NCBI RefSeq assembly: GCF_004526345.1
Contig: NZ_CP038213.1
Coordinates: 434,001-498,000, forward strand
DNA length: 64,000 bases
Direction of reading: 5' to 3'
Source: Ornithinimicrobium flavum
GTDB lineage: Bacteria; Actinomycetota; Actinomycetes; Actinomycetales; Dermatophilaceae
The position numbers and the translations under genes are program-made. The notes under the pieces were generated by a model. It saw only the letters and a list, made by a program, of their open reading frames with translations, was not told the origin of the DNA and did not search any database. Of the stretch, positions 1-64,000 are shown in pieces. Each line of letters begins with the position of its first letter. Positions within the stretch are counted from its first letter, which is position 1.

Positions 1-3000
1 GGCGAGGTCGAAGCGTCCCGCCTGCAGGTCGGTCATGTGCACGTCGTAGGTGTCGAACCCGGCCCGGTCGAAGGCGAAGGCGGTCTCGACGTGGGAGTTG
101 ACGCCCTGCTCGCGCAGGACGGCGACCCTGGGGCGGGCCCCGAGGTTGAGGTAGGGCGCAGTGACGTCCTGGGCGGGGTCGAAGGTGGGCTCCACGTGCA
201 GGCCGGGGTCGTCGTCGGCGCCGAACGCCGCGTGCTCCTCCTCGGCGCACGCGGGGTTGTCCCGCAGGGTGCTGATGCGCCAGGACACCTCGTCCCAGGC
301 CTGGGCGAGCTCGCGCACCGGCTCGTCCAGGGAGATCTCCCCGGCGCGCACGACCACGCGGCGGGTGGAGGTGGCGACGCCCAGCTCGTGGGTGAGGTCG
401 CCCAGGCCGTGCCGGTCCAGCACCGCCAGCAGCTCGTCGACGTCGTGGCCCCGGCAGCCCAGGACGACCCCCAGCTCCTCGGAGAAGAGCGCGGCGACGC
501 CCCCGGTGACGGGGTCCGCGTAGGACAGCCCGTCCGGGACGTCGACGTCCACCCCGACGGCCCCGGCGAAGGCCATCTCGCACAGGGTGGCCCACAGGCC
601 GCCGTCGCTGCGGTCGTGGTAGGCGGTGAGCAGGCCGCGACCCCGCAGCTCGGCGAGCGCGGCGGTGAGCTGGGCGAGGTGGGAGGGGTCGTCCAGGTCG
701 GGCACGGTCCCACCGAACTCCCCGCGGACCTGGGCCAGGATCGACCCGCCGAGCCGGTCGCGACCGGCGCCGAGGTCGACGAGCACCAGCGCGTCCCGCG
801 CCCGCACCTGCGGGGTGAGGGTGCCGCGGACGTCCGGCAGGGACGCGAAGGCCGAGACGACGAGGGAGACGGGCGAGACGACCTGCCTGGCCAGGCCGTC
901 CTGCGTCCACGTCGTCCGCATCGACAGCGAGTCCTTGCCGACGGGGACGCCGATCCCGAGCGCCGGGCACAGCTCGGTGGCGACGGCCTGCACGGTGTCG
1001 TAGAGCGCGGCGTCCTCCCCGTCCTCGCCGCAGGCGGCCATCCAGTTGAGGGAGAGCTTCACCTCGCGCAGGTCGGCCACGGGTGCGGCGAGGAGGTTGG
1101 TGAGCGCCTCGCCGACGGCCATCCGTCCCGAGGCCGGGGCGTCGACCGAGGCGAGCGGCGTGCGCTCGCCCGACGACATCGCCTGGCCCGCCAGCCCCAC
1201 GTGGTCGCTGAGCGTCACGGCCACGTCGGAGACCGGGACCTGCCAGGGGCCGACCATCTGGTCGCGGTGGGAGAGGCCGCCGACGGTGCGGTCGCCGATG
1301 GTCACGAGGAAGCGCTTGGAGGCCACGCTGGGGTGGCGCAGGACGGCGTATGCGGTGTCCCGCAGGGTCTCCCGCCCGTCCGCGTGCAGGTCCAGCTCCT
1401 CGGTGGAGCGCCGGACCCGGCGCACGTCGCGCACCATCCGGGGCGGCTTGCCGAGGAGGACCTCCATCGGCATGTCGACGGCCCGGGCGTCCTCGGACAC
1501 TCCGGTGAGGACCAGCCGACCGTCGGCGTGGGCGACGCCGACCACGGCGTAGGGGCACCGCTCCCGCTCGCACAGCGCGCCGAACGCCTCGAGGGAGGCC
1601 GGGTCGAGCGCGAGCACGTAGCGCTCCTGGCTCTCGTTGCTCCAGATCTCCTTGGGGGACAGCCCGGACTCCTCGAGCGGGACGGAGCCGAGCTCGAAGC
1701 GCGCTCCCAGGCCGGCGTCGTCCACGAGCTCGGGAAAGGCGTTGGACAGCCCGCCCGCCCCCACGTCGTGCAGGGCCAGGACGGGGTTGTCCTCCCCGAG
1801 GGCCGCGCAGTGGTTGATGACCTCCTGCGCCCGGCGCTGCATCTCGGGGTTGCCCCGTTGCACCGAGTCGAAGTCGAGGTCCTCGGCGTTGGCCCCCGAG
1901 GCCATGGAGGAGGCGGCCCCTCCGCCCAGGCCGATCCGCATACCCGGTCCTCCGAGCTGGACGAGGAGGGTGCCCGCGGGGAAGCGGACCTTCTCGGTCT
2001 GCGAGGCGCTGATCGACCCCAGGCCCCCGGCGCTCATGATCGGCTTGTGGTAGCCGCGCCGCACCCCGTCGACGGTCTGCTCGTAGACCCGGAAGAAGCC
2101 CCCCAGCGCCGGGCGGCCGAACTCGTTGTTGAAGGCGGCGGCGCCGACCGGGCCCTCGGTCATGATCTCCAGGGGCGTGGCGAGGTGCGCCGGAGCGCCG
2201 TAGTCCTCCGCCTCCCAGGGCTCGGAGGTGCCGGGCAGGCGCAGGTGGGAGACGACGAAGCCGGTGAGCCCGGCCTTGGGGGCCGACCCCCGGCCAGTCG
2301 CCCCCTCGTCCCGGATCTCACCGCCCGCGCCCGTGGCCGCTCCCGGGAAGGGTGAGATCGCCGTCGGGTGGTTGTGGGTCTCCACCTTCATCAGGACGTG
2401 GACCTCCTCCTCCGCGGCGGCGTAGCGGGTGGGGCCGGCCAGCGCGGCGGGCCCGTGCCGGCGGCCCTCGGGCGCCCAGCGCGTCACCGTGCCGCCCCGC
2501 ATGACGGAGGCGTTGTCCTTGTAGGCGACGACCGTGCCCTGGGGGCTGGCCTGCTCGGTGTGCCGGATCATGGCGAAGAGCGAGCGCTCCTGCGGCTCCC
2601 CGTCGACGATGAAGTCGGCGTTGAAGATCTTGTGGCGGCAGTGCTCGGAGTTGGCCTGGGCGAACATCGTCAGCTCGACGTCGGTCGGGTTGCGCCCCAG
2701 CGCGGTGAAGGCCTCGACGAGGTAGTCGATCTCGTCCTCGGCCAGGGCCAGTCCCCAGGACCGGTCGGCCTCCACGAGCGCCGCGCGACCCCGGCCCAGG
2801 ACGTCGACGTGCTCCATCGGGGCTGCCTCGCGCTCGGCGAAGAGGGCCGCGGCGTCCTCCTGCGACGGCAGCGCCGACTCGGTCATCCGGTCGTGCAGCA
2901 CCGCCGCGCAGGCGACCCACTGCGCCTGCGTGAGGTCGTCGGGCCCCTCGAGGTCGAGGGTGTACTCAGTGACGCGCTCCACCCGACGGATGTCGATCCC

Positions 3001-3333
3001 GCAGTTGTGGACGATGTCGGTCGCCTTGCTGGCCCACGGGGAGATGGTGCCCAGCCGGGGCGCGACGACGACCATCGCCTCGGCCCGGGTGAGGGGGCCG
3101 TCCGGGCGCGGCATGCGACCGTAGGGCTCGCCGTAGTCGAGGATCGCGCCGAGCGTGCCGGTGGTCGCCTCGTCCAGCGTCTCGTCGGAGGCGACCCAGT
3201 GCACATGACGGGCCGCGACACCCGTGACCCGGGGGACCACCTCCCGCAGCCGGCGCAGGAGCGCGGCGGTGCGGAAGTCGGACAGGGCGGAACCGCCGGG
3301 GAAGGCGGTCAGCCGGTAGTCGGGCACGACCAT
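1..3333 (-). CDS. purL: phosphoribosylformylglycinamidine synthase, long form (3' end outside window)
   Basis: Converts FGAR to FGAM with ATP and glutamine, the fourth step of de novo purine synthesis, in the cytosol. From the ATG at 3333 there is no stop for 1,111 codons and the gene leaves the window on the left. The catalytic-domain motif [17 protein letters not shown] lies near residue 225. The opening of the C-terminal glutaminase domain ([11 protein letters not shown]) is readable at about 85-120, so only part of that last domain is missing. This is the long E. coli-type enzyme (about 1,300 residues in the family), not the PurS/PurQ/PurL three-chain form of many Actinobacteria. It starts 3 nt after the purD-purC stop, so it is the second gene of a minus-strand purine operon. 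The assignment is certain. Confidence 0.97.
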
Positions 3334-3336
3334 GGC

Positions 3337-5649
3337 TCAGGACTCCTGCACGTCGGGGGAGGGGAGGAACGGGGTGCCCGTGAGCGTCTCGTACGCCTCG
3401 ACGTAGCGCGCCCGGGTGAGCTCGACCACCTCGGGCGGCAGGGCCGGCGGCGGCGTGTCGGAGGCGCGGTCCCACCCGCTCGCCGGGGAGGTCAGCCAGT
3501 CCCGCAGCACCTGCTTGTCGTATGACGTCTGCGTGCGCCCGGGCGCCCACTCGCCCGCCCGCCAGAAGCGCGAGGAGTCCGGGGTGAGCACCTCGTCGGC
3601 GAGGACGACGTCGACCACGTCGGGATCCACGGCGGCCCAGTCGATCTCGTCCTCCAGCGCCTCCTGGGTGCTGAGGCCGAGGGCGGTCGCCAGCTGCTGG
3701 GGGTCGACGCCGAACTCCACCTTGGTGTCGGCGATGAGGATGCCCCGGTCGGCCGCGATGTCGTTGCCCCGCACCAGGATCGCGACGGTGAGGTCGCGCA
3801 GGCGGGCCGCCAGCCGGGGGCCCACGAGATGCTCCACCTCCCCGAACGTGATCGGCTCGTCGTGCTCGCCGACCGCGGCCTTGGTGCTCGGGGTGAAGAT
3901 CGGCTCGGGGAGTCTCGACCCGTCGACGAGGCCCGCGGGGAGAGGGACCCCGGAGACGGTGCCGGACGCGGCATACTCCGCCAGGCCGCCGCCGGTGAGG
4001 TAGGCGCGGGCGACGCACTCCACGGGCAGCATCCGCAGTCGCTTCACGGAGACGGCGCGGCCCGCGACCGCGGCCGGCACGTCCGTCGACATGACGTGGT
4101 GCGGCGCGAGGTCGGCCAGCTGGTCGAACCACCACAGGGACAGCTGGGTGAGGACGGCGCCCTTGTCGGGGATCGGGGTGTCGAGGACGTGGTCGTAGGC
4201 GCTGATCCGGTCGGAGGCGACGAGCAGCAGCCGGCTGTCGTCGCGGCGACCGGTGCCGGGGTCGAGCGGAGCGTAGAGGCCGCGCACCTTGCCCACGTGC
4301 ACGAGCTCGTGGCCCGGGAGCTCGACGGGGGCGTCGACGGGCGAGCGGGGGTCCGGCGTGGTGGCGCGGGGAACGGTGATCTGCCCCTGCTCGGCGGCGC
4401 GTGCGACGTCGGTGCGGAAGAAGGATCCGTCGAGGGAGATCCGGTGCACAGCGGCGTAGGCGCGGACCCGGGCCTCGGCGAGGTCGCGCCCCAGGGCGAC
4501 GACGCTCAGCACCCGCCCCCCGGCGGAGACCAGAGTGCCGTCGACCCCCCGGGTGCCCGCGTGCAGGACGTGGACGCCCTCGACCGCCGCCGCCCGGTCC
4601 AGGCCCGTGACGGGGTCCCCGGTGCGCGGGGCGGAGGGGTAGCCGTCGGCGGCGACGACCACGGTGACGCTCGCCTGCGAGGACCACCGCAGCGGGGGCA
4701 GCTGCGCCAGCCGGCCCTGGGCCGCGGCCAGGAGCACCCCGGCCAGGGGGGTCTCCAGGCGGGCGAGGACCGACTGCGTCTCCGGGTCGCCGAACCGGGC
4801 GTTGAACTCGATGACGCGGGGCCCGGCCGCGGTCAGGGCGAGCCCGACGTAGAGGACCCCGGTGAAGGGCGTGCCGCGACGGGCCATCTCCTCGACCGTC
4901 GGTCGCGCGACCCGGTCCACGACCTGGTCGACCAGGTCGGGGGCCTCGTGCTCCAGCCAGGGCAGGGGGCTGTAGGCGCCCATCCCTCCGGTGTTGGGGC
5001 CGGAGTCCCCGTCCCCGACCCGCTTGAAGTCCTGCGCCGGCGCCAGCGGGACCACGGTCGACCCGTCGGCCAGGCAGAAGAGCGAGACCTCCGGGCCGTC
5101 CAGGTAGTCCTCGACCACGACCCGGCCGCCGTCACGGGCCAGGCAGGAGAGGGCGTGCTCGGTCGCCGCCTCCCGGTCCGCGGTGACCACGACCCCCTTG
5201 CCGGCGGCCAGCCCGTCCTCCTTGACGACGTACGGGGCGCCCGTGGCCGCGAGGGCCGCCTCCACCTCCTGCGGCGTGGTGCACACGTGGCACGCCGCGG
5301 TCGGGACATTGGCGGCGGCCATGACCTCCTTGGCGAAGGCCTTGCTCCCCTCCAGCCGGGCCGCGGCGGCCGTCGGCCCGAAGCACGGGACGCCGGCCTC
5401 CAGCAGGGCGTCGGCGACACCGGCCACGAGCGGCGCCTCCGGCCCCACGACCACGAGGTCCACCTGCTCCCGCCGGGCGATCCCGACGACCGCGGCCGGG
5501 TCCGTGGGGTCTCCCGGCAGGCAGCGGGTCAGCTGGGCGAGACCGGGGTTGCCGGGCAGGGCCAGGATCTCCGAGACGTCCGGATCGAGGGACAGGGCCC
5601 GCGCCAGGGCGTGCTCACGGGCGCCGGAGCCGAGCAGCAGGACCTTCAC
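3337..5649 (-). CDS. purD-purC: bifunctional PurD-PurC fusion: GAR synthetase / SAICAR synthase
   Basis: One 770-residue frame carries two purine enzymes. Residues 1 to about 420 are phosphoribosylamine-glycine ligase: N-terminal VLLLGSGAREHAL, ATP-grasp motifs VVKEDGLAAGKGVVV and IEFNARFGDPETQ. A short Pro/Thr-rich linker follows. From about residue 445 to the end is SAICAR synthase: VGKVRGLY, SDRISAYDHVLDTPIPDKG, ECVARAYLTGGG and DTKVEFG. PurD makes GAR (step 2) and PurC adds aspartate to CAIR (step 8), so the fused activities are not consecutive. The GTG at 5649 was chosen because it gives the standard PurD N-terminus; the open frame continues further upstream without homology. The stop is 3 nt from purL. 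No frame break occurs between the two halves, so the fusion is real as read. Confidence 0.93.
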   Translation of the reverse strand: MKVLLLGSGAREHALARALSLDPDVSEILALPGNPGLAQLTRCLPGDPTDPAAVVGIARREQVDLVVVGPEAPLVAGVADALLEAGVPCFGPTAAAARLEGSKAFAKEVMAAANVPTAACHVCTTPQEVEAALAATGAPYVVKEDGLAAGKGVVVTADREAATEHALSCLARDGGRVVVEDYLDGPEVSLFCLADGSTVVPLAPAQDFKRVGDGDSGPNTGGMGAYSPLPWLEHEAPDLVDQVVDRVARPTVEEMARRGTPFTGVLYVGLALTAAGPRVIEFNARFGDPETQSVLARLETPLAGVLLAAAQGRLAQLPPLRWSSQASVTVVVAADGYPSAPRTGDPVTGLDRAAAVEGVHVLHAGTRGVDGTLVSAGGRVLSVVALGRDLAEARVRAYAAVHRISLDGSFFRTDVARAAEQGQITVPRATTPDPRSPVDAPVELPGHELVHVGKVRGLYAPLDPGTGRRDDSRLLLVASDRISAYDHVLDTPIPDKGAVLTQLSLWWFDQLADLAPHHVMSTDVPAAVAGRAVSVKRLRMLPVECVARAYLTGGGLAEYAASGTVSGVPLPAGLVDGSRLPEPIFTPSTKAAVGEHDEPITFGEVEHLVGPRLAARLRDLTVAILVRGNDIAADRGILIADTKVEFGVDPQQLATALGLSTQEALEDEIDWAAVDPDVVDVVLADEVLTPDSSRFWRAGEWAPGRTQTSYDKQVLRDWLTSPASGWDRASDTPPPALPPEVVELTRARYVEAYETLTGTPFLPSPDVQES

Positions 5650-5685
5650 CCGACCGAGCCTACCCAGGCCGACGGGGGCATAAGT

Positions 5686-5730
5686 GTGGCCCTCCTGGGA
5701 GGCAGGGGGGGTATCTCCCAGGAGGGCCAC
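5686..5730 (-). promoter_or_regulatory. 16-bp perfect hairpin in the purD leader
   Basis: Arms 5686-5701 (GTGGCCCTCCTGGGAG) and 5715-5730 pair perfectly across a 13-nt loop, 36 nt upstream of the purD start. There is no T-run on either side. It could be a leader hairpin, an operator or a terminator for convergent transcription. I see no purine riboswitch core. The rest of the 5650-5898 intergenic region shows nothing else I can name. Confidence 0.5.
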
Positions 5731-5898
5731 GATGCAGGGCAGGGTCTGCGGGGGCTCATGGGGGGGCATTGCTCCCGCGACTCGCACATCCCTGCGCCGG
5801 CGAACCGGCAGTTCCCACAGTGACACACCTGCCCGCGTCTTGTCATCCTGAGCGCTGGCGGGTTGCCGCCACTGTCGCCCATCCGTCAGGATCGGGGG

Positions 5899-6927
5899 GT
5901 GATCACCGGTCCCGAGCCGAGCAACATCCAGGCGACCCGGCAGACGTTCGGGCTCAGCTACGAGGACTTCGTGGGGCGGTTCTACCGCGCCGCGGTCCCC
6001 CTGGGCGTGCCGACGCGGGAGGGCCTGAGGGAGTCGGGCTACTCCGACGAGGACATCACCGTCGCCACCTCGGAGCTGGTGGCACGAGGGTTCCTCACGA
6101 CCGGCGACGACCCCGACTCCTGGGCGGTCGTCCCGCCCCGCGCCGCGTTCAGCGCCTACGCCGCGGAGATGGAGCACCGCATGAACCTCACCAGGGCGAC
6201 GATGGGCCCGATGGAGCTGATGTGGCGCCGGTCCCTCGGCCGGCGTCGGGTGACGGAGATGCCCACCGACATCGACCTGCTGGTCGACGTCGACGACATC
6301 GTCCAGCGGGTGCTGACCCTGCACCAGAGCGCGACCACGCGTCTGTGGTGGGCGGTGGACGGCTCCGCCGCCGCGCGCTCGTTGCTGCACCGGGCGATGG
6401 ACGAGCCGGGGCTGCTCGAGGTAGGGGCCCACGTCGAGCGCCGGCTCATGATGGACACCTCGCTGCTGCAGGACGAGGCGGCCCTGGCCCACCTGCACCG
6501 GTGCCGCGGGGCCGGGCACGAGGTGAGGATGGGCAACGGCATCCCCTTCTCCATGGTCGTCGGGGACGACACCGCCCTGGTCGACCTGTCCGCCTTCGAC
6601 GAGCTAGGCCAGGGGTCCTTCGTGGCCAGGCTGGCGCCGGCGGTGAGCGCCGTCAGCCGGCTGGCCGAGGAGATCTTCACGCTGTCCACCCCCTACGGGG
6701 AGACGGTGGAGGCGCTGGCCGCCGACGGGTCGGCCCCGCCGCTGGACGAGCGTGACCGACGGATCCTCGCCCTGCTCACGGTCGGGGCCTCCGACCAGGT
6801 CGCCGCCCGTCAGCTCGGGGTGTCCGTCCGCACGGTGGAGCGCAGGGTGCGCTACCTCATGGAGCACCTGGGGGCCGCGACCCGCTTCCAGGCCGGGGTG
6901 CAGGCGGTGCGCCGGGGCTGGGTCTGA
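5899..6927 (+). CDS. LuxR-type HTH transcriptional regulator with TrmB-like N-terminal region
   Basis: A 342-residue DNA-binding regulator. The C-terminal 60 residues form a LuxR/GerE HTH: RRILALLTVGASDQVAARQL, then VRTVERRVRYLMEHLG. The first 90 residues (beginning QTFGLSYEDFVGRFYRA) look like a winged-helix segment, and the middle is a sensor-like region with no motif I recognise. I chose the GTG at 5899, which follows a G-rich stretch; an upstream TTG at 5863 is possible. It stands alone on the plus strand, divergent from the purine operon, so the 5650-5898 gap may hold both promoters. Target genes cannot be read from the sequence. Confidence 0.75.
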   Translation: MITGPEPSNIQATRQTFGLSYEDFVGRFYRAAVPLGVPTREGLRESGYSDEDITVATSELVARGFLTTGDDPDSWAVVPPRAAFSAYAAEMEHRMNLTRATMGPMELMWRRSLGRRRVTEMPTDIDLLVDVDDIVQRVLTLHQSATTRLWWAVDGSAAARSLLHRAMDEPGLLEVGAHVERRLMMDTSLLQDEAALAHLHRCRGAGHEVRMGNGIPFSMVVGDDTALVDLSAFDELGQGSFVARLAPAVSAVSRLAEEIFTLSTPYGETVEALAADGSAPPLDERDRRILALLTVGASDQVAARQLGVSVRTVERRVRYLMEHLGAATRFQAGVQAVRRGWV

Positions 6928-7010
6928 GCCCGGACGCGGGATAGCATGAGGCCTTTGCGGGGGCGCGGGTGCAGGGCCGTGCCCGGACCCGGACGAACGG
7001 AAGGTGGCCG

Positions 7011-9245
7011 ATGACCGCGACCACGAGCGAGCTCGTCGCTGCCGAGATCGCGGCTGAGCAGGCGCACGTGGACAGGGTCTACGGCGAGCTCGCCAAGGCG
7101 GCGGAACGGGTGGAGCTGGTGCACGCCGAGGGGATGGCCCGGGGGCAGACGGACCGTCGTGGCACCGGTGACCCCCGGGAGGAGGAACTGGCCGGCCTCT
7201 TCGAGCGGGACGCGCTGGTCTTCACCGCGAGCAAGCGGCGCGCCTCGCTCCAGCACCAGCACGAGGGTCTGGTCTTCGGACGTCTCGACCTGGACCACGA
7301 GCGCCCCGACGCCGACGGCGAGACCCGGGAGGTGCGCTACGTCGGCCGGCTCGGGGTGCGCGACGACGACTACGAGCCGTTGGTCGTGGACTGGCGGGCC
7401 CCCGCGGCCGCGCCGTTCTACCGCGCCACCCCCGTGGACCCCCAGGGCGTGGTCCGCCGCCGGGTCCTGCGGTGCCGCGGCGAGGAGGTCGTCGGGGTCG
7501 AGGACGACCTCATGGTCACCGAGGCCCCGGACGACCTGGTCGTGGTGGGGGACGGCGCCCTCATGGCGGCCCTCACCCGTAGCCGGGGTGCCGCCCCGCA
7601 TGCGGGACATCGTCGCCACGATCCAGCAGCACCAGGACGAGGCGATCCGCGCCCCCGCCCGCGGGATCACCGAGATCACGGGTGGCCCCGGCACCGGCAA
7701 GACCGTCGTGGCGCTGCACCGGGCCGCCTACCTCCTCTACTCCGACCGACGTCGTTTCGAGGGCGGCGGGGTGCTGGTCGTCGGCCCCTCGGCCGCCTAC
7801 ACCGCATACATCGAGCGGGTCCTGCCCTCCCTGGGGGAGGACTCGGTGGTGCTGCGCTCGGTCGGGGACGTCGTCGGCGGCCTCACCGCCACGCGGCTGG
7901 ACGCGCCCGAGGCGGCGGCCCTCAAGGGCAGCCTGCGGATCCGCCAGCTGCTGTCCGCGCTGGTGCGCGAGCCGGCCCCGGGGGCTCCCACCCTGCTGCG
8001 CGTCTTCGTGCAGGGCCACGCGGTCCGGCTCGAGGCGGCCGACCTCGAGCGCGCCCGCCGGCAGGTCCTCCGGCACCACCACCGCAACGCCGGGTATGAC
8101 GCCGCCGTCGCGGCGCTGGCCCAGCTCGCCTGGGAGCAGGTCCGGCAGGGGGAGCGGGAGGAGTTCGTCGACCGGTTCACCGACTCCGGCGACGTCGAGG
8201 CCTTCATGCGCGAGTGGTGGCGGCCCGTCGACCCCCGCGACATGCTGCTCTGGCTCGCCGACGAGGCGATGGTGCGCCGGCTGGGGGCCGATGCCCGGAC
8301 GGCCCGGATCGTCGCGGACTCCTACCGGGAGGCGCTGCGCACCGGCACCTGGAGCGTGGCCGACGTGGCGCTCGTCGACGACCTGCAGGCCCGCCTCGGG
8401 CCGATGGTGGACCTGCCCAGCGAGGAGCGCGGTTTCTACGAGATCGAGGAGCTCGACGACGCCTCGCAGTACGGCGTCGCGGCGCTCCGCGTGGGATCGG
8501 CCGGGGACGGGGACGTGACCGCGGTCGGCGACCACACGCACCTGGGTGACGCCCGGGCCGCGGAGCGTCTGTCGCACGACCCTCGGGAGCGGCTCCTGGC
8601 CGGTCGCGTCACCCCGGCCGAGGAGTACGCGCACGTCCTGGTCGACGAGGCGCAGGACCTCTCCCCGATGCAGTGGCGCATGCTCGGCCGCCGGGGCCGG
8701 TGGGCCTCGTGGACGGTGGTCGGTGACCTCGCCCAGGCCTCGTGGGACGACCTGGAGGAGGCGGCCCAGGCGCGGGAGGAGGCCTTCGGCGGTGCGCCCC
8801 GGCAGGCCTTCCACATGGACACCAACTACCGCAACGCCCGGGAGATCTTCGACCTGGCCGCGCGGATGATCCGCGAGCACGTCCCGGACGCCGACATCCC
8901 GCCGCGGTCCGCGAGACCGGGATCGAGCCGGTCGAGGCCGCCGTGCCTGCCGGGGACCTCGTGGCCGGGGTCGCCGACGAGCTCGACCGGCTGCTGCCGG
9001 AGGTGGAGGGGCAGGTGGCGGTCGTCGCGCCGTGGTCCTGGCACCGGCGGCTCGCCCCGGTGCTGGACGGCCGGCCCGACCGCGTGCTGATCATCGACCC
9101 CCTGTCGACCAAGGGGCTGGAGTACGACGCGACGGTCGTCGTCGACCCCGCCGCGATCGTGGCCGAGTCGCCCGGCGGGGTGCGGGCCCTGTACGTCGTG
9201 CTGACGCGCGCCGCGCACCGCACCTCGATCCTGCGCCCGGTCTGA
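7011..9245 (+). CDS. helD: HelD/HelR-like RNA polymerase-associated UvrD-family ATPase (two frameshifts)
   Basis: HelD-family proteins are superfamily-1 ATPases that bind RNA polymerase and release stalled complexes; actinobacterial members can affect rifampicin tolerance. The ATG at 7011 follows GGAAGGTGG. An N-terminal helical arm (about residues 1-60) is followed by Walker A GGPGTGKTVVALHRA near 7680, Walker B LVDEAQDLSPMQWRML near 8640, and C-terminal STKGLEYDATVVV near 9110. The protein needs three reading frames: a +1 shift inside 7590-7600 (gtgccgccccgca) and a -1 shift near 8896-8906 (cccgccgcggtcc). Corrected length is about 744 residues, normal for the family. Both breaks are one base in GC runs and everything else is intact, so a sequence error is more likely than a pseudogene, but decay cannot be excluded. 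Confidence 0.82.
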
Positions 9246-9256
9246 GGCGCCCGCCC

Positions 9257-10473
9257 GTGGCGCGTCACCGGGTCGGGTACGCGGGGCGTCGTGCCCTCCC
9301 CGCGGTCGTGGCGCTCCTCGCTCTGGCGCTCGCGGGGTGCGTCCCGTCGGGCGGGGGCGGCGCGGTGCCCCCCGCGCCCACCGCGGCCGGTCCCGGGCCC
9401 GCTCCGGCGGACCAGGATCCCGAACGGCGGATGCATCCTCGACCGGTGCGGAGAGGTCGGCCGACGGAAAGAGCGACGGCAGGCGGACCGCATACCCCGA
9501 GGACACCGGCGGCGTCCCGCCGGCGGAAGGCCGGGCGCAGGTGGTCTTCACCGGTGACCTCATGCTGGCCCGCAGCGTCGGCGAGCTGGTCCTGGCCGAG
9601 GGTCCGGCGGCGCCGTGGGAGGGGGTGGCCGAGGTGCTCGCGGGGGCGGACCTGCGCGTCGGCAACCTCGAGACGACCGTCGGGGCTGCGGGCGAGGCGG
9701 AGGACAAGGCCTACACCTTCCGGGCGCCCGCGGAGGCGGTCGACGCCCTCGTGGCAGGCGGGTTGGACGTGCTCAGCCTGGCCAACAACCACGCCTACGA
9801 CTTCGGTGCCGAGGGCCTGCTGGAGACGCTGCGTCTGGTGCGCGGGGCAGGGATCCGGACCGTCGGGGCGGGAGCCGACGCCGAGGCCGCACACGCCCCG
9901 GTGGTGGTGGTGGAGGGGGTCGAGCTGGGCTTCCTCGGCTACGTGGACGCGCCGGACGACTGGTCCGGCTACGCGAACCGGGCCTGGGCGGCCACCGCCG
10001 GCTCGCCCGGCGTCGCCTGGGCCGACCCGGCCGCCGTCGCCGCCGACGTGGCGGCCCTCGCGCCGGAGCTGGACCACGTCGTCGTCCTCCTGCACGCCGG
10101 GACCGAGGGCAGCGGGGAGCCGGACCCGGTCCAGGTGGCTGCGGTCCAGGCGGCCCTGGACGCCGGGGCGAGCGCGGTCGTCGGCGCCCACCCGCACGTC
10201 CTGCAGGGGTGGTCCCTGCAGGAGGGACGGCTCGTGGCCTGGTCGCTGGGCAACACGGTCTTCGACGGGTTCGAGGATCCGCTGAGCAGGGAGGCCGGCC
10301 TGCTGGTGGTGACCTTCACGGGCCGGGCGGTCGAGGAGGCGCGCCTGGTCCCAGCCCTCGTCGACGAGCGAGGGCTGCCCACGGCTCTCGACCCCTCCGA
10401 GGCGCCCGGCCGGGCGATCCTGCAGCGGGTGGACGCGCTCCCGGTGCCCGAGCTCACCGGTGGGGACGGGTGA
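9257..10473 (+). CDS. CapA-family metallophosphatase-like lipoprotein (one frameshift)
   Basis: A CapA/PgsA-type protein (calcineurin-like phosphoesterase fold), exported and probably lipid-anchored. The GTG at 9257 opens a signal peptide ending in the lipobox ALALAGC. The CapA domain reads VVFTGDLMLARSV, NLETTVG, LSLANNHAYDFG, VGAHPHVLQGW and SLGNTVFDGF. Signal peptide and domain are in different frames; a one-base loss around 9409-9430, in a low-complexity linker, joins them and gives 405 residues. CapA proteins are known from poly-gamma-glutamate synthesis, but no capB/capC is nearby, so the substrate is unknown. It lies 11 nt downstream of the helD-like gene, possibly in one transcript. 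Confidence 0.78.
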
Positions 10474-10587
10474 GCGCGCGGGAGGGGACGGAGGGCCGGG
10501 AGGCCACCCCCGACTGCCCGGCGCACCCGCCCCGGCCCTGTGGATCGGACGCACCCGGTGTCGGTCGAGGCGGTTAGGGTCGGTCCT

Positions 10588-13029
10588 GTGAGCACCGCCC
10601 TGTACCGCCGCTACCGGCCCGAGTCCTTCGCCGACGTCATCGGTCAGGAGCACGTCACCGAGCCGCTGATGCAGGCGCTGCGTTCCGGACGGGTCAACCA
10701 CGCCTACCTCTTCTCCGGCCCGCGGGGGTGCGGCAAGACGACGAGCGCCCGGATCCTGGCCCGCTGCCTCAACTGCGAGCAGGGCCCGACGGACACCCCG
10801 TGCGGCACGTGCGAGAGCTGCGTCGCGCTGGCCCGGGACGGTGCCGGGTCGGTCGACGTCATCGAGATCGACGCCGCCAGCCACGGGGGGGTCGACGACG
10901 CCCGCGACCTGCGGGAGCGCGCGGCGTTCGGGCCCGCCCAGTCGCGGTTCAAGGTCTACATCATCGACGAGGCGCACATGGTGACGCCCAACGGCTTCAA
11001 CGCCCTGCTCAAGGTGGTGGAGGAGCCGCCGCCCCACGTGAAGTTCATCTTCGCCACCACCGAGCCGGAGAAGGTGCTGGCGACGATCCGCTCTCGCACC
11101 CACCACTACCCCTTCCACCTCGTGCCGCCCCAGCGGCTCACCTCCTACCTCGAGCAGCTGAGCGCGCAGGAGGGGGTCCGGCTCGAGCCCGGTGTGCTGT
11201 CCTTCGTCACACGCGCGGGCGGGGGGTCGGTCCGGGACTCCCTGTCGGTCCTCGACCAGCTGATCTCCGGCGCCGGTGAGGAGGGACTGACCTACGAGCG
11301 GACCGCCGCGCTCCTGGGCTTCACCGACGTCGAGCTGCTGGACTCGGTGGTCGACGCGGTTGCGGCGGGGGACGCGGCGACCGTCTTCCAGCAGGTCGAC
11401 CGCGTCATGGAGTCCGGGCACGACCCGCGGCGCTTCGTCGAGGACCTGCTGGAGCGCTACCGCGACCTCATCGTCCTGGCCGCCGTCGGGGAGCAGGCCG
11501 GCGGGCTGCTGCCGGGCCTGCCGCCGGACCAGGTGGAGCGGATGCGGCTGCAGTCGCGGACGTACGGCCCGGCCGCCCTGTCCCACGCCGCCGACCTGGT
11601 GGCCCGGGGCCTGTCCGAGATGGCCGGCGCGGTCTCCTACCGGCTCATGCTCGAGCTGCTCGCCGCCCGGTTGCTGCTGCCCGCGGCCGCCGGGGAGGAG
11701 GGGTATGCCGCCCGCCTGGACCGCCTCGAGCGTCGCCTCAGCTCCGGGGCCGGGGTGGACGTGCCCGCGCCGGCCGCCCGTCCGGTCCGTGGTCGGGCCC
11801 AACCAGGCCAGGCCGAGGGGCCGACCGGCGGGCCTCCGGGTGGCCAGAGGGCCCCCGGTCCCCAGGGCGGCGAGGTCGTCTCCGGCGCCCAGGGGGACCC
11901 GGTCGACGCCGGCCCCCGCGGCGGGGGACCAAGCCGCCCGGACCCGCGGGAGGACGTCCCCACCGGGCCGGACACCGAGGGGGCGGCCAGACCAGGTGCT
12001 CTCGACACCGCCGCCCTGCGCCGCAGCTGGCCGGACATCCTGGCCGCGGTGCGGGAGATCAGCCGGCGCACGGCGGCCGGTCTCGAGCAGGCCCAGGTGC
12101 TGGACTTCGACGGCCGGCGGCTGCTGGTCGGCTTCCCGGCGGAGAGCTGGGTGCGCCACTTCACCGGGACCTCGCACGAGGAAGCGCTGCGCCAGGGGGT
12201 CCTCGACGCTCTGGCGCTGGACACCCGCATCGAGGCGGCGGTCCAGCGCGACCCCGAGCCTCGGACCCAGACCGGACCCCAGCGCATGGCGCCGCCCCAG
12301 GACCAGGCGCCGCCCCAGAGCGAGACCGGGCCCCCGCCGAGCGGAACCGCCGGTGACTCCCCGCACCCCCCGGTCGGGGGCGGTCACCAGCAGGGGCGGG
12401 TGCGTCGACGGTCCGACGAGGCCGACCGGGACGGCCGGTCCGCCTCCCCGGCTCCATCGGCCGCTCCGCAGGTCAGGGTGCGGGGCCGCGGGACGGCGGG
12501 GCAGCCGCAGGGTGGCCCCACCGGGGACCCGCAACGGACCGCGCCCTCGATGGCCGAGCAGCTCGGGGCCGTCGGGCGCACCGGGGCGGACTCCGGGCCG
12601 GACTGGGCGCAGACCGCTCGCAGCGCCGCGGCCCCCGCCTGGGCCACGTCCGAAGGTGCACCCGAGGGTGGGTCGTCCGACGGCGCCCCCGCCGGTCGGG
12701 ACGCTGACCGGGAGCGGGGGGTGCCGGCCGAGGGTGGTCCGCCTCCTGAGGAGCGGGAGGCGGTGCGGGACGAGCGCGGCCCGGCCTCCGCCCCGGTCCA
12801 GGAGGACGTCTCCTCGCCCCCGACGGGCCACCGGCCGGGGCAGGTGCGCACCCGGGCCGCGGCCCAGGCGCCCCCGCCCGCGCCGCAACCCACGACCGCG
12901 ACGAGCTGGGCGGACGCGCCGAGCGCCGACGACGAGGACCTCAGCTCCTCCGGGGCGGTGGGGCAGCCGGTCATCGAGACGGTGCTGGGAGGTACGGTCA
13001 TCGACATCACCGAGGACCGGGTCGGCTGA
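10588..13029 (+). CDS. dnaX: DNA polymerase III subunit gamma/tau
   Basis: Clamp-loader ATPase of the replisome. The GTG at 10588 begins STALYRRYRPESFADVIGQE, the standard DnaX N-terminus. Walker A GPRGCGKTT, a zinc-binding cysteine cluster (CLNCEQGP, CGTCESC), YIIDEAHMVTPNGFNALLK and the sensor TIRSRTHHYPF follow in order. Domain III ends near residue 390. The remaining 420 residues are mostly low-complexity Pro/Gly/Ala/Arg/Glu, with one ordered block at about 480-550 (AALRRSWPDILAAVREISRR). Total is 813 residues, longer than most homologues because of this tail. The sequence between capA and dnaX was checked for SRP RNA and none was found. Confidence 0.95.
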   Translation: MSTALYRRYRPESFADVIGQEHVTEPLMQALRSGRVNHAYLFSGPRGCGKTTSARILARCLNCEQGPTDTPCGTCESCVALARDGAGSVDVIEIDAASHGGVDDARDLRERAAFGPAQSRFKVYIIDEAHMVTPNGFNALLKVVEEPPPHVKFIFATTEPEKVLATIRSRTHHYPFHLVPPQRLTSYLEQLSAQEGVRLEPGVLSFVTRAGGGSVRDSLSVLDQLISGAGEEGLTYERTAALLGFTDVELLDSVVDAVAAGDAATVFQQVDRVMESGHDPRRFVEDLLERYRDLIVLAAVGEQAGGLLPGLPPDQVERMRLQSRTYGPAALSHAADLVARGLSEMAGAVSYRLMLELLAARLLLPAAAGEEGYAARLDRLERRLSSGAGVDVPAPAARPVRGRAQPGQAEGPTGGPPGGQRAPGPQGGEVVSGAQGDPVDAGPRGGGPSRPDPREDVPTGPDTEGAARPGALDTAALRRSWPDILAAVREISRRTAAGLEQAQVLDFDGRRLLVGFPAESWVRHFTGTSHEEALRQGVLDALALDTRIEAAVQRDPEPRTQTGPQRMAPPQDQAPPQSETGPPPSGTAGDSPHPPVGGGHQQGRVRRRSDEADRDGRSASPAPSAAPQVRVRGRGTAGQPQGGPTGDPQRTAPSMAEQLGAVGRTGADSGPDWAQTARSAAAPAWATSEGAPEGGSSDGAPAGRDADRERGVPAEGGPPPEEREAVRDERGPASAPVQEDVSSPPTGHRPGQVRTRAAAQAPPPAPQPTTATSWADAPSADDEDLSSSGAVGQPVIETVLGGTVIDITEDRVG

Positions 13030-13039
13030 GAGGACGTCC

Positions 13040-13714
13040 ATGATTTACGAGCTGCTGCACCCGATCGTCACGCCGCTGGCGACCGCGATCTGGCGCCCGG
13101 AGGTCGTGGGTCGGGAGAACGTCCCGCCGACGGGCCCGGTCATCCTGGCCAGCAACCACCTGTCCTTCGCCGACAGCGTCGTCATCCCGCTGACCTCCCC
13201 CCGGCAGGTCGCCTTCCTCGCCAAGTCCGAGTACTTCACGGGCAAGGGCCTTAAGGGCTGGATCAGCCGGGAGTGGTTCGAGGGGGTCGGCTCGATCCCC
13301 GTCGACCGGGACGACACGCGGGCCGCCCAGGCCTCGCTCGACCTCGCCCTGGCACACCTGCGCAGCGGCGGAGCCTTCGGGATCTACCCGGAGGGCACCC
13401 GTTCCCGGGACGGGCGGCTCTACCGCGGCCGGACCGGCGTGGCCTGGCTCGCCCTGGAGGCCGGCTGCCCCGTCGTGCCCGTCGGCCTCAGCGGCACCCA
13501 GGACATCCAGCCGGTGGGCTCCCGGTTGCCCCGCCGCGCCAAGGTCCGGGTCGAGTTCGGCCCGGCGATCCCCGTGGCAGGGCGGTTCGACGGGGTGCCG
13601 TCCGGCCGCGCCCGCCGGGAGCTCACCGACGAGGTCATGGCCGCGATCCTGGGGATGACCGGCCAGGAGTGGGCGGGGGAGTACAACCAGCGCCCGCCGG
13701 AGACCGCCGCGTGA
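13040..13714 (+). CDS. plsC: 1-acyl-sn-glycerol-3-phosphate acyltransferase (PlsC family)
   Basis: Transfers an acyl chain to lysophosphatidic acid in phospholipid synthesis at the inner face of the membrane. In 224 residues the PlsC motifs appear in order: NHLSFADS (HX4D catalytic block) near residue 41, the substrate block IPVDRDDTRAA, FGIYPEGTRSRDG (EGTR) and VVPVGLSGT. It starts 10 nt after the dnaX stop, and its own stop overlaps the next start by 4 nt, so dnaX-plsC-HAD probably form one transcript. The acyl acceptor cannot be fixed from sequence. Confidence 0.88.
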   Translation: MIYELLHPIVTPLATAIWRPEVVGRENVPPTGPVILASNHLSFADSVVIPLTSPRQVAFLAKSEYFTGKGLKGWISREWFEGVGSIPVDRDDTRAAQASLDLALAHLRSGGAFGIYPEGTRSRDGRLYRGRTGVAWLALEAGCPVVPVGLSGTQDIQPVGSRLPRRAKVRVEFGPAIPVAGRFDGVPSGRARRELTDEVMAAILGMTGQEWAGEYNQRPPETAA

Positions 13715-14361
13715 GCCGCTGGCCCGTCGTCCTCTTCGACTTCGACGGCACCCTCGCCGACACGCTGGCCCTCATCGTGGCCTCCTACCGCCACACGCTC
13801 GCCGACCTCGAGCCGACGGTGAGCGAGCGGGAGATCCGGTCCTGGATCGGGCGCACGCTCGTCGACACGCTCGAGTCGCGGCACCCGGGACGGGGGGAGG
13901 ACCTCGTGGCCCGCTACCGCGCCCACAACCTGGCGCACCACGACGACCTCCTCGAGCCCGTCCCCGGGCTGGACCTCCTCCTGTCCGACCTGCTCGCGGG
14001 CGGCACGGCCGTCGGGGTGGTCAGCTCCAAGGTCGGCGACACGGTGCGCCGCGGCATGGCCGTCGCAGGCCTCCCCCACGTCGAGGTGGTCGTCGGGCTC
14101 GGGGAGACCACCGAGCACAAGCCGCACCCGGCACCGCTGCTGGAGGGAGCGCGGCGGCTCGGTCTGCTCCCGGGGGAGGTGAGCAGCCAGTCCTGCGTCT
14201 ACGTCGGCGACGCGTGGGTCGACGTCGCGGCGGCCCGGGCGGCCGGGATGGCCAGCGTGGCGGTCACCTGGGGTGCCGGGTCGAGGGAGGAGCTCGCCGA
14301 CGCCGACCACCTCGTCCACGACGTCGAGCGGCTGCGGGCCCTGCTGCGCCCCGGCCCCTGA
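13711..14361 (+). CDS. HAD-family phosphatase, phosphoglycolate phosphatase-like
   Basis: A 216-residue haloacid dehalogenase-type hydrolase. Motif I is FDFDGTLADT at residues 8-17, motif II is VVSSK near 109, motif III is in HKPHPAPL and motif IV is YVGDAWVDVAAA. The helical cap sits between motifs I and II, as in Gph and PpaX. The GTG at 13711 shares 4 nt with the plsC stop (GTGA), the usual sign of translational coupling. The substrate may be 2-phosphoglycolate, pyrophosphate or another small phosphate ester. Confidence 0.85.
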   Translation: MSRWPVVLFDFDGTLADTLALIVASYRHTLADLEPTVSEREIRSWIGRTLVDTLESRHPGRGEDLVARYRAHNLAHHDDLLEPVPGLDLLLSDLLAGGTAVGVVSSKVGDTVRRGMAVAGLPHVEVVVGLGETTEHKPHPAPLLEGARRLGLLPGEVSSQSCVYVGDAWVDVAAARAAGMASVAVTWGAGSREELADADHLVHDVERLRALLRPGP

Positions 14362-14436
14362 CCGCGCCCGTAGCCCCTGAGCGCGCCCGGTGCGCCTGGC
14401 CGCGGCACCCAGGCGGACCGCATACAGTCGATCACT

Positions 14437-15051
14437 GTGTACGAGGGCGTGGTCCAGGACCTGATCGACGAGCTCGGGCGGCTGCCCGGGGTCGGGCCGA
14501 AGGGTGCCCAGAGGATCGCCTTCCACCTGCTGACCGCGGACCCGGAGGACATCACCCGGCTGGCGGACGCCCTGGTCCAGATCCGCGAGAAGGTGCGCTT
14601 CTGCGAGGTGTGCGGCAACGTGGCCGAGGCCGAGCGCTGCCGCATCTGCCTGGACCCGCGCCGCGACCCCGCGGTCATCTGCGTCGTCGAGCAGAGCCAG
14701 GACGTGGCCGCGATCGAGCGGACCAGGGAGTTCCGCGGCCGCTACCACGTACTGGGCGGGGCCATCAACCCGATCGGCGGGGTGGGCCCGGACGACCTGC
14801 GGCTGCGCGAGCTGGTCGTCCGGCTCGCCGACGGGCAGGTGAGCGAGGTCATCATCGCGACCGACCCCGACCTGGAGGGTGAGGCCACGGCGACCTATCT
14901 CGCGCGCCTGCTGCGGCCCTACGAGGGCGTCGCGGTGAGTCGGCTCGCCTCCGGCCTTCCCGTCGGGGGCGACCTGGAGTATGCCGACGAGGTCACCCTG
15001 GGGCGCGCCTTCGAGGGACGCCGCGTGCTGTCCACCGGCACGGCCGGCTGA
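14437..15051 (+). CDS. recR: recombination mediator protein RecR
   Basis: RecR works with RecF and RecO to load RecA at gaps. In 204 residues: the helix-hairpin-helix [20 protein letters not shown] at the N-terminus, a zinc finger (CEVCGN and CRICLDP), and the Toprim domain ([51 protein letters not shown]). The start is GTG at 14437. recR usually follows dnaX and ybaB; here plsC and the HAD gene stand in between and no ybaB is present. Confidence 0.97.
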
Positions 15052-15071
15052 GCTCCCCTAGTGTGGGGGCC

Positions 15072-15644
15072 ATGAGCGAGCCCATCGACGACGGCTGGGA
15101 CGACCTTGCCCAGGAGATGCACCGCGAGGTGGAGACCTACTTCGCCAGCCTGGAGGAGGTGTCCTCCGGGGGCGCGGCCGAGTCGGCCCTTCCGCTCCTC
15201 CTGCTCTCCCTCGGCCAGCTCTGCGCGTCCGGGGCGCGGCTGGGGGCCATGGTCGACGTGGTCCCGGAGGAGCGTTTCGAGCCCGACGTCGGCCCCGACC
15301 CCGACCTGGAGCGGGTCCGCGACGGCCTGCACCAGCTGCTCGGGGGCCTGGACGCCTACTGCGACCTGGAGGACCCGGTGCTCTCGGGCGAGGTGTCGGA
15401 GGGCTCGCTGTCGGAGGACCTCGTCGCGGTCGCCGCCGACCTCAGCAACGGTCACAGGCACTACCTCACCGGCCGGGTGACCGAGGCGCTGTGGTGGTGG
15501 CAGTTCAGCTACCTGTCCTCGTGGGGGGAGCGCGCCGCGTCGGCGCTGCGGGTGGTCCTGGCCCTGCTCTCGCACGTCCGTCTCGACGCGGACGACGAGC
15601 AGGTCATGGAGGCCGAGATGGCCGCCCTGCACGCCGTGACCTGA
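15072..15644 (+). CDS. DUF5063 family protein
   Basis: A 190-residue acidic soluble protein with no signal peptide or membrane segment. Its pattern (helical N-terminal half, then GRVTEALWWWQFSYLSSWGERAASALR near residues 137-163) matches the DUF5063 family that commonly follows recR in Actinobacteria. Function is unknown. The ATG at 15072 lies 20 nt after the recR stop, so the two are likely co-transcribed. It converges on the Mrp operon with only 5 nt between the stops. Confidence 0.8.
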   Translation: MSEPIDDGWDDLAQEMHREVETYFASLEEVSSGGAAESALPLLLLSLGQLCASGARLGAMVDVVPEERFEPDVGPDPDLERVRDGLHQLLGGLDAYCDLEDPVLSGEVSEGSLSEDLVAVAADLSNGHRHYLTGRVTEALWWWQFSYLSSWGERAASALRVVLALLSHVRLDADDEQVMEAEMAALHAVT

Positions 15645-15649
15645 CCCCC

Positions 15650-16006
15650 TCAGCGCGACGGGGGCTCGGCGAGGTCGTTGGGGCTGGTCGCCGGGTCCAG
15701 CGGCGCACCGGACCGGTAGGCCGCGCGCGTGATCGAGTTCGAGGCGACCGAGCTCATGATGATGAAGCCCAGGACGGCGACGCCCAGCTTGACCAGGTCC
15801 ACCCACAGGAAGCCGTGGTCGTGGACGGTCCACACGTAGGCGCCCACCGCGATCGACGGCATCCCCACACCGGTGGCGGCGGAGAGGACGTTCATCCGCG
15901 ACAGGCCGTCGCGCGCCTTGAACATCGCGACGCCGCTGACGAGCACGAAGAGCGCTCCCCCGACGCAGAGGAGGGCGACGAGGGCGACCACGACCACCTC
16001 GGGCAT
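15650..16006 (-). CDS. mrpG: Mrp antiporter subunit G
   Basis: Small membrane subunit of the multi-subunit Na+/H+ (Mrp/Mnh) antiporter. The 118 residues contain three membrane segments, with family motifs FKARDGLSRMNVLSAATG and VKLGVAVLGFIIMSSVAS. It is the last gene of the operon, and its start overlaps the mrpF stop. No hairpin terminator is visible in the 5-nt gap to the convergent DUF5063 gene. Confidence 0.9.
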   Translation of the reverse strand: MPEVVVVALVALLCVGGALFVLVSGVAMFKARDGLSRMNVLSAATGVGMPSIAVGAYVWTVHDHGFLWVDLVKLGVAVLGFIIMSSVASNSITRAAYRSGAPLDPATSPNDLAEPPSR

Positions 16007-16269
16007 CAGCGGCGCCCCCTCGTGAGGATCCGCGCGAGCGCGACCGTCGCCAGGATGCCGAGCAGCGCACCGATCGACAGGACGTCCATGGTGATGGAGG
16101 ACCCGGCGAGCATGGCACCCAGGGTGACCGTCCCGATGCCGCAGAAGTAGACGAGGTCGCTCACCGCGGCGACGCTGGCGTCGTCCCGAGCCGTGAGCAC
16201 CCTCACCACCCCCAGCACCGCCGTGGCGGCCAGGATGACGATGGTGGTCACGACGACCCAGGTGATCAT
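16006..16269 (-). CDS. mrpF: Mrp antiporter subunit F
   Basis: An 87-residue subunit with three hydrophobic segments, of normal size for MrpF. The segment LTARDDASVAAVSDLVYFCG fits the conserved polar loop of the family. The start overlaps the mrpE stop by 4 nt and the stop overlaps the mrpG start, so synthesis is probably coupled. Confidence 0.9.
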   Translation of the reverse strand: MITWVVVTTIVILAATAVLGVVRVLTARDDASVAAVSDLVYFCGIGTVTLGAMLAGSSITMDVLSIGALLGILATVALARILTRGRR

Positions 16270-16712
16270 GTGGCCTCCTGCGCCCGGTCGGAGGTATGCC
16301 GTGCCGCGGCCGGTGAGCCGCCGGCCGGAGGTGCGGCGGTGGGCCGGGGCGGGTCGTCCGGCCCCGGGGCGTCCTTGCCCCGGGTCATGGCGAGCAGGTG
16401 CTGCTCCATGTCGAGCAGACCGGCCCGCACCTCCTCGGGGTCCTGCCCGTAGATGGCGTGGACGAACAAGGTGGGTGGTGTCTCACCCCTCGCGGCCGCG
16501 ATCCCGAGGGTGACGGTGCCGGGGGTGATGGTGATCGAGGACGCCATGAGGCTGACCTCCAGGTCGGTGACGCAGCGCAGCGGGAGCTCGATGATCGCGG
16601 GGGAGATCGCGGTCCCGGGCGTGAACGCGTCACGCGCGACGGTCAGGGCACCCTTGACGATCTCCGCACCCAGCCAGCCGGAGTAGCGCAGCGCGCGCAG
16701 GGGGTTGATCAT
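16266..16712 (-). CDS. mrpE: Mrp antiporter subunit E, short form
   Basis: A 148-residue MrpE subunit recognised by FPLRC-like IELPLRCVTDLEVSLMASSI, ITPGTVTLGIAA and LFVHAIYGQDPEEVRAGLLD. The ATG at 16712 overlaps the mrpD stop (ATGA). Compared with the usual 160-180 residues it lacks much of the N-terminal membrane region: only one hydrophobic stretch precedes the conserved domain. A Pro-rich tail of about 35 residues follows it. The upstream frame inside mrpD gives no better start. Confidence 0.85.
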   Translation of the reverse strand: MINPLRALRYSGWLGAEIVKGALTVARDAFTPGTAISPAIIELPLRCVTDLEVSLMASSITITPGTVTLGIAAARGETPPTLFVHAIYGQDPEEVRAGLLDMEQHLLAMTRGKDAPGPDDPPRPTAAPPAGGSPAAARHTSDRAQEAT

Positions 16713-18229
16713 CCCAGCACCGCCTCGACGTAGGGGGCCGTGTCGACGAGACCCTCGGCCGCCCGCCGCACCAGCGGCAGGAGCAGGCCCGCACCGAGGA
16801 ACATCGCCAGCTGCAGCGCGGCCAGGACAGCACCGGGTGCCATCAGGGTGCGGGTGACCCGGACGTCGTCCGGCAGGGGCACGCTGCGGCCCCGGCCGGT
16901 CCGGGGGCTGTCCGGACGGTAGGTCTCCATGGGGGGGCCCCAGAACACGCCTGCCCACAGGCGCTGCATCGCGATCAGGCTGGCGACGGCCGCGACCAGC
17001 ACGAGGGTCAGCATCAGCCACCCCTCCCAGGTCCCGGCGGAGGCGGAGGAGGTGATGAGGCCGAGCTTGCCGAAGAAGCCGGCGGAGGGCGGGATGCCGA
17101 CCAGGGACAGCAGGACGAAGGCGTACCAGATGGCCACCCAGCCGTCCCGGTGCATGAGGCCGGAGAGCCGCTCGTAGCGCCCGCTGCCGTAGGTCTGCTC
17201 GATCGCGCCGGACAGGAGCAGCAGCGAGGCCATCGTCACGATGTGGTGGAGCATGTAGAACAGCCCGGCCGCGAGGGCCACCTCCGTGAAGAGGACGACA
17301 CCCACGAGGATGTGGCCGACCCCGGCGACCATCTGCCAGGCCAGGGCCCGGCGCATGATGTGCTCGCCGAAGGTGGAATAGGCCCCCACCACGATGGAGA
17401 GCGCGACGAGCAGGGTCAGCACCAGGGCCCACGGGGCCGCGCCCTCGAACACGGTGGAGTAGACCCGGTAGATCGCGTAGAGCGCGACCTTGGTGTGCAG
17501 AGCGGAGAAGAGCGCCATGATGCCTGCGGAGGTGGCGGGGTAGGTCTGAGGGAGCCATCCGTGCACCGGGACCACCGCGGCCTTGATCGCCATCGCCAGC
17601 AGGACCACCGCTGTGGCGACGGCGACCATGGGCCGATCCGCGGCAGCGCCCGCCAGCTCGGCGATGTTCACGGTGCCGGTGGTCCCGTAGACCAGGCCCA
17701 CGCCCAGGACCAGCAGGCCGGAGGTCAGCAGGTTGACGACGACGAAGGTGCGCCCGATCCCGAGCCGGCGCCACGTGCCGGTCACCGCGATGAGGGCGTA
17801 GGACGGCAGCACCATGACCTCGACCATGACGAAGAAGTTGAAGAGGTCGCCGGTGAGGAAGGCGCCGTTCACGCCTCCCAGCATCATGAGGATGAGAGGC
17901 GGCACGAAGCGGTACCGGTCCTCGCCGGTCGCCGTCAGGAAGCTCACGCAGGCGAGCGCGGCGGTCGCGGTGACCGTGATCATCAGCGCGGCCAGGGTGT
18001 CCGAGACGAAGGGGATGGCCACGCCCGGGACGTAACCGCCGACCTGGTGGGCCAGGACGGGTTCGGAGCGGTGCTGCAGGAGCAGCAGGATGCCGCTCGC
18101 CAGGGAGACGAGGGGCACGGCCAGCAGCAGGATCCGCTCGAGCAGGGCCTGGCGCACGACCACCAGGAGCCCGGCCAGCAGGAGCGGGCCCCCCATCAGC
18201 AGCGGCAGGGCGGCGGCGGGGAACGTCAC
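16709..18229 (-). CDS. mrpD: Mrp antiporter subunit D
   Basis: A proton-translocating membrane subunit related to NuoM/NuoN of complex I. It has 506 residues and about 14 membrane segments. Visible motifs include MVEVMVLPSYALIAVTGTWR (the membrane glutamate), KAAVVPVHGWLPQTYPATSA (the key lysine and histidine) and LHTKVALYAIYR. Starts and stops overlap the neighbouring mrpC and mrpE by 4 nt. Confidence 0.93.
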   Translation of the reverse strand: MTFPAAALPLLMGGPLLLAGLLVVVRQALLERILLLAVPLVSLASGILLLLQHRSEPVLAHQVGGYVPGVAIPFVSDTLAALMITVTATAALACVSFLTATGEDRYRFVPPLILMMLGGVNGAFLTGDLFNFFVMVEVMVLPSYALIAVTGTWRRLGIGRTFVVVNLLTSGLLVLGVGLVYGTTGTVNIAELAGAAADRPMVAVATAVVLLAMAIKAAVVPVHGWLPQTYPATSAGIMALFSALHTKVALYAIYRVYSTVFEGAAPWALVLTLLVALSIVVGAYSTFGEHIMRRALAWQMVAGVGHILVGVVLFTEVALAAGLFYMLHHIVTMASLLLLSGAIEQTYGSGRYERLSGLMHRDGWVAIWYAFVLLSLVGIPPSAGFFGKLGLITSSASAGTWEGWLMLTLVLVAAVASLIAMQRLWAGVFWGPPMETYRPDSPRTGRGRSVPLPDDVRVTRTLMAPGAVLAALQLAMFLGAGLLLPLVRRAAEGLVDTAPYVEAVLG

Positions 18230-18558
18230 CGGTCCCGCACCTCCCCGGTGCGGGGCATCCGCTTGGTGTCGTCGTCGTGGCCGATGGCGGCGAGCGCGAG
18301 CATGAGGACGGTGGAGGCGAAGGCGATGACGATGGCGGTGAGGACGAAGGCGTGCGGCAGGGGGTCCGTGGACAGGGCGGGGTCCGCCACGTCCGGCAGC
18401 GGCTCCCCGCGCCAGGAGGTGACCCCCGCCGAGAGGATGGCCAGGTTGGCCGCGTGGGCGAAGAGCGTCAGCCCGAAGATGATGCGGACCATCCCTCGTT
18501 GGAGCATGAGGTAGACCCCGCCCGCGACCAGGGCGGCGACGGTGAGGGGGATGATCAT
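18226..18558 (-). CDS. mrpC: Mrp antiporter subunit C
   Basis: A 110-residue NuoK-like subunit with three membrane segments; conserved parts are RGMVRIIFGLTLFAHAANL and LPHAFVLTAIVIAFASTVLM. Its ATG overlaps the mrpA stop by 4 nt. Confidence 0.92.
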   Translation of the reverse strand: MIIPLTVAALVAGGVYLMLQRGMVRIIFGLTLFAHAANLAILSAGVTSWRGEPLPDVADPALSTDPLPHAFVLTAIVIAFASTVLMLALAAIGHDDDTKRMPRTGEVRDR

Positions 18559-21500
18559 CGCTCCTCCTTCACGGGTGCGTCCGTCCGCTCGGCCTGCTCG
18601 CCGGCGTTGTCCGCCGCGGGCCTCGCGGCGGGTGGGGGCACGCCGTCGGCGAGCCAGGTGGTCCGGGCCCCCACCTTCGTCCGGGAGCGTGCCGCGAGCT
18701 GCGACGGCGACTCCCCGCGGGAGGACTCCAGCGGGCCGGGCAGCTCGCCGTAGGACGACTCGTCGGCCCGCTCCCGGGTCCGCTCCACGCCGGAACCGGC
18801 ACCCAGCAGGTTGAAGGCGGCCATGACCAGACCCAGGACTGCTGCGTAGACACCGACGTCGAAGATCAACGAGGTGGTCAGCTTGATCCCCAGGACGTAG
18901 CCCGCGATCGGCTCCAGGAAGGACCCGGCGAGCACCAGCCCGAGGACCCCGGTGAGCGCGGCGACGACCACCCCGCCACCGATGAGGAACATGGGTGCCC
19001 GGGCCGGCCCGATCTGCCGGTCGGTCGCGGCCGACAGGTACATGAGGGCCACGACGGACGAGCCGATCAGGGCCGCGATGAACCCGCCACCGGGGGAGTT
19101 GTGACCGCGCCAGAAGACGATCGCCGAGATGATGACGAGCAGCGGAGCCGTGGCCTGGACGAGCAGCTGCATCGGCACGGCGTTGCCCCAGGCCTCCTCG
19201 AGCGCGCGGTATGCGGTCGTGCCCCGCTCACGGAGGGGGACCGGGGGAGGGGCGACGTAGTTGCGGTCGACCTCGGGGGGCGGGTCGAGGTAGCGGTCCC
19301 TGACGGTGGACAGCACGGCCACCACGGCCACGCCCGCCATCCCGAGCACGGCCAGCTCGCCGAAGGTGTCCAGCGCGCGGAACTCGACCAGGATCGTGTT
19401 GACCACGTTGTCCCCGCCGGTGATCTCCGGACCGTTCGCCAGGTAGTAGTCGGCGATCTCGCTGCGCCCACGTCGACCGGTGAGGGCCCACACGCCCAGG
19501 CCGGCCGACACGCCCGCGACCAGCGACAGGGCGAGGGCGCCGCGCTGACCCATCCGTGGGGCCCGACCGAAGCGGAGCGGCAGCTTCTGCAGCACGAGCA
19601 TGATCATGAGGATGCTCAGGGCCTCGACGAGCAGCTGGGTGAGACCCACGTCGGGGCCACCCAGGCCGAAGATCTGGATGGTCATCGCGACGCCGATGGC
19701 GGACAGGGCCACGGTGGCGGCGAGCCGGGACTGCGAGCGGCACAGGACGTAGACGCTCACGAGCATGATCGCCAGGACGACGAGGTCGACCCCCGCCGTG
19801 GCACCAGGGTGCCGCTCCGGCAGCATCCCACGCGTCAGGAGCACCAGGCTCCCCCCGCCGAGGACCACGGAGGCGGCGACCAGGATGGGGACCAGATGCC
19901 GCGTCGGGTTGTCGGCGCGGACGAGGAGGGCCAGCGTCTGCCCGAAGCGGGCGACCGGGGCGATGAGGGCGGCGATGACGTCGGCCCCGTCCCAGCTCGC
20001 GGTGAGGCGTTCGGCCGCCGGGAACAGCGTGCGCCGTCGGGCGATGACGAGCGCACCGACCGCGAAGATCAGCAGCGAGGCGACGAGCTCGGCGTTGACC
20101 CCGTGCCAGAGCTCCAGGTAGAGGTCGACGCTCTCGACGGGCAGGGATGCCTCGACCACCCGGGTGACGGGGGTCTCCAGGACGCCGACCCAGAGCGCGA
20201 GGGGGAGGCCGGCCAGGATCGGCAGGGCGGCGAAGACCCCCATGGCCCACGGTGTGGTGTGCAGCGGTCGGTCCTCGGGCCACCGCTCCTGCCCCTGACC
20301 GTCGAGGAAGCCGCCCCAGATCAGCTTGGCGGAGTAGGCGAAGGTCAGCACCGCCGCGAGGGCGGCGAAGACGAAGCCCGACCAGCCGGCCAGCGGCCCT
20401 CCCGGTGACTCCAGGAGGGCGGCCAGGACCCCCTCCTTGGAGACGAAGCCGAGCATCGGCGGCACGCCCGCCATCGAGGCGGCACCGAGCACGGTGACCC
20501 AGAAGACGAGGGGCATGGCCCCGTGCAGCTGCGGCAGCCGCCGGACGTCGCGGGTGCCGGTGGAGTGGTCGATGACGCCCACCATCATGAACAGTCCGGA
20601 CTTGAAGAGGGCGTGGGCGATGATGTGCAGCGTCGCGGCCTTCATGGCCGTCTCGGTGCCGACCCCAATGGTGGCCACGATCAGCCCGAGCTGGCTGACG
20701 GTGGAGTAGGCCATGAGCTTCTTCAGGTCCGTGCGCTGCAGCGCGAACCACGCGCCGAGGGCGCAGGTGACCAGGCCGACCACGACGAGCAGCACGTTCC
20801 ACACCAGGACGTCGTGGAAGGCGGGGAGAAGCGCATCAGCAGGAAGATGCCCGCCTTGACCACGGCGGCGGCGTGCAGGTAGGCACTCACGGGCGTGGCG
20901 GCGGCCATCGCGTCGGGCAGCCACACGTGGAAGGGGAACTGTGCCGACTTGGTGAAGGCGGACAGCAGCACCAGGAGCGCCACGCCGGTGGTCACCCCGG
21001 GCGAGGTGGTCCACACCTCGTGACCGAGGGCCTCCGAGATGCGCGTGGTGCCGGTGACCGCGGCGATGATCCCGACCGCGGCGAGCAGGGTCAGCCCCCC
21101 GAGGAAGGTGACGAGGAGGGTGCGCATCGAGGCGCCCTCCCCGCTGTAGCCGGAGCGGGCGATGAGCAGAAAGCTGGCCATGGAGGTCAGCTCCCAGCAC
21201 AAGAAGAGCAGCAGCAGGTCGTCGGCGAGGACCAGACCCACCATGGCGAAGGTGAAGATCGCCATGAACAGGTAGAAGGACAGGTTGCGCCCAGCAGCCA
21301 GGTAGGCGGTCGAGTAGGCCAGGACGACCGCGCCGATCAGCAGCGCGATGAAGGTGAAGAGTACCCCGATGCCGTCGGCCCGCAGCGCCAGCTCGAGCCC
21401 GAGGTCGGGCACCCAGGGGGTCGACCACTCCACGACGTCGCCGGCCATGACGGCGCGGGCCGCCGGCCAGAAGGCCGCGGCGGCGGCGAGGTAGAGACCG

Positions 21501-21598
21501 GCCAGGGGCCAGCCGGCGTGCCGGCCGAGCAGGCGGGTGAGGGGAAAGCTGGCCAGCACCGCCGCCGCCGAGATGGCGAGGGTCCAGACTAGGGTCAT
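18555..21598 (-). CDS. mrpA: Mrp antiporter subunit A with C-terminal MrpB domain (one frameshift)
   Basis: The large NuoL-like subunit of the Na+/H+ antiporter fused to MrpB, used for pH and sodium homeostasis at the membrane. The ATG at 21598 gives MTLVWTLAISAAAVLASFPL. NuoL-type motifs include LCWELTSMASFLLI, KSAQFPFHVWLPDAMAAATP and YLHAAAVVKAGIF. The MrpB part ends the protein (GHNSPGGGFIAALIGSS). Reading changes frame at about 20823-20826, where a GGGG run (CCCC in the gene) has lost one base: MRFSP should continue AFHDVLVWN. Corrected length is 1,014 residues. It is the first gene of the A-C-D-E-F-G operon; the promoter should lie in 21599-21732. Confidence 0.9.
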
Positions 21599-21732
21599 GG
21601 CGCCACCGTCCCGGACGCCTCACCGGCGTCCGCGTGGACGCGACGCCGCATGACCATGCGGACGAGGGTATCAACCTGCGCCTCCGGGCCGGCAGGCACC
21701 GTCCGGAGAAGAGGCCAGGCCCGGGCACGACG

Positions 21733-21769
21733 ACGGGGCGGGGAGAGCCTGCAGCTCTCCCCGCCCCGT
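21733..21769 (-). terminator. strong hairpin after sodA
   Basis: Perfect 15-bp arms (21733-21747, ACGGGGCGGGGAGAG, and 21755-21769) with a 7-nt loop, 34 nt past the sodA stop. There is no U-tract, as is common for actinobacterial terminators. It separates sodA from the mrp operon, whose promoter must lie just beyond in 21599-21732. Confidence 0.75.
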
Positions 21770-21803
21770 GCGCCGTGGACCATGCGGGACCCGGTGGTCC
21801 CGC

Positions 21804-22430
21804 TCAGGCGGGGGTGATGAGACCGGTGGTCGCCGTCCGGGCGGCCTCCAGCCGGCGCGAGACGTCCTGCCAGTTGACGACGTTCCACCAGGCGCTCACG
21901 TAGTCGGCCTTGACGTTCTTGTACTGCAGGTAGAAGGCGTGCTCCCACATGTCGAGCATGAGGAGGGGGGTCTGCCCGATCGGCACGTTGCCCTGCTGGT
22001 CCCAGAGCTGGAAGACCCGGGGGGCCTGGCTGACGGCGTCCCAGGACAGGACGGCCCAGCCGGACCCCTGGATGGTCGTGCCGGCGGCCTCGAACTGCCC
22101 CTTGAAGCCGTCGAAGGAGCCGAAGTGCTCGTCGATGGCGGCGGCGACCTCACCCTCCGGACGGCCTCCGCCGTCGGGGGACATGTTCTGCCAGAAGACG
22201 CTGTGGTTGGTGTGACCGCCCAGGTTGAAGGCGAGGTTCTTCTCCAGCATCGGCACCGTGCCGAAGTCCCCCGACTCCCGCGCGGCGGCCAGCTTCTCGA
22301 GGGCCTGGTTGGCGCCGTCGACGTAGGCCTTGTGGTGCTTGCTGTGGTGCAGCTCCATGATCTCGCCGCTGATGTGCGGCTCGAGCGCGCCGTAGTCGTA
22401 GGCGAGGTCGGGAAGGGTGTAGATGCTCAC
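21804..22430 (-). CDS. sodA: superoxide dismutase (Mn/Fe family)
   Basis: Cytosolic enzyme that turns superoxide into peroxide and oxygen. In 208 residues the four metal ligands are visible in [30 protein letters not shown] and [15 protein letters not shown]. The start is GTG at 22430 ([20 protein letters not shown]), preceded by GAGAG. It sits 13 nt downstream of crtI on the same strand, but the stated metal (Mn or Fe) cannot be decided. The position next to carotenoid genes fits a photo-oxidative stress role (inference). Confidence 0.95.
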
Positions 22431-22443
22431 GGTAAATCTCTCC

Positions 22444-24090
22444 TCAGGATTGGGGGTTTTCCGGGCTTTCAGCACTATAGACGGGGCTCGTTGCGGGTGC
22501 TCGACGAGGCTGGATCGGCGCCGGCACGGGGGCGCTGGAGGTGTCACCGCGCAGGTGCTTGAGGACGAGCTCGGCGCTGATGAGGCACATCGGCAGGCCG
22601 ATGCCGGGGATCGTGCTGGCTCCCGCGTAGTGCAGACCCGCCACGTGGCGCGAGGTGTTGCTGCTGCGGAACATGGCACTCTGCCGCAGCGTGTGGGCCG
22701 GGCCCAGCATGCCGCCCCGCCAGGCCAGGAGGTCCGCCTCGAAGTCTCCCGGTCCGATCGTCTCGCGGACCACGACGCGCTCGGCCAGGTCGGGGACACC
22801 GGCCCAGCGGGCGACCTGGGCGATGGCTGCGTCGGCGACCGCCTCGACCTGGGGGCTGCCACCACCGTCGCGCCCGCCGCGCCCGAGACCGGGGTCGGCC
22901 GGCACGGGCACGAGGACGAAGAGGTTCTCGTGGCCCTCCGGCGCCACACCCGGGTCGGTCGCCGAGGGCTTGCAGACGTAGACGGAGGCGGGGTCGGGGA
23001 CCCTCCCGCCGAAGATGGCGTCGAAGTTCGAGCGCCAGTCATGGGTGAAGAACAGCGAGTGGTGGGGCAGCTGCGGCAGCTCCCCGCGCACCCCGAGCAG
23101 GACCAGCACCCCTCCGGGTCCGGGGTCGCGACCCTCCCAGTAGCTCTCGGGGTAGGAGCGCAGCTCCTCGGGGAGCAGCCTGGTCTCCAGGTGGTGCAGG
23201 TCCCCGGCCCCCACCACGACGTCGGCCGGGTGCAGCCGCTCGGTCCCGTCCCCGTCCCGCCACCGCACCCCCGTGGCCCTGGCGCGTCGGCGACCACGAC
23301 GACCGGACACGGGCGCGGTGGTCACCTCGGTGACGCTCGCGCCGAGGTGGATGCGGACGCCCTGCGCGGTCGCGAGGTCGGCGATCCTGCCGATGAGGTG
23401 GGTGAACCCGCCCTGCGGGTACATCACCCCACCCGTCAGGTCCAGGGCGCTCATCAGGTGGTAGAGGCTCGGCGCCCGGTCGGGGGAGGACCCGAGGAAG
23501 ACCGCGGGGTAGCCGAGCACCTGGCGCAGGCGGACGTCCTGGAAGCGGGACCCGACGAAGGACTCCAGGGAGCGGGTGAGCAGCGGCAGGAGGCGGGGCA
23601 GCCGGCGCAGGACATCAGGGGCGGCGAGGGCGATCGGACGGGTGAAGCTGGTGTAGAGGAAGTGCCGCAGAGCCACGTCGTAGGCCTCCCGGGCCGACCC
23701 GAGGTAGCTCCGCAGGGCGGCGCCCGCTCCGGGCTCGACGGCCTCGAAGGCCTCGATGTTGGCCCCGGTGTCCGCCACGACGTCGAGGGGGGGCGGTGGG
23801 TCCTGCCCCGGGGCGCCCTCGTAGAAGACGCGGTAGGCGGGGTCGAGGACGCGCAGGTCGAGCTGCTCGGCGGACGAGGTGCCCAGGAGCTCGAAGAAGT
23901 GGTCGAACACCTCCGGCATGAGGTACCACGACGGGCCCGTGTCGAAGCGGAACCCCTCCGTGGACCGGGAGCCGGCCCGACCGCCGACCTCATCCCGCTG
24001 CTCGAACAGGTCGACGTCGTGACCGTCGGAGGCCAGCAGCGCGGCGGTGGCCAGCCCGGCGATCCCGCCGCCGACGACCGCGACCCTCAT
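22444..24090 (-). CDS. crtI: phytoene desaturase
   Basis: FAD-dependent desaturase turning phytoene into coloured carotenes. The N-terminal Rossmann motif is [16 protein letters not shown] with VGGRAGS, and the C-terminal CrtI signature region reads [20 protein letters not shown]. Length 548 residues, somewhat longer than the typical 500 because of a Pro/Ala-rich tail. The ATG at 24090 overlaps the crtB stop (ATGA). It is the last of three coupled genes idsA-crtB-crtI. No cyclase or elongase is in the window, so the end product cannot be told. Confidence 0.93.
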
Positions 24091-24953
24091 CGCGCACCTG
24101 CGATGCTGCGGGCGACGATCCGGGCCTTCACCAGGTCGGGCACCCGGACGCGCTCCTGCGCGATCCGTGAGGCCGGGGTGGTCCGCAGGCGGGCGGACAG
24201 CTCCTGGAAGAGCCCGTGGGCCGCCTGCACGGCGGCCCGGCTGCTGGGTGGGAGTCGACGGACGGCGATCGCGGCCGCGTCGAGGTCCGCGTCGATGTCG
24301 TCCAGGAGCAGGTCGCGCTCGCGGTCGGTGAAGGTGCTCAGGTCCACTCCCGGGAAGTAGGCCCGCCCGAGCCGGCTCTGGTCGGCGTGCAGGTCCCGCA
24401 GGAAGTTCACCTTCTGGAACGCGGCGCCGAGGCGACGCGCACCGGGGGCGAGCTCGTCGTAGGCGGCCGGGTCGCCGCCGACGAATACGCGGAGGCACAT
24501 GAGGCCCACGACCTCCGCGGAGCCGTAGACGTAGGTCGCCAGGCTCTCCGGGTCGTGCACGTGGACCGACAGGTCCGCCCGCATGGAGTCGAAGAAGGGG
24601 TCGACCAGGTCCGGGCCGATCCCGTGCTCGCGGGCGGTGAGGGCGAAGGCGTGGACGACGAGGTTGGCGCTGCCGCCGCTCCGCAGGGCGCTCAACGTCT
24701 CCCGGTGCATCCCGTCGACGAGCTCCGCCCGCAGGTCACGGTCCCAGGTCTGGGTGGCGTCGTCGACGAGCTCGTCGGCCACCCGCACCAGCGCGTAGAT
24801 GGACCGGACGTGAGTGCGCACCGGCTCGTGCAGCAGCCGGGTGGCCCAGCCGAAGGAGGTCGAGTAGTGGGCGATGACCACCGCGGCGCTCCGGCGGGCG
24901 ACGTCGTCGTAGGAGGTCGAGACCGGCGGGTGACCGCTACGCCGGGAGATCAT
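24087..24953 (-). CDS. crtB: phytoene synthase
   Basis: Condenses two geranylgeranyl diphosphates to phytoene. In 288 residues both Asp-rich motifs are seen: VADELVDDATQTWDR near residue 60 and VNFLRDLHADQSRLGRAYFP near 185. The start ATG (24953) shares 4 nt with the idsA stop, and the stop overlaps the crtI start. Confidence 0.94.
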   Translation of the reverse strand: MISRRSGHPPVSTSYDDVARRSAAVVIAHYSTSFGWATRLLHEPVRTHVRSIYALVRVADELVDDATQTWDRDLRAELVDGMHRETLSALRSGGSANLVVHAFALTAREHGIGPDLVDPFFDSMRADLSVHVHDPESLATYVYGSAEVVGLMCLRVFVGGDPAAYDELAPGARRLGAAFQKVNFLRDLHADQSRLGRAYFPGVDLSTFTDRERDLLLDDIDADLDAAAIAVRRLPPSSRAAVQAAHGLFQELSARLRTTPASRIAQERVRVPDLVKARIVARSIAGAR

Positions 24954-26062
24954 GCGGCCCCCTGCACCCCGGTGACGGGCCGGCCCAGGCTCTCGGCCGC
25001 CGTCCACCGGTCCTCCTCGGGCCTGAGCAGCAGGGTGACCATCGGGCGCAGGAAGTCCTGGACAGGGGCGGGCAGGTCCGCGACTCCCGCCAGGGCGGCC
25101 TCGCGCAGGTCCCGCACCAGGTCGCTGACGACGTGGAGAGCCCCGCAGGCGAGGAGGATCTCCCGGGCGCGCGCCGCGCCCTCCGGCGTCAGGTGCGGGT
25201 CGCCGACATACCGGGACAGCTCCGGCCACCAGGCGGTCGTCCGCGCCACGGCCACCAGCGCCGTGCACTTTCCCTCGCGCAGGTCGCCCAGGGGATCCTT
25301 GCCCGTCCTCGCGGACGGCGCGAAGACGCCGTCGAGGTCGTCCTGGAGCTGGAAGCCCACCCCCATGCACCGGCCCACGGCCCCCAGGGTGGCCACCGTC
25401 GAGTCGGAGGCGCCCGCCAGGAGGGCGCCCGCCCGGAGCGGCAGCTCGAAGGAGTAGGCGGCCGTCTTCCACTCCGCGACGTCGAGGACCTCCGCCATGG
25501 GGGCGGCGCCGGTCAGGCTGAGTCGCACGTCGGCCAGCTCCCCGGCCGCGCTGCGGTGGAGCACCTCCTCGAGCAGGTCGAGCAGGGCGACCGTCACGTC
25601 GGGACGCGCCCCGCACGTCGCGATCTCCCGCACCGCCCCCGCGAGGGCGAGGTCGCCGGCCAGGATCCCGGCCGCCTCGCCGTAGCGGCCGGCCCGTGCG
25701 GGGTCGGCCCCGTCGGCCACGGCGCGGGCGGCGAAGGTGCCGCTGACGTTGGGCCGTCCCCGTCGTACCTGATCGCCGTCGATGACGTCGTCGTGGATGA
25801 CGAAGGCGGTGTGCAGGAGCTCCACCGCGTCACCGACCCGCTCGGCCCGCGCGTGGTCCTCGCCCCCCAGGGCGGCGTGGACGCCGGTGAGCAGCGCGGG
25901 GCGGAACCTCTTGCCGTGCGCGGTGGCCTGCTGCAGCGCGGCCCACAGGGCCCGGTCGTGGTCGTCGAGGACCTGTGCCGCACCGGCGGAGAAGAAGCGC
26001 TCGTGCGGAGCGGCGGTGCCGGACCCGACGGTCGGGCCCTGGGTCTCGGTGACTGTGGTCAT
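24950..26062 (-). CDS. idsA: polyprenyl (geranylgeranyl) diphosphate synthase
   Basis: Makes the C20 precursor for carotenoids. The 370-residue protein has the first Asp-rich motif HDDVIDGDQVRRGRPNV and the second LQDDLDGVFAP, with GKRFRPALL upstream. I took the ATG at 26062 (TTVTETQG) because the open frame upstream runs through the operator boxes at 26124-26143. It is the first gene of idsA-crtB-crtI, which is probably regulated by the adjacent CarH-like protein. Product chain length is inferred from context. Confidence 0.9.
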   Translation of the reverse strand: MTTVTETQGPTVGSGTAAPHERFFSAGAAQVLDDHDRALWAALQQATAHGKRFRPALLTGVHAALGGEDHARAERVGDAVELLHTAFVIHDDVIDGDQVRRGRPNVSGTFAARAVADGADPARAGRYGEAAGILAGDLALAGAVREIATCGARPDVTVALLDLLEEVLHRSAAGELADVRLSLTGAAPMAEVLDVAEWKTAAYSFELPLRAGALLAGASDSTVATLGAVGRCMGVGFQLQDDLDGVFAPSARTGKDPLGDLREGKCTALVAVARTTAWWPELSRYVGDPHLTPEGAARAREILLACGALHVVSDLVRDLREAALAGVADLPAPVQDFLRPMVTLLLRPEEDRWTAAESLGRPVTGVQGAA

Positions 26063-26123
26063 CGGTGGCTCGTCTCGTTCGGCGGTCTGGGGGGCGTGGT
26101 CCCGCAGGCACCAGCATGCAGCA

Positions 26124-26143
26124 TTGACAAAGATTTGACAAAC
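26124..26143. promoter_or_regulatory. CarH-type operator: two TTGACAAA boxes, 11 bp apart
   Basis: TTGACAAAG at 26124 and TTGACAAAC at 26135 are direct repeats exactly 11 bp apart, 62-81 nt upstream of the idsA start and just past the carH stop. A weak third unit follows at 26146. The same boxes recur at 27101-27156 and 31191-31209. In the known CarH system, operators are made of 11-bp direct repeats, one per DNA-binding domain. Confidence 0.7.
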
Positions 26144-26144
26144 A

Positions 26145-27053
26145 TTAGACGCCACGGAGTTCCGCGGCGACCGTCCGGGCGGCCGCGACGAGCGAGGGGG
26201 GCAGGGGGGCCAGGGTCGGGCCGGCGAGGTCCTCCACGAGCGGCGGGACCCCGGGGGCGCCCTGCCCTCCGACGTACACCCGGAGCCCGGGGAAGTCCTG
26301 GGTGAGGCGCCGGAACACGGCCGCGGCGGCAGGTGCGTCCCTGGCGAGCGGGACCGACACCACGGCTCCGGCCGGCCGGAGGCGGTCGGCGGCGTGCGCC
26401 CAGCTGTCGACCGGCAGGTCCACCCCCAACCACCGGACGTCGGCGCCCAGGCGGCGCAGCACGGTGGCGAAGCTCAGGGATCCCAGCTCGTGCAGGGAGC
26501 CCGGTGGCAGCCCGGCCAGGACGACCGGGCCGCCCAGGGCTGTCCCCGAGGCGTCGAAGGCCCGGCCGAGACGACGTCGCACCGCGGCGCTCACGAAGTG
26601 CTCGCCGGCCACGTCCACGATTCCGTCCTGCCACGCGCTGCCCACCTGGGCGAGAGCCGGGAGCAGCCAGTGCTCCACCACGGACTCGAACGACCCCGCG
26701 GCGAAGGCCTGGTCCAGCAGGAGCTCCGCCTCGGCCCGGTCCAGCGACACGGCGACCCGCACGAGGGCGTCCAGCCCCGGGCCGGTCCCGGCACCCAGGG
26801 GCTCGGGCGGGCGGAACTCACCCGTCGGTGCCGAGGTGGCGCCGTTGACCTCCTGGGCGGCGAGCGAGGCCGGGGTGCCGCCGTCCACCAGGCGCATCAT
26901 GAGCCGCAGGCGCGCGATGTCCTCGTCGTCGTAGAGGCGGTAGCCCCCGTCCGTCCGGGTCGGGCGGACCACGCCGTACCTGCGCTCCCAGGCGCGCAGC
27001 CGGTCGGGGGCGATCCCGGTCAGGGCGCTCACCTGCTTGACCGTGTAGGGCAC
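26145..27053 (-). CDS. carH: CarH/LitR-like cobalamin-dependent MerR photoregulator
   Basis: A light-responsive repressor of carotenoid genes. Residues 1-70 are a MerR HTH (VKQVSALTGIAPDRLRAWER). A helical-bundle plus B12-binding region follows. The photosensor signature W-x9-EH is intact (W at about 141, EH at about 151: SAWQDGIVDVAGEHF), and the cobalamin lower-ligand histidine lies in GSLHELGSL near residue 186. In known CarH proteins AdoCbl drives tetramer binding in the dark and light breaks the tetramer. The GTG at 27053 has a perfect SD (AAGGAGGT, 5 nt upstream). Same strand as idsA-crtBI with 82 nt between. TGACAAA boxes flank it on both sides, so it probably represses itself too. Confidence 0.88.
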   Translation of the reverse strand: MPYTVKQVSALTGIAPDRLRAWERRYGVVRPTRTDGGYRLYDDEDIARLRLMMRLVDGGTPASLAAQEVNGATSAPTGEFRPPEPLGAGTGPGLDALVRVAVSLDRAEAELLLDQAFAAGSFESVVEHWLLPALAQVGSAWQDGIVDVAGEHFVSAAVRRRLGRAFDASGTALGGPVVLAGLPPGSLHELGSLSFATVLRRLGADVRWLGVDLPVDSWAHAADRLRPAGAVVSVPLARDAPAAAAVFRRLTQDFPGLRVYVGGQGAPGVPPLVEDLAGPTLAPLPPSLVAAARTVAAELRGV

Positions 27054-27100
27054 AGGTCCACCTCCTTCGAAAGGGTGTGGCCGGAGCATACCCCAAGTTG

Positions 27101-27156
27101 TGACAAACCTTGGACGTAGCATCCAGGTCCGCACATCTGACAAACCCGTGACAAAC
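27101..27156. promoter_or_regulatory. CarH-type operators between carH and the DUF4397 gene
   Basis: TGACAAAC occurs at 27101, 27138 and 27149. The last two are 11 bp apart and a degenerate unit (TTACGAAG) follows at 27160, again +11. The group lies between the divergent carH and DUF4397 genes. A possible -10 for carH (TATGCT on the minus strand, 27085-27090) lies next to the first box. Confidence 0.68.
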
Positions 27157-27252
27157 ATTTTACGAAGGTTGAATCCAACGGGGAGGTTCACGCCGTAGTG
27201 CTGGGTGAGGGTCGGACCGGTTCCACCCCAAGAGACACGAGGAGCACCTCTC

Positions 27253-28053
27253 ATGCGTAAGACCACCACCGCCGTCCTGATGGGCGGCCTGGCCGCCGCC
27301 GCCTTCGCCGCCCCCGCCGCCGCCGACGAGCACGAGTCGGCCGTGTCGGTGCTGCACGGTGTGCCCGGCCTGACCGTCGACGTCTACGTCAACGGCGAGG
27401 AGACCCTGCCCGACTTCGAGCCCGGGACCCTCACCGACCCGCTCATGCTGGCTGCCGGCAGCTACGACATCGAGATCTACGCGGACGGCGACACCCCCGA
27501 CTCCGCGGAGCCGGCCCTGTCCGCCGAGGGCCTCGAGGTGCCCGGTGGGGCCAACCTGACCCTCGCCGCCCACCTGAGCGACGAGGGCACCCCCATGCTG
27601 AGCGCGTTCGTGAACGACATCTCGCAGACCGCCGCCGGTGAGGCCCGCCTCACCGTGCGTCACGCCGCCGCGGCCCCCGCCGTGGACGTCCGCGCCGGTG
27701 GCACCCCCGTCATCGAGGGCCTGACCAACCCCAACGAGGAGGTCCTGGACCTGCCCGCCGGCACCGTCTCCGCCGATGTGGTGCTCGCCGGCACCGAGGA
27801 CGTCGTCCTCGGCCCGGCCGACGTGGACCTCGTGGAGGGCACCAACACCATCGTCTACGCCTGGGGCTCCGCCGAGGAGGGCAACCTCGCGCTGGCCGTC
27901 CAGACCATCGACGGTCTGCACAGCGCCCCCGAGGGTGTCCCCTCCGGTCAGGGTGGTCTGGTCGACACGAACGCCATGCTCGTCCTCGCGCTGGCCGGTG
28001 TGGCCGGCGCCGTGATCGCCGGTCGCCAGGTCGTGCGCTCCGAGCGGGTCTGA
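27253..28053 (+). CDS. exported DUF4397 protein, probable sortase substrate
   Basis: A 266-residue exported protein: signal peptide (RKTTTAVLMGGLAAAAFAAP), then two DUF4397 repeats (AVSVLHGVPGLTVDVYVNG and EARLTVRHAAAAPAVDVRAG). It ends with the layout of a cell-wall sorting signal: a short polar motif (GGLVDTN), about 20 hydrophobic residues and a basic tail (RQVVRSERV). LVDTN resembles LPXTG or NPQTN at three positions. The next gene, 4 nt on, is a sortase. Function is unknown; anchoring on the cell wall is inference. ATG 27253 was chosen for the signal peptide. TGACAAA boxes lie about 100 nt upstream. Confidence 0.85.
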   Translation: MRKTTTAVLMGGLAAAAFAAPAAADEHESAVSVLHGVPGLTVDVYVNGEETLPDFEPGTLTDPLMLAAGSYDIEIYADGDTPDSAEPALSAEGLEVPGGANLTLAAHLSDEGTPMLSAFVNDISQTAAGEARLTVRHAAAAPAVDVRAGGTPVIEGLTNPNEEVLDLPAGTVSADVVLAGTEDVVLGPADVDLVEGTNTIVYAWGSAEEGNLALAVQTIDGLHSAPEGVPSGQGGLVDTNAMLVLALAGVAGAVIAGRQVVRSERV

Positions 28054-28057
28054 CCCC

Positions 28058-28825
28058 ATGACCCCGCGCACCGCCCACCGGTCACGCCGCGTCTCCCTCC
28101 TTGCGCTGGCTGTGACGATCGCGAGCCTCGTGCTCGCGGGGTGGGCGGTGCGTGGCGTCCTGCAGGAGCCCGTGCCCACGGTGACCGGCTTCGGGTCGGC
28201 CGCGGCGACCGGTGACGTCGACCCCTCGACGACGGCCGCCGCCGCGGCCGACCCCTCCGCAGCGACGGTCGGCTCCACCGTCGCGACCTCCCCGCCGACG
28301 CGGCCCGCCCCGACCGCGTCGGCGGGGAGCCTGCCCACCCCGGGCCGCAGCTCGGCCGCCCTGCCCGAGATCGAGCCCCGGCCGACGCCCGTGCGCCTCG
28401 CGGTGCCGGCCGTCGGGCTCGAGGTCACCGTCGAGGACGTCGGCGTCCGCGCCGACGGCCAGATGGAGATCCCGGACGAGGGCGACCGGGCCGGGTGGTA
28501 CCGCCACGGACCCCGTCCCGGGGCTGCGGAGGGGTCGGTCGTCGTCGCCGCGCACGTCGACACAGACACCGGCCCGGGAGCCTTCCTCGCCCTGACCGAG
28601 GTGGCGGAGGGCGACGAGGTGCAGGTCGAGCTCTCCGACGGGACGAGCGTCACCTACCGCATCGTCGGGGGCGAGCAGGTCGCCAAGACGGACCTGCCCG
28701 TCGACGACCTCTTCCGCCGCGACGGCGACCCGGTCCTGCGCCTGGTCACCTGTACCGGTGACTGGTCACCGCGGGCCGGCAGCTACACCGACAACCTCGT
28801 CATCAGCGCCGTACCCGTGAGCTGA
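28058..28825 (+). CDS. class E/F sortase
   Basis: A membrane-anchored transpeptidase of 255 residues. It has an N-terminal membrane segment (about residues 13-30), a long Ala/Thr/Pro linker, then the sortase domain from about residue 110. Catalytic His is in VVAAHVDT, catalytic Cys in LVTCTGDW (TLxTC-like) and the conserved Arg just after it in SPRAGSY. It starts 4 nt after the DUF4397 stop, so the pair is probably an enzyme and its dedicated substrate. Confidence 0.88.
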   Translation: MTPRTAHRSRRVSLLALAVTIASLVLAGWAVRGVLQEPVPTVTGFGSAAATGDVDPSTTAAAAADPSAATVGSTVATSPPTRPAPTASAGSLPTPGRSSAALPEIEPRPTPVRLAVPAVGLEVTVEDVGVRADGQMEIPDEGDRAGWYRHGPRPGAAEGSVVVAAHVDTDTGPGAFLALTEVAEGDEVQVELSDGTSVTYRIVGGEQVAKTDLPVDDLFRRDGDPVLRLVTCTGDWSPRAGSYTDNLVISAVPVS

Positions 28826-28851
28826 GGCCACCACCGCCTAGGCTTGCGGGC

Positions 28852-29391
28852 ATGACCTCAGCGCATGCCGACGACACGGCCATCGGCGAGGCCTGGGTCC
28901 GTGGGGAGGAGGAGGCGCTCGAGCAGGCGTACGAGCGTTGGAGCCCCCTGGTGCACGGTCTCGCCCGCAAGGCCGTGGGCCCGGTCGAGGCCGAGGACGT
29001 CACCCAGCAGGTCTTCCTGTCGGCCTGGCGGGCCCGCTCGACCTTTGACCCGCAGCACGGGCCCCTCGGGGCCTGGCTGGTCGGCATCACCCGCAGGGCG
29101 GTCGCCGACTCCTTGCGCGTGCGGCAGCGAACCGCCCCGGTGGTGGACACCGACGAGGTCCACGACACGCCGGATGACCGCTGGGAGCACGTGGACCGGG
29201 ACGACCTGCTGGCGATCTACGAGGAGCTCGAGAAGATCGGTGACCCGCCCCGGAGGATCCTGCTCCTGGCCTACGTGCACGACAAGACGCAGAAAGAGAT
29301 CGCCGAGCTGCTCGACCTGCCGCTCGGCACCGTGAAGACCCACACAAACCGGACCCTGGCCCGGCTCCGAACCCTCTTGGGAGGTGCCTGA
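28852..29391 (+). CDS. ECF sigma factor (SigK-like)
   Basis: A 179-residue extracytoplasmic-function sigma factor. Region 2 reads QAYERWSPLVHGLARKAVG and DVTQQVFLSAWRARSTFDP. Region 4 reads LLAYVHDKTQKEIAELLDLP followed by GTVKTHTNRTLARLRTLL. The anti-sigma gene overlaps its stop by 1 nt. The RskA-type partner suggests the SigK group (ECF19). Its target promoters were not identified. Confidence 0.9.
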   Translation: MTSAHADDTAIGEAWVRGEEEALEQAYERWSPLVHGLARKAVGPVEAEDVTQQVFLSAWRARSTFDPQHGPLGAWLVGITRRAVADSLRVRQRTAPVVDTDEVHDTPDDRWEHVDRDDLLAIYEELEKIGDPPRRILLLAYVHDKTQKEIAELLDLPLGTVKTHTNRTLARLRTLLGGA

Positions 29392-29990
29392 TGCACGATG
29401 ACGACGACGGGTCGACGCCTCCGCGTCCTCCGGACGAGCGCGCCGCCGAGCTGCTGCGACGGGGGGGCGAGGTGGAGGTGCCGCCCCCTCCGCACGTGTG
29501 GGAGGCCGTGCGCCAGGCGCTGGGCCGGCCGGGTGTCGTCTCCCTGGCCGACCGGCGACGGCGCCGGTGGGTCGGCCCGGTGCAGCTGCTCGCCGCCGCC
29601 GCTGCCGGTGCCCTGGTCACCTGGGCCGGGGTCGAGGTGGTCGGCCGCGAGGCGCCCCCGGAGCTGCTCGCCAGCGGCGACCTCCAGGCCCTGGCGGCCG
29701 GGGCGCCGGACGGTCGGGCGGAGGTCGTGACCGTCTCGGGGCACCAGCGCCTGCGGGTGGAGCTCACCGAGCGTCCGGACCCCCAGGACGGCTACCTCGA
29801 GGTCTGGCTGCTGCGCCCGGACGTCTCCGGCATGGTGACGCTGGGTGTCCTCGACGCCGAGACCGGTGAGTTCGCGCTGCCGGACGGTCTGGACCTGGGG
29901 GAGTATCCCGTGGTGGACATCTCGCGCGAGCACATGGACGGCGACCCGGGTCACGGCGGTGACAGCCTGGTCCGGGGGCAGGTCGGGTGA
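29391..29990 (+). CDS. RskA-type anti-sigma factor
   Basis: A 199-residue single-pass membrane protein. A cytoplasmic N-terminal part (residues 1-60) should bind the sigma factor. One membrane segment follows (VQLLAAAAAGALVTWAG) and an outer RskA domain with GYLEVWLLRPDVSGMVTLGV. The N-terminal part is short and lacks a zinc HxxxCxxC motif, as in RskA. The start ATG overlaps the sigma stop. Proteolytic release is the known way such partners are switched on. Confidence 0.87.
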   Translation: MHDDDDGSTPPRPPDERAAELLRRGGEVEVPPPPHVWEAVRQALGRPGVVSLADRRRRRWVGPVQLLAAAAAGALVTWAGVEVVGREAPPELLASGDLQALAAGAPDGRAEVVTVSGHQRLRVELTERPDPQDGYLEVWLLRPDVSGMVTLGVLDAETGEFALPDGLDLGEYPVVDISREHMDGDPGHGGDSLVRGQVG

Positions 29991-30790
29991 GTCCTGTCCG
30001 CCGGGACCAGCTGGTCGTCACCGCGGCCGCCGTCCTCTGGATCGTCGGCACGCTCATCGGCACCGGTCTGGTCGGTGCCGAGGGCGGGGTGGAGGAGCAG
30101 GGGGACGGTCTGTTCTCCGATGCTGCGACCCTCATCGCCCCCGACGGACCCGCCTTCTCCATCTGGTCGGTGATCTACCTCTTCCTCGCCGGCTACGTCG
30201 TCTGGCAGTGGCTGCCCCGGGCCAGGGACTCCGTGTGGGCCTCGCGGACCAGGATCCCCGCCGCCGCGTCGCTGGCTCTCAACGGCCTGTGGCTGCTCGT
30301 CGTCTTCGCCGGCTGGCTCCTCGTCTCCGTCCTGGTCATCGCCGGGATCGCCGTCTCGCTGGGCGTCATCCTGCGCCGCACCGCCGACCTGCCCGACGAG
30401 GGACGGGTGCCCCGGGTCCTCGTCTCGGTCACCTTCGGTCTCTACCTCGGGTGGATCTGCGTCGCGACGTGCGCGAACGTCGCGCTCTGGCTGGTGGACC
30501 GCGGCGTGCCCGCCGAGGGGCAGCTGGCCACGGTCGTGACCCTCGTGGTCCTGGCGGTCGTCGTCGCCCTGGTCGCCGTGCTGCTGCACCGGGCCGACCG
30601 GGTCTTCGGCACGGCGCTCGTGACGGCGGTGACCTGGGGTGTGTCGTGGGTCGCCGTGGGACGCCTGTCCGGCGAGCCGGCCAACGACGTCGTCGGCTAC
30701 GCCGCCGTGGCCACCGCCGTGCTCGCGGTGGCGGCCTGGGGGGTCAGGGTCAGAGCAGCACGAAGCCCGGGTCACCGCCTCGCGCGGTGA
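29987..30790 (+). CDS. TspO/MBR-like tryptophan-rich membrane protein
   Basis: A 267-residue membrane protein with about seven hydrophobic segments. FSIWSVIYLFLAGYVVWQWL and LALNGLWLLVVFAGW match the TspO/tryptophan-rich sensory protein pattern. It is longer than classic five-helix TspO (about 160 residues). The GTG start overlaps the anti-sigma stop (GTGA), so it belongs to the sigma operon. TspO proteins bind tetrapyrroles and are linked to light and carotenoid control elsewhere, which fits this location, but the role is unproven. Confidence 0.75.
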   Translation: MSPVRRDQLVVTAAAVLWIVGTLIGTGLVGAEGGVEEQGDGLFSDAATLIAPDGPAFSIWSVIYLFLAGYVVWQWLPRARDSVWASRTRIPAAASLALNGLWLLVVFAGWLLVSVLVIAGIAVSLGVILRRTADLPDEGRVPRVLVSVTFGLYLGWICVATCANVALWLVDRGVPAEGQLATVVTLVVLAVVVALVAVLLHRADRVFGTALVTAVTWGVSWVAVGRLSGEPANDVVGYAAVATAVLAVAAWGVRVRAARSPGHRLAR

Positions 30791-30797
30791 CCCGGGC
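30765..30797. terminator. bidirectional hairpin terminator
   Basis: Perfect 14-bp arms (30765-30778, GCCCGGGTCACCGC, and 30784-30797) with a 5-nt loop. It overlaps the end of the TspO-like gene and precedes the stop of the convergent small secreted gene, so it can serve both strands. Confidence 0.75.
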
Positions 30798-30806
30798 CCG
30801 CGACGA

Positions 30807-31118
30807 TCAGCACCAGGGGTAGACGAACAGGCTGTCGTCACCCGCGCGGTGGTCGGCCAGCACCACGGACAGCGGGATCGGGTCCGGCACGCCGGAGATG
30901 TCGGCACCCGGTCGGATGGTGACGCCGGCGTCGACGGCGAGGCCGATCGGCAGCCCGCCCTGGGCCACGGTGGTGAACAGACCCTGGTCCTTCAGGAAGG
31001 CGATGCCCGCCTGCATGCAGGCGGTGTCGGGGCGGTGCCCGGCGGCGGAGGCGGCCGGGGCGGCGGCGACCGAGGCGGTCAGGGCGAGGGCGGCCAGGGT
31101 CAGGGCGGTCTTCTTCAT
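30807..31118 (-). CDS. small secreted protein of unknown function
   Basis: A 103-residue protein with a clear Sec signal peptide (MKKTALTLAALALTASVAAA, cleavage near ASA-AGH) and GGAGGA before the ATG at 31118. The mature part of about 75 residues has two cysteines, one near the start (DTACMQAGI) and one as the last residue (VYPWC), which could form a disulfide. The longer open frame upstream has no signal. A perfect TTGACA -35 overlaps the TGACAAA operator at 31191-31209. I do not recognise the family. Confidence 0.78.
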   Translation of the reverse strand: MKKTALTLAALALTASVAAAPAASAAGHRPDTACMQAGIAFLKDQGLFTTVAQGGLPIGLAVDAGVTIRPGADISGVPDPIPLSVVLADHRAGDDSLFVYPWC

Positions 31119-31190
31119 GATTCCTCCGGGGACAGTGGGCCGGGTCCGGGATGGCTCCGGATTGGTCTCATCATGGATCTGTTGCACAAT

Positions 31191-31209
31191 GTTTGTCAAG
31201 GGTTTGTCA
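31191..31209. promoter_or_regulatory. CarH-type operator: two TGACAAAC boxes on the minus strand
   Basis: GTTTGTCA at 31191 and 31202, i.e. TGACAAAC on the minus strand, are again exactly 11 bp apart. They sit between the divergent small secreted gene (31118) and CPBP gene (31245), and one box contains TTGACA of a likely promoter for the secreted gene. Confidence 0.68.
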
Positions 31210-31244
31210 CAACTAGTTCACAACTCATCTGGCGGAGGTCGTGC

Positions 31245-31988
31245 GTGCAGGGCAGAGTGGACCGGGTGAACCCCGTCGCCGAGCTGCGCAGCTTCCTGCG
31301 CGCATCCCTGGTGACGAAAGTGCCGCGCTCCCGGCGGGACCCGGCGCACGTGCTGCGGCGACGCCGGGTGGTCTCGGCCCTCACCCTGGTGATCGGTTCC
31401 GCCGTGCTGTGGTGGTCGCTGCAGCTCCAGCCCGGCGACCCGCTGTTCTACGCCGGCACGGCCCTGCTCGCAGGCATCTGGCTCGCCGGGGCCTTCCTGG
31501 CCGGGCCGCTCTACCTGGGTCGTGCCCACACCCGGGACGGCACCGCATACGCCCGCCCCGTCGTGCAGTCCCTCGCGCTGGGAACCCTGCTCCTCGGGGT
31601 CTTCCTCGCCGGCGCGTTCGTGGTCGCGCAGGTGCCGTTCCTGCGCGGGCCGGTGGACGACCTGCTGGACCACGCGAGGTTCGGGTCCCTCCCGCTCGTC
31701 CTCGTCATCACCATGGTCAACGGGATCGCCGAGGAGCTCTTCTTCCGGGGTGCCCTCTACGCCGCCATCCCGCAGCGGTGGACCGTCGCCGCCACCACGA
31801 TGGTCTACGCCGCGACGACCGTCGTCGTGGGCGTGCCGCTGCTGGTGCTGGCCGCTGTCTGCCTGGGTCTGGTCTGCGGCCTGCAGCGGCGGGTCACCGG
31901 TGGCGTGCTCGGCCCCGTCATCACGCACATCACCTGGTCCTCCGGCATGCTCCTGCTCCTGCCGCCCCTCCTCTCGACCCTGAAATGA
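31245..31988 (+). CDS. CPBP-family intramembrane metalloprotease
   Basis: A 247-residue membrane protein with about six hydrophobic segments and the CPBP (Abi) motifs: IAEELFFRGALYAAIPQR (EExxxR) and a C-terminal VITHITWSSG histidine motif. CPBP proteins are predicted glutamic-type intramembrane proteases; some give immunity to bacteriocins and others process membrane proteins. I chose GTG 31245 because GGAGG lies 6 nt upstream; GTG 31266 is the alternative. It is coupled by 4 nt to the next gene. Confidence 0.82.
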   Translation: MQGRVDRVNPVAELRSFLRASLVTKVPRSRRDPAHVLRRRRVVSALTLVIGSAVLWWSLQLQPGDPLFYAGTALLAGIWLAGAFLAGPLYLGRAHTRDGTAYARPVVQSLALGTLLLGVFLAGAFVVAQVPFLRGPVDDLLDHARFGSLPLVLVITMVNGIAEELFFRGALYAAIPQRWTVAATTMVYAATTVVVGVPLLVLAAVCLGLVCGLQRRVTGGVLGPVITHITWSSGMLLLLPPLLSTLK

Positions 31989-33004
31989 GCCTCATGAACA
32001 CACCCCGCACCGCCCTGGTCACCGGCGCGTCCGGCTACGTCGGAGGGCTGCTGGTCCCGCACCTGCTCGAGGCCGGGTATGCCGTCCGCGTCCTGACCCG
32101 GTCCGGCTCCCTCGACGCGCCGTGGGTGTCCCGGGTGGAGGTGTGCCGCGGGGACGCGACGCAGGAGGAGGACCTCAGGGCGGCGCTGCGCGGGGTCGAC
32201 GTGGCCTACTACCTCATCCACTCCATGGACGGGGAGGGCGACTTCGCCCGGCGCGACCGGGAGCTGGCCGAGGGGTTCGCCCGCGCCGCCGCGTCGGAGA
32301 CCGTGGGCCGGATCGTCTACCTGTCCGGTCTGCACCCGGACGGCGAGCTCTCGACCCACCTCGCGTCGCGGGTGGAGGTGGGGGAGATCCTGCTCGACTC
32401 CGGGGTGCCGACCGCGGTGCTCCAGGCGGCCACCGTCATCGGCCGCGGATCCGCGAGCTTCGAGATGCTGCGCTACCTCACGGCCCGGTTGCCCGTCATG
32501 GTCGCGCCGCGCTGGCTGGCCAACCGCATCCAGCCGGTGGCCGTGGACGACGTGATGCACTGGCTGGTGGCGGCGGCGGACCTGCCGGCCGAGGTCAACC
32601 GCACCTTCGACATCGGAGGCCCGGACGTGCTGACCTACCGCGACATGATGCAGGTCTTCGCCGAGGAGACGGGGCTGCGCAGGCGGCTCATCTACACCCT
32701 GCCGGTGATGACCCCCTGGCTCGCCAGCCACTGGGTCGGTGTGGTGACACCCGTCGGCGCCGGGGTGGCCAAGCCGCTCGTGGGGTCGCTGGTCCACGAG
32801 GTCGTGTGCCAGGAGAACGACCTGGAGGGCCTGGTCGGTCCACCGCCCGGGGGAGCGACCCCCTACCGCGAGTCGGTCCGGCGCGCCATGGCGGGGGTGG
32901 CGCCCGACCCGCAGCATGCCGCAGCCAAGGTCGGGGTCGGTGCCGCCACCCTGGTGGCGACCTCCAGCCTGGTGCTGGGCGTGGCTCGTCGACGCCGGCG
33001 GTAG
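31985..33004 (+). CDS. NAD(P)-binding SDR-like protein
   Basis: A 339-residue atypical short-chain dehydrogenase. The Rossmann motif TALVTGASGYVGGLLVPHLL is at residues 9-28, with AYYLIHSMDGEG and RIVYLSGLHPDGE further on. A hydrophobic C-terminal stretch precedes a basic tail (VARRRRR), so it may touch the membrane. The ATG overlaps the CPBP stop (ATGA). Substrate is unknown. If the upstream boxes work, it is under the same light control as the carotenoid genes. Confidence 0.8.
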   Translation: MSLMNTPRTALVTGASGYVGGLLVPHLLEAGYAVRVLTRSGSLDAPWVSRVEVCRGDATQEEDLRAALRGVDVAYYLIHSMDGEGDFARRDRELAEGFARAAASETVGRIVYLSGLHPDGELSTHLASRVEVGEILLDSGVPTAVLQAATVIGRGSASFEMLRYLTARLPVMVAPRWLANRIQPVAVDDVMHWLVAAADLPAEVNRTFDIGGPDVLTYRDMMQVFAEETGLRRRLIYTLPVMTPWLASHWVGVVTPVGAGVAKPLVGSLVHEVVCQENDLEGLVGPPPGGATPYRESVRRAMAGVAPDPQHAAAKVGVGAATLVATSSLVLGVARRRRR

Positions 33005-33344
33005 CCGGGTCCACCGGCACGAGGATCCCCCGGGCCCGGCCCGGGGGATCCGCGCTGTGGTCCTGCCCTTCCCGCTGCGGGGGTGAACGCTGGCGTGGCG
33101 GGGGGTGGAGCGGGGCGTCGGTCGTCGCCGGACCGGGACCGTCGACCCAGCTGCGCCGGGTGCCCGGTCCCCCGTGAGGCCCGGGTCGCGGCGACAGGGT
33201 CGGCGGGGTCGGCCTCTCACGCGACGGGTACTCGGCGGCCATGATGGCGTCGAACTCCGCCCGCAGCCAGTCCTCCTCGCCGCAGACGAGGTCCCAGAAG
33301 ACCTCGTCCTCCGGTCGGACCAGCGTCTGGTCGGAGGTGGTCAT
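32688..33344 (-). CDS. small conserved-looking protein, 3' end uncertain
   Basis: From the ATG at 33344 the frame gives MTTSDQTLVRPEDEVFWDLV then CGEEDWLRAEFDAIMAAEYP, an acidic N-terminal block of the kind seen in small actinobacterial proteins of about 80-110 residues. After about residue 45 the sequence becomes Pro/Arg-rich, and the frame runs antisense through the terminator at 33023-33051 into the SDR-like gene before stopping at 32688. The true stop was therefore probably lost or shifted by an indel. It lies 29 nt downstream... in order, after hsp20 on the same strand. Function unknown. Confidence 0.4.
   Translation of the reverse strand: MTTSDQTLVRPEDEVFWDLVCGEEDWLRAEFDAIMAAEYPSRERPTPPTLSPRPGPHGGPGTRRSWVDGPGPATTDAPLHPPPRQRSPPQREGQDHSADPPGRARGILVPVDPATAGVDEPRPAPGWRSPPGWRHRPRPWLRHAAGRAPPPPWRAGPTRGRGSLPRAVDRPGPPGRSPGTRPRGPATPRAAWPPRRRRVSPHRPSGWRARGSSPAGCR
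33023..33051 (+). terminator. hairpin terminator after the CPBP-SDR operon
   Basis: Perfect 13-bp arms (33023-33035, GGATCCCCCGGGC, and 33039-33051) with a 3-nt loop, 18 nt after the stop of the SDR-like gene. Confidence 0.75.
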
Positions 33345-33373
33345 GCCTGCTCTCCCGTCCGGGCCCGCCCGGG

Positions 33374-33856
33374 TCAGGCGTCGATCGCCTGCCGCTCGGT
33401 CGAGCGGGACACCTCCTGCGGCCCCTGGGAGCCGTCGGAGGACGCCGTCGACACGCTGATCTTGCGTGGCTTGGCCTGCTCGGCGACCGGGACGCGCAGC
33501 GTCAGCACACCCGCGTCGTAGCTCGCCTCGATCCGCCCGGTGTCGAGGTTGTCGCCCAGCACCAGTTGGCGGCTGAACACGCCCCGCATCCGCTCCGCGG
33601 CGAGCATCTCCCGCTCGTCGTCGCGGACGGGACGCTCGGCCCGCACGGTGACGACGTTGCGCTCCACGTCCAGGTCGATCGAGTCGGCCCGGACGCCAGG
33701 CAGGTCGAACTCGATGACGAAGGTGTCGCCCTCCCGCCACGCGTCCATGGGCATGACCGAGGGGCGGGCCGCCGTGCCGTTCATCCCCGAGAACATCTGC
33801 TGCGACAGCCGGTCCAGCTCGCGGAACGGATCGCTGCGCATGAGCATCGAGACCAT
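33374..33856 (-). CDS. hsp20: small heat-shock protein Hsp20 family
   Basis: A 160-residue ATP-independent chaperone. The alpha-crystallin domain spans about residues 40-140: [55 protein letters not shown] and [20 protein letters not shown]. The ATG is at 33856. It is divergent from the HspR-like gene with an inverted repeat between them, which suggests heat-shock repression by that regulator. Confidence 0.93.
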
Positions 33857-33893
33857 CGTGGGCTCCTTCCTTGGATGCTGTGGTGATGTCACG

Positions 33894-33922
33894 ATCAGTC
33901 GAGTAAATCTGTTTCGACTGAT
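33894..33922. promoter_or_regulatory. inverted-repeat operator between hsp20 and its likely repressor
   Basis: ATCAGTCGA at 33894-33902 and TCGACTGAT at 33914-33922 form a perfect 9-bp inverted repeat with an 11-nt spacer. A second overlapping pair is AAATCT (33905) and AGATTT (33925). The region is AT-rich compared with its surroundings. It does not match the HspR HAIR consensus (CTTGAGT-N7-ACTCAAG) but has the same geometry. Confidence 0.6.
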
Positions 33923-33997
33923 ATAGATTTCATAGCACCGTGTGTGACAGGATGCAAGTCCGTCGACGGACGGGGTCATCGACTGGCAGGAGGCGAC

Positions 33998-34324
33998 ATG
34001 ACGGACGGTTCCAGGCCCCACGACTCCGACCGAGGTGTCTACGGCATCTCCGTCGCGGCGGAGCTGGTCGGTCTGGCGGCACCCTCCTTGCGACTCTACG
34101 AGTCCCAGGGGCTGCTCGAGCCGGACCGGACCCCCGGCGGGACGCGGCGCTACAGCATCAACGACCTGGAACGGCTCCGAGCCATCGCCGAGCTGCTGGA
34201 CGCCGGCGTCAACCTCACCGGCATCGCCATGATCCTGCGGCTGCGGGAGGAGAACGAGCGGCTCACGGCCGAGGGGCACCGTCTTCGGGCGGAGCTGGGG
34301 GAGGCCCGGCGGGGCCGGCCGTGA
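33998..34324 (+). CDS. MerR-family regulator, HspR-like
   Basis: A 108-residue protein with a MerR HTH ([20 protein letters not shown], then [19 protein letters not shown]) and a C-terminal coiled coil ([20 protein letters not shown]). The ATG at 33998 follows CAGGAGG. The GTRRYS and coiled-coil layout is that of HspR. Its divergent hsp20 neighbour supports a heat-shock repressor role (inference). The last 62 nt overlap the convergent AI-2E gene. Confidence 0.8.
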
Positions 34325-35636
34325 CGTGGCCGTCCGGGGCTCCTGCGGAGGTGGTGCCCCTGCCGTCCTGCCCCTGCTCGGTGTCCGCTGCCTCGTCGCT
34401 GGGCGCGGTCGACTGCCCGCGCATGAGCTGGTAGCGCCAGCGCTGCGCACCCGAGGCCCTCGCCCTGGCGTGGCTCTGCGGGTCGAGCGGGTCGTCCCCG
34501 AGCACGGGATCCTCCCCTGACTGGTAGCGATCGGTCCAGAGCTGGATGATGGTCCACCCGACGGCGGTGTAGGGCACCGCCAGGATGGCACCGAAGATGC
34601 CGCCCACGATCGTGCCGATCGTGAGAGCGAGCAGGACGACCAGCGGATGCAGGCTGAGCGCCTGACCCATGATGACCGGCTGGAGCAGGTCACCCTCGAC
34701 CTGGTTCACGACGATGACGATGGCCAGGACGATGAGCGCCTCGACGGGCCCGGTCGTCACCAAGGCGACCAGGGCGGCCAGCACGCCCGCGACGGTGGCG
34801 CCGACGATCGGGATGAAGGCGCCGACGAAGACGATGACCGCCAGCGGCAGGGCGAGAGGCACTCCCACGATCGCCAGACCGATCCCGATGAGCACGGCGT
34901 CCACGGCTGCCACGATCGCCGTGCCGCGCACGTAACCCCCCAGCACCTCCGCGGAGCGGTCGGCGGACTCGGCCAGCTTGGCCCGGGTGTCTCCCTGGAA
35001 CCACCGCAGGGTGAAGTTGGCGATCTTCGGACCGTCCTTGAGGAAGAAGAACAGCACCACGACCATGAGGATGACCCCGGCGAAGAACTCCGTGGCGGCC
35101 GAGAGGCCGGTCAGGGTGCTGCTCGCCATGCCCGCGACGTCGCCGCTGACGACGGCGTCGACGACCTGCTGCGCCAGGTCGTCCACGGCGGTCGTGTCCA
35201 CCGGCAGGGGGCCGGTGCGCAGCCAGTCCTGCAGCTGCTGCCAGCCGTCCACGGCCGAGGACTGGAGGGTCTCCCACTCGTTGCGGATGGCCAGGACGAC
35301 CCCACCCACCACGCCCCCGACGACGGTCAGGATCCCGACGAAGGCCGCGATGGTCGCCAGGAGGTGCGACCACCCCTTGCCCACGAGCCATCGCACGGCG
35401 GGAGACACGGCCGCCCCCAGCACCAGAGCGACCAGGACGGCCACCACGACCACCTTGATCCGCAGCAGGAGCCAGAGCACCCCGACGGCGACGGCGGCGA
35501 CGAGCAGCGTCTGCGCCGCCCGTGACGCCACCCGGCCCATGCCGTCGGACCAGGCTCCCCCAGGCTGTGAGGCCCTCGACACCGATCGGGAGGAGACCGG
35601 TGGGTCCTGAGCTGGCGGCGTGGGCTGGGTGGCCAT
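34263..35636 (-). CDS. AI-2E family transporter (TqsA/PerM-like)
   Basis: A 457-residue membrane protein with about eight segments. It has the family pattern: paired N-terminal helices ([20 protein letters not shown]), a soluble middle, [16 protein letters not shown], then [20 protein letters not shown] and [20 protein letters not shown]. The Ala/Gly/Pro-rich C-terminal tail of about 70 residues overlaps the MerR gene. The ATG at 35636 was preferred over an upstream in-frame start. Family members export autoinducers or ions; the substrate here is unknown. Confidence 0.85.
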
Positions 35637-35769
35637 CGAGGTGAGCTCCTGCCGGGGATCGTGTTCTTCCCGGCGCCGCACCGACCGCGCCGGGACGGTC
35701 GGGTCCCGACGTGCAGGACAGGACCCTTCCTTCTAGTGTCGCAGGGCGACCACCCGGAAGGAGTTGGTC

Positions 35770-36328
35770 ATGTCCACCCCGAGCAGCAGCACGATCAGGA
35801 GCGCAGGCACGAACGAAAGATGTACCTCGTGTTCGCGGCCATGATCGCCACCTCGACGGTGACGATGTTCCTGCTGACCTACACCAACACCTGGGCCTGG
35901 GCCCACGTGGCTCTCAGCGAATGCGGGTCTACATGGCCCTCATCATGGGCTCGGCGATGGCCATCATCATGCTCGCCTTCATGTGGGGGAGGATGTACAA
36001 GAAGGTGGCGGTCAACCTCGCCATCGTGACTGGTGCTCTCTTCGTGGGGCTGACTGCGCTGTGGCTCGCCCGCTCCCAGACGCTCGTCGACGATCAGGCC
36101 TACATGAACGGGATGATCCCGCACCACTCCATCGCCATCCTCACCAGCGAGCGGGCCGACATCGACGACGTGCGGGTCCGGGAGCTGGCCGACGAGATCA
36201 TCGAGGCCCAGCGCAGGGAGATCGCCGAAATGACGTGGCTCGTCGACGACATCGAGATCAACGGCGTGGTGACGACCGAGCAGGAGGCCGAGCAGCGCCC
36301 CGTCCCCGAGTTCCAGGTCACTCCGTGA
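35770..36328 (+). CDS. membrane-anchored DUF305 protein (two frameshifts)
   Basis: A DUF305 protein, a family of His/Met-containing exported or membrane proteins often tied to metals. The ATG at 35770 has a strong SD (GGAAGGAG). Hydrophobic segments are MYLVFAAMIATSTVTMFLLT, MALIMGSAMAIIMLAFMWGR and VNLAIVTGALFVGLTALWLA. The DUF305 signature YMNGMIPHHSIAILTSERAD follows. Two one-base losses are needed, near 35815-35819 (GAAAG) and at 35920 (GA-ATG should be GAG-ATG). Corrected length is about 187 residues. Everything reads well otherwise, so errors are more likely than decay. Confidence 0.75.
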
Positions 36329-36335
36329 GAGGCGC

Positions 36336-37106
36336 GTGGTGATGGGGGTCGTCCTGACGCTTGCCGGCGTCCTTCTGCTCCTGGTCGGGCTGCACGACAT
36401 GTTCCACACCCTCCTGCACCCCACCGGGCAAGGAGCGTTGACCCGGATCGTGCTCGCGGGCACCTGGCGGGTATCCCGGGCGACCGGGCACCGCCTGGGC
36501 TCGGCGGTGGGACCGGCAGCCATGGTGGGGGTGATCCTGATGTGGGTCGTGCTCCAGATCCTCGGGTGGGCGTTGGTCTACCTGCCGCACGTCCCGCGCG
36601 GCTTTCTCTACGCGTCAGGGATCGACCCTGCGGACTACGCCGAGATCGCCCAGGCTCTCTACCTGTCCGCCGTGACGCTGACCACCCTGGGCTACGGGGA
36701 CGTGGTCGCGACCGACCAGTGGATCCGACTCGCCACGCCACTGCAGGCCCTGACCGGCTTCGCGTTGCTGACCGCTGCGCTGACGTGGTTCATGCAGATC
36801 CACCCGCCGCTGTCCCGCCGACGAGCTCTGGCGCTGGAGCTCAAGGGCCTCGCCCACCTCGGATGGGCCGACAACCTGGCCGAGCTGGGGGTGGTCACGG
36901 TGAGCAGGATGCTGGACACCACGGCGGCCAAGGTGAGCAAGGTCAGGATCGATTTCGCGCACAACCGCGAGGGCTTCTACTTCCAGGAGGACGACCATGA
37001 CCTCGCCCTGGCCCGTCAGCTGCCCTACGTGCTCGAACGGCTCCTCGTACAGGTTCCCCCACCCGTCCTGACCAGCATTCTTGTCATTCGGTTCAGCCCC
37101 CCGTGA
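36336..37106 (+). pseudogene. two-TM potassium channel, 3' end cut by an IS
   Basis: The N-terminal 240 residues read as an ion channel: hydrophobic helix VGVILMWVVLQILGWALVYL, the pore with selectivity filter LTTLGYGD near residue 117, and a second helix ALTGFALLTAALTWFMQI. The cytoplasmic part breaks off at about 37080 and the frame ends in the adjacent IS5-type element, so roughly the last part of the regulatory domain is lost. The pore is intact, so the truncated product might still form a channel. GTG 36336 or ATG 36342 are both possible starts. Confidence 0.7.
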
Positions 37107-37539
37107 CCTGACCGAGGACCTCGGTCAGCGCGGGCGTCGACGCGTCCTTCGCCACGGGCTCACTCTGGTCATCGGCAGGCTTCTCGCGCGGCAGGTTGGT
37201 CGCGTGCTGGTGCGCCAGGCTGACCGTGGAGTCCACGCTGACCGTCCACTCGACCTCCCCGGCCGCGTCGGCTCTCGCCAGCAGCGCCTGATGGATCTTG
37301 TCCCACGTGCCGTCCTGGCTGAACCGCCGGTGGCGTTTCCACACCGTCTGCCATGGCCCGAACGACGCCGGCAGGTCACGCCAGGCCAGGCCGCACCGGT
37401 ATCGGTAGATCACGCCCTCCACAACCTGCCGGTGATCACGCATCGGACGGCCCGTCCTGGGCCGTTGCGGCGGCAGCAGAGGCTCGATCAACGCCCACTG
37501 CTCGTCCTCAAGAAACGCTTCACGATTCACGAGCCCCAC
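37093..37539 (-). CDS. IS5-family (IS427 group) transposase N-terminal part
   Basis: A 148-residue OrfA-like protein: LEDEQWALIEPLLPPQRPRT, then YRYRCGLAWRDLPASFGPWQ and VSVDSTVSLAHQHATN. The catalytic second half (OrfB) is missing, so the copy is incomplete. It lies between the truncated channel gene and the truncated IS110 transposase and is probably what cut both. A near-perfect palindrome, CTGACCGAGG-A-CCTCGGTCAG, is at about 37107-37127. Confidence 0.8.
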   Translation of the reverse strand: MGLVNREAFLEDEQWALIEPLLPPQRPRTGRPMRDHRQVVEGVIYRYRCGLAWRDLPASFGPWQTVWKRHRRFSQDGTWDKIHQALLARADAAGEVEWTVSVDSTVSLAHQHATNLPREKPADDQSEPVAKDASTPALTEVLGQVTGG

Positions 37540-37557
37540 ACTCCCCGACCCCGACCC

Positions 37558-38241
37558 TCAGCCTTTGGAGACGACACGCCCTAGGGCCTTGAGCTCCTTG
37601 TCCGCGGCCTTGGTCCGGGCGTAGATCGTGGCCAGGTCAGCTGTCAGTTCCAGGGCGTGGGCCTTGCGGACCTTGCCGGCCGCCGTGGTGGGGCGGACCT
37701 TCTTGAGCAGCTCCTTGGCCTGGGCCGCGGACAGGAACGTCTTGGCTCCGCCGGGGATGAGCTCGAGCAGGAGCTTGTGCAGCTGGCACACCTTGCGGGT
37801 GTGCTCCTCGCCCAGGGAGCGGCGCCGGTCCACGCACATCCGCAAGATCTCGAGCTGCTCGTCATTGACGACCGGGCGCAGTCCGGTCATGCGGACCCCG
37901 ACCAGGGCGATGGAGTGGGCGTCGGTGGCGTCGGTCTTGCGGCCCTGCCCGGTGGTGAAGATCCGCACCCGCGCCGACATCTTCGCCGGCACGTCGACCA
38001 CGTCCTCACCGTCGGCGACCAGCCGGTCCGCGACGTGCTTGCCGATGCCGGCGCAGCCCTCGACCGCCCACACCCGGTGCGGCCACGCCCGGGCGTAGGC
38101 CAGCAACCGGCCGTACCCGTCGGCATCGGTGCCGAACCGTCCACCGCCCACTAGCGCCTCGTCGGCGGTCATGACCTCGATCGTGACGCTGGGCTTGTGC
38201 GGGTCCATCCCGATCACGACCCGCGGTGACTGCTCGTCCAT
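37558..38241 (-). pseudogene. IS110-family transposase, C-terminus missing
   Basis: The DEDD N-terminal domain is present: VVIGMDPHKPSVTIEV, VEGCAGIGKHVADRL, GRKTDATDAHSIALVGVR. The 227 residues end at KALGRVVSKG, just before the helix-hairpin-helix and transposase-20 part of a normal protein of about 400. The cut coincides with the IS5-type element. The ATG at 38241 follows AAGGGAGCACAGC. Confidence 0.85.
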
Positions 38242-38723
38242 GCTGTGCTCCCTTGCTCGCGACAACAACGGTGGTGTCGAGCTGGGAGGGCACCGCTACG
38301 TACGGCTGGGCATACCCCTCTTGAGCCTCTCGCAGCCCTGGCGGTGACCGGGACGACGCACGCCAATTGTGAGCCTCACACCCGGGGTGTGGGCAGCCGC
38401 AAAGAGGACGACCGTCCCGGTCACCTAGAACCGAGCCTGGCCGGCCCAATCCTGCCGTCTATGAAACACGTAGCCGCGTGGCGCGTTCATACCCCACTCC
38501 CCGGTGCGAGGGAGGCTCCAAGATCTGCCCGTCCGGGAGGGGCCCTCGTCAGGGGGATACGACCAACTCGGATACGCAGAGTCTCCAGTCCTGGTCTGCG
38601 TAAGCCCGTGACCCGCGGACCGGGCTTTCCGCGCGCAATTCTTGCACCGGGTTATTCGCGGGCGACGCCAGGACGGGCAGGCTCGAGACGCCCAGTCCAA
38701 CTGATCCTGTTGGGCAGTGGAGG
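38242..38723. other. non-coding stretch upstream of the IS110 remnant
   Basis: About 480 bases without a gene I can support. The first 170 probably belong to the IS110 end. Open frames on both strands lack recognisable features. It has mixed composition, less GC-rich than the core region. Confidence 0.4.
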
Positions 38724-39380
38724 TCATGCGTTCGCCCTGTACACGTCGGCCATGGTCGGTTCAGGGCAGGCTTCCCGCGCGGAGAGGTCTCCCGAGGCAT
38801 CGGTCGCCTCGTGGGCGAACCACGGAGGTTGGATATCGGTGCCACCTTCGTACATCGCGAGGTACAAACTAATAAAGATCTCACGACTGCTTGGATCGGT
38901 CACCGGGTATCCCCCCGCCAACAAGCATTCCCTCGCCTGGAGCTGAAGATCATAAAGGGTGCCGAGCTCCTCCCGAGTCATCGGATCGCCACCCGGGACT
39001 GGCCCCGCCTCGGCTTCGCACGCCTGGATGGCCTCTTCGAAAGCAGCCCGCTGCTCCGGAGGCGGGTCCCAAATGTCGAGCCCGTCCCCAGCCATCTGCG
39101 CCCTAAATCCTGCCTCCCGCAGGCATTCGCCCTTGGTCTGAAGCCAGGCGCGCTGCAGATCCTCCAGATTACGTGGCCGGGCGGCCGGAGCGCTCGGCGC
39201 GGCTCCGTGCGCGGGTGACGTAGCGGGCACCGGTGCGGAAGCAGTGTCTGCACTGCTCACCTCAGTGGAGCGGACAGGGGCGTTCGCGCCAGCTTCCCCC
39301 GAACCTTCTGGACCAGCAAGACAAGCTCCCAGAAGCAGTGGGAGAGCGGCAGCACCCAATATCGCCGTTCTCAGTTTCAC
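38724..39380 (-). CDS. cassette lipoprotein 1 (four-cysteine family, unknown)
   Basis: A 218-residue lipoprotein: lipobox LLLGAC with Cys20, then a Ser/Ala/Pro linker to about residue 68. The folded part has the cysteine layout shared by all five cassette lipoproteins here: GECLREAGF, AIQACEAEAG, LYDLQLQARECLLAGGYPVT with PSSREIF after it, and REACPEP near the end. Four cysteines outside the membrane suggest two disulfides. It starts (GTG 39380) 6 nt after its secreted partner. Function unknown. Codon use is less GC-biased than the core, suggesting transfer. Confidence 0.8.
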   Translation of the reverse strand: MKLRTAILGAAALPLLLGACLAGPEGSGEAGANAPVRSTEVSSADTASAPVPATSPAHGAAPSAPAARPRNLEDLQRAWLQTKGECLREAGFRAQMAGDGLDIWDPPPEQRAAFEEAIQACEAEAGPVPGGDPMTREELGTLYDLQLQARECLLAGGYPVTDPSSREIFISLYLAMYEGGTDIQPPWFAHEATDASGDLSAREACPEPTMADVYRANA

Positions 39381-39386
39381 TGGCGA

Positions 39387-39713
39387 TCACGGATTGCGGC
39401 AGATGCCACGCGTGTTGCTGGAGTCGAGATTCGCCGGCGTCGTCACATGCCAGTAACCGCCATTGTACGTTCCGTACACATATCGCGTCTGATACTGCGT
39501 GCCGTTGACAAACTCTCTATAGAAGTTCTGTCCCGGGCCTTTCACCTGGGTAGTCCCCGAGGTCCGGGCCTGCACCCAGGGGTCTGACGGCTGTATGCAG
39601 TCGATCCGATAGAGGTACCCATCCTTCTGCGCAGCGAATGCTGGAATAGCTAAACCTACGACAAGTAATCCCCCCAGAAGTGATCCTACGATCTTCCGCC
39701 CTGTCCCCTGCAT
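39387..39713 (-). CDS. cassette secreted protein 1 (two-cysteine, unknown)
   Basis: A 108-residue exported protein: signal peptide VGSLLGGLLVVGLAIPAFAA, then about 80 mature residues with one cysteine near the start (YLYRIDCIQPSDPWVQAR) and one near the end (TRGICRNP). The segments KGPGQNFY and GTYNGGYWHV recur in the secreted protein at 58372-58710, so these two are close paralogues. GGGAGGC precedes the ATG at 39713. It is the first gene of its pair. Confidence 0.82.
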   Translation of the reverse strand: MQGTGRKIVGSLLGGLLVVGLAIPAFAAQKDGYLYRIDCIQPSDPWVQARTSGTTQVKGPGQNFYREFVNGTQYQTRYVYGTYNGGYWHVTTPANLDSSNTRGICRNP

Positions 39714-39997
39714 GACTGCCTCCCTAGTCCAGGTGACGGTTGCCCACGATGGCAGCGTCAGAAGCGCAGACACTATGGGATGGGAACGCGCGGGGTCAAC
39801 CCTGGCCCCGGCTCGGGGGGGGAGGGTGCGCCTGGCCCGTCGTGTGTGTCGCTCCAGGTTTCGCTCCGCCCGCCGAGGCATCCGCTCTTGCCGCAACTGG
39901 TAAGCAGTCGGGACCCGCTTTCGACATGCGTGGCAGACTCCAACCATGTGCCATCAGCACGTGGAGCTTCACGCCCATGAATGAGGTTAGTTAGCGG

Positions 39998-40295
39998 GTG
40001 AATGCGCGCAGGGCCCGGGGAGGAGCGTGCGTGGGATGGACTCTGCTCGCCTGTGGACTGCTCGCTTCCTGTAACGGTCCCGACGGTGACACCTCGTCTC
40101 CGGACACGGCCCGCAGCACAGTCCAGGAGGTGGCCCGTGGGTACTACGCGGACATCGCTCAGTGCCTTACCGACCAAGGGTTCCCCACGACCTACGACCC
40201 GGACGAGATCCGGATGGAGATCAAGGCGGACGCTGCGCAGGACCAGGACCTCCAGAAGGCAGAGGCGCACTGCCGACGTGTTCACGGTCCGGCCT
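39998..40295 (+). pseudogene. cassette-family lipoprotein cut by an IS remnant
   Basis: From GTG 39998 the frame gives a lipoprotein signal (LLACGLLASC), a short linker and the first cysteine blocks of the family (DIAQCLTDQGFPTTYD and KAEAHCRRVHGP). At about 40295 it runs into antisense transposase sequence and the second half with the GYP block is missing. No secreted partner lies upstream. Family assignment is by pattern, not alignment. Confidence 0.65.
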
Positions 40296-40834
40296 CGACC
40301 TCGTCCCCGGCCTTGCGGACGGTGATCGAGGACCGCAGCAACGGGGAGGGCTTGGTCGTGGCAGTGCCGCGCAGCTGCTCCGTGGCCTTGGCCGGTGCCA
40401 GGTACCGGTCGATCGTGGCCGCGCTCATCGACAGCAGCTCGGCCCGCACCTCGGGGCTGTACCTGCCCTGCGGGTCCAGCCGACCCGATCCCTGCAGGGG
40501 CGAGCTCACCATGGCGTTCCTGGGCGTCGAGTTGGGTGCGCATCGAGGCGGCCAGGTACTTCCCGCACTGCCCTCCGGAGGCCGCCCACACCCGCTGCAG
40601 CACCTTGGTCGCGTCGTAGGAGTACTTCGGTGCCCGCGGCCGTCGGGGCCGGGTCGCTACCTGCCGGCCCGACCCCGGCGGCGACTTCGCCGCCTCGGTC
40701 AGCCGGCGGCGGGCGTTGTCCCGCGACCAGCCGGTCACCGAGACCACCTCGTCCAGGATCTGGCCACGCACCTTCTTCCCCGCGCTCACGTACGTCCTGG
40801 CGTACCGCGTCGTCACCTCGGCACGAGACCTCAT
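40296..40834 (-). pseudogene. integrase-core transposase remnant
   Basis: The N-terminal half of a DDE-integrase transposase: MRSRAEVTTRYARTYVSAGK, VVSVTGWSRDNARRRLTEAA, YDATKVLQRVWAASGGQCGK, then in another frame from about 40510 SPEVRAELLSMSAATIDRYL and SSITVRKAGDEVEA. It stops where the lipoprotein remnant begins. One frameshift plus the lost catalytic half make it dead. Confidence 0.75.
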
Positions 40835-40880
40835 CGACAGCCCACCATCCATGTCCCAGGGTGGCACCCAGCAGCCCCCT

Positions 40881-40934
40881 CGTTTCGCGGGCATTCTTAG
40901 TTGAGGCACCAGGCCCGTTTCGCGGGCACTTTAG
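40881..40934. repeat. two direct repeats at the IS remnant end
   Basis: CGTTTCGCGGGCATTCTTAG (40881-40900) and CGTTTCGCGGGCACTTTAG (40916-40934) differ at two or three positions. They lie upstream of the integrase-type transposase start and may be its terminal repeats. Confidence 0.55.
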
Positions 40935-41006
40935 GTGAGTCTCGTCGGATCCTTGACGAACACGGGCGCTAGGCCTAACTTCTTTTGTACATCAAAGGAG
41001 TCAACG

Positions 41007-41339
41007 ATGACCAAGATGAAGTTCTATGCTGTTAGCCTGGCAGTGGCGCTGCTTCTCAGCATCCTGCCAACGGCTGGAGCCTCGGCGGCGTCGAGTTCTG
41101 GACAACTCGGCTGCTCGACCAACTTCCAGCCCGCTCTCACGACCTACACACAGTCGTACCTCACGCACACCCACACGCACACGTCCTCGAGTGGCAGGAC
41201 CGAGACGTATAGAGGACAAGGGACGCTGCGTTTCACGTCGCAGGCACCTTTCCTTCACACCAGGTGGACGGCGACCAATCACTCGTGGGAGGCGTGGGAC
41301 CGGACGCCGTGGATCCGGTGCGTGTCTCGCCCGCTCTAG
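41007..41339 (+). CDS. cassette secreted protein 2 (His/Thr repeat)
   Basis: A 110-residue exported protein with a strong SD (AAAGGAG, 6 nt before ATG 41007) and signal peptide FYAVSLAVALLLSILPTAGA. The mature part has one early cysteine (GQLGCSTNF) and one late (WIRCVSRPL), like the other cassette secreted proteins. It also has a His/Thr run, YLTHTHTHTSSSG, which could bind metal. The next gene, the lipoprotein, overlaps or follows closely. Confidence 0.8.
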   Translation: MTKMKFYAVSLAVALLLSILPTAGASAASSSGQLGCSTNFQPALTTYTQSYLTHTHTHTSSSGRTETYRGQGTLRFTSQAPFLHTRWTATNHSWEAWDRTPWIRCVSRPL

Positions 41340-42084
41340 GCCGAGGGTCGGGGAGGACAGCGACGTGCGTCGCTGTTCTGACCATAGCCTCGAGCGTTCT
41401 GCTCGCAGCCTGCGACGCGGGTCGACCGACCCGCCGAGCGCTGATACACCGACGACCCCCGAAACAGAGACGGCTTCGCCACCGCCCACGCAGGCGGCCG
41501 GCGACCTCAATGACGAGCCGGGCGACGTTTCCTCGGTGGACGAGGAACTGCCTGAGTGGGAGCCTCCGGTCTTCACCCGGGAGGACTGGCTGAGTTGGTC
41601 GAACTACGACCTCGATGAGTTGCCCGAGGTCGCCGTGATCCGGGAGATCAACCTTGAGGAGCAGGAGGAGGTCATCATCGCCTGCATGGCCGACCAGGGA
41701 TTCAGCGGTGAGTACGATGCCCAGAGCGGGGGGACCAGATGGAGCTATCCCACCGAGCAGCAGGACGCGTTCACGCTGGCGATGTATACCTGTGACGCGA
41801 GCTATCCGCTCGCGCCGGAGTACTACCAGCCCTACTCGACCGAGCAGCTGGTGCAGATCTACTCGTGGCAGGTCGAGCAGACCCTGCCCTGCGTAGAGGA
41901 GCGCGGTTACGAGGCCGGGGAACCGCCGACCCTGACGGCTTACGTCGAGTGGTACTCAGAGCGGATGACGCCGATGTGGGACCCGCTCCGGGAGGTCATC
42001 GGCCAGACCGACGACCAGTCGTTCAGGGAGTTGGAGCAGGACTGCCCCGGCCTCCCGCCCGCCGACCAGCTCTACGGCAGCTGA
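41318..42084 (+). CDS. cassette lipoprotein 2 (four-cysteine family, frameshift near the N-terminus)
   Basis: The body (from about 41415, one frame) carries the family blocks IIACMADQGFSGEYD, AMYTCDASYPLAPEYY, QIYSWQVEQTLPCVEERGYE with EPPTLTAYVEWY after it, and EQDCPGLPPADQLYG. The lipoprotein signal (TIASSVLLAACDAG) is in a different frame. One base lost in the GGG run at about 41413-41417 would join them. The start is uncertain: GTG 41318 in the signal frame, or GTG 41365, which has an excellent SD (GGGGAGG) but then needs a second shift. Function unknown. Confidence 0.72.
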
Positions 42085-42111
42085 CCTCGGTATCGGCCAA
42101 CCTCTGGGCGA

Positions 42112-42586
42112 ATCGGCTTCGCCCCCCGGGGCGCGTTCGACCTCATGAACGCCGCCTGGTCCGACGTCGCGACCGCGATGCAGGTGAGCGCGTACTCGCT
42201 GAAGTCGCTGGCTGCCGCGGATGGGCCAGGGCGGCTCGATCGTCGGGCTCACCTTCGACGCGCAGTACGCCTGGCCGGTCTACGACTGGATGGGCGTGTC
42301 GAAGGCGGCGTTCGAGGCGACCAGCCGTTACCTGGCCCGCGACCTCGGGCCGCTCGGCATCCGCTCCAACCTGGTCTCCGCCGGCCCGATCGCGACCACC
42401 GCGGCCAAGTCGATCCCGGACTTCGAGCAGTTCGCCAAGTGGGGCGAGCACTCGCCGCTGGGCTGGGACGTCAAGGACCCGGTGCCCGCCGCCCAGGCCT
42501 GCGTGGCGCCGCTCTCCGACTGGTTCCCCGCCACGACCGGCGAGATCGTGCACGTCGACGGGGGCTACCACGCGACCGGGTTCTAG
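42112..42586 (+). pseudogene. fabI: enoyl-ACP reductase (FabI/InhA) fragment
   Basis: The last 155 residues of an enoyl-ACP reductase: AFDLMNAAWSDVATAMQVSA, then after a frameshift near 42215 MGQGGSIVGLTFDAQYAWPV, YDWMGVSKAAFEATSRYLAR (the catalytic Tyr/Lys region) and TTGEIVHVDGGYHATGF. The N-terminal cofactor-binding half is absent. It sits directly behind a cassette lipoprotein, so it was probably carried in with a recombination event. Confidence 0.8.
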
Positions 42587-42906
42587 CCGGAGTGCCTTCA
42601 AGCCCTTTAGTCGTGGCAGGCGATCAGCGATCGTTTCACGGGTCGGCCGGTGTGGTCGTCGTGCAAGATGACAACAGTGAGGGCGAGGAGACCTCCAGAT
42701 ACGAACGATCACGCCGGCGAGGTTTGTCCGCCGTGGCTTCTGGGTCGAGCTCTACCTTGAAGGCGTCCTTGATCGACTCGGATGATCTGGCGCAACGAAT
42801 TGGAGAATCCGGCGCCCAGCCGTTGGGCCACCGGTCGAAGATGTTGTGCGGGCTGCAAGGCGCCCTCAGCCGTCGGACTGGCGCCTGCCCGCCCACCTGG
42901 TTGAGG
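42587..42906. other. no gene recognised
   Basis: About 320 bases between the fabI fragment and cassette lipoprotein 3. Short open frames on both strands show no signal peptide, SD or known motif. It may hold the end of a lost gene. Confidence 0.35.
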
Positions 42907-43488
42907 TCAACTCCCTGAGGGTGGGGATGGCGTTTCCTCGGGGGCAAAGAGCCCCCACGGATCAATCTGAGGGCAGTCTCGGAGCACCTCGTTCTCCCAC
43001 TCCCATGGAGAGACCGCGTGGACTACCTCAGAGTGCGCGAGCCAAGGCGGCCCTGCCTCGGACTCATAGCCTTCGACAAAGGCCTCCTTACTGGACGGCT
43101 CCGCCACTGGGTAGCCGTGCTCACGCAGACAGGCTGCTGCTCGCAACTCTGCGTCGTACACGTCTTCCAACATTCCCCGATCGAAAGGAGGATTGAGAGG
43201 TACCGGCCCTGCCACCGACAGGCATTCAGAATCCAGGCCACCTTCAGAGGGCCGGTTCGGCACACTGAAACCTTCCCAGCCGCCTCCACGCCGATGTATG
43301 GGCTGCAGGCCCGCATCGCGAAGGCACTCGACGAAGGCACTTTCCCAGCGTCGATGCTCCAGCACGTAGTCGCCGTATGCCTCTCGGGCCGACCCGGCTG
43401 TCTCCTCCGATGACGGTGAAGCACCCGACGAACAGCCGGCTAGTGACACCGTAAGGAGGATTGCGGCGACTAGCCGGTCAAGCGGCAA
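42907..43488 (-). CDS. cassette lipoprotein 3 (four-cysteine family, unknown)
   Basis: A 193-residue lipoprotein: signal VAAILLTVSLAGC (lipid Cys19), then VECLRDAGLQPIHR, DSECLSVAG, DVYDAELRAAACLREHGYPV with EPSSKEAFVEGYE after it, and LRDCPQIDPWGLF. The cysteine spacing matches the other four. The TTG at 43488 overlaps the end of the secreted gene by 19 nt, so translation is probably coupled. Confidence 0.78.
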   Translation of the reverse strand: MPLDRLVAAILLTVSLAGCSSGASPSSEETAGSAREAYGDYVLEHRRWESAFVECLRDAGLQPIHRRGGGWEGFSVPNRPSEGGLDSECLSVAGPVPLNPPFDRGMLEDVYDAELRAAACLREHGYPVAEPSSKEAFVEGYESEAGPPWLAHSEVVHAVSPWEWENEVLRDCPQIDPWGLFAPEETPSPPSGS

Positions 43489-43811
43489 GAAGGCACCAAG
43501 TTACGGTAGGTGTCATTGGCGACGACGCGGTAGTAGCCCCCACCTGTCATGCGACCACCGTCCGTGATCGTCCTGTAAACGCCGCCGGTGTTCTGCCACT
43601 CCGGGTAAGCTCCCCCAGTTTGCCAATCACCCGGGCCCCAGGTGTTGCCCGTGCCTCGCAACTGCAGGGTGATCACGCCTGTGTTGTTGTTGGGACACGG
43701 ATGATGCCGAATCCCCGAATCGGCAGCCGCAGACGCGGGGCCAGCCATCGCGACGGTCAGCGCGATGCCAGCCGCTAAACCAGTCACCTTGCTTCTCAAG
43801 CGTGATTCCAT
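43470..43811 (-). CDS. cassette secreted protein 3 (two-cysteine, unknown)
   Basis: A 113-residue exported protein: signal VTGLAAGIALTVAMAGPASA, then about 85 mature residues with cysteines in RHHPCPNNNTG and LVPSCRLTG. The middle (GTGNTWGPGDWQTGGAYPEW and GGGYYRVVANDTY) resembles the GPG and GGYW parts of secreted proteins 1 and 5. The ATG is at 43811. Confidence 0.78.
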   Translation of the reverse strand: MESRLRSKVTGLAAGIALTVAMAGPASAAADSGIRHHPCPNNNTGVITLQLRGTGNTWGPGDWQTGGAYPEWQNTGGVYRTITDGGRMTGGGYYRVVANDTYRNLVPSCRLTG

Positions 43812-43944
43812 GTCCCACCCCTTCGTTTTGTGCGACGCCGTCGTCGCCTCTGAGTACAGAGTGGCGTGTCTACACCCGATACGCAACCCCCGGGTAGGTA
43901 GAGAGTTGCGACGCACCGGTCAGAGGTGCACCTCGTAGTTAAAC

Positions 43945-44544
<600 letters not shown>

Positions 44545-44562
44545 CAAACTCGGGGCGATTCA

Positions 44563-44795
44563 GGTCGATGATGAAGAGGCTTCACAACACCCGGTTCCTT
44601 GCGTACACCTTCCCGTCTCGTTCACCAGGCACGGCCCGTCCGGTAGTGCCGAAGCGCCCTGACTTTGTCGCGGCTGCTCCCGCCCTCCCCGGCGATCCCC
44701 GGTTCAGGCTGCCGCCAACTTCACCCAGCCGCTACGACGACCAGACGATGCAGGTCTCTCACCTCCATCCGAAACAACAGCGCCTCGTGGCGCAC
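44563..44795 (-). mobile_element. 5' fragment of a group II intron
   Basis: Beginning at 44795 on the minus strand (GTGCGCCACGAGGCG) this 233-nt stretch parallels the first 233 nt of the complete intron at 47431. It ends at about 44563, next to the IS3 remnant. It sits in the same codon position of an ISL3 transposase as the complete intron does. Confidence 0.82.
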
Positions 44796-45335
44796 CACGT
44801 GCTCATCCACGCCCAGGGTTGACACGCCGGCGAAGCGGGACTCGTCCTCGGCCGCCGCGGCCAGGATCGGCTTGATCGCGGCCCACACCGTGCGCCACCG
44901 CACACCGAGCTGGCGGGCCACGCCCTGCACCGAGGCGTGCTCCCTGCGGATCTGCCCGATGGCCCATCGCGCGGCGGGGGTGGTGAGCAGCCCGCGCGGG
45001 CGGACCAGGTCTGGTTCCTGCTCGGTGAACGTCCGCACTGCGCATCCGTCCTCGCGGCACCGGTAGCGGCGCTTGCGCCAGATGAGCACGACCGGGGTGT
45101 CGAAGCAGGGCGCGTCGACCAGCCGCACCGCCCGCCGGCTGTGCGCCTCCGCGACCCTCCCGCAGGTCGGACACCCGACCGGTGCCTGCGCCGACTCCAC
45201 CGTCACGGTAAGCAGGTCCGGTTCCCGCCGGACGGCTTTCAGGTGCAGCCCGTCCAGGCCGACGAGCAAGTCGCAGTTGTCGCAGTACGCGCCGCCGGCG
45301 CTCCAGGCGCGGCAGCACGACGTAGGCTGATTCAC
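44796..45335 (-). pseudogene. ISL3-family transposase, 5' exon only (copy B)
   Basis: 180 codons of an ISL3 transposase: YCDNCDLLVGLDGLHLKAV, zinc-finger-like CPTCGRVAEA, RKRRYRCREDGCAVRTFTEQ and LGVRWRTVWAAIKPIL, ending VDEHV exactly where the intron fragment starts. The GTG is at 45335. The second half is missing. An ISL3 terminal repeat follows at 45434-45459 (ACCCCACCCTCAAAGACG). It is about 80% like copy A by eye and in inverted orientation to it. Confidence 0.85.
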
Positions 45336-45433
45336 GTCGAGGTCCTCGGAGATCAGGGTGAGGTAAGAGTCCTCTGATCATTGGGGACCTCGACACGTCC
45401 CGGCCTCACCCAGCGCGTCGGCGCGCCGCCCTC

Positions 45434-45459
45434 ACCCCACCCTCAAAGACGAAGAGCCC
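45434..45459. repeat. ISL3 terminal inverted repeat, copy B
   Basis: ACCCCACCCTCAAAGACGAA plus GAGCCC: the reverse complement matches the left end of the ISL3 element at 46769-46793. Confidence 0.75.
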
Positions 45460-45557
45460 GATAACTGTTGGTCGGGGCGAGATGGTTATGCCACGGACAG
45501 TCTCGGGCACGATCGTCTCACGAATGCTGAAGCCGGGTGCGGCGCGACCTGACTGAT

Positions 45558-45579
45558 GTCACGATGTGGTCACGATGTG
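45558..45579. repeat. perfect 11-bp tandem repeat upstream of cassette 4
   Basis: TCACGATGTGG occurs twice back to back at 45558 and 45569, about 90 nt before the secreted gene at 45671. It could be an operator. Nothing else was recognised in 45460-45670. Confidence 0.6.
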
Positions 45580-45670
45580 GTCCGCGAAGCGTTGCATCAA
45601 CTAGGCGAGGGCACCATTCTGGCTGGGAACACGGGGCTTCCGTAGCAGTTTCCGGACGACGGAGTTCAGA

Positions 45671-46042
45671 ATGCGACGTGAATGGATATTCAAGGGCGAG
45701 ATGTGGAGCCGGTGGACGGCTGCGGGACTTGGTGGGTTGCTAGCTGTCACTCTGCTGGGCACGATTCCCGCTCAGGCAGCTGTGATCCGGTCGGGCACGG
45801 TCTACTGTAGCGCCGGCCAGCAGCTGATCATCTCCTCGGACACGGTTGGTCAAACTTACCATCGGGTCACCAACAGTTCAGGTTCCACCAGGACCTACAA
45901 TCATGGCTTCCGCGACTACCCTTACCCGAGCAACACCAGGGCCGCAACCTGGACGGGGTTGCGAGTCGCGGCTGGCGAGATCGAAGCGCCGCACATACTG
46001 ACAAGCCCACCCGGGCACCAGCGGTTCTACTGTGCCGGATGA
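45671..46042 (+). CDS. cassette secreted protein 4 (two-cysteine, unknown)
   Basis: A 123-residue exported protein: signal WTAAGLGGLLAVTLLGTIPA with AQA before the cut, then about 85 residues with one cysteine near the start (GTVYCSAGQQLI) and one three residues from the end (RFYCAG). GGAG lies 6 nt before ATG 45671; ATG 45701 is an alternative. It overlaps the lipoprotein gene by 11 nt. Confidence 0.78.
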   Translation: MRREWIFKGEMWSRWTAAGLGGLLAVTLLGTIPAQAAVIRSGTVYCSAGQQLIISSDTVGQTYHRVTNSSGSTRTYNHGFRDYPYPSNTRAATWTGLRVAAGEIEAPHILTSPPGHQRFYCAG

Positions 46043-46703
46043 CGATGCCTTTACTGTCGACGTGGTCGGAAGGCGCCGACAGTGGGCAACAACCGTAGGG
46101 CTTGCCCTAGTTCTGACTGGCTGCGCTTCGGGCCCGGAGGGAAGCGCCGACGGGGGCGGCACAGCCTTGGCGCCTCTCACTCATGAGGAGGAGTTGGAAC
46201 GCCTCGCCGTCGATTTTGGCTTGGATCCGAGGAGTCTGCCGCAGGTGGACGTGGTGCGCGAGATCAGTCCTGAGGAGTCAGATGAGGTTACTTCCGAGTG
46301 CATGACAGAGCAAGGCTTCCCGCCGGACCGGCAGGGAGGCACGATGAGCTGGACGACCCCGGACGGGCAGTTACTCGGCCTGAATACTGCGCTGTACGTT
46401 TGCCAGGCGAAGTACCCAGTGGCTCACCGGTATCGCGAATCCCTCTCGAGGGCGCAGCTGGAGCTGGTGTACGACCACCAGGTCGAGGTGATGGTGCCCT
46501 GCATCCGGGAGCTGGGTTACGACGTGCCGGAGCCACCGAGCCGCGAGCGATTCCTGGAGCGGGACGGGGCCTGGGAGGAGCTGGGGGAGTTGGAACCGCA
46601 AGTGGTCCAGGACGCCATCCGGACGGGCCGTTGGGAGTCCTACCAAGACTTTCTGGACGCCTGCCCGCCCATGCCCCCCCAAGATGTGCTCTACGGAGGC
46701 TGA
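46032..46703 (+). CDS. cassette lipoprotein 4 (four-cysteine family, unknown)
   Basis: A lipoprotein of up to 223 residues: signal TTVGLALVLTGCASG, then TSECMTEQGFPPDRQ, ALYVCQAKYPVAHRY, LVYDHQVEVMVPCIRELGYD with EPPSRERFLERD after it, and LDACPPMPPQDVLYG. The last block closely resembles that of lipoprotein 2 (CPGLPPADQLYG). GTG 46032 overlaps the secreted gene; GTG 46062 would put the lipid Cys at a more usual position (21). Confidence 0.78.
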   Translation: MPDDDAFTVDVVGRRRQWATTVGLALVLTGCASGPEGSADGGGTALAPLTHEEELERLAVDFGLDPRSLPQVDVVREISPEESDEVTSECMTEQGFPPDRQGGTMSWTTPDGQLLGLNTALYVCQAKYPVAHRYRESLSRAQLELVYDHQVEVMVPCIRELGYDVPEPPSRERFLERDGAWEELGELEPQVVQDAIRTGRWESYQDFLDACPPMPPQDVLYGG

Positions 46704-46890
46704 CGGCTTACTCCGCCCTCTATTGCGCGCATGGCAGGTTGGCGACTACCCGGATGCGGCAGACATCCGGCTCTTCGTCTTTGAGGGTGGGGTGAGGGCG
46801 GCGCGCCGATGCGCTGGGTGAGGCCGGATGGGGTCGAGGTCCCCGATGATCAGAGGACTCTTACCTCTCCTGATCTCCAAGGACCTCGAC

Positions 46891-47430
46891 GTGAATCACC
46901 CTACGTCGTGCTGCCGCGCCCCGGGCGCTGGCAGCGCGTACTGCGACAGCTGCGACCTGTTTCTGGGCCTCGACGGCCTGCACGTGCTCGCCGTCGAGCG
47001 GTCCCCGAACCTGCTCACCGTCACGGTGGAGTCCGCGCCGGGCCCGGCCGGTTGCCCCACCTGCGGGGTGCTCGCCGAGGCCGTGGGTCGACGAACGGTA
47101 AGGCTGATCGACGCGCCGTGCTACACCACACCCGTCGTCCTGCTGTGGCGCAAGCGCCGCTACCGCTGCCGGGAGGATGCCTGCGAGAGGGTCACGTTCA
47201 CCGAGCAGGAACCGGACCTTGCCCGTCCTCGCGGGTTGCTCATCACCAGGGCGGCACGGTGGGCGATCGGCCAGATCCGGCGCGAGCACGCCAGCGTCCA
47301 GGGCATCGCCCGCCAGCTCGGCGTGCGGTGGCGCACCGTCTGGTCCGCGATCAAGCCGATCCTGGCCGCCGCGGCCGAGGATGAGACCCGCTTCGCCGGT
47401 GTGTCCACCCTCGGGGTCGATGAGCACATC
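46891..47430 (+). CDS. ISL3-family transposase, 5' exon (copy A)
   Basis: 180 codons from GTG 46891 (after AAGGACCTCGAC): CCRAPGAGSAYCDSCDLFLG, CPTCGVLAEAVGRR, RKRRYRCREDACERVTFTEQ, SIKPIL-type LGVRWRTVWSAIKPIL, ending in the catalytic STLGVDEHI. The next base starts the intron (GTGCGCC). After splicing it joins WHHVSTKPVADGG at 49610 with no change of frame, restoring the normal DEH-W-HHVS sequence. Confidence 0.88.
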
Positions 47431-48032
47431 GTGCGCCACGAGGCGCTGTTGTTTCGGATGGAGGTGAGAGACCTGCATCGCCTGGTCGTCGTAGCGGCTG
47501 GGTGAAGTTGGCGGCAGCCTGAACCGGGGATCGCCGGGGAGGGTGGGAGCAGCCGCGACGAAGTCAGGGCGGTTCGGCACTACCGGACGGGCCGTGCCTG
47601 GTGAACGAGACGGGAAGGTGTACGCAAGGAACCGGTGTTGTGAAGCCTCTTCATCGTCGACCAGCTCGAACCCGGTGGATCTGGGCTGGTGAGCGGTGCG
47701 TACCTGCCCCTTGTGGTGGCTGCCAGCCAGGTGGCCGTCGGGGGGCAGGGAACTGTCGGGACGGTTGTATGTGTCGGGCCTGGCAGGTCGTGGTGAAGGT
47801 CTACGGCGTAGCCACGACGAGACCGCAGGGGCAAAGCCGGGCGCCTCGCCCGTTGACCGAGCAACAGTGAACGTGGGAACCGCCCGTAGTCCGTTCCCCG
47901 CCCTCGTGGCGGGGATAGGTCCGATGCCGACCGAAGGGTGCGGGTGGGGCGGAGCCGTCGTAGTACTCCGAGGCCGGGAGAGCCGGTCGCATGGGGAAGG
48001 ACGGCAGCGAGAGGAAGCAAGGAGGGACTGTG

Positions 48033-49493
48033 ATGTCCGAAGACGCGTCGGTGAACACCGGCGCCGTGATCTGGCCCGAGCATGAGTGGGCCCAGGTGAC
48101 GGTACGGAGGATGCAGACCAAGCTGCATTGTTGGGCGGTCGGGGACCCCGGCCGCCGGTTCGACGATCTGTACAACCTGGTCTGTGACCCGGCGTTCCTG
48201 GTGGTGGCGTGGCAACGCGTCGCGGGGAACAAGGGGTCGCGGACGCCGGGGGTGGACCGGGCCACCGTGGCCTGGATCGCTTCCCGGATCGGGGTCGAGG
48301 AGTTCCTGAACGGCGTCCGCGCGCAGTTACGGGCGCGGACGTTCTGCCCGGTCGAGGTACGTCAGGTGGAGATTCCCAAGGCCAGCGGCAAGGTCCGCAG
48401 GCTGGGGATCCCGACCGTGACCGACCGGGTGGTGCAGGCGGCTCTGAAACTGGTGCTGGAACCGATCTTCGAGGCGGACTTCGCTCCGTGCTCGTACGGT
48501 TTCCGCCCGAACCGGCGCGCGCAGGACGCCATCGCCGAGATCCATCACTTCACCACCAAGTCCTACCACTGGGTGCTGGAGGCCGACATCGAGGCGTGCT
48601 TCGACAGGATCGATCACGTCGCCCTGTTGGACAGGGTCCGAACGCGGATCGGCGACAAGCGCGTGACCAGGCTGGTCAAGTCGTTCCTCAAGGCCGGGGT
48701 GATGACCACCACCGGCTCGCGGGAGGCGACGCACACCGGCACCCCGCAGGGCGGGATCTTGTCCCCGTTGCTGGCCAACATCGCCCTGTCCACGCTGGAT
48801 GATCACTTCATCACCGCGTGGGAGCAACAGATGGGCACCGAGGTCCAGCGGCAGCGCCGCAAGCGACAAGGCAGGCCCAACTACCGTCTGGTCCGGTACG
48901 CCGACGACTTCGTCGTCCTGGTCACCGGGCAGCGGGAGCACGCCGAGCAGTTGCGGACGGAGGTGGCAGGCGTGCTGGCCCCGATGGGCCTGCGCCTGTC
49001 ACCGGAGAAGACCCGTGTGGTCCACATCGAGGACGGGTTCGACTTCCTCGGCTTCAACATCCGTCGGATGCGCAGGCGAGGGAGCAACAAGTGGTTCGTG
49101 TACACCAAGCCCTCGAAGAAGGCGATCGCCTCGATCAAGGGCCGGGTGAAATCCATGACGTACAGAGCGACCCTGCACCACGATCCCGGGTACTTGTTCG
49201 AGTACCTGGGCCGGGTGCTGCGAGGGTGGGCCAACTACTTCCGGCACGGCGTGTCCAAAGCGACCTTCTCCGCGGTCGACTCCTATGCGTGGGAGCGGAT
49301 CACGGCCTGGTTGCGGGACAAGCACAAGATCGGATGGCCAGAGTTACGGCGCAGGTTCTGCCTGCCCGGGACCTGGCGGCTCGCCGTCGACGGGCAACGG
49401 TTCCGGGGCGCAGCCAGCGTCTCCGTCGTCCGGTACCGCTACCGCGGCTACCGGATCCCGACCCCGTGGACACCGACAGTCACCACCGGCTGA
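48033..49493 (+). CDS. ltrA: group II intron reverse transcriptase/maturase
   Basis: A 486-residue intron-encoded protein needed for splicing and retrohoming. RT blocks in order: TPGVDRATV, KASGKVRRLGIPTVTDRVVQ, YGFRPNRRAQDAI, LEADIEACFDRIDH (RT2), GTPQGGILSPLLANIALSTL, YRLVRYADDFVVLVTG (catalytic YADD), DFLGFNIRR. The maturase X domain has GYLFEYLGRVLRGWANYFRH. No clear HNH endonuclease motif is seen at the C-terminus. ATG 48033 has an AAGGAGGG SD. Confidence 0.93.
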   Translation: MSEDASVNTGAVIWPEHEWAQVTVRRMQTKLHCWAVGDPGRRFDDLYNLVCDPAFLVVAWQRVAGNKGSRTPGVDRATVAWIASRIGVEEFLNGVRAQLRARTFCPVEVRQVEIPKASGKVRRLGIPTVTDRVVQAALKLVLEPIFEADFAPCSYGFRPNRRAQDAIAEIHHFTTKSYHWVLEADIEACFDRIDHVALLDRVRTRIGDKRVTRLVKSFLKAGVMTTTGSREATHTGTPQGGILSPLLANIALSTLDDHFITAWEQQMGTEVQRQRRKRQGRPNYRLVRYADDFVVLVTGQREHAEQLRTEVAGVLAPMGLRLSPEKTRVVHIEDGFDFLGFNIRRMRRRGSNKWFVYTKPSKKAIASIKGRVKSMTYRATLHHDPGYLFEYLGRVLRGWANYFRHGVSKATFSAVDSYAWERITAWLRDKHKIGWPELRRRFCLPGTWRLAVDGQRFRGAASVSVVRYRYRGYRIPTPWTPTVTTG

Positions 49494-49512
49494 GCAACAA
49501 CCACCTCGTGGA

Positions 49513-49546
49513 GAGCCCGGTGCGGTGAGAGTCGCACGCCGGGTTC
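49513..49546 (+). ncRNA. group II intron domain V
   Basis: The 34-nt catalytic hairpin: GAGCCCGGTGCGGTGAGAGT followed by CGCACGCCGGGTTC. Its stems pair (GAGCCCGG with CCGGGTTC, TGCG with CGCA) around GGTGAGAGT. Position, 20 nt after the maturase stop, is standard. Confidence 0.88.
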
Positions 49547-49609
49547 GGCGGGCGGTCCGGGGAAACGGAGCGACAGCAATGCCGCCACCGCGCCCCGGAC
49601 CGACCCAAC

Positions 49610-50405
49610 TGGCACCACGTCTCCACCAAGCCCGTCGCCGACGGTGGCCGCGGACCGAAGGAGCTCACCGGCATGGTCGACCTGACCAGATACAAGAACG
49701 GGCAGGTCAGGGCACGACTGCTCGACCTCGTCCCGGGCCGCACCAGGGCCGCCTACGCCGACTGGTTGACGGCCCGCGGCAAAGACTTCACCGCCGGCAT
49801 CCGTGTCGCCACCCTCGGCCCGTTCCAGGGATACAACACCGCGATCGATGAGGAGCTGGCCGAGGCCACCGCCGTGCTCGACGTCTTCCACGTCGTCGCC
49901 CTGGGCACCAAGTGCGTCGACGAGGTCCGCCGCCGGGTCCAGCAGGCCTCCACGGGGCACCGCGGGCGCAAGGGCGACCCGCTCTACGGGATCCAGAACA
50001 TCCTGCGCGCCGGCGCGGAGAACCTCACCGACAAGCAACGCGCCCGGATCGAGCGGGCATTCGCCGCGAACGAGGCCCACGATGAGGTCGACCTTGCCTG
50101 GCAGTGCGCCCAGCAGCTGCGCTCGGCCTACAAGCACGCCGACAAGGCCGAGGGCCGAGCGATCGTCGAGCGCATCGTCGCCTCCTTCCCCTCCTGCCCG
50201 ATACCCGAGATTGCCCGCCTTGGTCGAACCCTGCGCAAGTGGAAGGACGCCCTCCTGGCCTACTTCACGACCAACGCCTCCAACGGCGGCACCGAGGCCA
50301 TCAACGGCCTCATCGAGCTCCACCGCCGCATCGCCCGAGGCCTGACCAACTTCGAGAACTACCGCCTGCGCATGCCGCCTCATCGGCGGAGGCCTGAACC
50401 TATGA
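49610..50405 (+). CDS. ISL3-family transposase, 3' exon (copy A)
   Basis: The second half of the transposase: WHHVSTKPVADGGRG, LTGMVDLTRYKNGQVRARLL, FTAGIRVATLGPFQGYNTAI, VLDVFHVVALGTKCVDEVRR and the final catalytic glutamate in NGGTEAINGLIELHRR. The last residues need one extra base removed near 50373 (ATGCCGCC) to end LIGGGLNL and stop at 50403-50405; without this the frame runs on into IS256 sequence. Confidence 0.83.
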
Positions 50406-50427
50406 CCCCACCCTCAAAGACGAGGAG

Positions 50428-50767
50428 GGTCTGTCCGATGAACGGTGTTTCCGGCGTTCATCTCAGAGGTTCTCCGCGGCCGGCATGCGGTCGGCGAAGG
50501 TGACGGCGAAAGCGTTGAGCGCGGGCTTCCACCGCATGGTCCATCGTGCCTGCCCGGTGCCCTTGGGGTCCAACCCGCGGGTCACCAGGTAGAGGCACTT
50601 CAGCGCGGCCTGCTCGGTCGGGAAGTGCCCGTGCACGGTCACCGCCCGTCGGTACCTGGCGTGCAAGCTCTCGATGGCGTTGGTGGAGAACAGCACCCGG
50701 CGGATTTCGACGTCGTAGGCCAGGAAGGGTATCAACTCCAACCGCAGAGCTGCTGTTTCATGGCGAT
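50428..50767 (-). pseudogene. IS256-family transposase C-terminal fragment
   Basis: About 100 residues of the end of an IS256 transposase: EIRRVLFSTNAIESLHARYR (catalytic Glu region), RAVTVHGHFPTEQAALKCLY and PALNAFAVTFADRMPAAENL. It includes the IS256 end (TCTGTCCGATGAACGG) directly against the ISL3 right repeat. The closely similar longer copy is at 55966-57366. Confidence 0.8.
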
Positions 50768-50942
50768 GACACCGATCACCCGCTGACGCACGAGCTGGCG
50801 TGGCTGTCTCCCATTCGGCAGGTCGGGGTCGGTGCGCGTCCTGGTTATCCACGACCGCAGCCGACCGCCGTCCTGCACCGTTACCCGTACGACCGTGGCA
50901 TCCTTCGTGCACTAACGATCTCTCGGCGGTCTCTTTGAGTAC

Positions 50943-51128
50943 GTGTCAGCCCCCACCGGTGACAGCGTGAACTTCACCCGGCTGGGGAAAGTGGATGTCA
51001 CCTTCCTGGACCACTCCGAGACAGTTCTGGGATCGACGGTGACCCACGAAGGACTCATGCTGTCTCCGGTCGAGGCCCCCGACGACCAGAACCTGATCCA
51101 TCCGCTCCTGCCGCACGGAGGGCGCTAG
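50943..51128 (+). CDS. 61-codon open frame, probably a remnant
   Basis: Reads NFTRLGKVDVTFLDHSETVL and LIHPLLPHGGR, ending at the TAG inside the CTAG target duplication of IS1380 copy 1. No SD or signal peptide is visible. It looks like the end of a longer protein; I do not recognise it. The rest of 50768-50942 holds nothing I can name. Confidence 0.3.
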   Translation: MSAPTGDSVNFTRLGKVDVTFLDHSETVLGSTVTHEGLMLSPVEAPDDQNLIHPLLPHGGR

Positions 51129-52797
51129 CCCGGATCGTTCACGGGGTGGTGGTGTGATCGGCGTGTAGAAGCACCGAAGTGCTCCCTGATCAGGGAAGAC
51201 TTGGACTTGTCTAAGGTCCCAGGTCGCCCAGCAGGAAGCACTCGGTAAGTGAAGCGTACGTCGTGGTCGTCGGGGTTGTCCGTCTCTGCTGATGGTGTCG
51301 GCGTGGTGGCCCACGCGGGCAGTGTGGGGCTGCGCCTGCTGGCGGAGCGCACCGGGCTGACGGCGGAGCTGTCCGCGGCGATGGCCCGCCGTTCGTTCGT
51401 GCCGGTCCACGACCGCGGCCAGGTGCTGAGCGACGTGGCGGTGATGCTCGCCGACGGCGGGGAGGCGATCGCCGACGTCGACGTGCTGCGCCACCAGGGC
51501 GGCGTGCTCGGGCCGGTCGCCTCACCACCGACGGTGTGGCGTGCTCTGGACGAGGTCACACCGGCCCGGGCCAGGAAGATCGCCGCCGCCGGGCCCGGGT
51601 CCGGCGCCACGTGTGGTCCCTGATCCCCGGTGGGTTGCCGGCCAGCAAGGTCGCCGGGAGCGACCTGGGACAGGTCGTCGTGCTCGATGTGGATGCCACG
51701 ATCGTGATCGCGCACAGTGAGAAGGAACAGGCGGCGCCGACCTTCAAGCGGACCTTCGGGTTCCACCCCCTGGGCGTGTGGTGCGACAACACGAGTGAGT
51801 TTCTGGCCGCGAAGCTGCGCACCGGTCGTGCCGGGTCGAACACGGCCGTCGATCACATCGAGGTCCTGGCTGCGGCGATCGCCCAGGTCCCCGGCACCCA
51901 CCGCAAGGACCTGCTGGTCCGCTCCGACGGGGCCGGTGCCTCGCACGACCTGCTGGACTGGCTCACCGGCCAGGGCAAGGTCCGCGGCCGCCGGGTGGAG
52001 TACTCCGTCGGGTTCGCGCTCACCGAGCAGGTCCGCGGCGCGATCGTCCTGGTGCCCAAGCAGACCTGGACCCCGGCGGTGGACGCCGACGGTGGTGTGC
52101 GCGAAGGCGGGCACGTCGCCGAGCTGACCGGCCTCATCGACGCGGACCTGCTCGCGACGTGGCCCGAGGGGATGCGGGTCATCGTGCGCCGTGAGCGGCC
52201 CCACCCCGGTGCGCAGCTGTCCCTGTTCGAGGAGGCAGACGGGTGGCGTTACCAGGCGTTCGTCACCAACACTGCCGTCGGGCAGCTGGCGTTCCTGGAG
52301 GCCCGCCACCGCGCCCATGCCCGCGTGGAGGACCGCATCCGGCACGCGAAGGATTCCGGCCTGGGACGCTTTCCCTCACGAGAGTTCGGCATCAACCAGA
52401 CCTGGCTGCTGCTGACCGGCATCGCCGCCGACCTCCTCGCCTGGACCCGTCTGCTGGCCCTGACCGGTGAGGCCAAGCCCCTGGCCGCGTGCGAGCCCAA
52501 GGCGCTGCGCTACCGGTTCCTGCACGTCCCCGCCCGGCTCACCCACGCCGCCCGTCGCCGACGGCTGCGGATCCCGAGGTCCTGGCCCTGGGCGGCAGCG
52601 ATCGTCGCGGTCTTCGCGAACATCGCCGCCATCCCCCGACACCCCTGACCGCCCCGTCCGCTCACGACCAGGAACCCGGAGAACCGCAGCCCGGCAGCGC
52701 CAGCCGGCGCTACCCCACGTCCACGCGCCGAATCCGAAAGGCGATGACCATCACGCTCGCGCCGAGCCAACCAGCCCGACCTCATGAAAGACCGGGG
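51129..52797 (+). mobile_element. IS1380-family element, copy 1
   Basis: Terminal repeats CCCGGATCGTTCACGGGG (51129) and, reversed at the right end, CCCCGGTCTTTCATGAGG (to 52797) agree at 13 of 18 positions. CTAG is duplicated at 51125-51128 and 52798-52801, showing a direct insertion. Confidence 0.85.
51249..52648 (+). pseudogene. IS1380-family transposase, copy 1 (frameshift)
   Basis: From GTG 51249: GSVGLRLLAERTGLTAELSA and RGQVLSDVAVMLADGGEAIA, then a frame change at about 51586-51592 (GCCGCCGGGCCC has lost a C; KIAAARARVRRH is expected). The rest is intact: VVLDVDATIVIAHSEKEQAA, KDLLVRSDGAGASHDLLDWL and RHAKDSGLGRFPSREFGINQ. Corrected length is about 466 residues. This copy is of a different subgroup from copies 2 and 3. 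Confidence 0.85.
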
Positions 52798-52960
52798 CTA
52801 GCCTGCGGCGCGTCCGACTTGCCGCTGATCGCGCGACCGTTCGCGCAGACGTCCGGATGTTCCATAAGCCTCCTACGAGGCTGGCCCCAGCCGCCGGGAA
52901 AGCAGACTCGGTGGTGGCGACGCCTCATGCGCGCAACACTCAGTCCCACCGCCCAGGAGT

Positions 52961-53446
52961 TCATGCCACTTCAGCTGGCCATAAGACGGCAGGTGCCTTG
53001 TCGGTTTCCGCCTGCGGCTCCGCGACGCCAAGGACGTATTTCCCGCGCATCGCCGGTGAAGCCAACCAGAGTCGCTGCCCAGTTTCGAGGGACGCCTTTC
53101 GAGGCGATTCGATGGTCCAGACAAGTTCTGTACCGTCGGTCTGACGCGTGGTGATCCTCTGGCCTTGCACCTTCGTCAGCACTGCAGGGACGGTTGAGTC
53201 CACCGATGGAGCAGCGGCTGAAAGTGAGTCCGAAGCTGTGATCCACCACCCCCCGATGACACCCGTGACAAGCCACGCGGCGCCAAAGAAGGTGGCCTGC
53301 TCCAGGGGTGAGTCCCACATCCAAACGGATAGCAGCGTCGTGAAGATCGACGCCATGAATGACAAAGACACCCAGCCCAGCCGCATTCTACGTTTCCGGG
53401 CTCGAGGAGCGGCCCGAAGATAGTCCGCAGCTTCCTGCCCCGTCAT
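52961..53446 (-). CDS. membrane protein of unknown function
   Basis: A 161-residue protein with two membrane segments (LGWVSLSFMASIFTTLLSVW and TFFGAAWLVTGVIGGWWITA) after a short basic N-terminus. A soluble C-terminal domain follows (VLTKVQGQRITTRQTDGTEL, YVLGVAEPQAE) that looks beta-rich. It stands alone between IS1380 copies 1 and 2, with lower GC than the core. The family was not recognised. Confidence 0.65.
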   Translation of the reverse strand: MTGQEAADYLRAAPRARKRRMRLGWVSLSFMASIFTTLLSVWMWDSPLEQATFFGAAWLVTGVIGGWWITASDSLSAAAPSVDSTVPAVLTKVQGQRITTRQTDGTELVWTIESPRKASLETGQRLWLASPAMRGKYVLGVAEPQAETDKAPAVLWPAEVA

Positions 53447-53673
53447 CGAGAGTCCACAAGTGATTCGAATCGATGCTCCCGCCGGTGCTCCCCTTCAGCG
53501 CCCCCCTGGTCTGTACGCATCCCCATGACCGGGACACTATCGGGGATCACTCGATCACGCACTCACATGCCGCTGCTGGTGAAGGGGAATCCGGATCGTC
53601 CTCGAGGTGCGTCTGGGGTAGATCCGGAAGGTCACGGTTCGATCGCGTTCTGTCCGTCTCGTGGTCCTCTGAT

Positions 53674-55306
53674 CCTGGATCCGCCGAGCGGGTTTCGTGA
53701 GGAGGTCGCGCGTCGCTGAAGACGATTTTTGGAGCGGGTCGGGGTTCTGGGCGTGGGAGGTCCGCCGGTCTGCCCGGCTTTTCCACTTGTGGTCGTTCCT
53801 CGAAGGGTCAGGGGGCTGGGTCAGGAGGGGGCGTAGGCGGCGTCGTGGAGGCCAAGCCAGGGGTGCTGCCAGGGCCAGTTCGTGGGCAGGTGCAGGTGGA
53901 GTCGTCGGGCCCGGTTGGCGATCCGGGCGGGGATCTTGATCAGCTCGTCGCGGATCGTGGCGGGTCGGGCCCAGGCGTGCCGGGTCGAGGCCAGGACGCC
54001 GGCGGCGCGGGTCAGGTTGTAGGCGATCGCGGCCAGCACCGTCCACGCACCGTTGGCCGAGAACGATCCGGAAGGGACGTGAGCCAGCGGCCCTGATTTC
54101 AGGTCGGCGATGACCTGCTCGACGATCGCGTGGTCACGGTGCGAGGCCTCCGCGGCCAGCATGGACAGGGGTGAGTCGGTGAACACGGCGTGGTGGCGGT
54201 AGGTCGCGAACAGCTCGTCCTGCCCGGCCTTGGTCGCCTTGGGGTTCAGGCGTCTGACGCGGCGCACGATGAGCCGGGCGGTGACGTGCTCGGCCTTCTT
54301 CCGGGACGTGAACGCTGTGTACTCGACCTCGGTGACCTGGGCGTCGGAGACCCACCGGTCCTCGGCCTGGTCCCAGATCGCGTTCGGGTACTTGATGGAC
54401 ACCCAGTCGTCCTCGGGGATCCGGGAGATCGCGGCGGTCACGGCCGGGTCCATCCGGGCGGTCAGGGAGAACCGGGCCCCGGCCCGGCGGGTCGCGGCGA
54501 CGACGTCGTGGTTGTAGTAGGCCGAGTCCGCGCGGACGGTCAGAGTGCCGGTGGCACCGGCCCGGCGGGCGGTGGCCAGCGCGTCGGCGATCAGCCGGGC
54601 CGCGCCGTGCGCCGAGGCGGCGTTGCCCTTGCGCAGCCTCGTGGCTGCGAGCACCGGTGCCGCGGTCGGGGTGGACAGGGTCGCGACCTGCACGTTCAGG
54701 CCCTTGACACCGGTGTAGCCGTACCCGACCCCTTCCTTGGCGTACCCGTGGGTCGCGCGGATCGTGTCGTCGACATCCAGGTAGGCGACCTGATCGGCGC
54801 CGGCCAGCAGGCCCGGGACGATACCGGCCAGGTTGGCCAGGACACGGGAGCCGACGGCGTCCAGCTGGCGGACGTGGCCGAAGGTGTAGCCGCGCAGGTG
54901 GGTGCCCAGCGTGGTCGGCGCCCGGAGTCCGGTGAAGACCCGGTCCATCCCACCGTGGCGCACCACGTCCATGTCCTCGATGCTGTCCGCGCCGGCGACC
55001 ATGCCCGCGACCAGCGAACTGACCTTGAGGTCGGCGTTGGCGCCGGCCGAGCCGGGCACGCTGACGTGCCCGGCCACCAGATCCTCCAGCCCGGCCTCCT
55101 CGGCCAAGCCCATCACCGGGACCAGGCCGGCCGTGCCGATCAGGTTCGGGTCATCGAACACGGCGGAGATGTTGTGGCAGACTCGCATTATCGGGTGCTC
55201 CTGTTTTCTGGTCGATCGAACTGTCGCAAGTCCAATCGTCCCAGGTCACAGGGGCATTCGTGTGTTACGACCCGGCTTGGTCACCCAATACATCGGCGGA
55301 TCGAGG
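53674..55306 (-). mobile_element. IS1380-family element, copy 2
   Basis: Ends CCTGGATCCGCCGAG (53674) and CATCGGCGGATCGAGG (to 55306) are inverted repeats. CTGAT is duplicated at 53669-53673 and 55307-55311. Confidence 0.85.
53821..55188 (-). CDS. IS1380-family transposase, copy 2 (intact)
   Basis: 455 residues without a break: SVFDDPNL-type AVFDDPNLIGTAGLVPVMGL, ADSIEDMDVVRHGGMDRVFT, VAYLDVDDTIRATHGYAKEG (first catalytic Asp region), LTVRADSAYYNHDVVAATRR (second) and HAIVEQVIADLKSGPLAHVP (Glu region). It looks functional. About 60% like copy 3 by eye. Confidence 0.93.
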   Translation of the reverse strand: MRVCHNISAVFDDPNLIGTAGLVPVMGLAEEAGLEDLVAGHVSVPGSAGANADLKVSSLVAGMVAGADSIEDMDVVRHGGMDRVFTGLRAPTTLGTHLRGYTFGHVRQLDAVGSRVLANLAGIVPGLLAGADQVAYLDVDDTIRATHGYAKEGVGYGYTGVKGLNVQVATLSTPTAAPVLAATRLRKGNAASAHGAARLIADALATARRAGATGTLTVRADSAYYNHDVVAATRRAGARFSLTARMDPAVTAAISRIPEDDWVSIKYPNAIWDQAEDRWVSDAQVTEVEYTAFTSRKKAEHVTARLIVRRVRRLNPKATKAGQDELFATYRHHAVFTDSPLSMLAAEASHRDHAIVEQVIADLKSGPLAHVPSGSFSANGAWTVLAAIAYNLTRAAGVLASTRHAWARPATIRDELIKIPARIANRARRLHLHLPTNWPWQHPWLGLHDAAYAPS

Positions 55307-55334
55307 CTGATCCGGACTGGCGCTACGTTCAGGC

Positions 55335-55769
55335 ATGCGCAACCGGGCCACCGCCGTCCTCGTTATCACCGCCGGCTTCGGCGTAGTGTTCTGGCTCGGC
55401 ACCGGACCCCTTGCGCTGCTGTACACGCCCCGTTGGGCTGCCGACGCGGTCCCCGTTTTCTTTGGTCCCCTGGCTCTGACCGCGGTCATGATGGTGCCCC
55501 GTTCAGCGCCTTGGAGTTTAGGTGGATACGGCGTGGGAGTCATCCTCGTTGAAGTGATCGGTGACCGGATATACCGGGCACAGCAGGCCCGCCTGCAATC
55601 GCAGTTAGCCGATCCCGGGTACTCACAGGACTGGGAACCGAGCCATCCCGGGTGGTGGATTTCGACCCTTATCTTCCTGACGTTGACAGGAATCGGGTGC
55701 TGGCGAGGGCGAGGAGCCGCCCGCCGCTCGGACGGAGCATCGGACCGCACACCTGCCCATGCCGGTTGA
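55335..55769 (+). CDS. small membrane protein of unknown function
   Basis: A 144-residue protein with about four hydrophobic stretches: TAVLVITAGFGVVFWLGTGP, VFFGPLALTAVMMVPRSAPW, GGYGVGVILVEVIGDRIYRA and HPGWWISTLIFLTLTGIGCW, with a basic tail. It starts 24 nt from the end of IS1380 copy 2, so its own promoter may have been displaced. Not recognised. Confidence 0.6.
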   Translation: MRNRATAVLVITAGFGVVFWLGTGPLALLYTPRWAADAVPVFFGPLALTAVMMVPRSAPWSLGGYGVGVILVEVIGDRIYRAQQARLQSQLADPGYSQDWEPSHPGWWISTLIFLTLTGIGCWRGRGAARRSDGASDRTPAHAG

Positions 55770-55965
55770 CATCCCCGTCGATGGTCGTTCCACGCTTGCG
55801 CTTCCCCACAAGCCAGGTCCAGGCCAAGTTCCCGGCAACCTGACCTGCCGCCGACCGGTCAGCACTCCGTCGTCGCCTCAGCTCCGCAACACCTCGAGAA
55901 AAGAGCGCAGCTCCGCGTTCACGCCGACTCAGGCCCGTCGAGCGAGGGGGTAGGTTCCCCGTTGG

Positions 55966-57366
55966 GTCTGTCCGATGAGCGGTGGTTCTGGCATTCATCT
56001 CAGAGGTTCTCCGCGGCCGGCATGCGGTCGGCGAAGGTGACCGGCGAAAGCGTTGAGCGCGGGCTTCCACCGCATGGTCCATCGTGCCTGCCCGGTGCCC
56101 TTGGGGTCTAGCCCGCGGGTCACCAGGTACAGGCACTTCAGGGCGGCCTGCTCGGTCGGGAAGTGCCCGCGCACGGTCACCGCGCGCCGGTACCTCGCGC
56201 GCAGGGACTCGATGGCGTTGGTGGAGAACAGCACGCGGCGGATCTTCAGGTCGTAGGCCAGGAAGGGGATGAACTCCTCCCACGCCGCTCTCCACATCTT
56301 CGGGATCGCGGGGTAGGGCTTGCCCCACTTCTCCTCAAGTTCCTCGAACGCCGCCCACGCCGCCTCGACCGAGGGTGCGGTGTAGATGCGACGAAGGTCC
56401 TTGGCCAGCTGGTCCCAGTACTTCCGGGAGGCGTACCGCAGCGTCGCCCGGATGAGGTGGATCACGCACGCCTGCACGATCGCCTGCGGGACCGCGTTCA
56501 CGGAGTCGGGCAGGCCCTTGAGGCCGTCGCAGACGATGAAGAAGACGTCGGCCACGCCGCGGTTCTTCAGGTCGGCCAGCACGTTCATCCAGACCTTCGC
56601 CGACTCCCCACCACCCTGCCCGGCCCACAGGCCGAGCACGTCCCGGCGACCCCCCAGGTCGACGCCGATCGCGGCGTAGAAGGGCTGGTTGCCGACCTGG
56701 CCGTCGCGGACCTTGACGTAGATCGCGTCGATGAAGATGGCGGCGTAGACGCCCTGCAACGGTCGGGAGGACCAGGTGGCCATCTCCTCCAGGACCTTGT
56801 CGGTGATCCGGCTGACGGTGTCCTTGGAGATCGAGGCTCCGTACACCTCCTGGAAGTGGGCGGAGATCTCACCGGTGGTCAGGCCCTTGGCGAACAGGAT
56901 GATCGCGACCGCGTCCACGTCCGAGAGGCGCCGCTGTCGCTTCTTGACGATCACCGGCTCGAAGGTGCCGGCCCGGTCGCGCGGCACCGCGATGGTCACC
57001 TACCCGGCGGCGTCGGTCAGGACCGTCTTGGGCCTCGTGCCGTTGCGGATGTTGCCGTTGCCGGACGTGGGTGCCTGATGCTTCTCGTGACCGAGGTGCT
57101 CGGTCAGCTCCTCTTCCAGGGCCGTCTCCAGGACGGTGGCGGTGATCGCCTTGAGCAGCCCGTCCGGGCCGGTCAGGTCCTCCCCACGGGCACGGGCAGC
57201 CCTGACCAGCTCCCGGACCGCGGTGCGCTCGGTCTCGCTGCGCGAGACCGTCTTCCTGGCTTCCTTCGGCATCGAGCTCATGCTCGAGATCTTCTCGGTC
57301 ATCTCATGACCTTCCCCGCCAGCGGTGCCGGCGCGTCGGGCCAGAAACACCGTTTAGCGGACAGTC
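55966..57366 (-). mobile_element. IS256-family element
   Basis: Inverted ends: TCTGTCCGATGAGCGGTGGT at about 55967 and, reversed at the right end, ACTGTCCGCTAAACGGTGTT. No clear 8-bp target duplication. Its insertion removed the start of the lipoprotein gene at 57372. Confidence 0.8.
55995..57302 (-). pseudogene. IS256-family transposase (nonsense codon and frameshift)
   Basis: From ATG 57302: LETALEEELTEHLGHEKHQA and TRPKTVLTDAAG, then TAG at 57002-57000 where GAG is expected before VTIAVPRDRAGTFEPVIVKK. The catalytic part is otherwise whole: YAAIFIDAIYVKVRDGQVGN (Asp), FFIVCDGLKGLPDSVNAV (Asp), VLFSTNAIESLRARYRRAVT (Glu). One extra C near 56041 spoils the last residues, which should read VTFADRMPAAENL. 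Two lesions make it inactive as read. Confidence 0.85.
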
Positions 57367-57371
57367 CCCCG

Positions 57372-57631
57372 CCTTGCTGATTGTCAGCGGCTGCGGCAGC
57401 ACTACGGCTGAGCAGGCTTCGGCCCCCAATCCCGCCTCGGCCGCCAGCGCACCCAACGTCGAGGCACCGACAGAAGCGAATGACGCAGAGGTCAGTCCGT
57501 CACCGCCGCAAGTCCCTGACGGGTACACCGGCCCGCACATTGAGGAACCCGCTCCAGTCCCAGCCTGCCCGGCGGTTAGGGCGAAGCTGTGGGCCACCAG
57601 CGGTAGGAGAGGGTCGGGAACGCCACCCTGA
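57372..57631 (+). pseudogene. lipoprotein remnant without its start
   Basis: The frame opens in the last part of a lipoprotein signal (LLIVSGCGSTTAEQ), continues with a Pro/Ala/Glu linker, and contains one more cysteine (PVPACPAVRAKLW) before stopping at 57631. The first residues of the signal peptide were removed by the IS256 insertion at 57366. It may belong to the cassette family but lacks the cysteine blocks. Confidence 0.55.
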
Positions 57632-57691
57632 CCGCACCCGAGAAGGAACACGGAAAGCAGCGGCGTCCCAGGGCGGGGCCACCCGGCGGAC

Positions 57692-58375
57692 TCACGGCGA
57701 CTTGTCCGCCAGCCAGGCGGTGATCTCGGGGCCCATGGGGTAGGGGCACGCTACTTCTGCCCGAAGATAGGCGTTCGGATCTTCAGGGTAGGGACTCCAG
57801 CGGTCGTCAAGGGCCTGCTCATTCCCTGCGTAGACGAGGTACTCGTTGGCGATGAAGGCGTCCACGCTCGGCGGCTCGGTCGATGGTGGGTAGCCACGCT
57901 GCCGGAGGCAGTCTGCTGACTCGACCAGGAGGGCGTGCTGGGCTCGGAGCTCGTCAGCTGAGTAGGGGATCTCGGTGGGAAGGGGCCCGAGCCTTTCCGT
58001 GATCGCCTCGTGGCATGCGGCTGACTGGGCCCGCCGAGCCTCGCGCTGATCTGATCCGCCGCCCGTGATCGTGATTCCCTCGCCGTCGTAGTGGGCGGGG
58101 AAGCCGTTCTCGGTGAGGCACGAAGCTTTGGCGGTCCACCACTGCCTGGCCATCTCGGCTTCGTTGCTCCGGTCGATCGGTGCCTCGGGGATGGCCATGC
58201 CCCACGCAGTCTCGCGGAGCGGGGCTGCCGTTGGGCCTCGCCCCGGATCGGGCTCAGCTACCCGCTGCGTGTGGGTTGCAGACTCCGTGGCCGGGTGACC
58301 GGAGTCGGTGCAGGCCGTCAGCGCCGCGCCAGCGGACACCAGGAGGATGACTGCACGGCTTCGGGGCAGGCTCAC
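57692..58375 (-). CDS. cassette lipoprotein 5 (four-cysteine family, unknown)
   Basis: A 227-residue lipoprotein: signal VILLVSAGAALTAC (lipid Cys22), then KASCLTENGFPAHYD, QSAACHEAITERLG, LLVESADCLRQRGYPPSTEP with PSVDAFIANEYLVY after it, and EVACPYPMGPEITAW. GTG 58375 shares 4 nt with the stop of its secreted partner (GTGA). Confidence 0.82.
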   Translation of the reverse strand: MSLPRSRAVILLVSAGAALTACTDSGHPATESATHTQRVAEPDPGRGPTAAPLRETAWGMAIPEAPIDRSNEAEMARQWWTAKASCLTENGFPAHYDGEGITITGGGSDQREARRAQSAACHEAITERLGPLPTEIPYSADELRAQHALLVESADCLRQRGYPPSTEPPSVDAFIANEYLVYAGNEQALDDRWSPYPEDPNAYLRAEVACPYPMGPEITAWLADKSP

Positions 58376-58710
58376 GGATTGAGACAGAAGGAGTAGGTGC
58401 CAGAGCTGCTGACGGTCCCGGATCCGGGCGCCTCAACCGACCAGTAGCCACCGTTGTACGTGCCAGCGACGTACCAGTAGCCCGGAGATCCGCTGCGTTC
58501 GGTCTCGTACGGCTGGCCTGGGCCAACAATGTTCAGGGTGCCCGATCCTTGTGCGCGCACCCACGGATCAGACGGCTGAATGCATGAGGAACGGTACCGG
58601 TACCCGTCCTTGAATCCGTACGCGCTGCCCGGTATCGCCGTTGATACCACCAGGGCCAGGGCGAGCGCGCCACACGCCACAACCTGCGAGACAGACTTTG
58701 AACGAACCAC
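58372..58710 (-). CDS. cassette secreted protein 5 (two-cysteine, unknown)
   Basis: A 112-residue exported protein: signal VVACGALALALVVSTAIPGS, then KDGYRYRSSCIQPSDPWVRA, IVGPGQPYET, GTYNGGYWSVEAPGSGT and a final FCLNP. It is a clear paralogue of secreted protein 1 (39387-39713), with both mature cysteines at the same places. GTG 58710 follows GGGAGCTTAGGA. Confidence 0.83.
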   Translation of the reverse strand: MVRSKSVSQVVACGALALALVVSTAIPGSAYGFKDGYRYRSSCIQPSDPWVRAQGSGTLNIVGPGQPYETERSGSPGYWYVAGTYNGGYWSVEAPGSGTVSSSGTYSFCLNP

Positions 58711-58889
58711 TCCTAAGCTCCCGTCCAGCTGAGTGTAGATTCGCGGGCAACATACCAAGACACGGCGAACGGGGCAACCACAGCGGGACCGCCCATCCAA
58801 GGTATCGAGCGGGCGCGTGACGCCGGGGTCGTCATCGAGACGTCTTTGGCGGCGGGGTGAAGCAGGTGTCGGTCCGGCCTGGAGCTTAG

Positions 58890-60564
58890 CCTGGATCCAC
58901 CGATCGGGTGAGCCGGTGAAGCGGCGTGGGAAAGCGAGAAATGCCCTTCTGACCTGGGAAGATACGACTTGTCTAGAGCACGTATCACCCAAACCGGAAG
59001 GGCATCTCGTAGATGCAACTCTCTCACACCCTCCCCGTGGTCTCCGCGACGTTCGATGACCCCAACCTCGTGTCTGCCGCCGGGCTTGTCCCGCTGATGA
59101 CGCTGGCCGAAGAAGCCGGCCTGCACGCCCTGGGCGATGAGCACCTGAGCCTGCCGACCGACAAGGGCGCCAACGCCGGCGCCAAGCTGGCCGCCCTGGT
59201 GGCGGGTATGGCCGCCGGCGCGGACAGCATCGAGGATATGGGGCTCTTGCGCCACGGCGCGATGGGCAAGCTGTTCGAACGGCCCTATGCCCCCTCCACG
59301 CTCGGTTCGTTCCTGCGCACGTTCACCTTCGGCCACGTCCGCCAGGGCGACGCGGTCGCCTCCCGCTTCACCCTCGCCCTGGCCGGGCGCACCGGGCTGC
59401 TGGGCCGGGCCGGCGACACCGGGACGGTGCTGCTCGACCTGGACGACACCATCGTGGAGGTCCACGGCTACGCCAAGCAGGGCGCCGGGTTCGGCTACAG
59501 CGGGGTCCGAGGGTTGAACGCGCTGCTGGCGACCGTGTCCACCGAGCAGACCGCCCCGGTCATCGCCGCCCAACGCCTGCGCAAGGGTTCCGTGGGTTCC
59601 TCCCGTGGCGCGGCCCGGTTGACCACCGATGCCCTGGCGCTGGTCCGGCGCAGCCACCTGGCCGGGCGACCGGTGCTCCTGCGCGCCGATTCCGCGTTCT
59701 ACTCCGCCGCCCTGGTGGGCGCCGCCGACAGGGCCGGTGCACAGGTCTCGATCACCGTGCGGCTGGACCCGGCGGTCAAGCGCGCCATCGCCGCGATCGC
59801 CGAGGACGCGTGGACCACGATCAGGTACACCGACGCGATCTACGACCAGGCCACCGGCAGGTGGGTCTCGCGGGCCGAGGTCGCCGAGATCGACTACACC
59901 GCGTTCACCTCGGCCAAGAAGTCCGAGCAGGTCACTGGCCGGCTGGTGGTGCGCCGCGTCCCGGACCTGAACCCCAGGGCCAAGGACGGGCAGGAGTCGA
60001 TGTTCGACACCTGGCGCTTCCACGCGTTCTTCACCACCACGCCCGCCACCGAGCGGGACACCGTGGCCGCCGACCAGGTCCACCGGGGCCACGCGGTCAT
60101 CGAGAACGTCCACGCCGACCTGAAAGCCTCGGCCCTGGCGCACCTGCCCTCGGGCAAGTTCGCTGCCAACGCCGCCTGGCTCATCGCCGCGGTCATGGCG
60201 TTCAACCTCACCCGCGCCGCGGCCACCCTGACCGGCAGCACCCGCCTGGCGCGGGCGACGACGCCCACGATCCGCCGCAAGCTGGTCAACCTGCCAGCCC
60301 GGGTCGCCTCCTCCGCCCGCCGCCTGCACCTGCACCTACCCCGAGACTGGCCCTGGGAGCACGCCTGGACCGTCCTCTACGACGCGCTCCGCCCCGGCCG
60401 GGCCGCAGCACCCGCCTGACCCCAGCCCCCGTCCCTACCAGCAGGAACCCAGTGGAAAAGCCGGGCAGACCGGCAGTTCACGCGCGCCCTCACGACCCTC
60501 GCCCCGTCACAGACCTGACCCCGTCCTACAGCGGCCCATCCACCTGCCCATCGGTGGATCGAGG
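58890..60564 (+). mobile_element. IS1380-family element, copy 3
   Basis: Ends CCTGGATCCACCGATCGGG (58890) and ATCGGTGGATCGAGG (to 60564) are inverted repeats. CTTAG is duplicated at 58885-58889 and 60565-60569. Confidence 0.87.
59013..60419 (+). CDS. IS1380-family transposase, copy 3 (intact)
   Basis: 468 residues, unbroken: SATFDDPNLVSAAGLVPLMT, VLLDLDDTIVEVHGYAKQGA, LLRADSAFYSAALVGAADRA and HAVIENVHADLKASALAHLP. It looks functional and is related to copy 2 but not identical, so it arrived separately. A Pro/Ala tail ends the protein. Confidence 0.93.
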   Translation: MQLSHTLPVVSATFDDPNLVSAAGLVPLMTLAEEAGLHALGDEHLSLPTDKGANAGAKLAALVAGMAAGADSIEDMGLLRHGAMGKLFERPYAPSTLGSFLRTFTFGHVRQGDAVASRFTLALAGRTGLLGRAGDTGTVLLDLDDTIVEVHGYAKQGAGFGYSGVRGLNALLATVSTEQTAPVIAAQRLRKGSVGSSRGAARLTTDALALVRRSHLAGRPVLLRADSAFYSAALVGAADRAGAQVSITVRLDPAVKRAIAAIAEDAWTTIRYTDAIYDQATGRWVSRAEVAEIDYTAFTSAKKSEQVTGRLVVRRVPDLNPRAKDGQESMFDTWRFHAFFTTTPATERDTVAADQVHRGHAVIENVHADLKASALAHLPSGKFAANAAWLIAAVMAFNLTRAAATLTGSTRLARATTPTIRRKLVNLPARVASSARRLHLHLPRDWPWEHAWTVLYDALRPGRAAAPA

Positions 60565-60569
60565 CTTAG

Positions 60570-60854
60570 ATGTACGCGGTTCTCAATCTACGACCATTCG
60601 ACCCCGCCCACGTCAACGCAATGCCGCGACGAGTGAGGTACGTCGGCACCGTGGTGATCGCACCCGCCAATGCCGAGAGGGTCTACTTACCGGGCTATTC
60701 GCAGATGAGCAGTCCAGCGCGCCTTGGGCCCGCGCCGTGGTGCCCGAAGATTCCGCCGTGGTCGCCGTTGCGGAACCTGGCCTTTGAGGTGGACGCTGGT
60801 TGGGTTCGTCGTTGGTCGACCCCGGAACACCCTGTGGTGCGAGTAACCCTGTAG
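60570..60854 (+). CDS. 94-codon open frame of doubtful status
   Basis: ATG 60570 falls on the first bases after the CTTAG duplication. The product (NLRPFDPAHVNAMPRRVRYV, LRNLAFEVDAGWVRRWSTPE) has no signal or known motif and no SD outside the IS. Perhaps the end of a gene broken by IS1380 copy 3. The stretch 60855-61193 holds nothing I can support except the SD of the next gene. Confidence 0.3.
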   Translation: MYAVLNLRPFDPAHVNAMPRRVRYVGTVVIAPANAERVYLPGYSQMSSPARLGPAPWCPKIPPWSPLRNLAFEVDAGWVRRWSTPEHPVVRVTL

Positions 60855-61193
60855 ATGAGCATGGGGCGGAGGGCTCCACGGGAGGCGTGGATTGGTGCCA
60901 GCGAGCGCGTCGCCATCGACAGCGACGTACGATGGGTCGAGTTCAGCCGCGAGTGACCTCCAAAGTGCTGGCGCTCATGCCGCTGACGGAATCTCCTGGT
61001 TTCGGCACGCCGGTCGTTTTGGCTTGGTCATGTGTTCGGCGACGTCCTGGCCCTGCTTGAGCCGGGCGCGCCTGTACTTGCGGCGGTTATGGCTGGGGAG
61101 GTCACGGTTGAGTGACGAGGAGGCGGGTTCCCAACCTGACCCGGGGTCTGACGCGTTAGGGTCACGACACCGTCCGGCGTGGAGAGGGATGTG

Positions 61194-62375
61194 ATGACGG
61201 ACCCGACGAAGAGTTCAGGGGCGCGCAGGGCGCTGGGTGTGCTGCTGGCGCTGGTGCTGCTGGGCGGCGCGGTGGCGGCGGGCTGGTGGGCCTCCCGTGC
61301 GACGTTGACGTCCTCGGTGCCGCAGGACGAGGCGACGGCCGGGACCGAGCAGGTCGTGTGGGCCGAGGCGAGCCAGGGGTCGGTGGGTCGCTCGTTGCCG
61401 TTATCGACGACCTTGCGGCAGCCGGCGCTGCCGGTGGCGGCCAACGCCCTCTCGGGGGTGGTGACGGCCGTCTCGCCGGGCGAGGTCGGCCCCGCTGACG
61501 TCGTTTATGTCGTCGGTGACACCCCGGTGCGCGTGGTCGAGGCGGACCGGCCGTTCTGGCGCGACCTGACGCGGGGCACCAAGGGCGAGGACGTGACTGC
61601 CCTGCAGGAGCTGCTCATCCGCGACGACTACCTCACCGGCACGGCCGACGGCGACTTCGGGCCGGCGACCGAGCGCGCGGTCAAGGCCTGGCAGAAGGAC
61701 GAGGGCCGGCCCCAGAGCGGTGTGGTCGCGCTCGGTGAGCTGGTCGCGGTCACGGACCTGCCCGCGGTGGTGCAGCTGGGCGATGCGATCGCGGTCGGGC
61801 GGACCCTCGGTGGGGGCGAGGACTCGGTGCTGGCCCCGACCGGTCAGCGGGAGTTCGTGCTGGTCGTCACCCAGGAGCAGGCCCGGTTGATCCCGGCCGA
61901 GGCGACGGTGGAGATCTCCTACGAGGACCATGCCTGGACCGGGGTGATCGCTTCCTCGAGCCTGGACGAGTACGGCTCGACCACCTTCACCCTCACCGCT
62001 CCCGACGGCGGCGAGGTGTGCGGGGACGACTGTGGCGTGCTGCCCAACGACGCCCAAGTCACGCTGCGCTCGGCGGTGGTCATCGTGCCCAAGGTCGAGG
62101 GCACCACGGTCCCGGCGGCTGCGGTCCGCACCGCCCCGGACGGGCGGACGTTCGTGGTGACCGACGCCGGTGAGGTCGATGTGACCGTCCGAGGGTCGGG
62201 CCAGGGGGTGACCGTGGTCGAGGGGATCGAGCCCGGCGCCCGGGTGCAGGTCACCGGCCAGGGTGCGGGTATGGGGCAGCCCGGCGGCGGTGCGCCGCCG
62301 GCACCGGCGCCCGGGGGCGGGTCGGGCGAGGAGTCCGGGCCCGGGGACGGGTCGGGCTCGACCCAGGACGGGTGA
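61194..62375 (+). CDS. exporter adaptor protein with peptidoglycan-binding domain
   Basis: A 393-residue membrane-anchored adaptor of the HlyD/MacA type. It has a membrane segment at residues 12-33 (ALGVLLALVLLGGAVAAGWW) and a beta-rich adaptor part. A peptidoglycan-binding-1 domain lies near residues 125-175 (GTKGEDVTALQELLIRDDYL, GDFGPATERAVKAWQ). Adaptor C-terminal sheets follow (VIVPKVEGTTVPAAAVRT, VTVVEGIEPGARVQVTGQG) and a Gly/Pro tail. Two cysteines (EVCGDDCGV) could pair. GGAGAGGG precedes ATG 61194. First of three coupled exporter genes. Confidence 0.82.
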   Translation: MTDPTKSSGARRALGVLLALVLLGGAVAAGWWASRATLTSSVPQDEATAGTEQVVWAEASQGSVGRSLPLSTTLRQPALPVAANALSGVVTAVSPGEVGPADVVYVVGDTPVRVVEADRPFWRDLTRGTKGEDVTALQELLIRDDYLTGTADGDFGPATERAVKAWQKDEGRPQSGVVALGELVAVTDLPAVVQLGDAIAVGRTLGGGEDSVLAPTGQREFVLVVTQEQARLIPAEATVEISYEDHAWTGVIASSSLDEYGSTTFTLTAPDGGEVCGDDCGVLPNDAQVTLRSAVVIVPKVEGTTVPAAAVRTAPDGRTFVVTDAGEVDVTVRGSGQGVTVVEGIEPGARVQVTGQGAGMGQPGGGAPPAPAPGGGSGEESGPGDGSGSTQDG

Positions 62376-62381
62376 GGCGGC

Positions 62382-63034
<653 letters not shown>

Positions 63035-63038
<4 letters not shown>

Positions 63039-64000
63039 GGATCCTGCTGATGCTGCGCGAGGCCCTCGCCACCGCCTGGGTCGCGAAGGTCCCCTCCACC
63101 CTGGTCACCTTCCTCGTCGCGACCATGTGCGCCGCCACCCTGGCCACCGTCGGACGCACCGCCGCCGCCGAGGAACAGCTCCTGTCCCGCCTCGACTCCG
63201 CCGGCTCCCGCGTCCTGGTCGTCTCCGACGCCCGCGGCGACGAGCTCATCTCCCCCACGATCGTGGACCAGACCGCCGGCCTGTCCACCACGGAGCGGGC
63301 CATCGGCACGATCATCCCCGTCGACGTCGTCAACGGCGCCGTCGGGCAAGGAGCCACCCGCGTCCCCGCGTGGGGCGTGCACGGCGACCTGGCCGACGTG
63401 GCCACCCTGACCTCGGGCCGCTGGCCCGGCCCCGGCGAGGCCATCGTCACCGAAACCGCGATGGATCGCCTCGGCATGCAGGCGCCCGTCGGGTGGGTCG
63501 CCCAGGCCTCCACCACCGTCGTGGACGACTGGGCCGTCGTCGGGTCCTACACCCCCCGCGAACCCTTCAGCGACTACGGCACCGGCGTCCTATACGTTAG
63601 CCCGCAAGGTCGGGCCCTGGACAGCCTGCACGTCGTCCTCACCGACGCCCGCGCCGCCCAGGCGGCCCAGGGCCAGGTGCTGCGCCTCATCGACCCGCCC
63701 ACCCCCGACTCGTTGACCATCATTTCCCCCGTCTCCCTGGCCCAGCTCCAGGAACAGGTCACCGGAGACCTCGCCGGCTTCGGCCGCACCCTCCTGCTCG
63801 CCGTCCTCGGCGGCGGGGCCCTGCTGACCGCCATCGTGGTCCTGGCCGACGTGCTCGTGCGCAGCAAGGACCTCGGCCGCCGCCGCGCCCTCGGAGCCAC
63901 CCGCGGCACGATCATCTCCCTGGTCACCCTGCGCACCCTCGGCCCCGCCCTCCTGGGCGCCGCCCTGGGCACTGGGCTGGGCATATACCTCACCCACCGC
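63035..64000 (+). CDS. FtsX-like ABC permease (3' end outside window)
   Basis: The first 322 residues of a MacB/FtsX-type permease: N-terminal helix (VPSTLVTFLVATMCAATLAT), a large extracytoplasmic domain (about residues 50-240), then LLLAVLGGGALLTAIVVLAD and the FtsX motif RRRALGATRGTIISLV. It leaves the window before the last two helices. GTG 63035 overlaps the ATPase stop. With its neighbours it forms a tripartite exporter suited to single-membrane bacteria. Confidence 0.87.

Follow-up and report, generated by a model that had tools for sequence, protein, structure and literature searches.

What is the function of a small exported protein and a lipoprotein that are encoded side by side, in multiple copies, in an actinobacterium? 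The question is raised by the genome of Ornithinimicrobium flavum (GCF_004526345.1), of which a window was analysed, i.e., the whole stretch of 64,000 nt from positions 434,001 to 498,000 of contig NZ_CP038213.1, forward strand. Hereafter, S designates the small exported protein, L the four-cysteine lipoprotein, and the pump a set of adaptor, ATPase and permease, whose genes adjoin the pair; this layout is found again in relatives. It looks like that of an undescribed bacteriocin with self-protection, in which the toxicity of S is putative.

A repeated gene pair next to transporter genes

The open reading frames of the window agree in frame, order and spacing with the five S-L pairs described in a previous sequence-only reading, except that L2 is interrupted in this assembly, its signal and its mature part being in different frames. 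A truncated sixth L was absent from that first description, and the locus extends beyond its end to transporter genes at positions 61179-64000. The features are as follows (bit scores are profile matches):

38724..39380, minus strand: L1, four-cysteine lipoprotein
39387..39713, minus strand: S1, small exported two-cysteine protein (86.6 bits)
39998..40306 (approximate), plus strand: truncated sixth L, whose frame continues into unrelated sequence
41007..41339, plus strand: S2, small exported two-cysteine protein (63.4 bits)
41318..42084, plus strand: L2, lipoprotein gene whose signal and mature part are separated by a frame break (a relative in the protein database, P0001, is intact)
42907..43488, minus strand: L3, four-cysteine lipoprotein
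43470..43811, minus strand: S3, small exported two-cysteine protein (57.4 bits)
45701..46042 (alternative upstream start 45671), plus strand: S4, small exported two-cysteine protein (75.4 bits)
46032..46703, plus strand: L4, four-cysteine lipoprotein (predicted helical model, mean pLDDT 86)
57692..58375, minus strand: L5, four-cysteine lipoprotein
58372..58710, minus strand: S5, small exported two-cysteine protein (84.2 bits)
59013..60419, plus strand: transposase gene (PF13701) separating S5-L5 from the transporter genes
61179..62375, plus strand: adaptor-like (membrane-fusion-like) protein, its adaptor role being suggested by the layout; contains a peptidoglycan-binding domain (PF01471)
62382..63038, plus strand: ABC transporter ATPase (PF00005)
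63035..64000, plus strand: FtsX-type permease (PF02687), extending past the window edge

The two genes are separated by 6 nt in pair 1 and overlap by 22 nt in pair 2 (using the later start), 19 nt in pair 3, 11 nt in pair 4 and 4 nt in pair 5. As previously described, S1 to S5 begin with what, by eye, resembles a signal peptide and carry one cysteine near either end of the mature part, while L1, L3, L4 and L5 carry a lipobox cysteine and four more in the expected blocks. Exactly four cysteines follow the lipobox in 93 of the 94 near-full lipobox L proteins among relatives. Under a strict rule, the two-cysteine layout is kept in 15 of 18 S proteins outside the profile; two others have their first cysteine ahead of the rule's cut, and the third (L124) is devoid of the layout.

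A recent duplication of the S-L cassette is indicated by a second copy of S1-L1 in another cluster of the same genome, 98.4% identical over 1379 bp. S4-L4 and S5-L5 are each flanked by inverted related transposase copies, and the earlier proposal that IS elements spread the cassettes is plausible.

Recurrence and joint divergence of S and L

The pairing of S and L recurs in many genomes and is thus beyond chance. In 58 genomes, 52 of the 55 S matches of at least 30 bits adjoin an L gene (49 on the same strand, 3 divergent), a proportion that describes the family captured by a profile built from S proteins beside L. In the remaining three cases, a transposase gene precedes the L, L remnants follow the S, or the match is without the two-cysteine layout. 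The reverse is quite different: a profile search of the fetched loci, mostly with 1.5 kb flanks, leaves 80 of 144 near-full L without a detectable S, a count in which a few L sequences may be edge-cut copies of a single gene and in which undetected S genes may reflect a limit of the profile. This search supersedes a heuristic upstream search in which 34 of 94 near-full lipobox L were preceded by an S, including one evident false match (L063). The other outcome named in the sequence-only reading as speaking against its proposal, homologues of L usually lacking the secreted partner, is thereby partly borne out. Such one-sided orphans, i.e., L alone being common and S alone not, fit orphan immunity genes. 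In the order-level genomes, on the same fetched loci, 11 of 21 have L homologues without S, 6 of 21 have L and the adaptor without S, and none has S without pump genes. The distribution is patchy, with 0 to 17 L per genome inside one genus among the matches listed.

S and L distances correlate (Mantel r 0.66, 54 pairs, 0 of 5000 permutations as high), and the correlation is weak at L identity below 30% (n 6, 198 of 5000 permutations as high); joint divergence of S and L also follows from linkage alone. The 54 pairs were retained from 58 after leaving out a convergent arrangement, divergent gaps above 300 nt and repeated S. The sequence-only reading had opposed a variable S to a conserved L, but S is not clearly the more variable of the two: mature S and the last 150 residues of L have mean pairwise identities of 0.30 and 0.31, respectively, in the 54 pairs, and S is more conserved than L in 6 of 10 comparisons at L identity of at least 0.6, 9 of 24 at 0.42-0.6 and 30 of 206 at 0.35-0.42.

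The presence of the adaptor follows that of L. Weak matches aside, both occur in 26 genomes, L only in 1, the adaptor only in 0 and neither in 31; including weak matches, these numbers become 27, 3, 1 and 27, respectively. In the fetched loci, the commonest gene order is S-L-adaptor-ATPase-permease (FtsX), and the pump genes are usually present once per genome.

Comparison with known families and systems

Neither S nor L reaches any curated Pfam or NCBIfam cut-off. A match of L to a characterised family, named earlier as an outcome that would speak against a new system, was found in none of Pfam, NCBIfam, PADLOC and PDB sequences. For S, the closest case is DUF6299 (PF19816), matched by S4 alone among S1-S5 (19.9 bits for a gathering cut-off of 26.8) and by 1 of 34 S proteins. 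No description of the S-L pair was found by title or abstract start in open-licence PubMed Central full text.

Lactococcin 972 was considered, as in its operon, too, transporter genes accompany the gene for a small secreted protein of Sec type. None of 34 S proteins matches PF09683 at E 1, nor does this model match in the window's genome. TIGR01653 matches 1 of 34 S proteins below its cut-off (E 0.0025) and none of 8 rescanned. When S is aligned by hhalign with 9 lactococcin-like proteins, the probabilities are 0.1 to 1.1%, while the two S groups match each other with 76% probability (E 2e-5). On these results S is not a lactococcin 972, as no S protein attains the cut-off of either model and hhalign probability stays at or below 1.1%. 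A true member exists in another genome of the genus (G021); it belongs to a sequence family different from S, the genes after it encode a 654-residue protein and an ATPase, and the 14 kb examined contain no L.

Closer likenesses come from self-protection systems. According to the available part of one report, nisin is an exported antimicrobial bound by the lipoprotein NisI, which together with the NisFEG ABC transporter protects the producer (PMC4828448). The S-L locus resembles this arrangement of an exported agent, a surface lipoprotein (NisI, a LanI) and an ABC transporter; a lipoprotein and an ABC transporter beside an exported agent, as in LanI/LanFEG, are recovered by gene layout only, and no LanI model matches L. 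In addition, nisin is a modified peptide, whereas S, about 80 residues long, has the appearance of an unmodified protein, and in contrast to NisFEG the S-L locus has an FtsX-type permease plus an adaptor.

For the SDP toxin of Bacillus, which has a single disulfide and is secreted, the available text describes protection of the cell by the YknX adaptor, the YknY ATPase and the MacB-like permease YknZ (PMC4887032). The shared feature is a pump of ATPase, permease and, in the S-L locus, a putative adaptor, associated with a secreted protein that has a single disulfide, the disulfide and the toxicity of S being putative. The ATPase and the separate FtsX-type permease exceed the cut-offs of PF00005 and PF02687, as expected of MacAB/YknXYZ-type pumps. 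The adaptor-like protein has the gene position of a MacA/HlyD-family adaptor and an N-terminal anchor, but its only Pfam domain is the peptidoglycan-binding one. Unlike S, however, SDP is a processed 42-residue peptide; that text mentions no lipoprotein partner (PMC4887032), and no YknW-like gene was identified at the S-L locus. Adaptor, ATPase and permease are also separate genes in MacAB-like efflux pumps of Gram-positive bacteria such as Spr0693-0695 of Streptococcus pneumoniae, linked to antimicrobial peptide resistance in a report whose available part mentions no S or L partner (PMC5768738).

A putative bacteriocin with self-protection

A paired function of S and L is strongly supported. 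Beneath our interpretation lie a conserved pair, joint divergence, adjoining pump genes and one-sided orphans. On balance, S is somewhat more readily explained as a putative bacteriocin-like toxin, L as its immunity lipoprotein and the pump as a second protective or export step. We infer the export route, disulfide, toxicity, neutralisation and pumping direction as follows. S would exit by Sec, probably closed by one disulfide, and would act on the envelope of competing relatives. The L of the same cassette, on the outer face of the producer membrane, would neutralise the producer's own S, while the adaptor-ATPase-FtsX pump would remove S from the envelope or aid its release. L genes without S may guard against S from other producers.

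This interpretation is favoured because L and the pump were found without S but S not without them; because S-L distances correlate, the adaptor tracks L and operon order is shared; because distribution is patchy and a cassette was apparently duplicated recently; and because there are precedents for an exported toxin accompanied by a lipoprotein and an ABC transporter (nisin) or by a pump of adaptor, ATPase and permease (SDP). Against it count the several S-L cassettes distant from pump genes, the lack of any processing or regulatory gene identified at the loci viewed, the lack of profile likeness of S to any known bacteriocin, and structure prediction, which yielded no fold for S.

These same genes could instead serve dedicated export, with L taking a Sec-exported, non-toxic surface or matrix S and passing it to the adaptor-ATPase-FtsX pump for release through the wall. 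The operon common to S, L and pump genes in many genomes and the peptidoglycan-binding domain of the adaptor are consistent with this, as are MacAB-type pumps that also release Sec-exported proteins, as reported in the available text (PMC4887032). However, the six order-level genomes mentioned above have L and pump genes but no detectable S, and lone L are many, whereas a helper without cargo is unexpected; we regard dedicated export as unlikely.

Still less probable is a role in signalling, in which S would be a secreted signal bound by L, and the FtsX transporter would sense the complex in a BceAB-like manner. FtsX-type transporters can serve as sensors, BceAB-type transporters sense antimicrobial peptides, and cognate S-L pairs diverge jointly, which would suit such a role; however, no regulator was noticed as a constant neighbour at the loci viewed, and L copies without S are common. 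A variable surface protein S with L as anchor or partner is very improbable: S is exported, L is predicted to be surface-anchored and genomes hold several cassettes, but variability is not clearly greater in S than in L, no switching element came to light, and pump genes and lone L are left unexplained. Thus, among the three functions put forward by the sequence-only reading, toxin/immunity stands as the best, surface variation is unsupported since S does not clearly evolve faster than L, and signal/receptor gained no positive evidence.

With more reserve than for the toxin reading itself, the family can be proposed as an undescribed class in Actinomycetota: unmodified, Sec-exported, disulfide-closed putative bacteriocins, each with its four-cysteine immunity lipoprotein, sharing one MacAB-type pump, with many cassettes per genome and lone L possibly forming an immunity bank against neighbours. 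Even with a non-toxic S, the module would still be a system for secreted-protein export or sensing that has gone unrecognised. If the toxin reading is true, an unnamed competition system of Actinomycetota would become testable, a lipoprotein family without domain annotation would acquire a function, dozens of natural S-L pairs would reveal cognate specificity, and lone lipoproteins would predict resistance.

Five S-L pairs in an island rich in transposases

All five pairs claimed from the sequence alone, each made of a small Sec-type exported protein (S) and a partner lipoprotein (L), were found in the window, i.e., within bases 434001-498000 of one 3.71 Mb contig:

38724-39713, S1-L1
41007-42084, S2-L2
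42907-43811, S3-L3
45671-46703, S4-L4
57692-58710, S5-L5

S1-S5 have signal-like N-terminal starts and two cysteines, one framing each end of the mature part. The four-cysteine layout ascribed to the lipoproteins holds for L1, L3, L4, and L5 (lipobox cysteine plus four others), but L2 is broken by a frame shift between signal and mature part; an intact relative is present in the database (protein P0001). A further L, the sixth, is truncated and sits at about 39998-40306. Neither S nor L reaches the curated cut-off of any Pfam or NCBIfam model, and no PDB sequence relatives of L were found at E < 0.2. The L4 model is confident and predicts an all-helical protein (mean pLDDT 86), with no clear match in the PDB, while the S5 model is poor (mean pLDDT 55) and predicts strands only.

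The island has a G+C content of about 65-68%, below that of its flanks (about 71-76%), and its transposases belong to at least five families (IS4/5, IS110, ISL3, DDE group 1, Mutator). Its mobile-element features are:

37093-38268, transposase gene or part
44563-45462 and 46765-47662, inverted ISL3-type transposase copies, 86% identical, flanking S4-L4
44721-45335, transposase gene or part
46828-47505, transposase gene or part
47991-49493, forward strand, reverse transcriptase with group II intron maturase domain (PF00078, PF08388)
49673-50503, transposase gene or part
53821-55188, transposase gene or part
55995-56999, transposase gene or part
59013-60419, transposase gene, separating S5-L5 from the pump genes described below

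The ISL3-type copies give S4-L4 a composite-transposon-like arrangement; S5-L5 is likewise flanked by inverted DDE transposase copies (69% identical). A second cluster of S-L cassettes, some intact and some broken, is found elsewhere in the same genome (locus L013, G000:C1:1868001-1886000). Near 1.878 Mb, it contains an S1-L1 copy with 98.4% identity over 1379 bp, whose L is frame-broken, and an L4 copy (83%). Multiplication by IS elements had been proposed for the cassettes: the S1-L1 copy and the flanking inverted transposases support recent duplication, of which IS elements may be the agent.

Distribution and linkage of the two partners

A profile search for L in 58 genomes (O. flavum and 57 relatives) gave matches in 30, those of G026 and G044 being weak. 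They comprise 25 of the 31 genomes of the genus (O. flavum included), 5/22 elsewhere in the order and none of the five from the family's remaining genera. Among the matches listed, a single genome has as many as 17 copies. In wider samples, again including O. flavum, L occurs in 22/248 genomes of the order and 10/296 of the class. Trueperella pyogenes, too, has a relative of L, a protein listed as hypothetical (P0026, 66 member sequences).

The S profile yielded 55 matches at >= 30 bits in the same 58 genomes. By coordinates, L lies downstream on the same strand for 49 and divergently for three, all 52 neighbours being at most 251 nt apart between matched parts. As for the others, a transposase gene intervenes before the next L in one G012 case, L-like remnants follow a second G012 S, and a G056 match lacks the two-cysteine layout. 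Conversely, among 144 distinct near-full L from fetched loci, S is in tandem for 52, divergent for 11 (three at 683-714 nt), otherwise arranged for one and undetectable for 80. L is thus near-constant for S, whereas S is often missing for L.

Distances among S and among L correlate over 54 pairs (r 0.66; as high in 0/5000 permutations), both within long L forms (0.76, n=36) and within short ones (0.82, n=17). Thinning L relatives above 60, 45, or 35% identity leaves r at 0.51 (n=47), 0.44 (n=40), and 0.46 (n=15), respectively; at 30% (n=6) the correlation is unconvincing (198/5000 permutations as high). Since linked descent also yields such a correlation, it indicates that the partners stay together and is not evidence of touching.

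The sequence-only reading opposed a variable S to a conserved L. This does not hold among near relatives, where S is the more conserved partner in 6/10 comparisons (L identity >= 0.6). The figures are 9/24 at 0.42-0.6 and 30/206 at 0.35-0.42, and for distant relatives the difference is only small (mean 0.37 vs 0.30). These figures do not make S clearly the faster-changing partner.

Pump genes beside the pairs

The protein adjoining L in G010 (locus L045) is adaptor-like, with an N-terminal anchor recognized by eye and a PF01471 peptidoglycan-binding domain. Searching the 58 genomes with it (E 1e-10) found adaptors in 28, including O. flavum:

61179-62375, adaptor-like gene, followed by ABC ATPase and FtsX permease genes

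Counting all matches, L and adaptor co-occur in 27 genomes, with L only in three, adaptor only in one and neither in 27; without the weak matches of G026, G041, G044, and G054, these numbers become 26, 1, 0, and 31. The usual order over fetched loci is S-L-adaptor-ATPase-FtsX, although certain genera have S at the head of the pump genes and L divergent. In L045 (7027-9956), the cassettes are stacked, a truncated adaptor gene being sandwiched by two L genes, as if cassettes had inserted one into another.

Among 21 L-bearing genomes sampled order-wide, the adaptor adjoins L in 14 and some pump part does so in 16. S was detected in 10, some matches being weak (down to 18 bits), and never without pump genes (0/21), while six have L and adaptor without S.

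A candidate bacteriocin system

Lactococcin 972 was considered as an identity for S and rejected by Pfam/NCBIfam family matches and profile comparison, only 1/34 S proteins giving a sub-threshold TIGR01653 match. A true lactococcin 972 gene occurs in the same genus (G021), in a different operon, with L absent from the 14 kb examined:

L167 4397-7265, lactococcin 972 gene (PF09683, 40.7 bits), then a protein of 654 residues that matches neither Pfam nor NCBIfam, then an ABC ATPase

That S is not found without L and pump, the reverse being found, together with the patchy, multi-copy distribution, the MacAB/YknXYZ-type pump alongside and parallels with nisin and SDP, favours a bacteriocin. The NisI lipoprotein and the NisFEG transporter act jointly in self-protection against nisin (PMC4828448), and SDP is a single-disulfide toxin paired with the YknWXYZ pump (PMC4887032). 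The likeness to LanI/LanFEG and SDP/Ykn lies in the working parts, and no membership is claimed. The same gene neighbourhood could also reflect dedicated export of S by L and the pump, which seems less likely given that L and pump genes also occur without S; less probable still is that S is a signal and L its receptor, even though these partners do stay together. We thus lean, with some reserve, towards S being a bacteriocin and L its immunity lipoprotein: S would be toxic and carry a disulfide, L would neutralise it, and the pump may be either protective or exporting.
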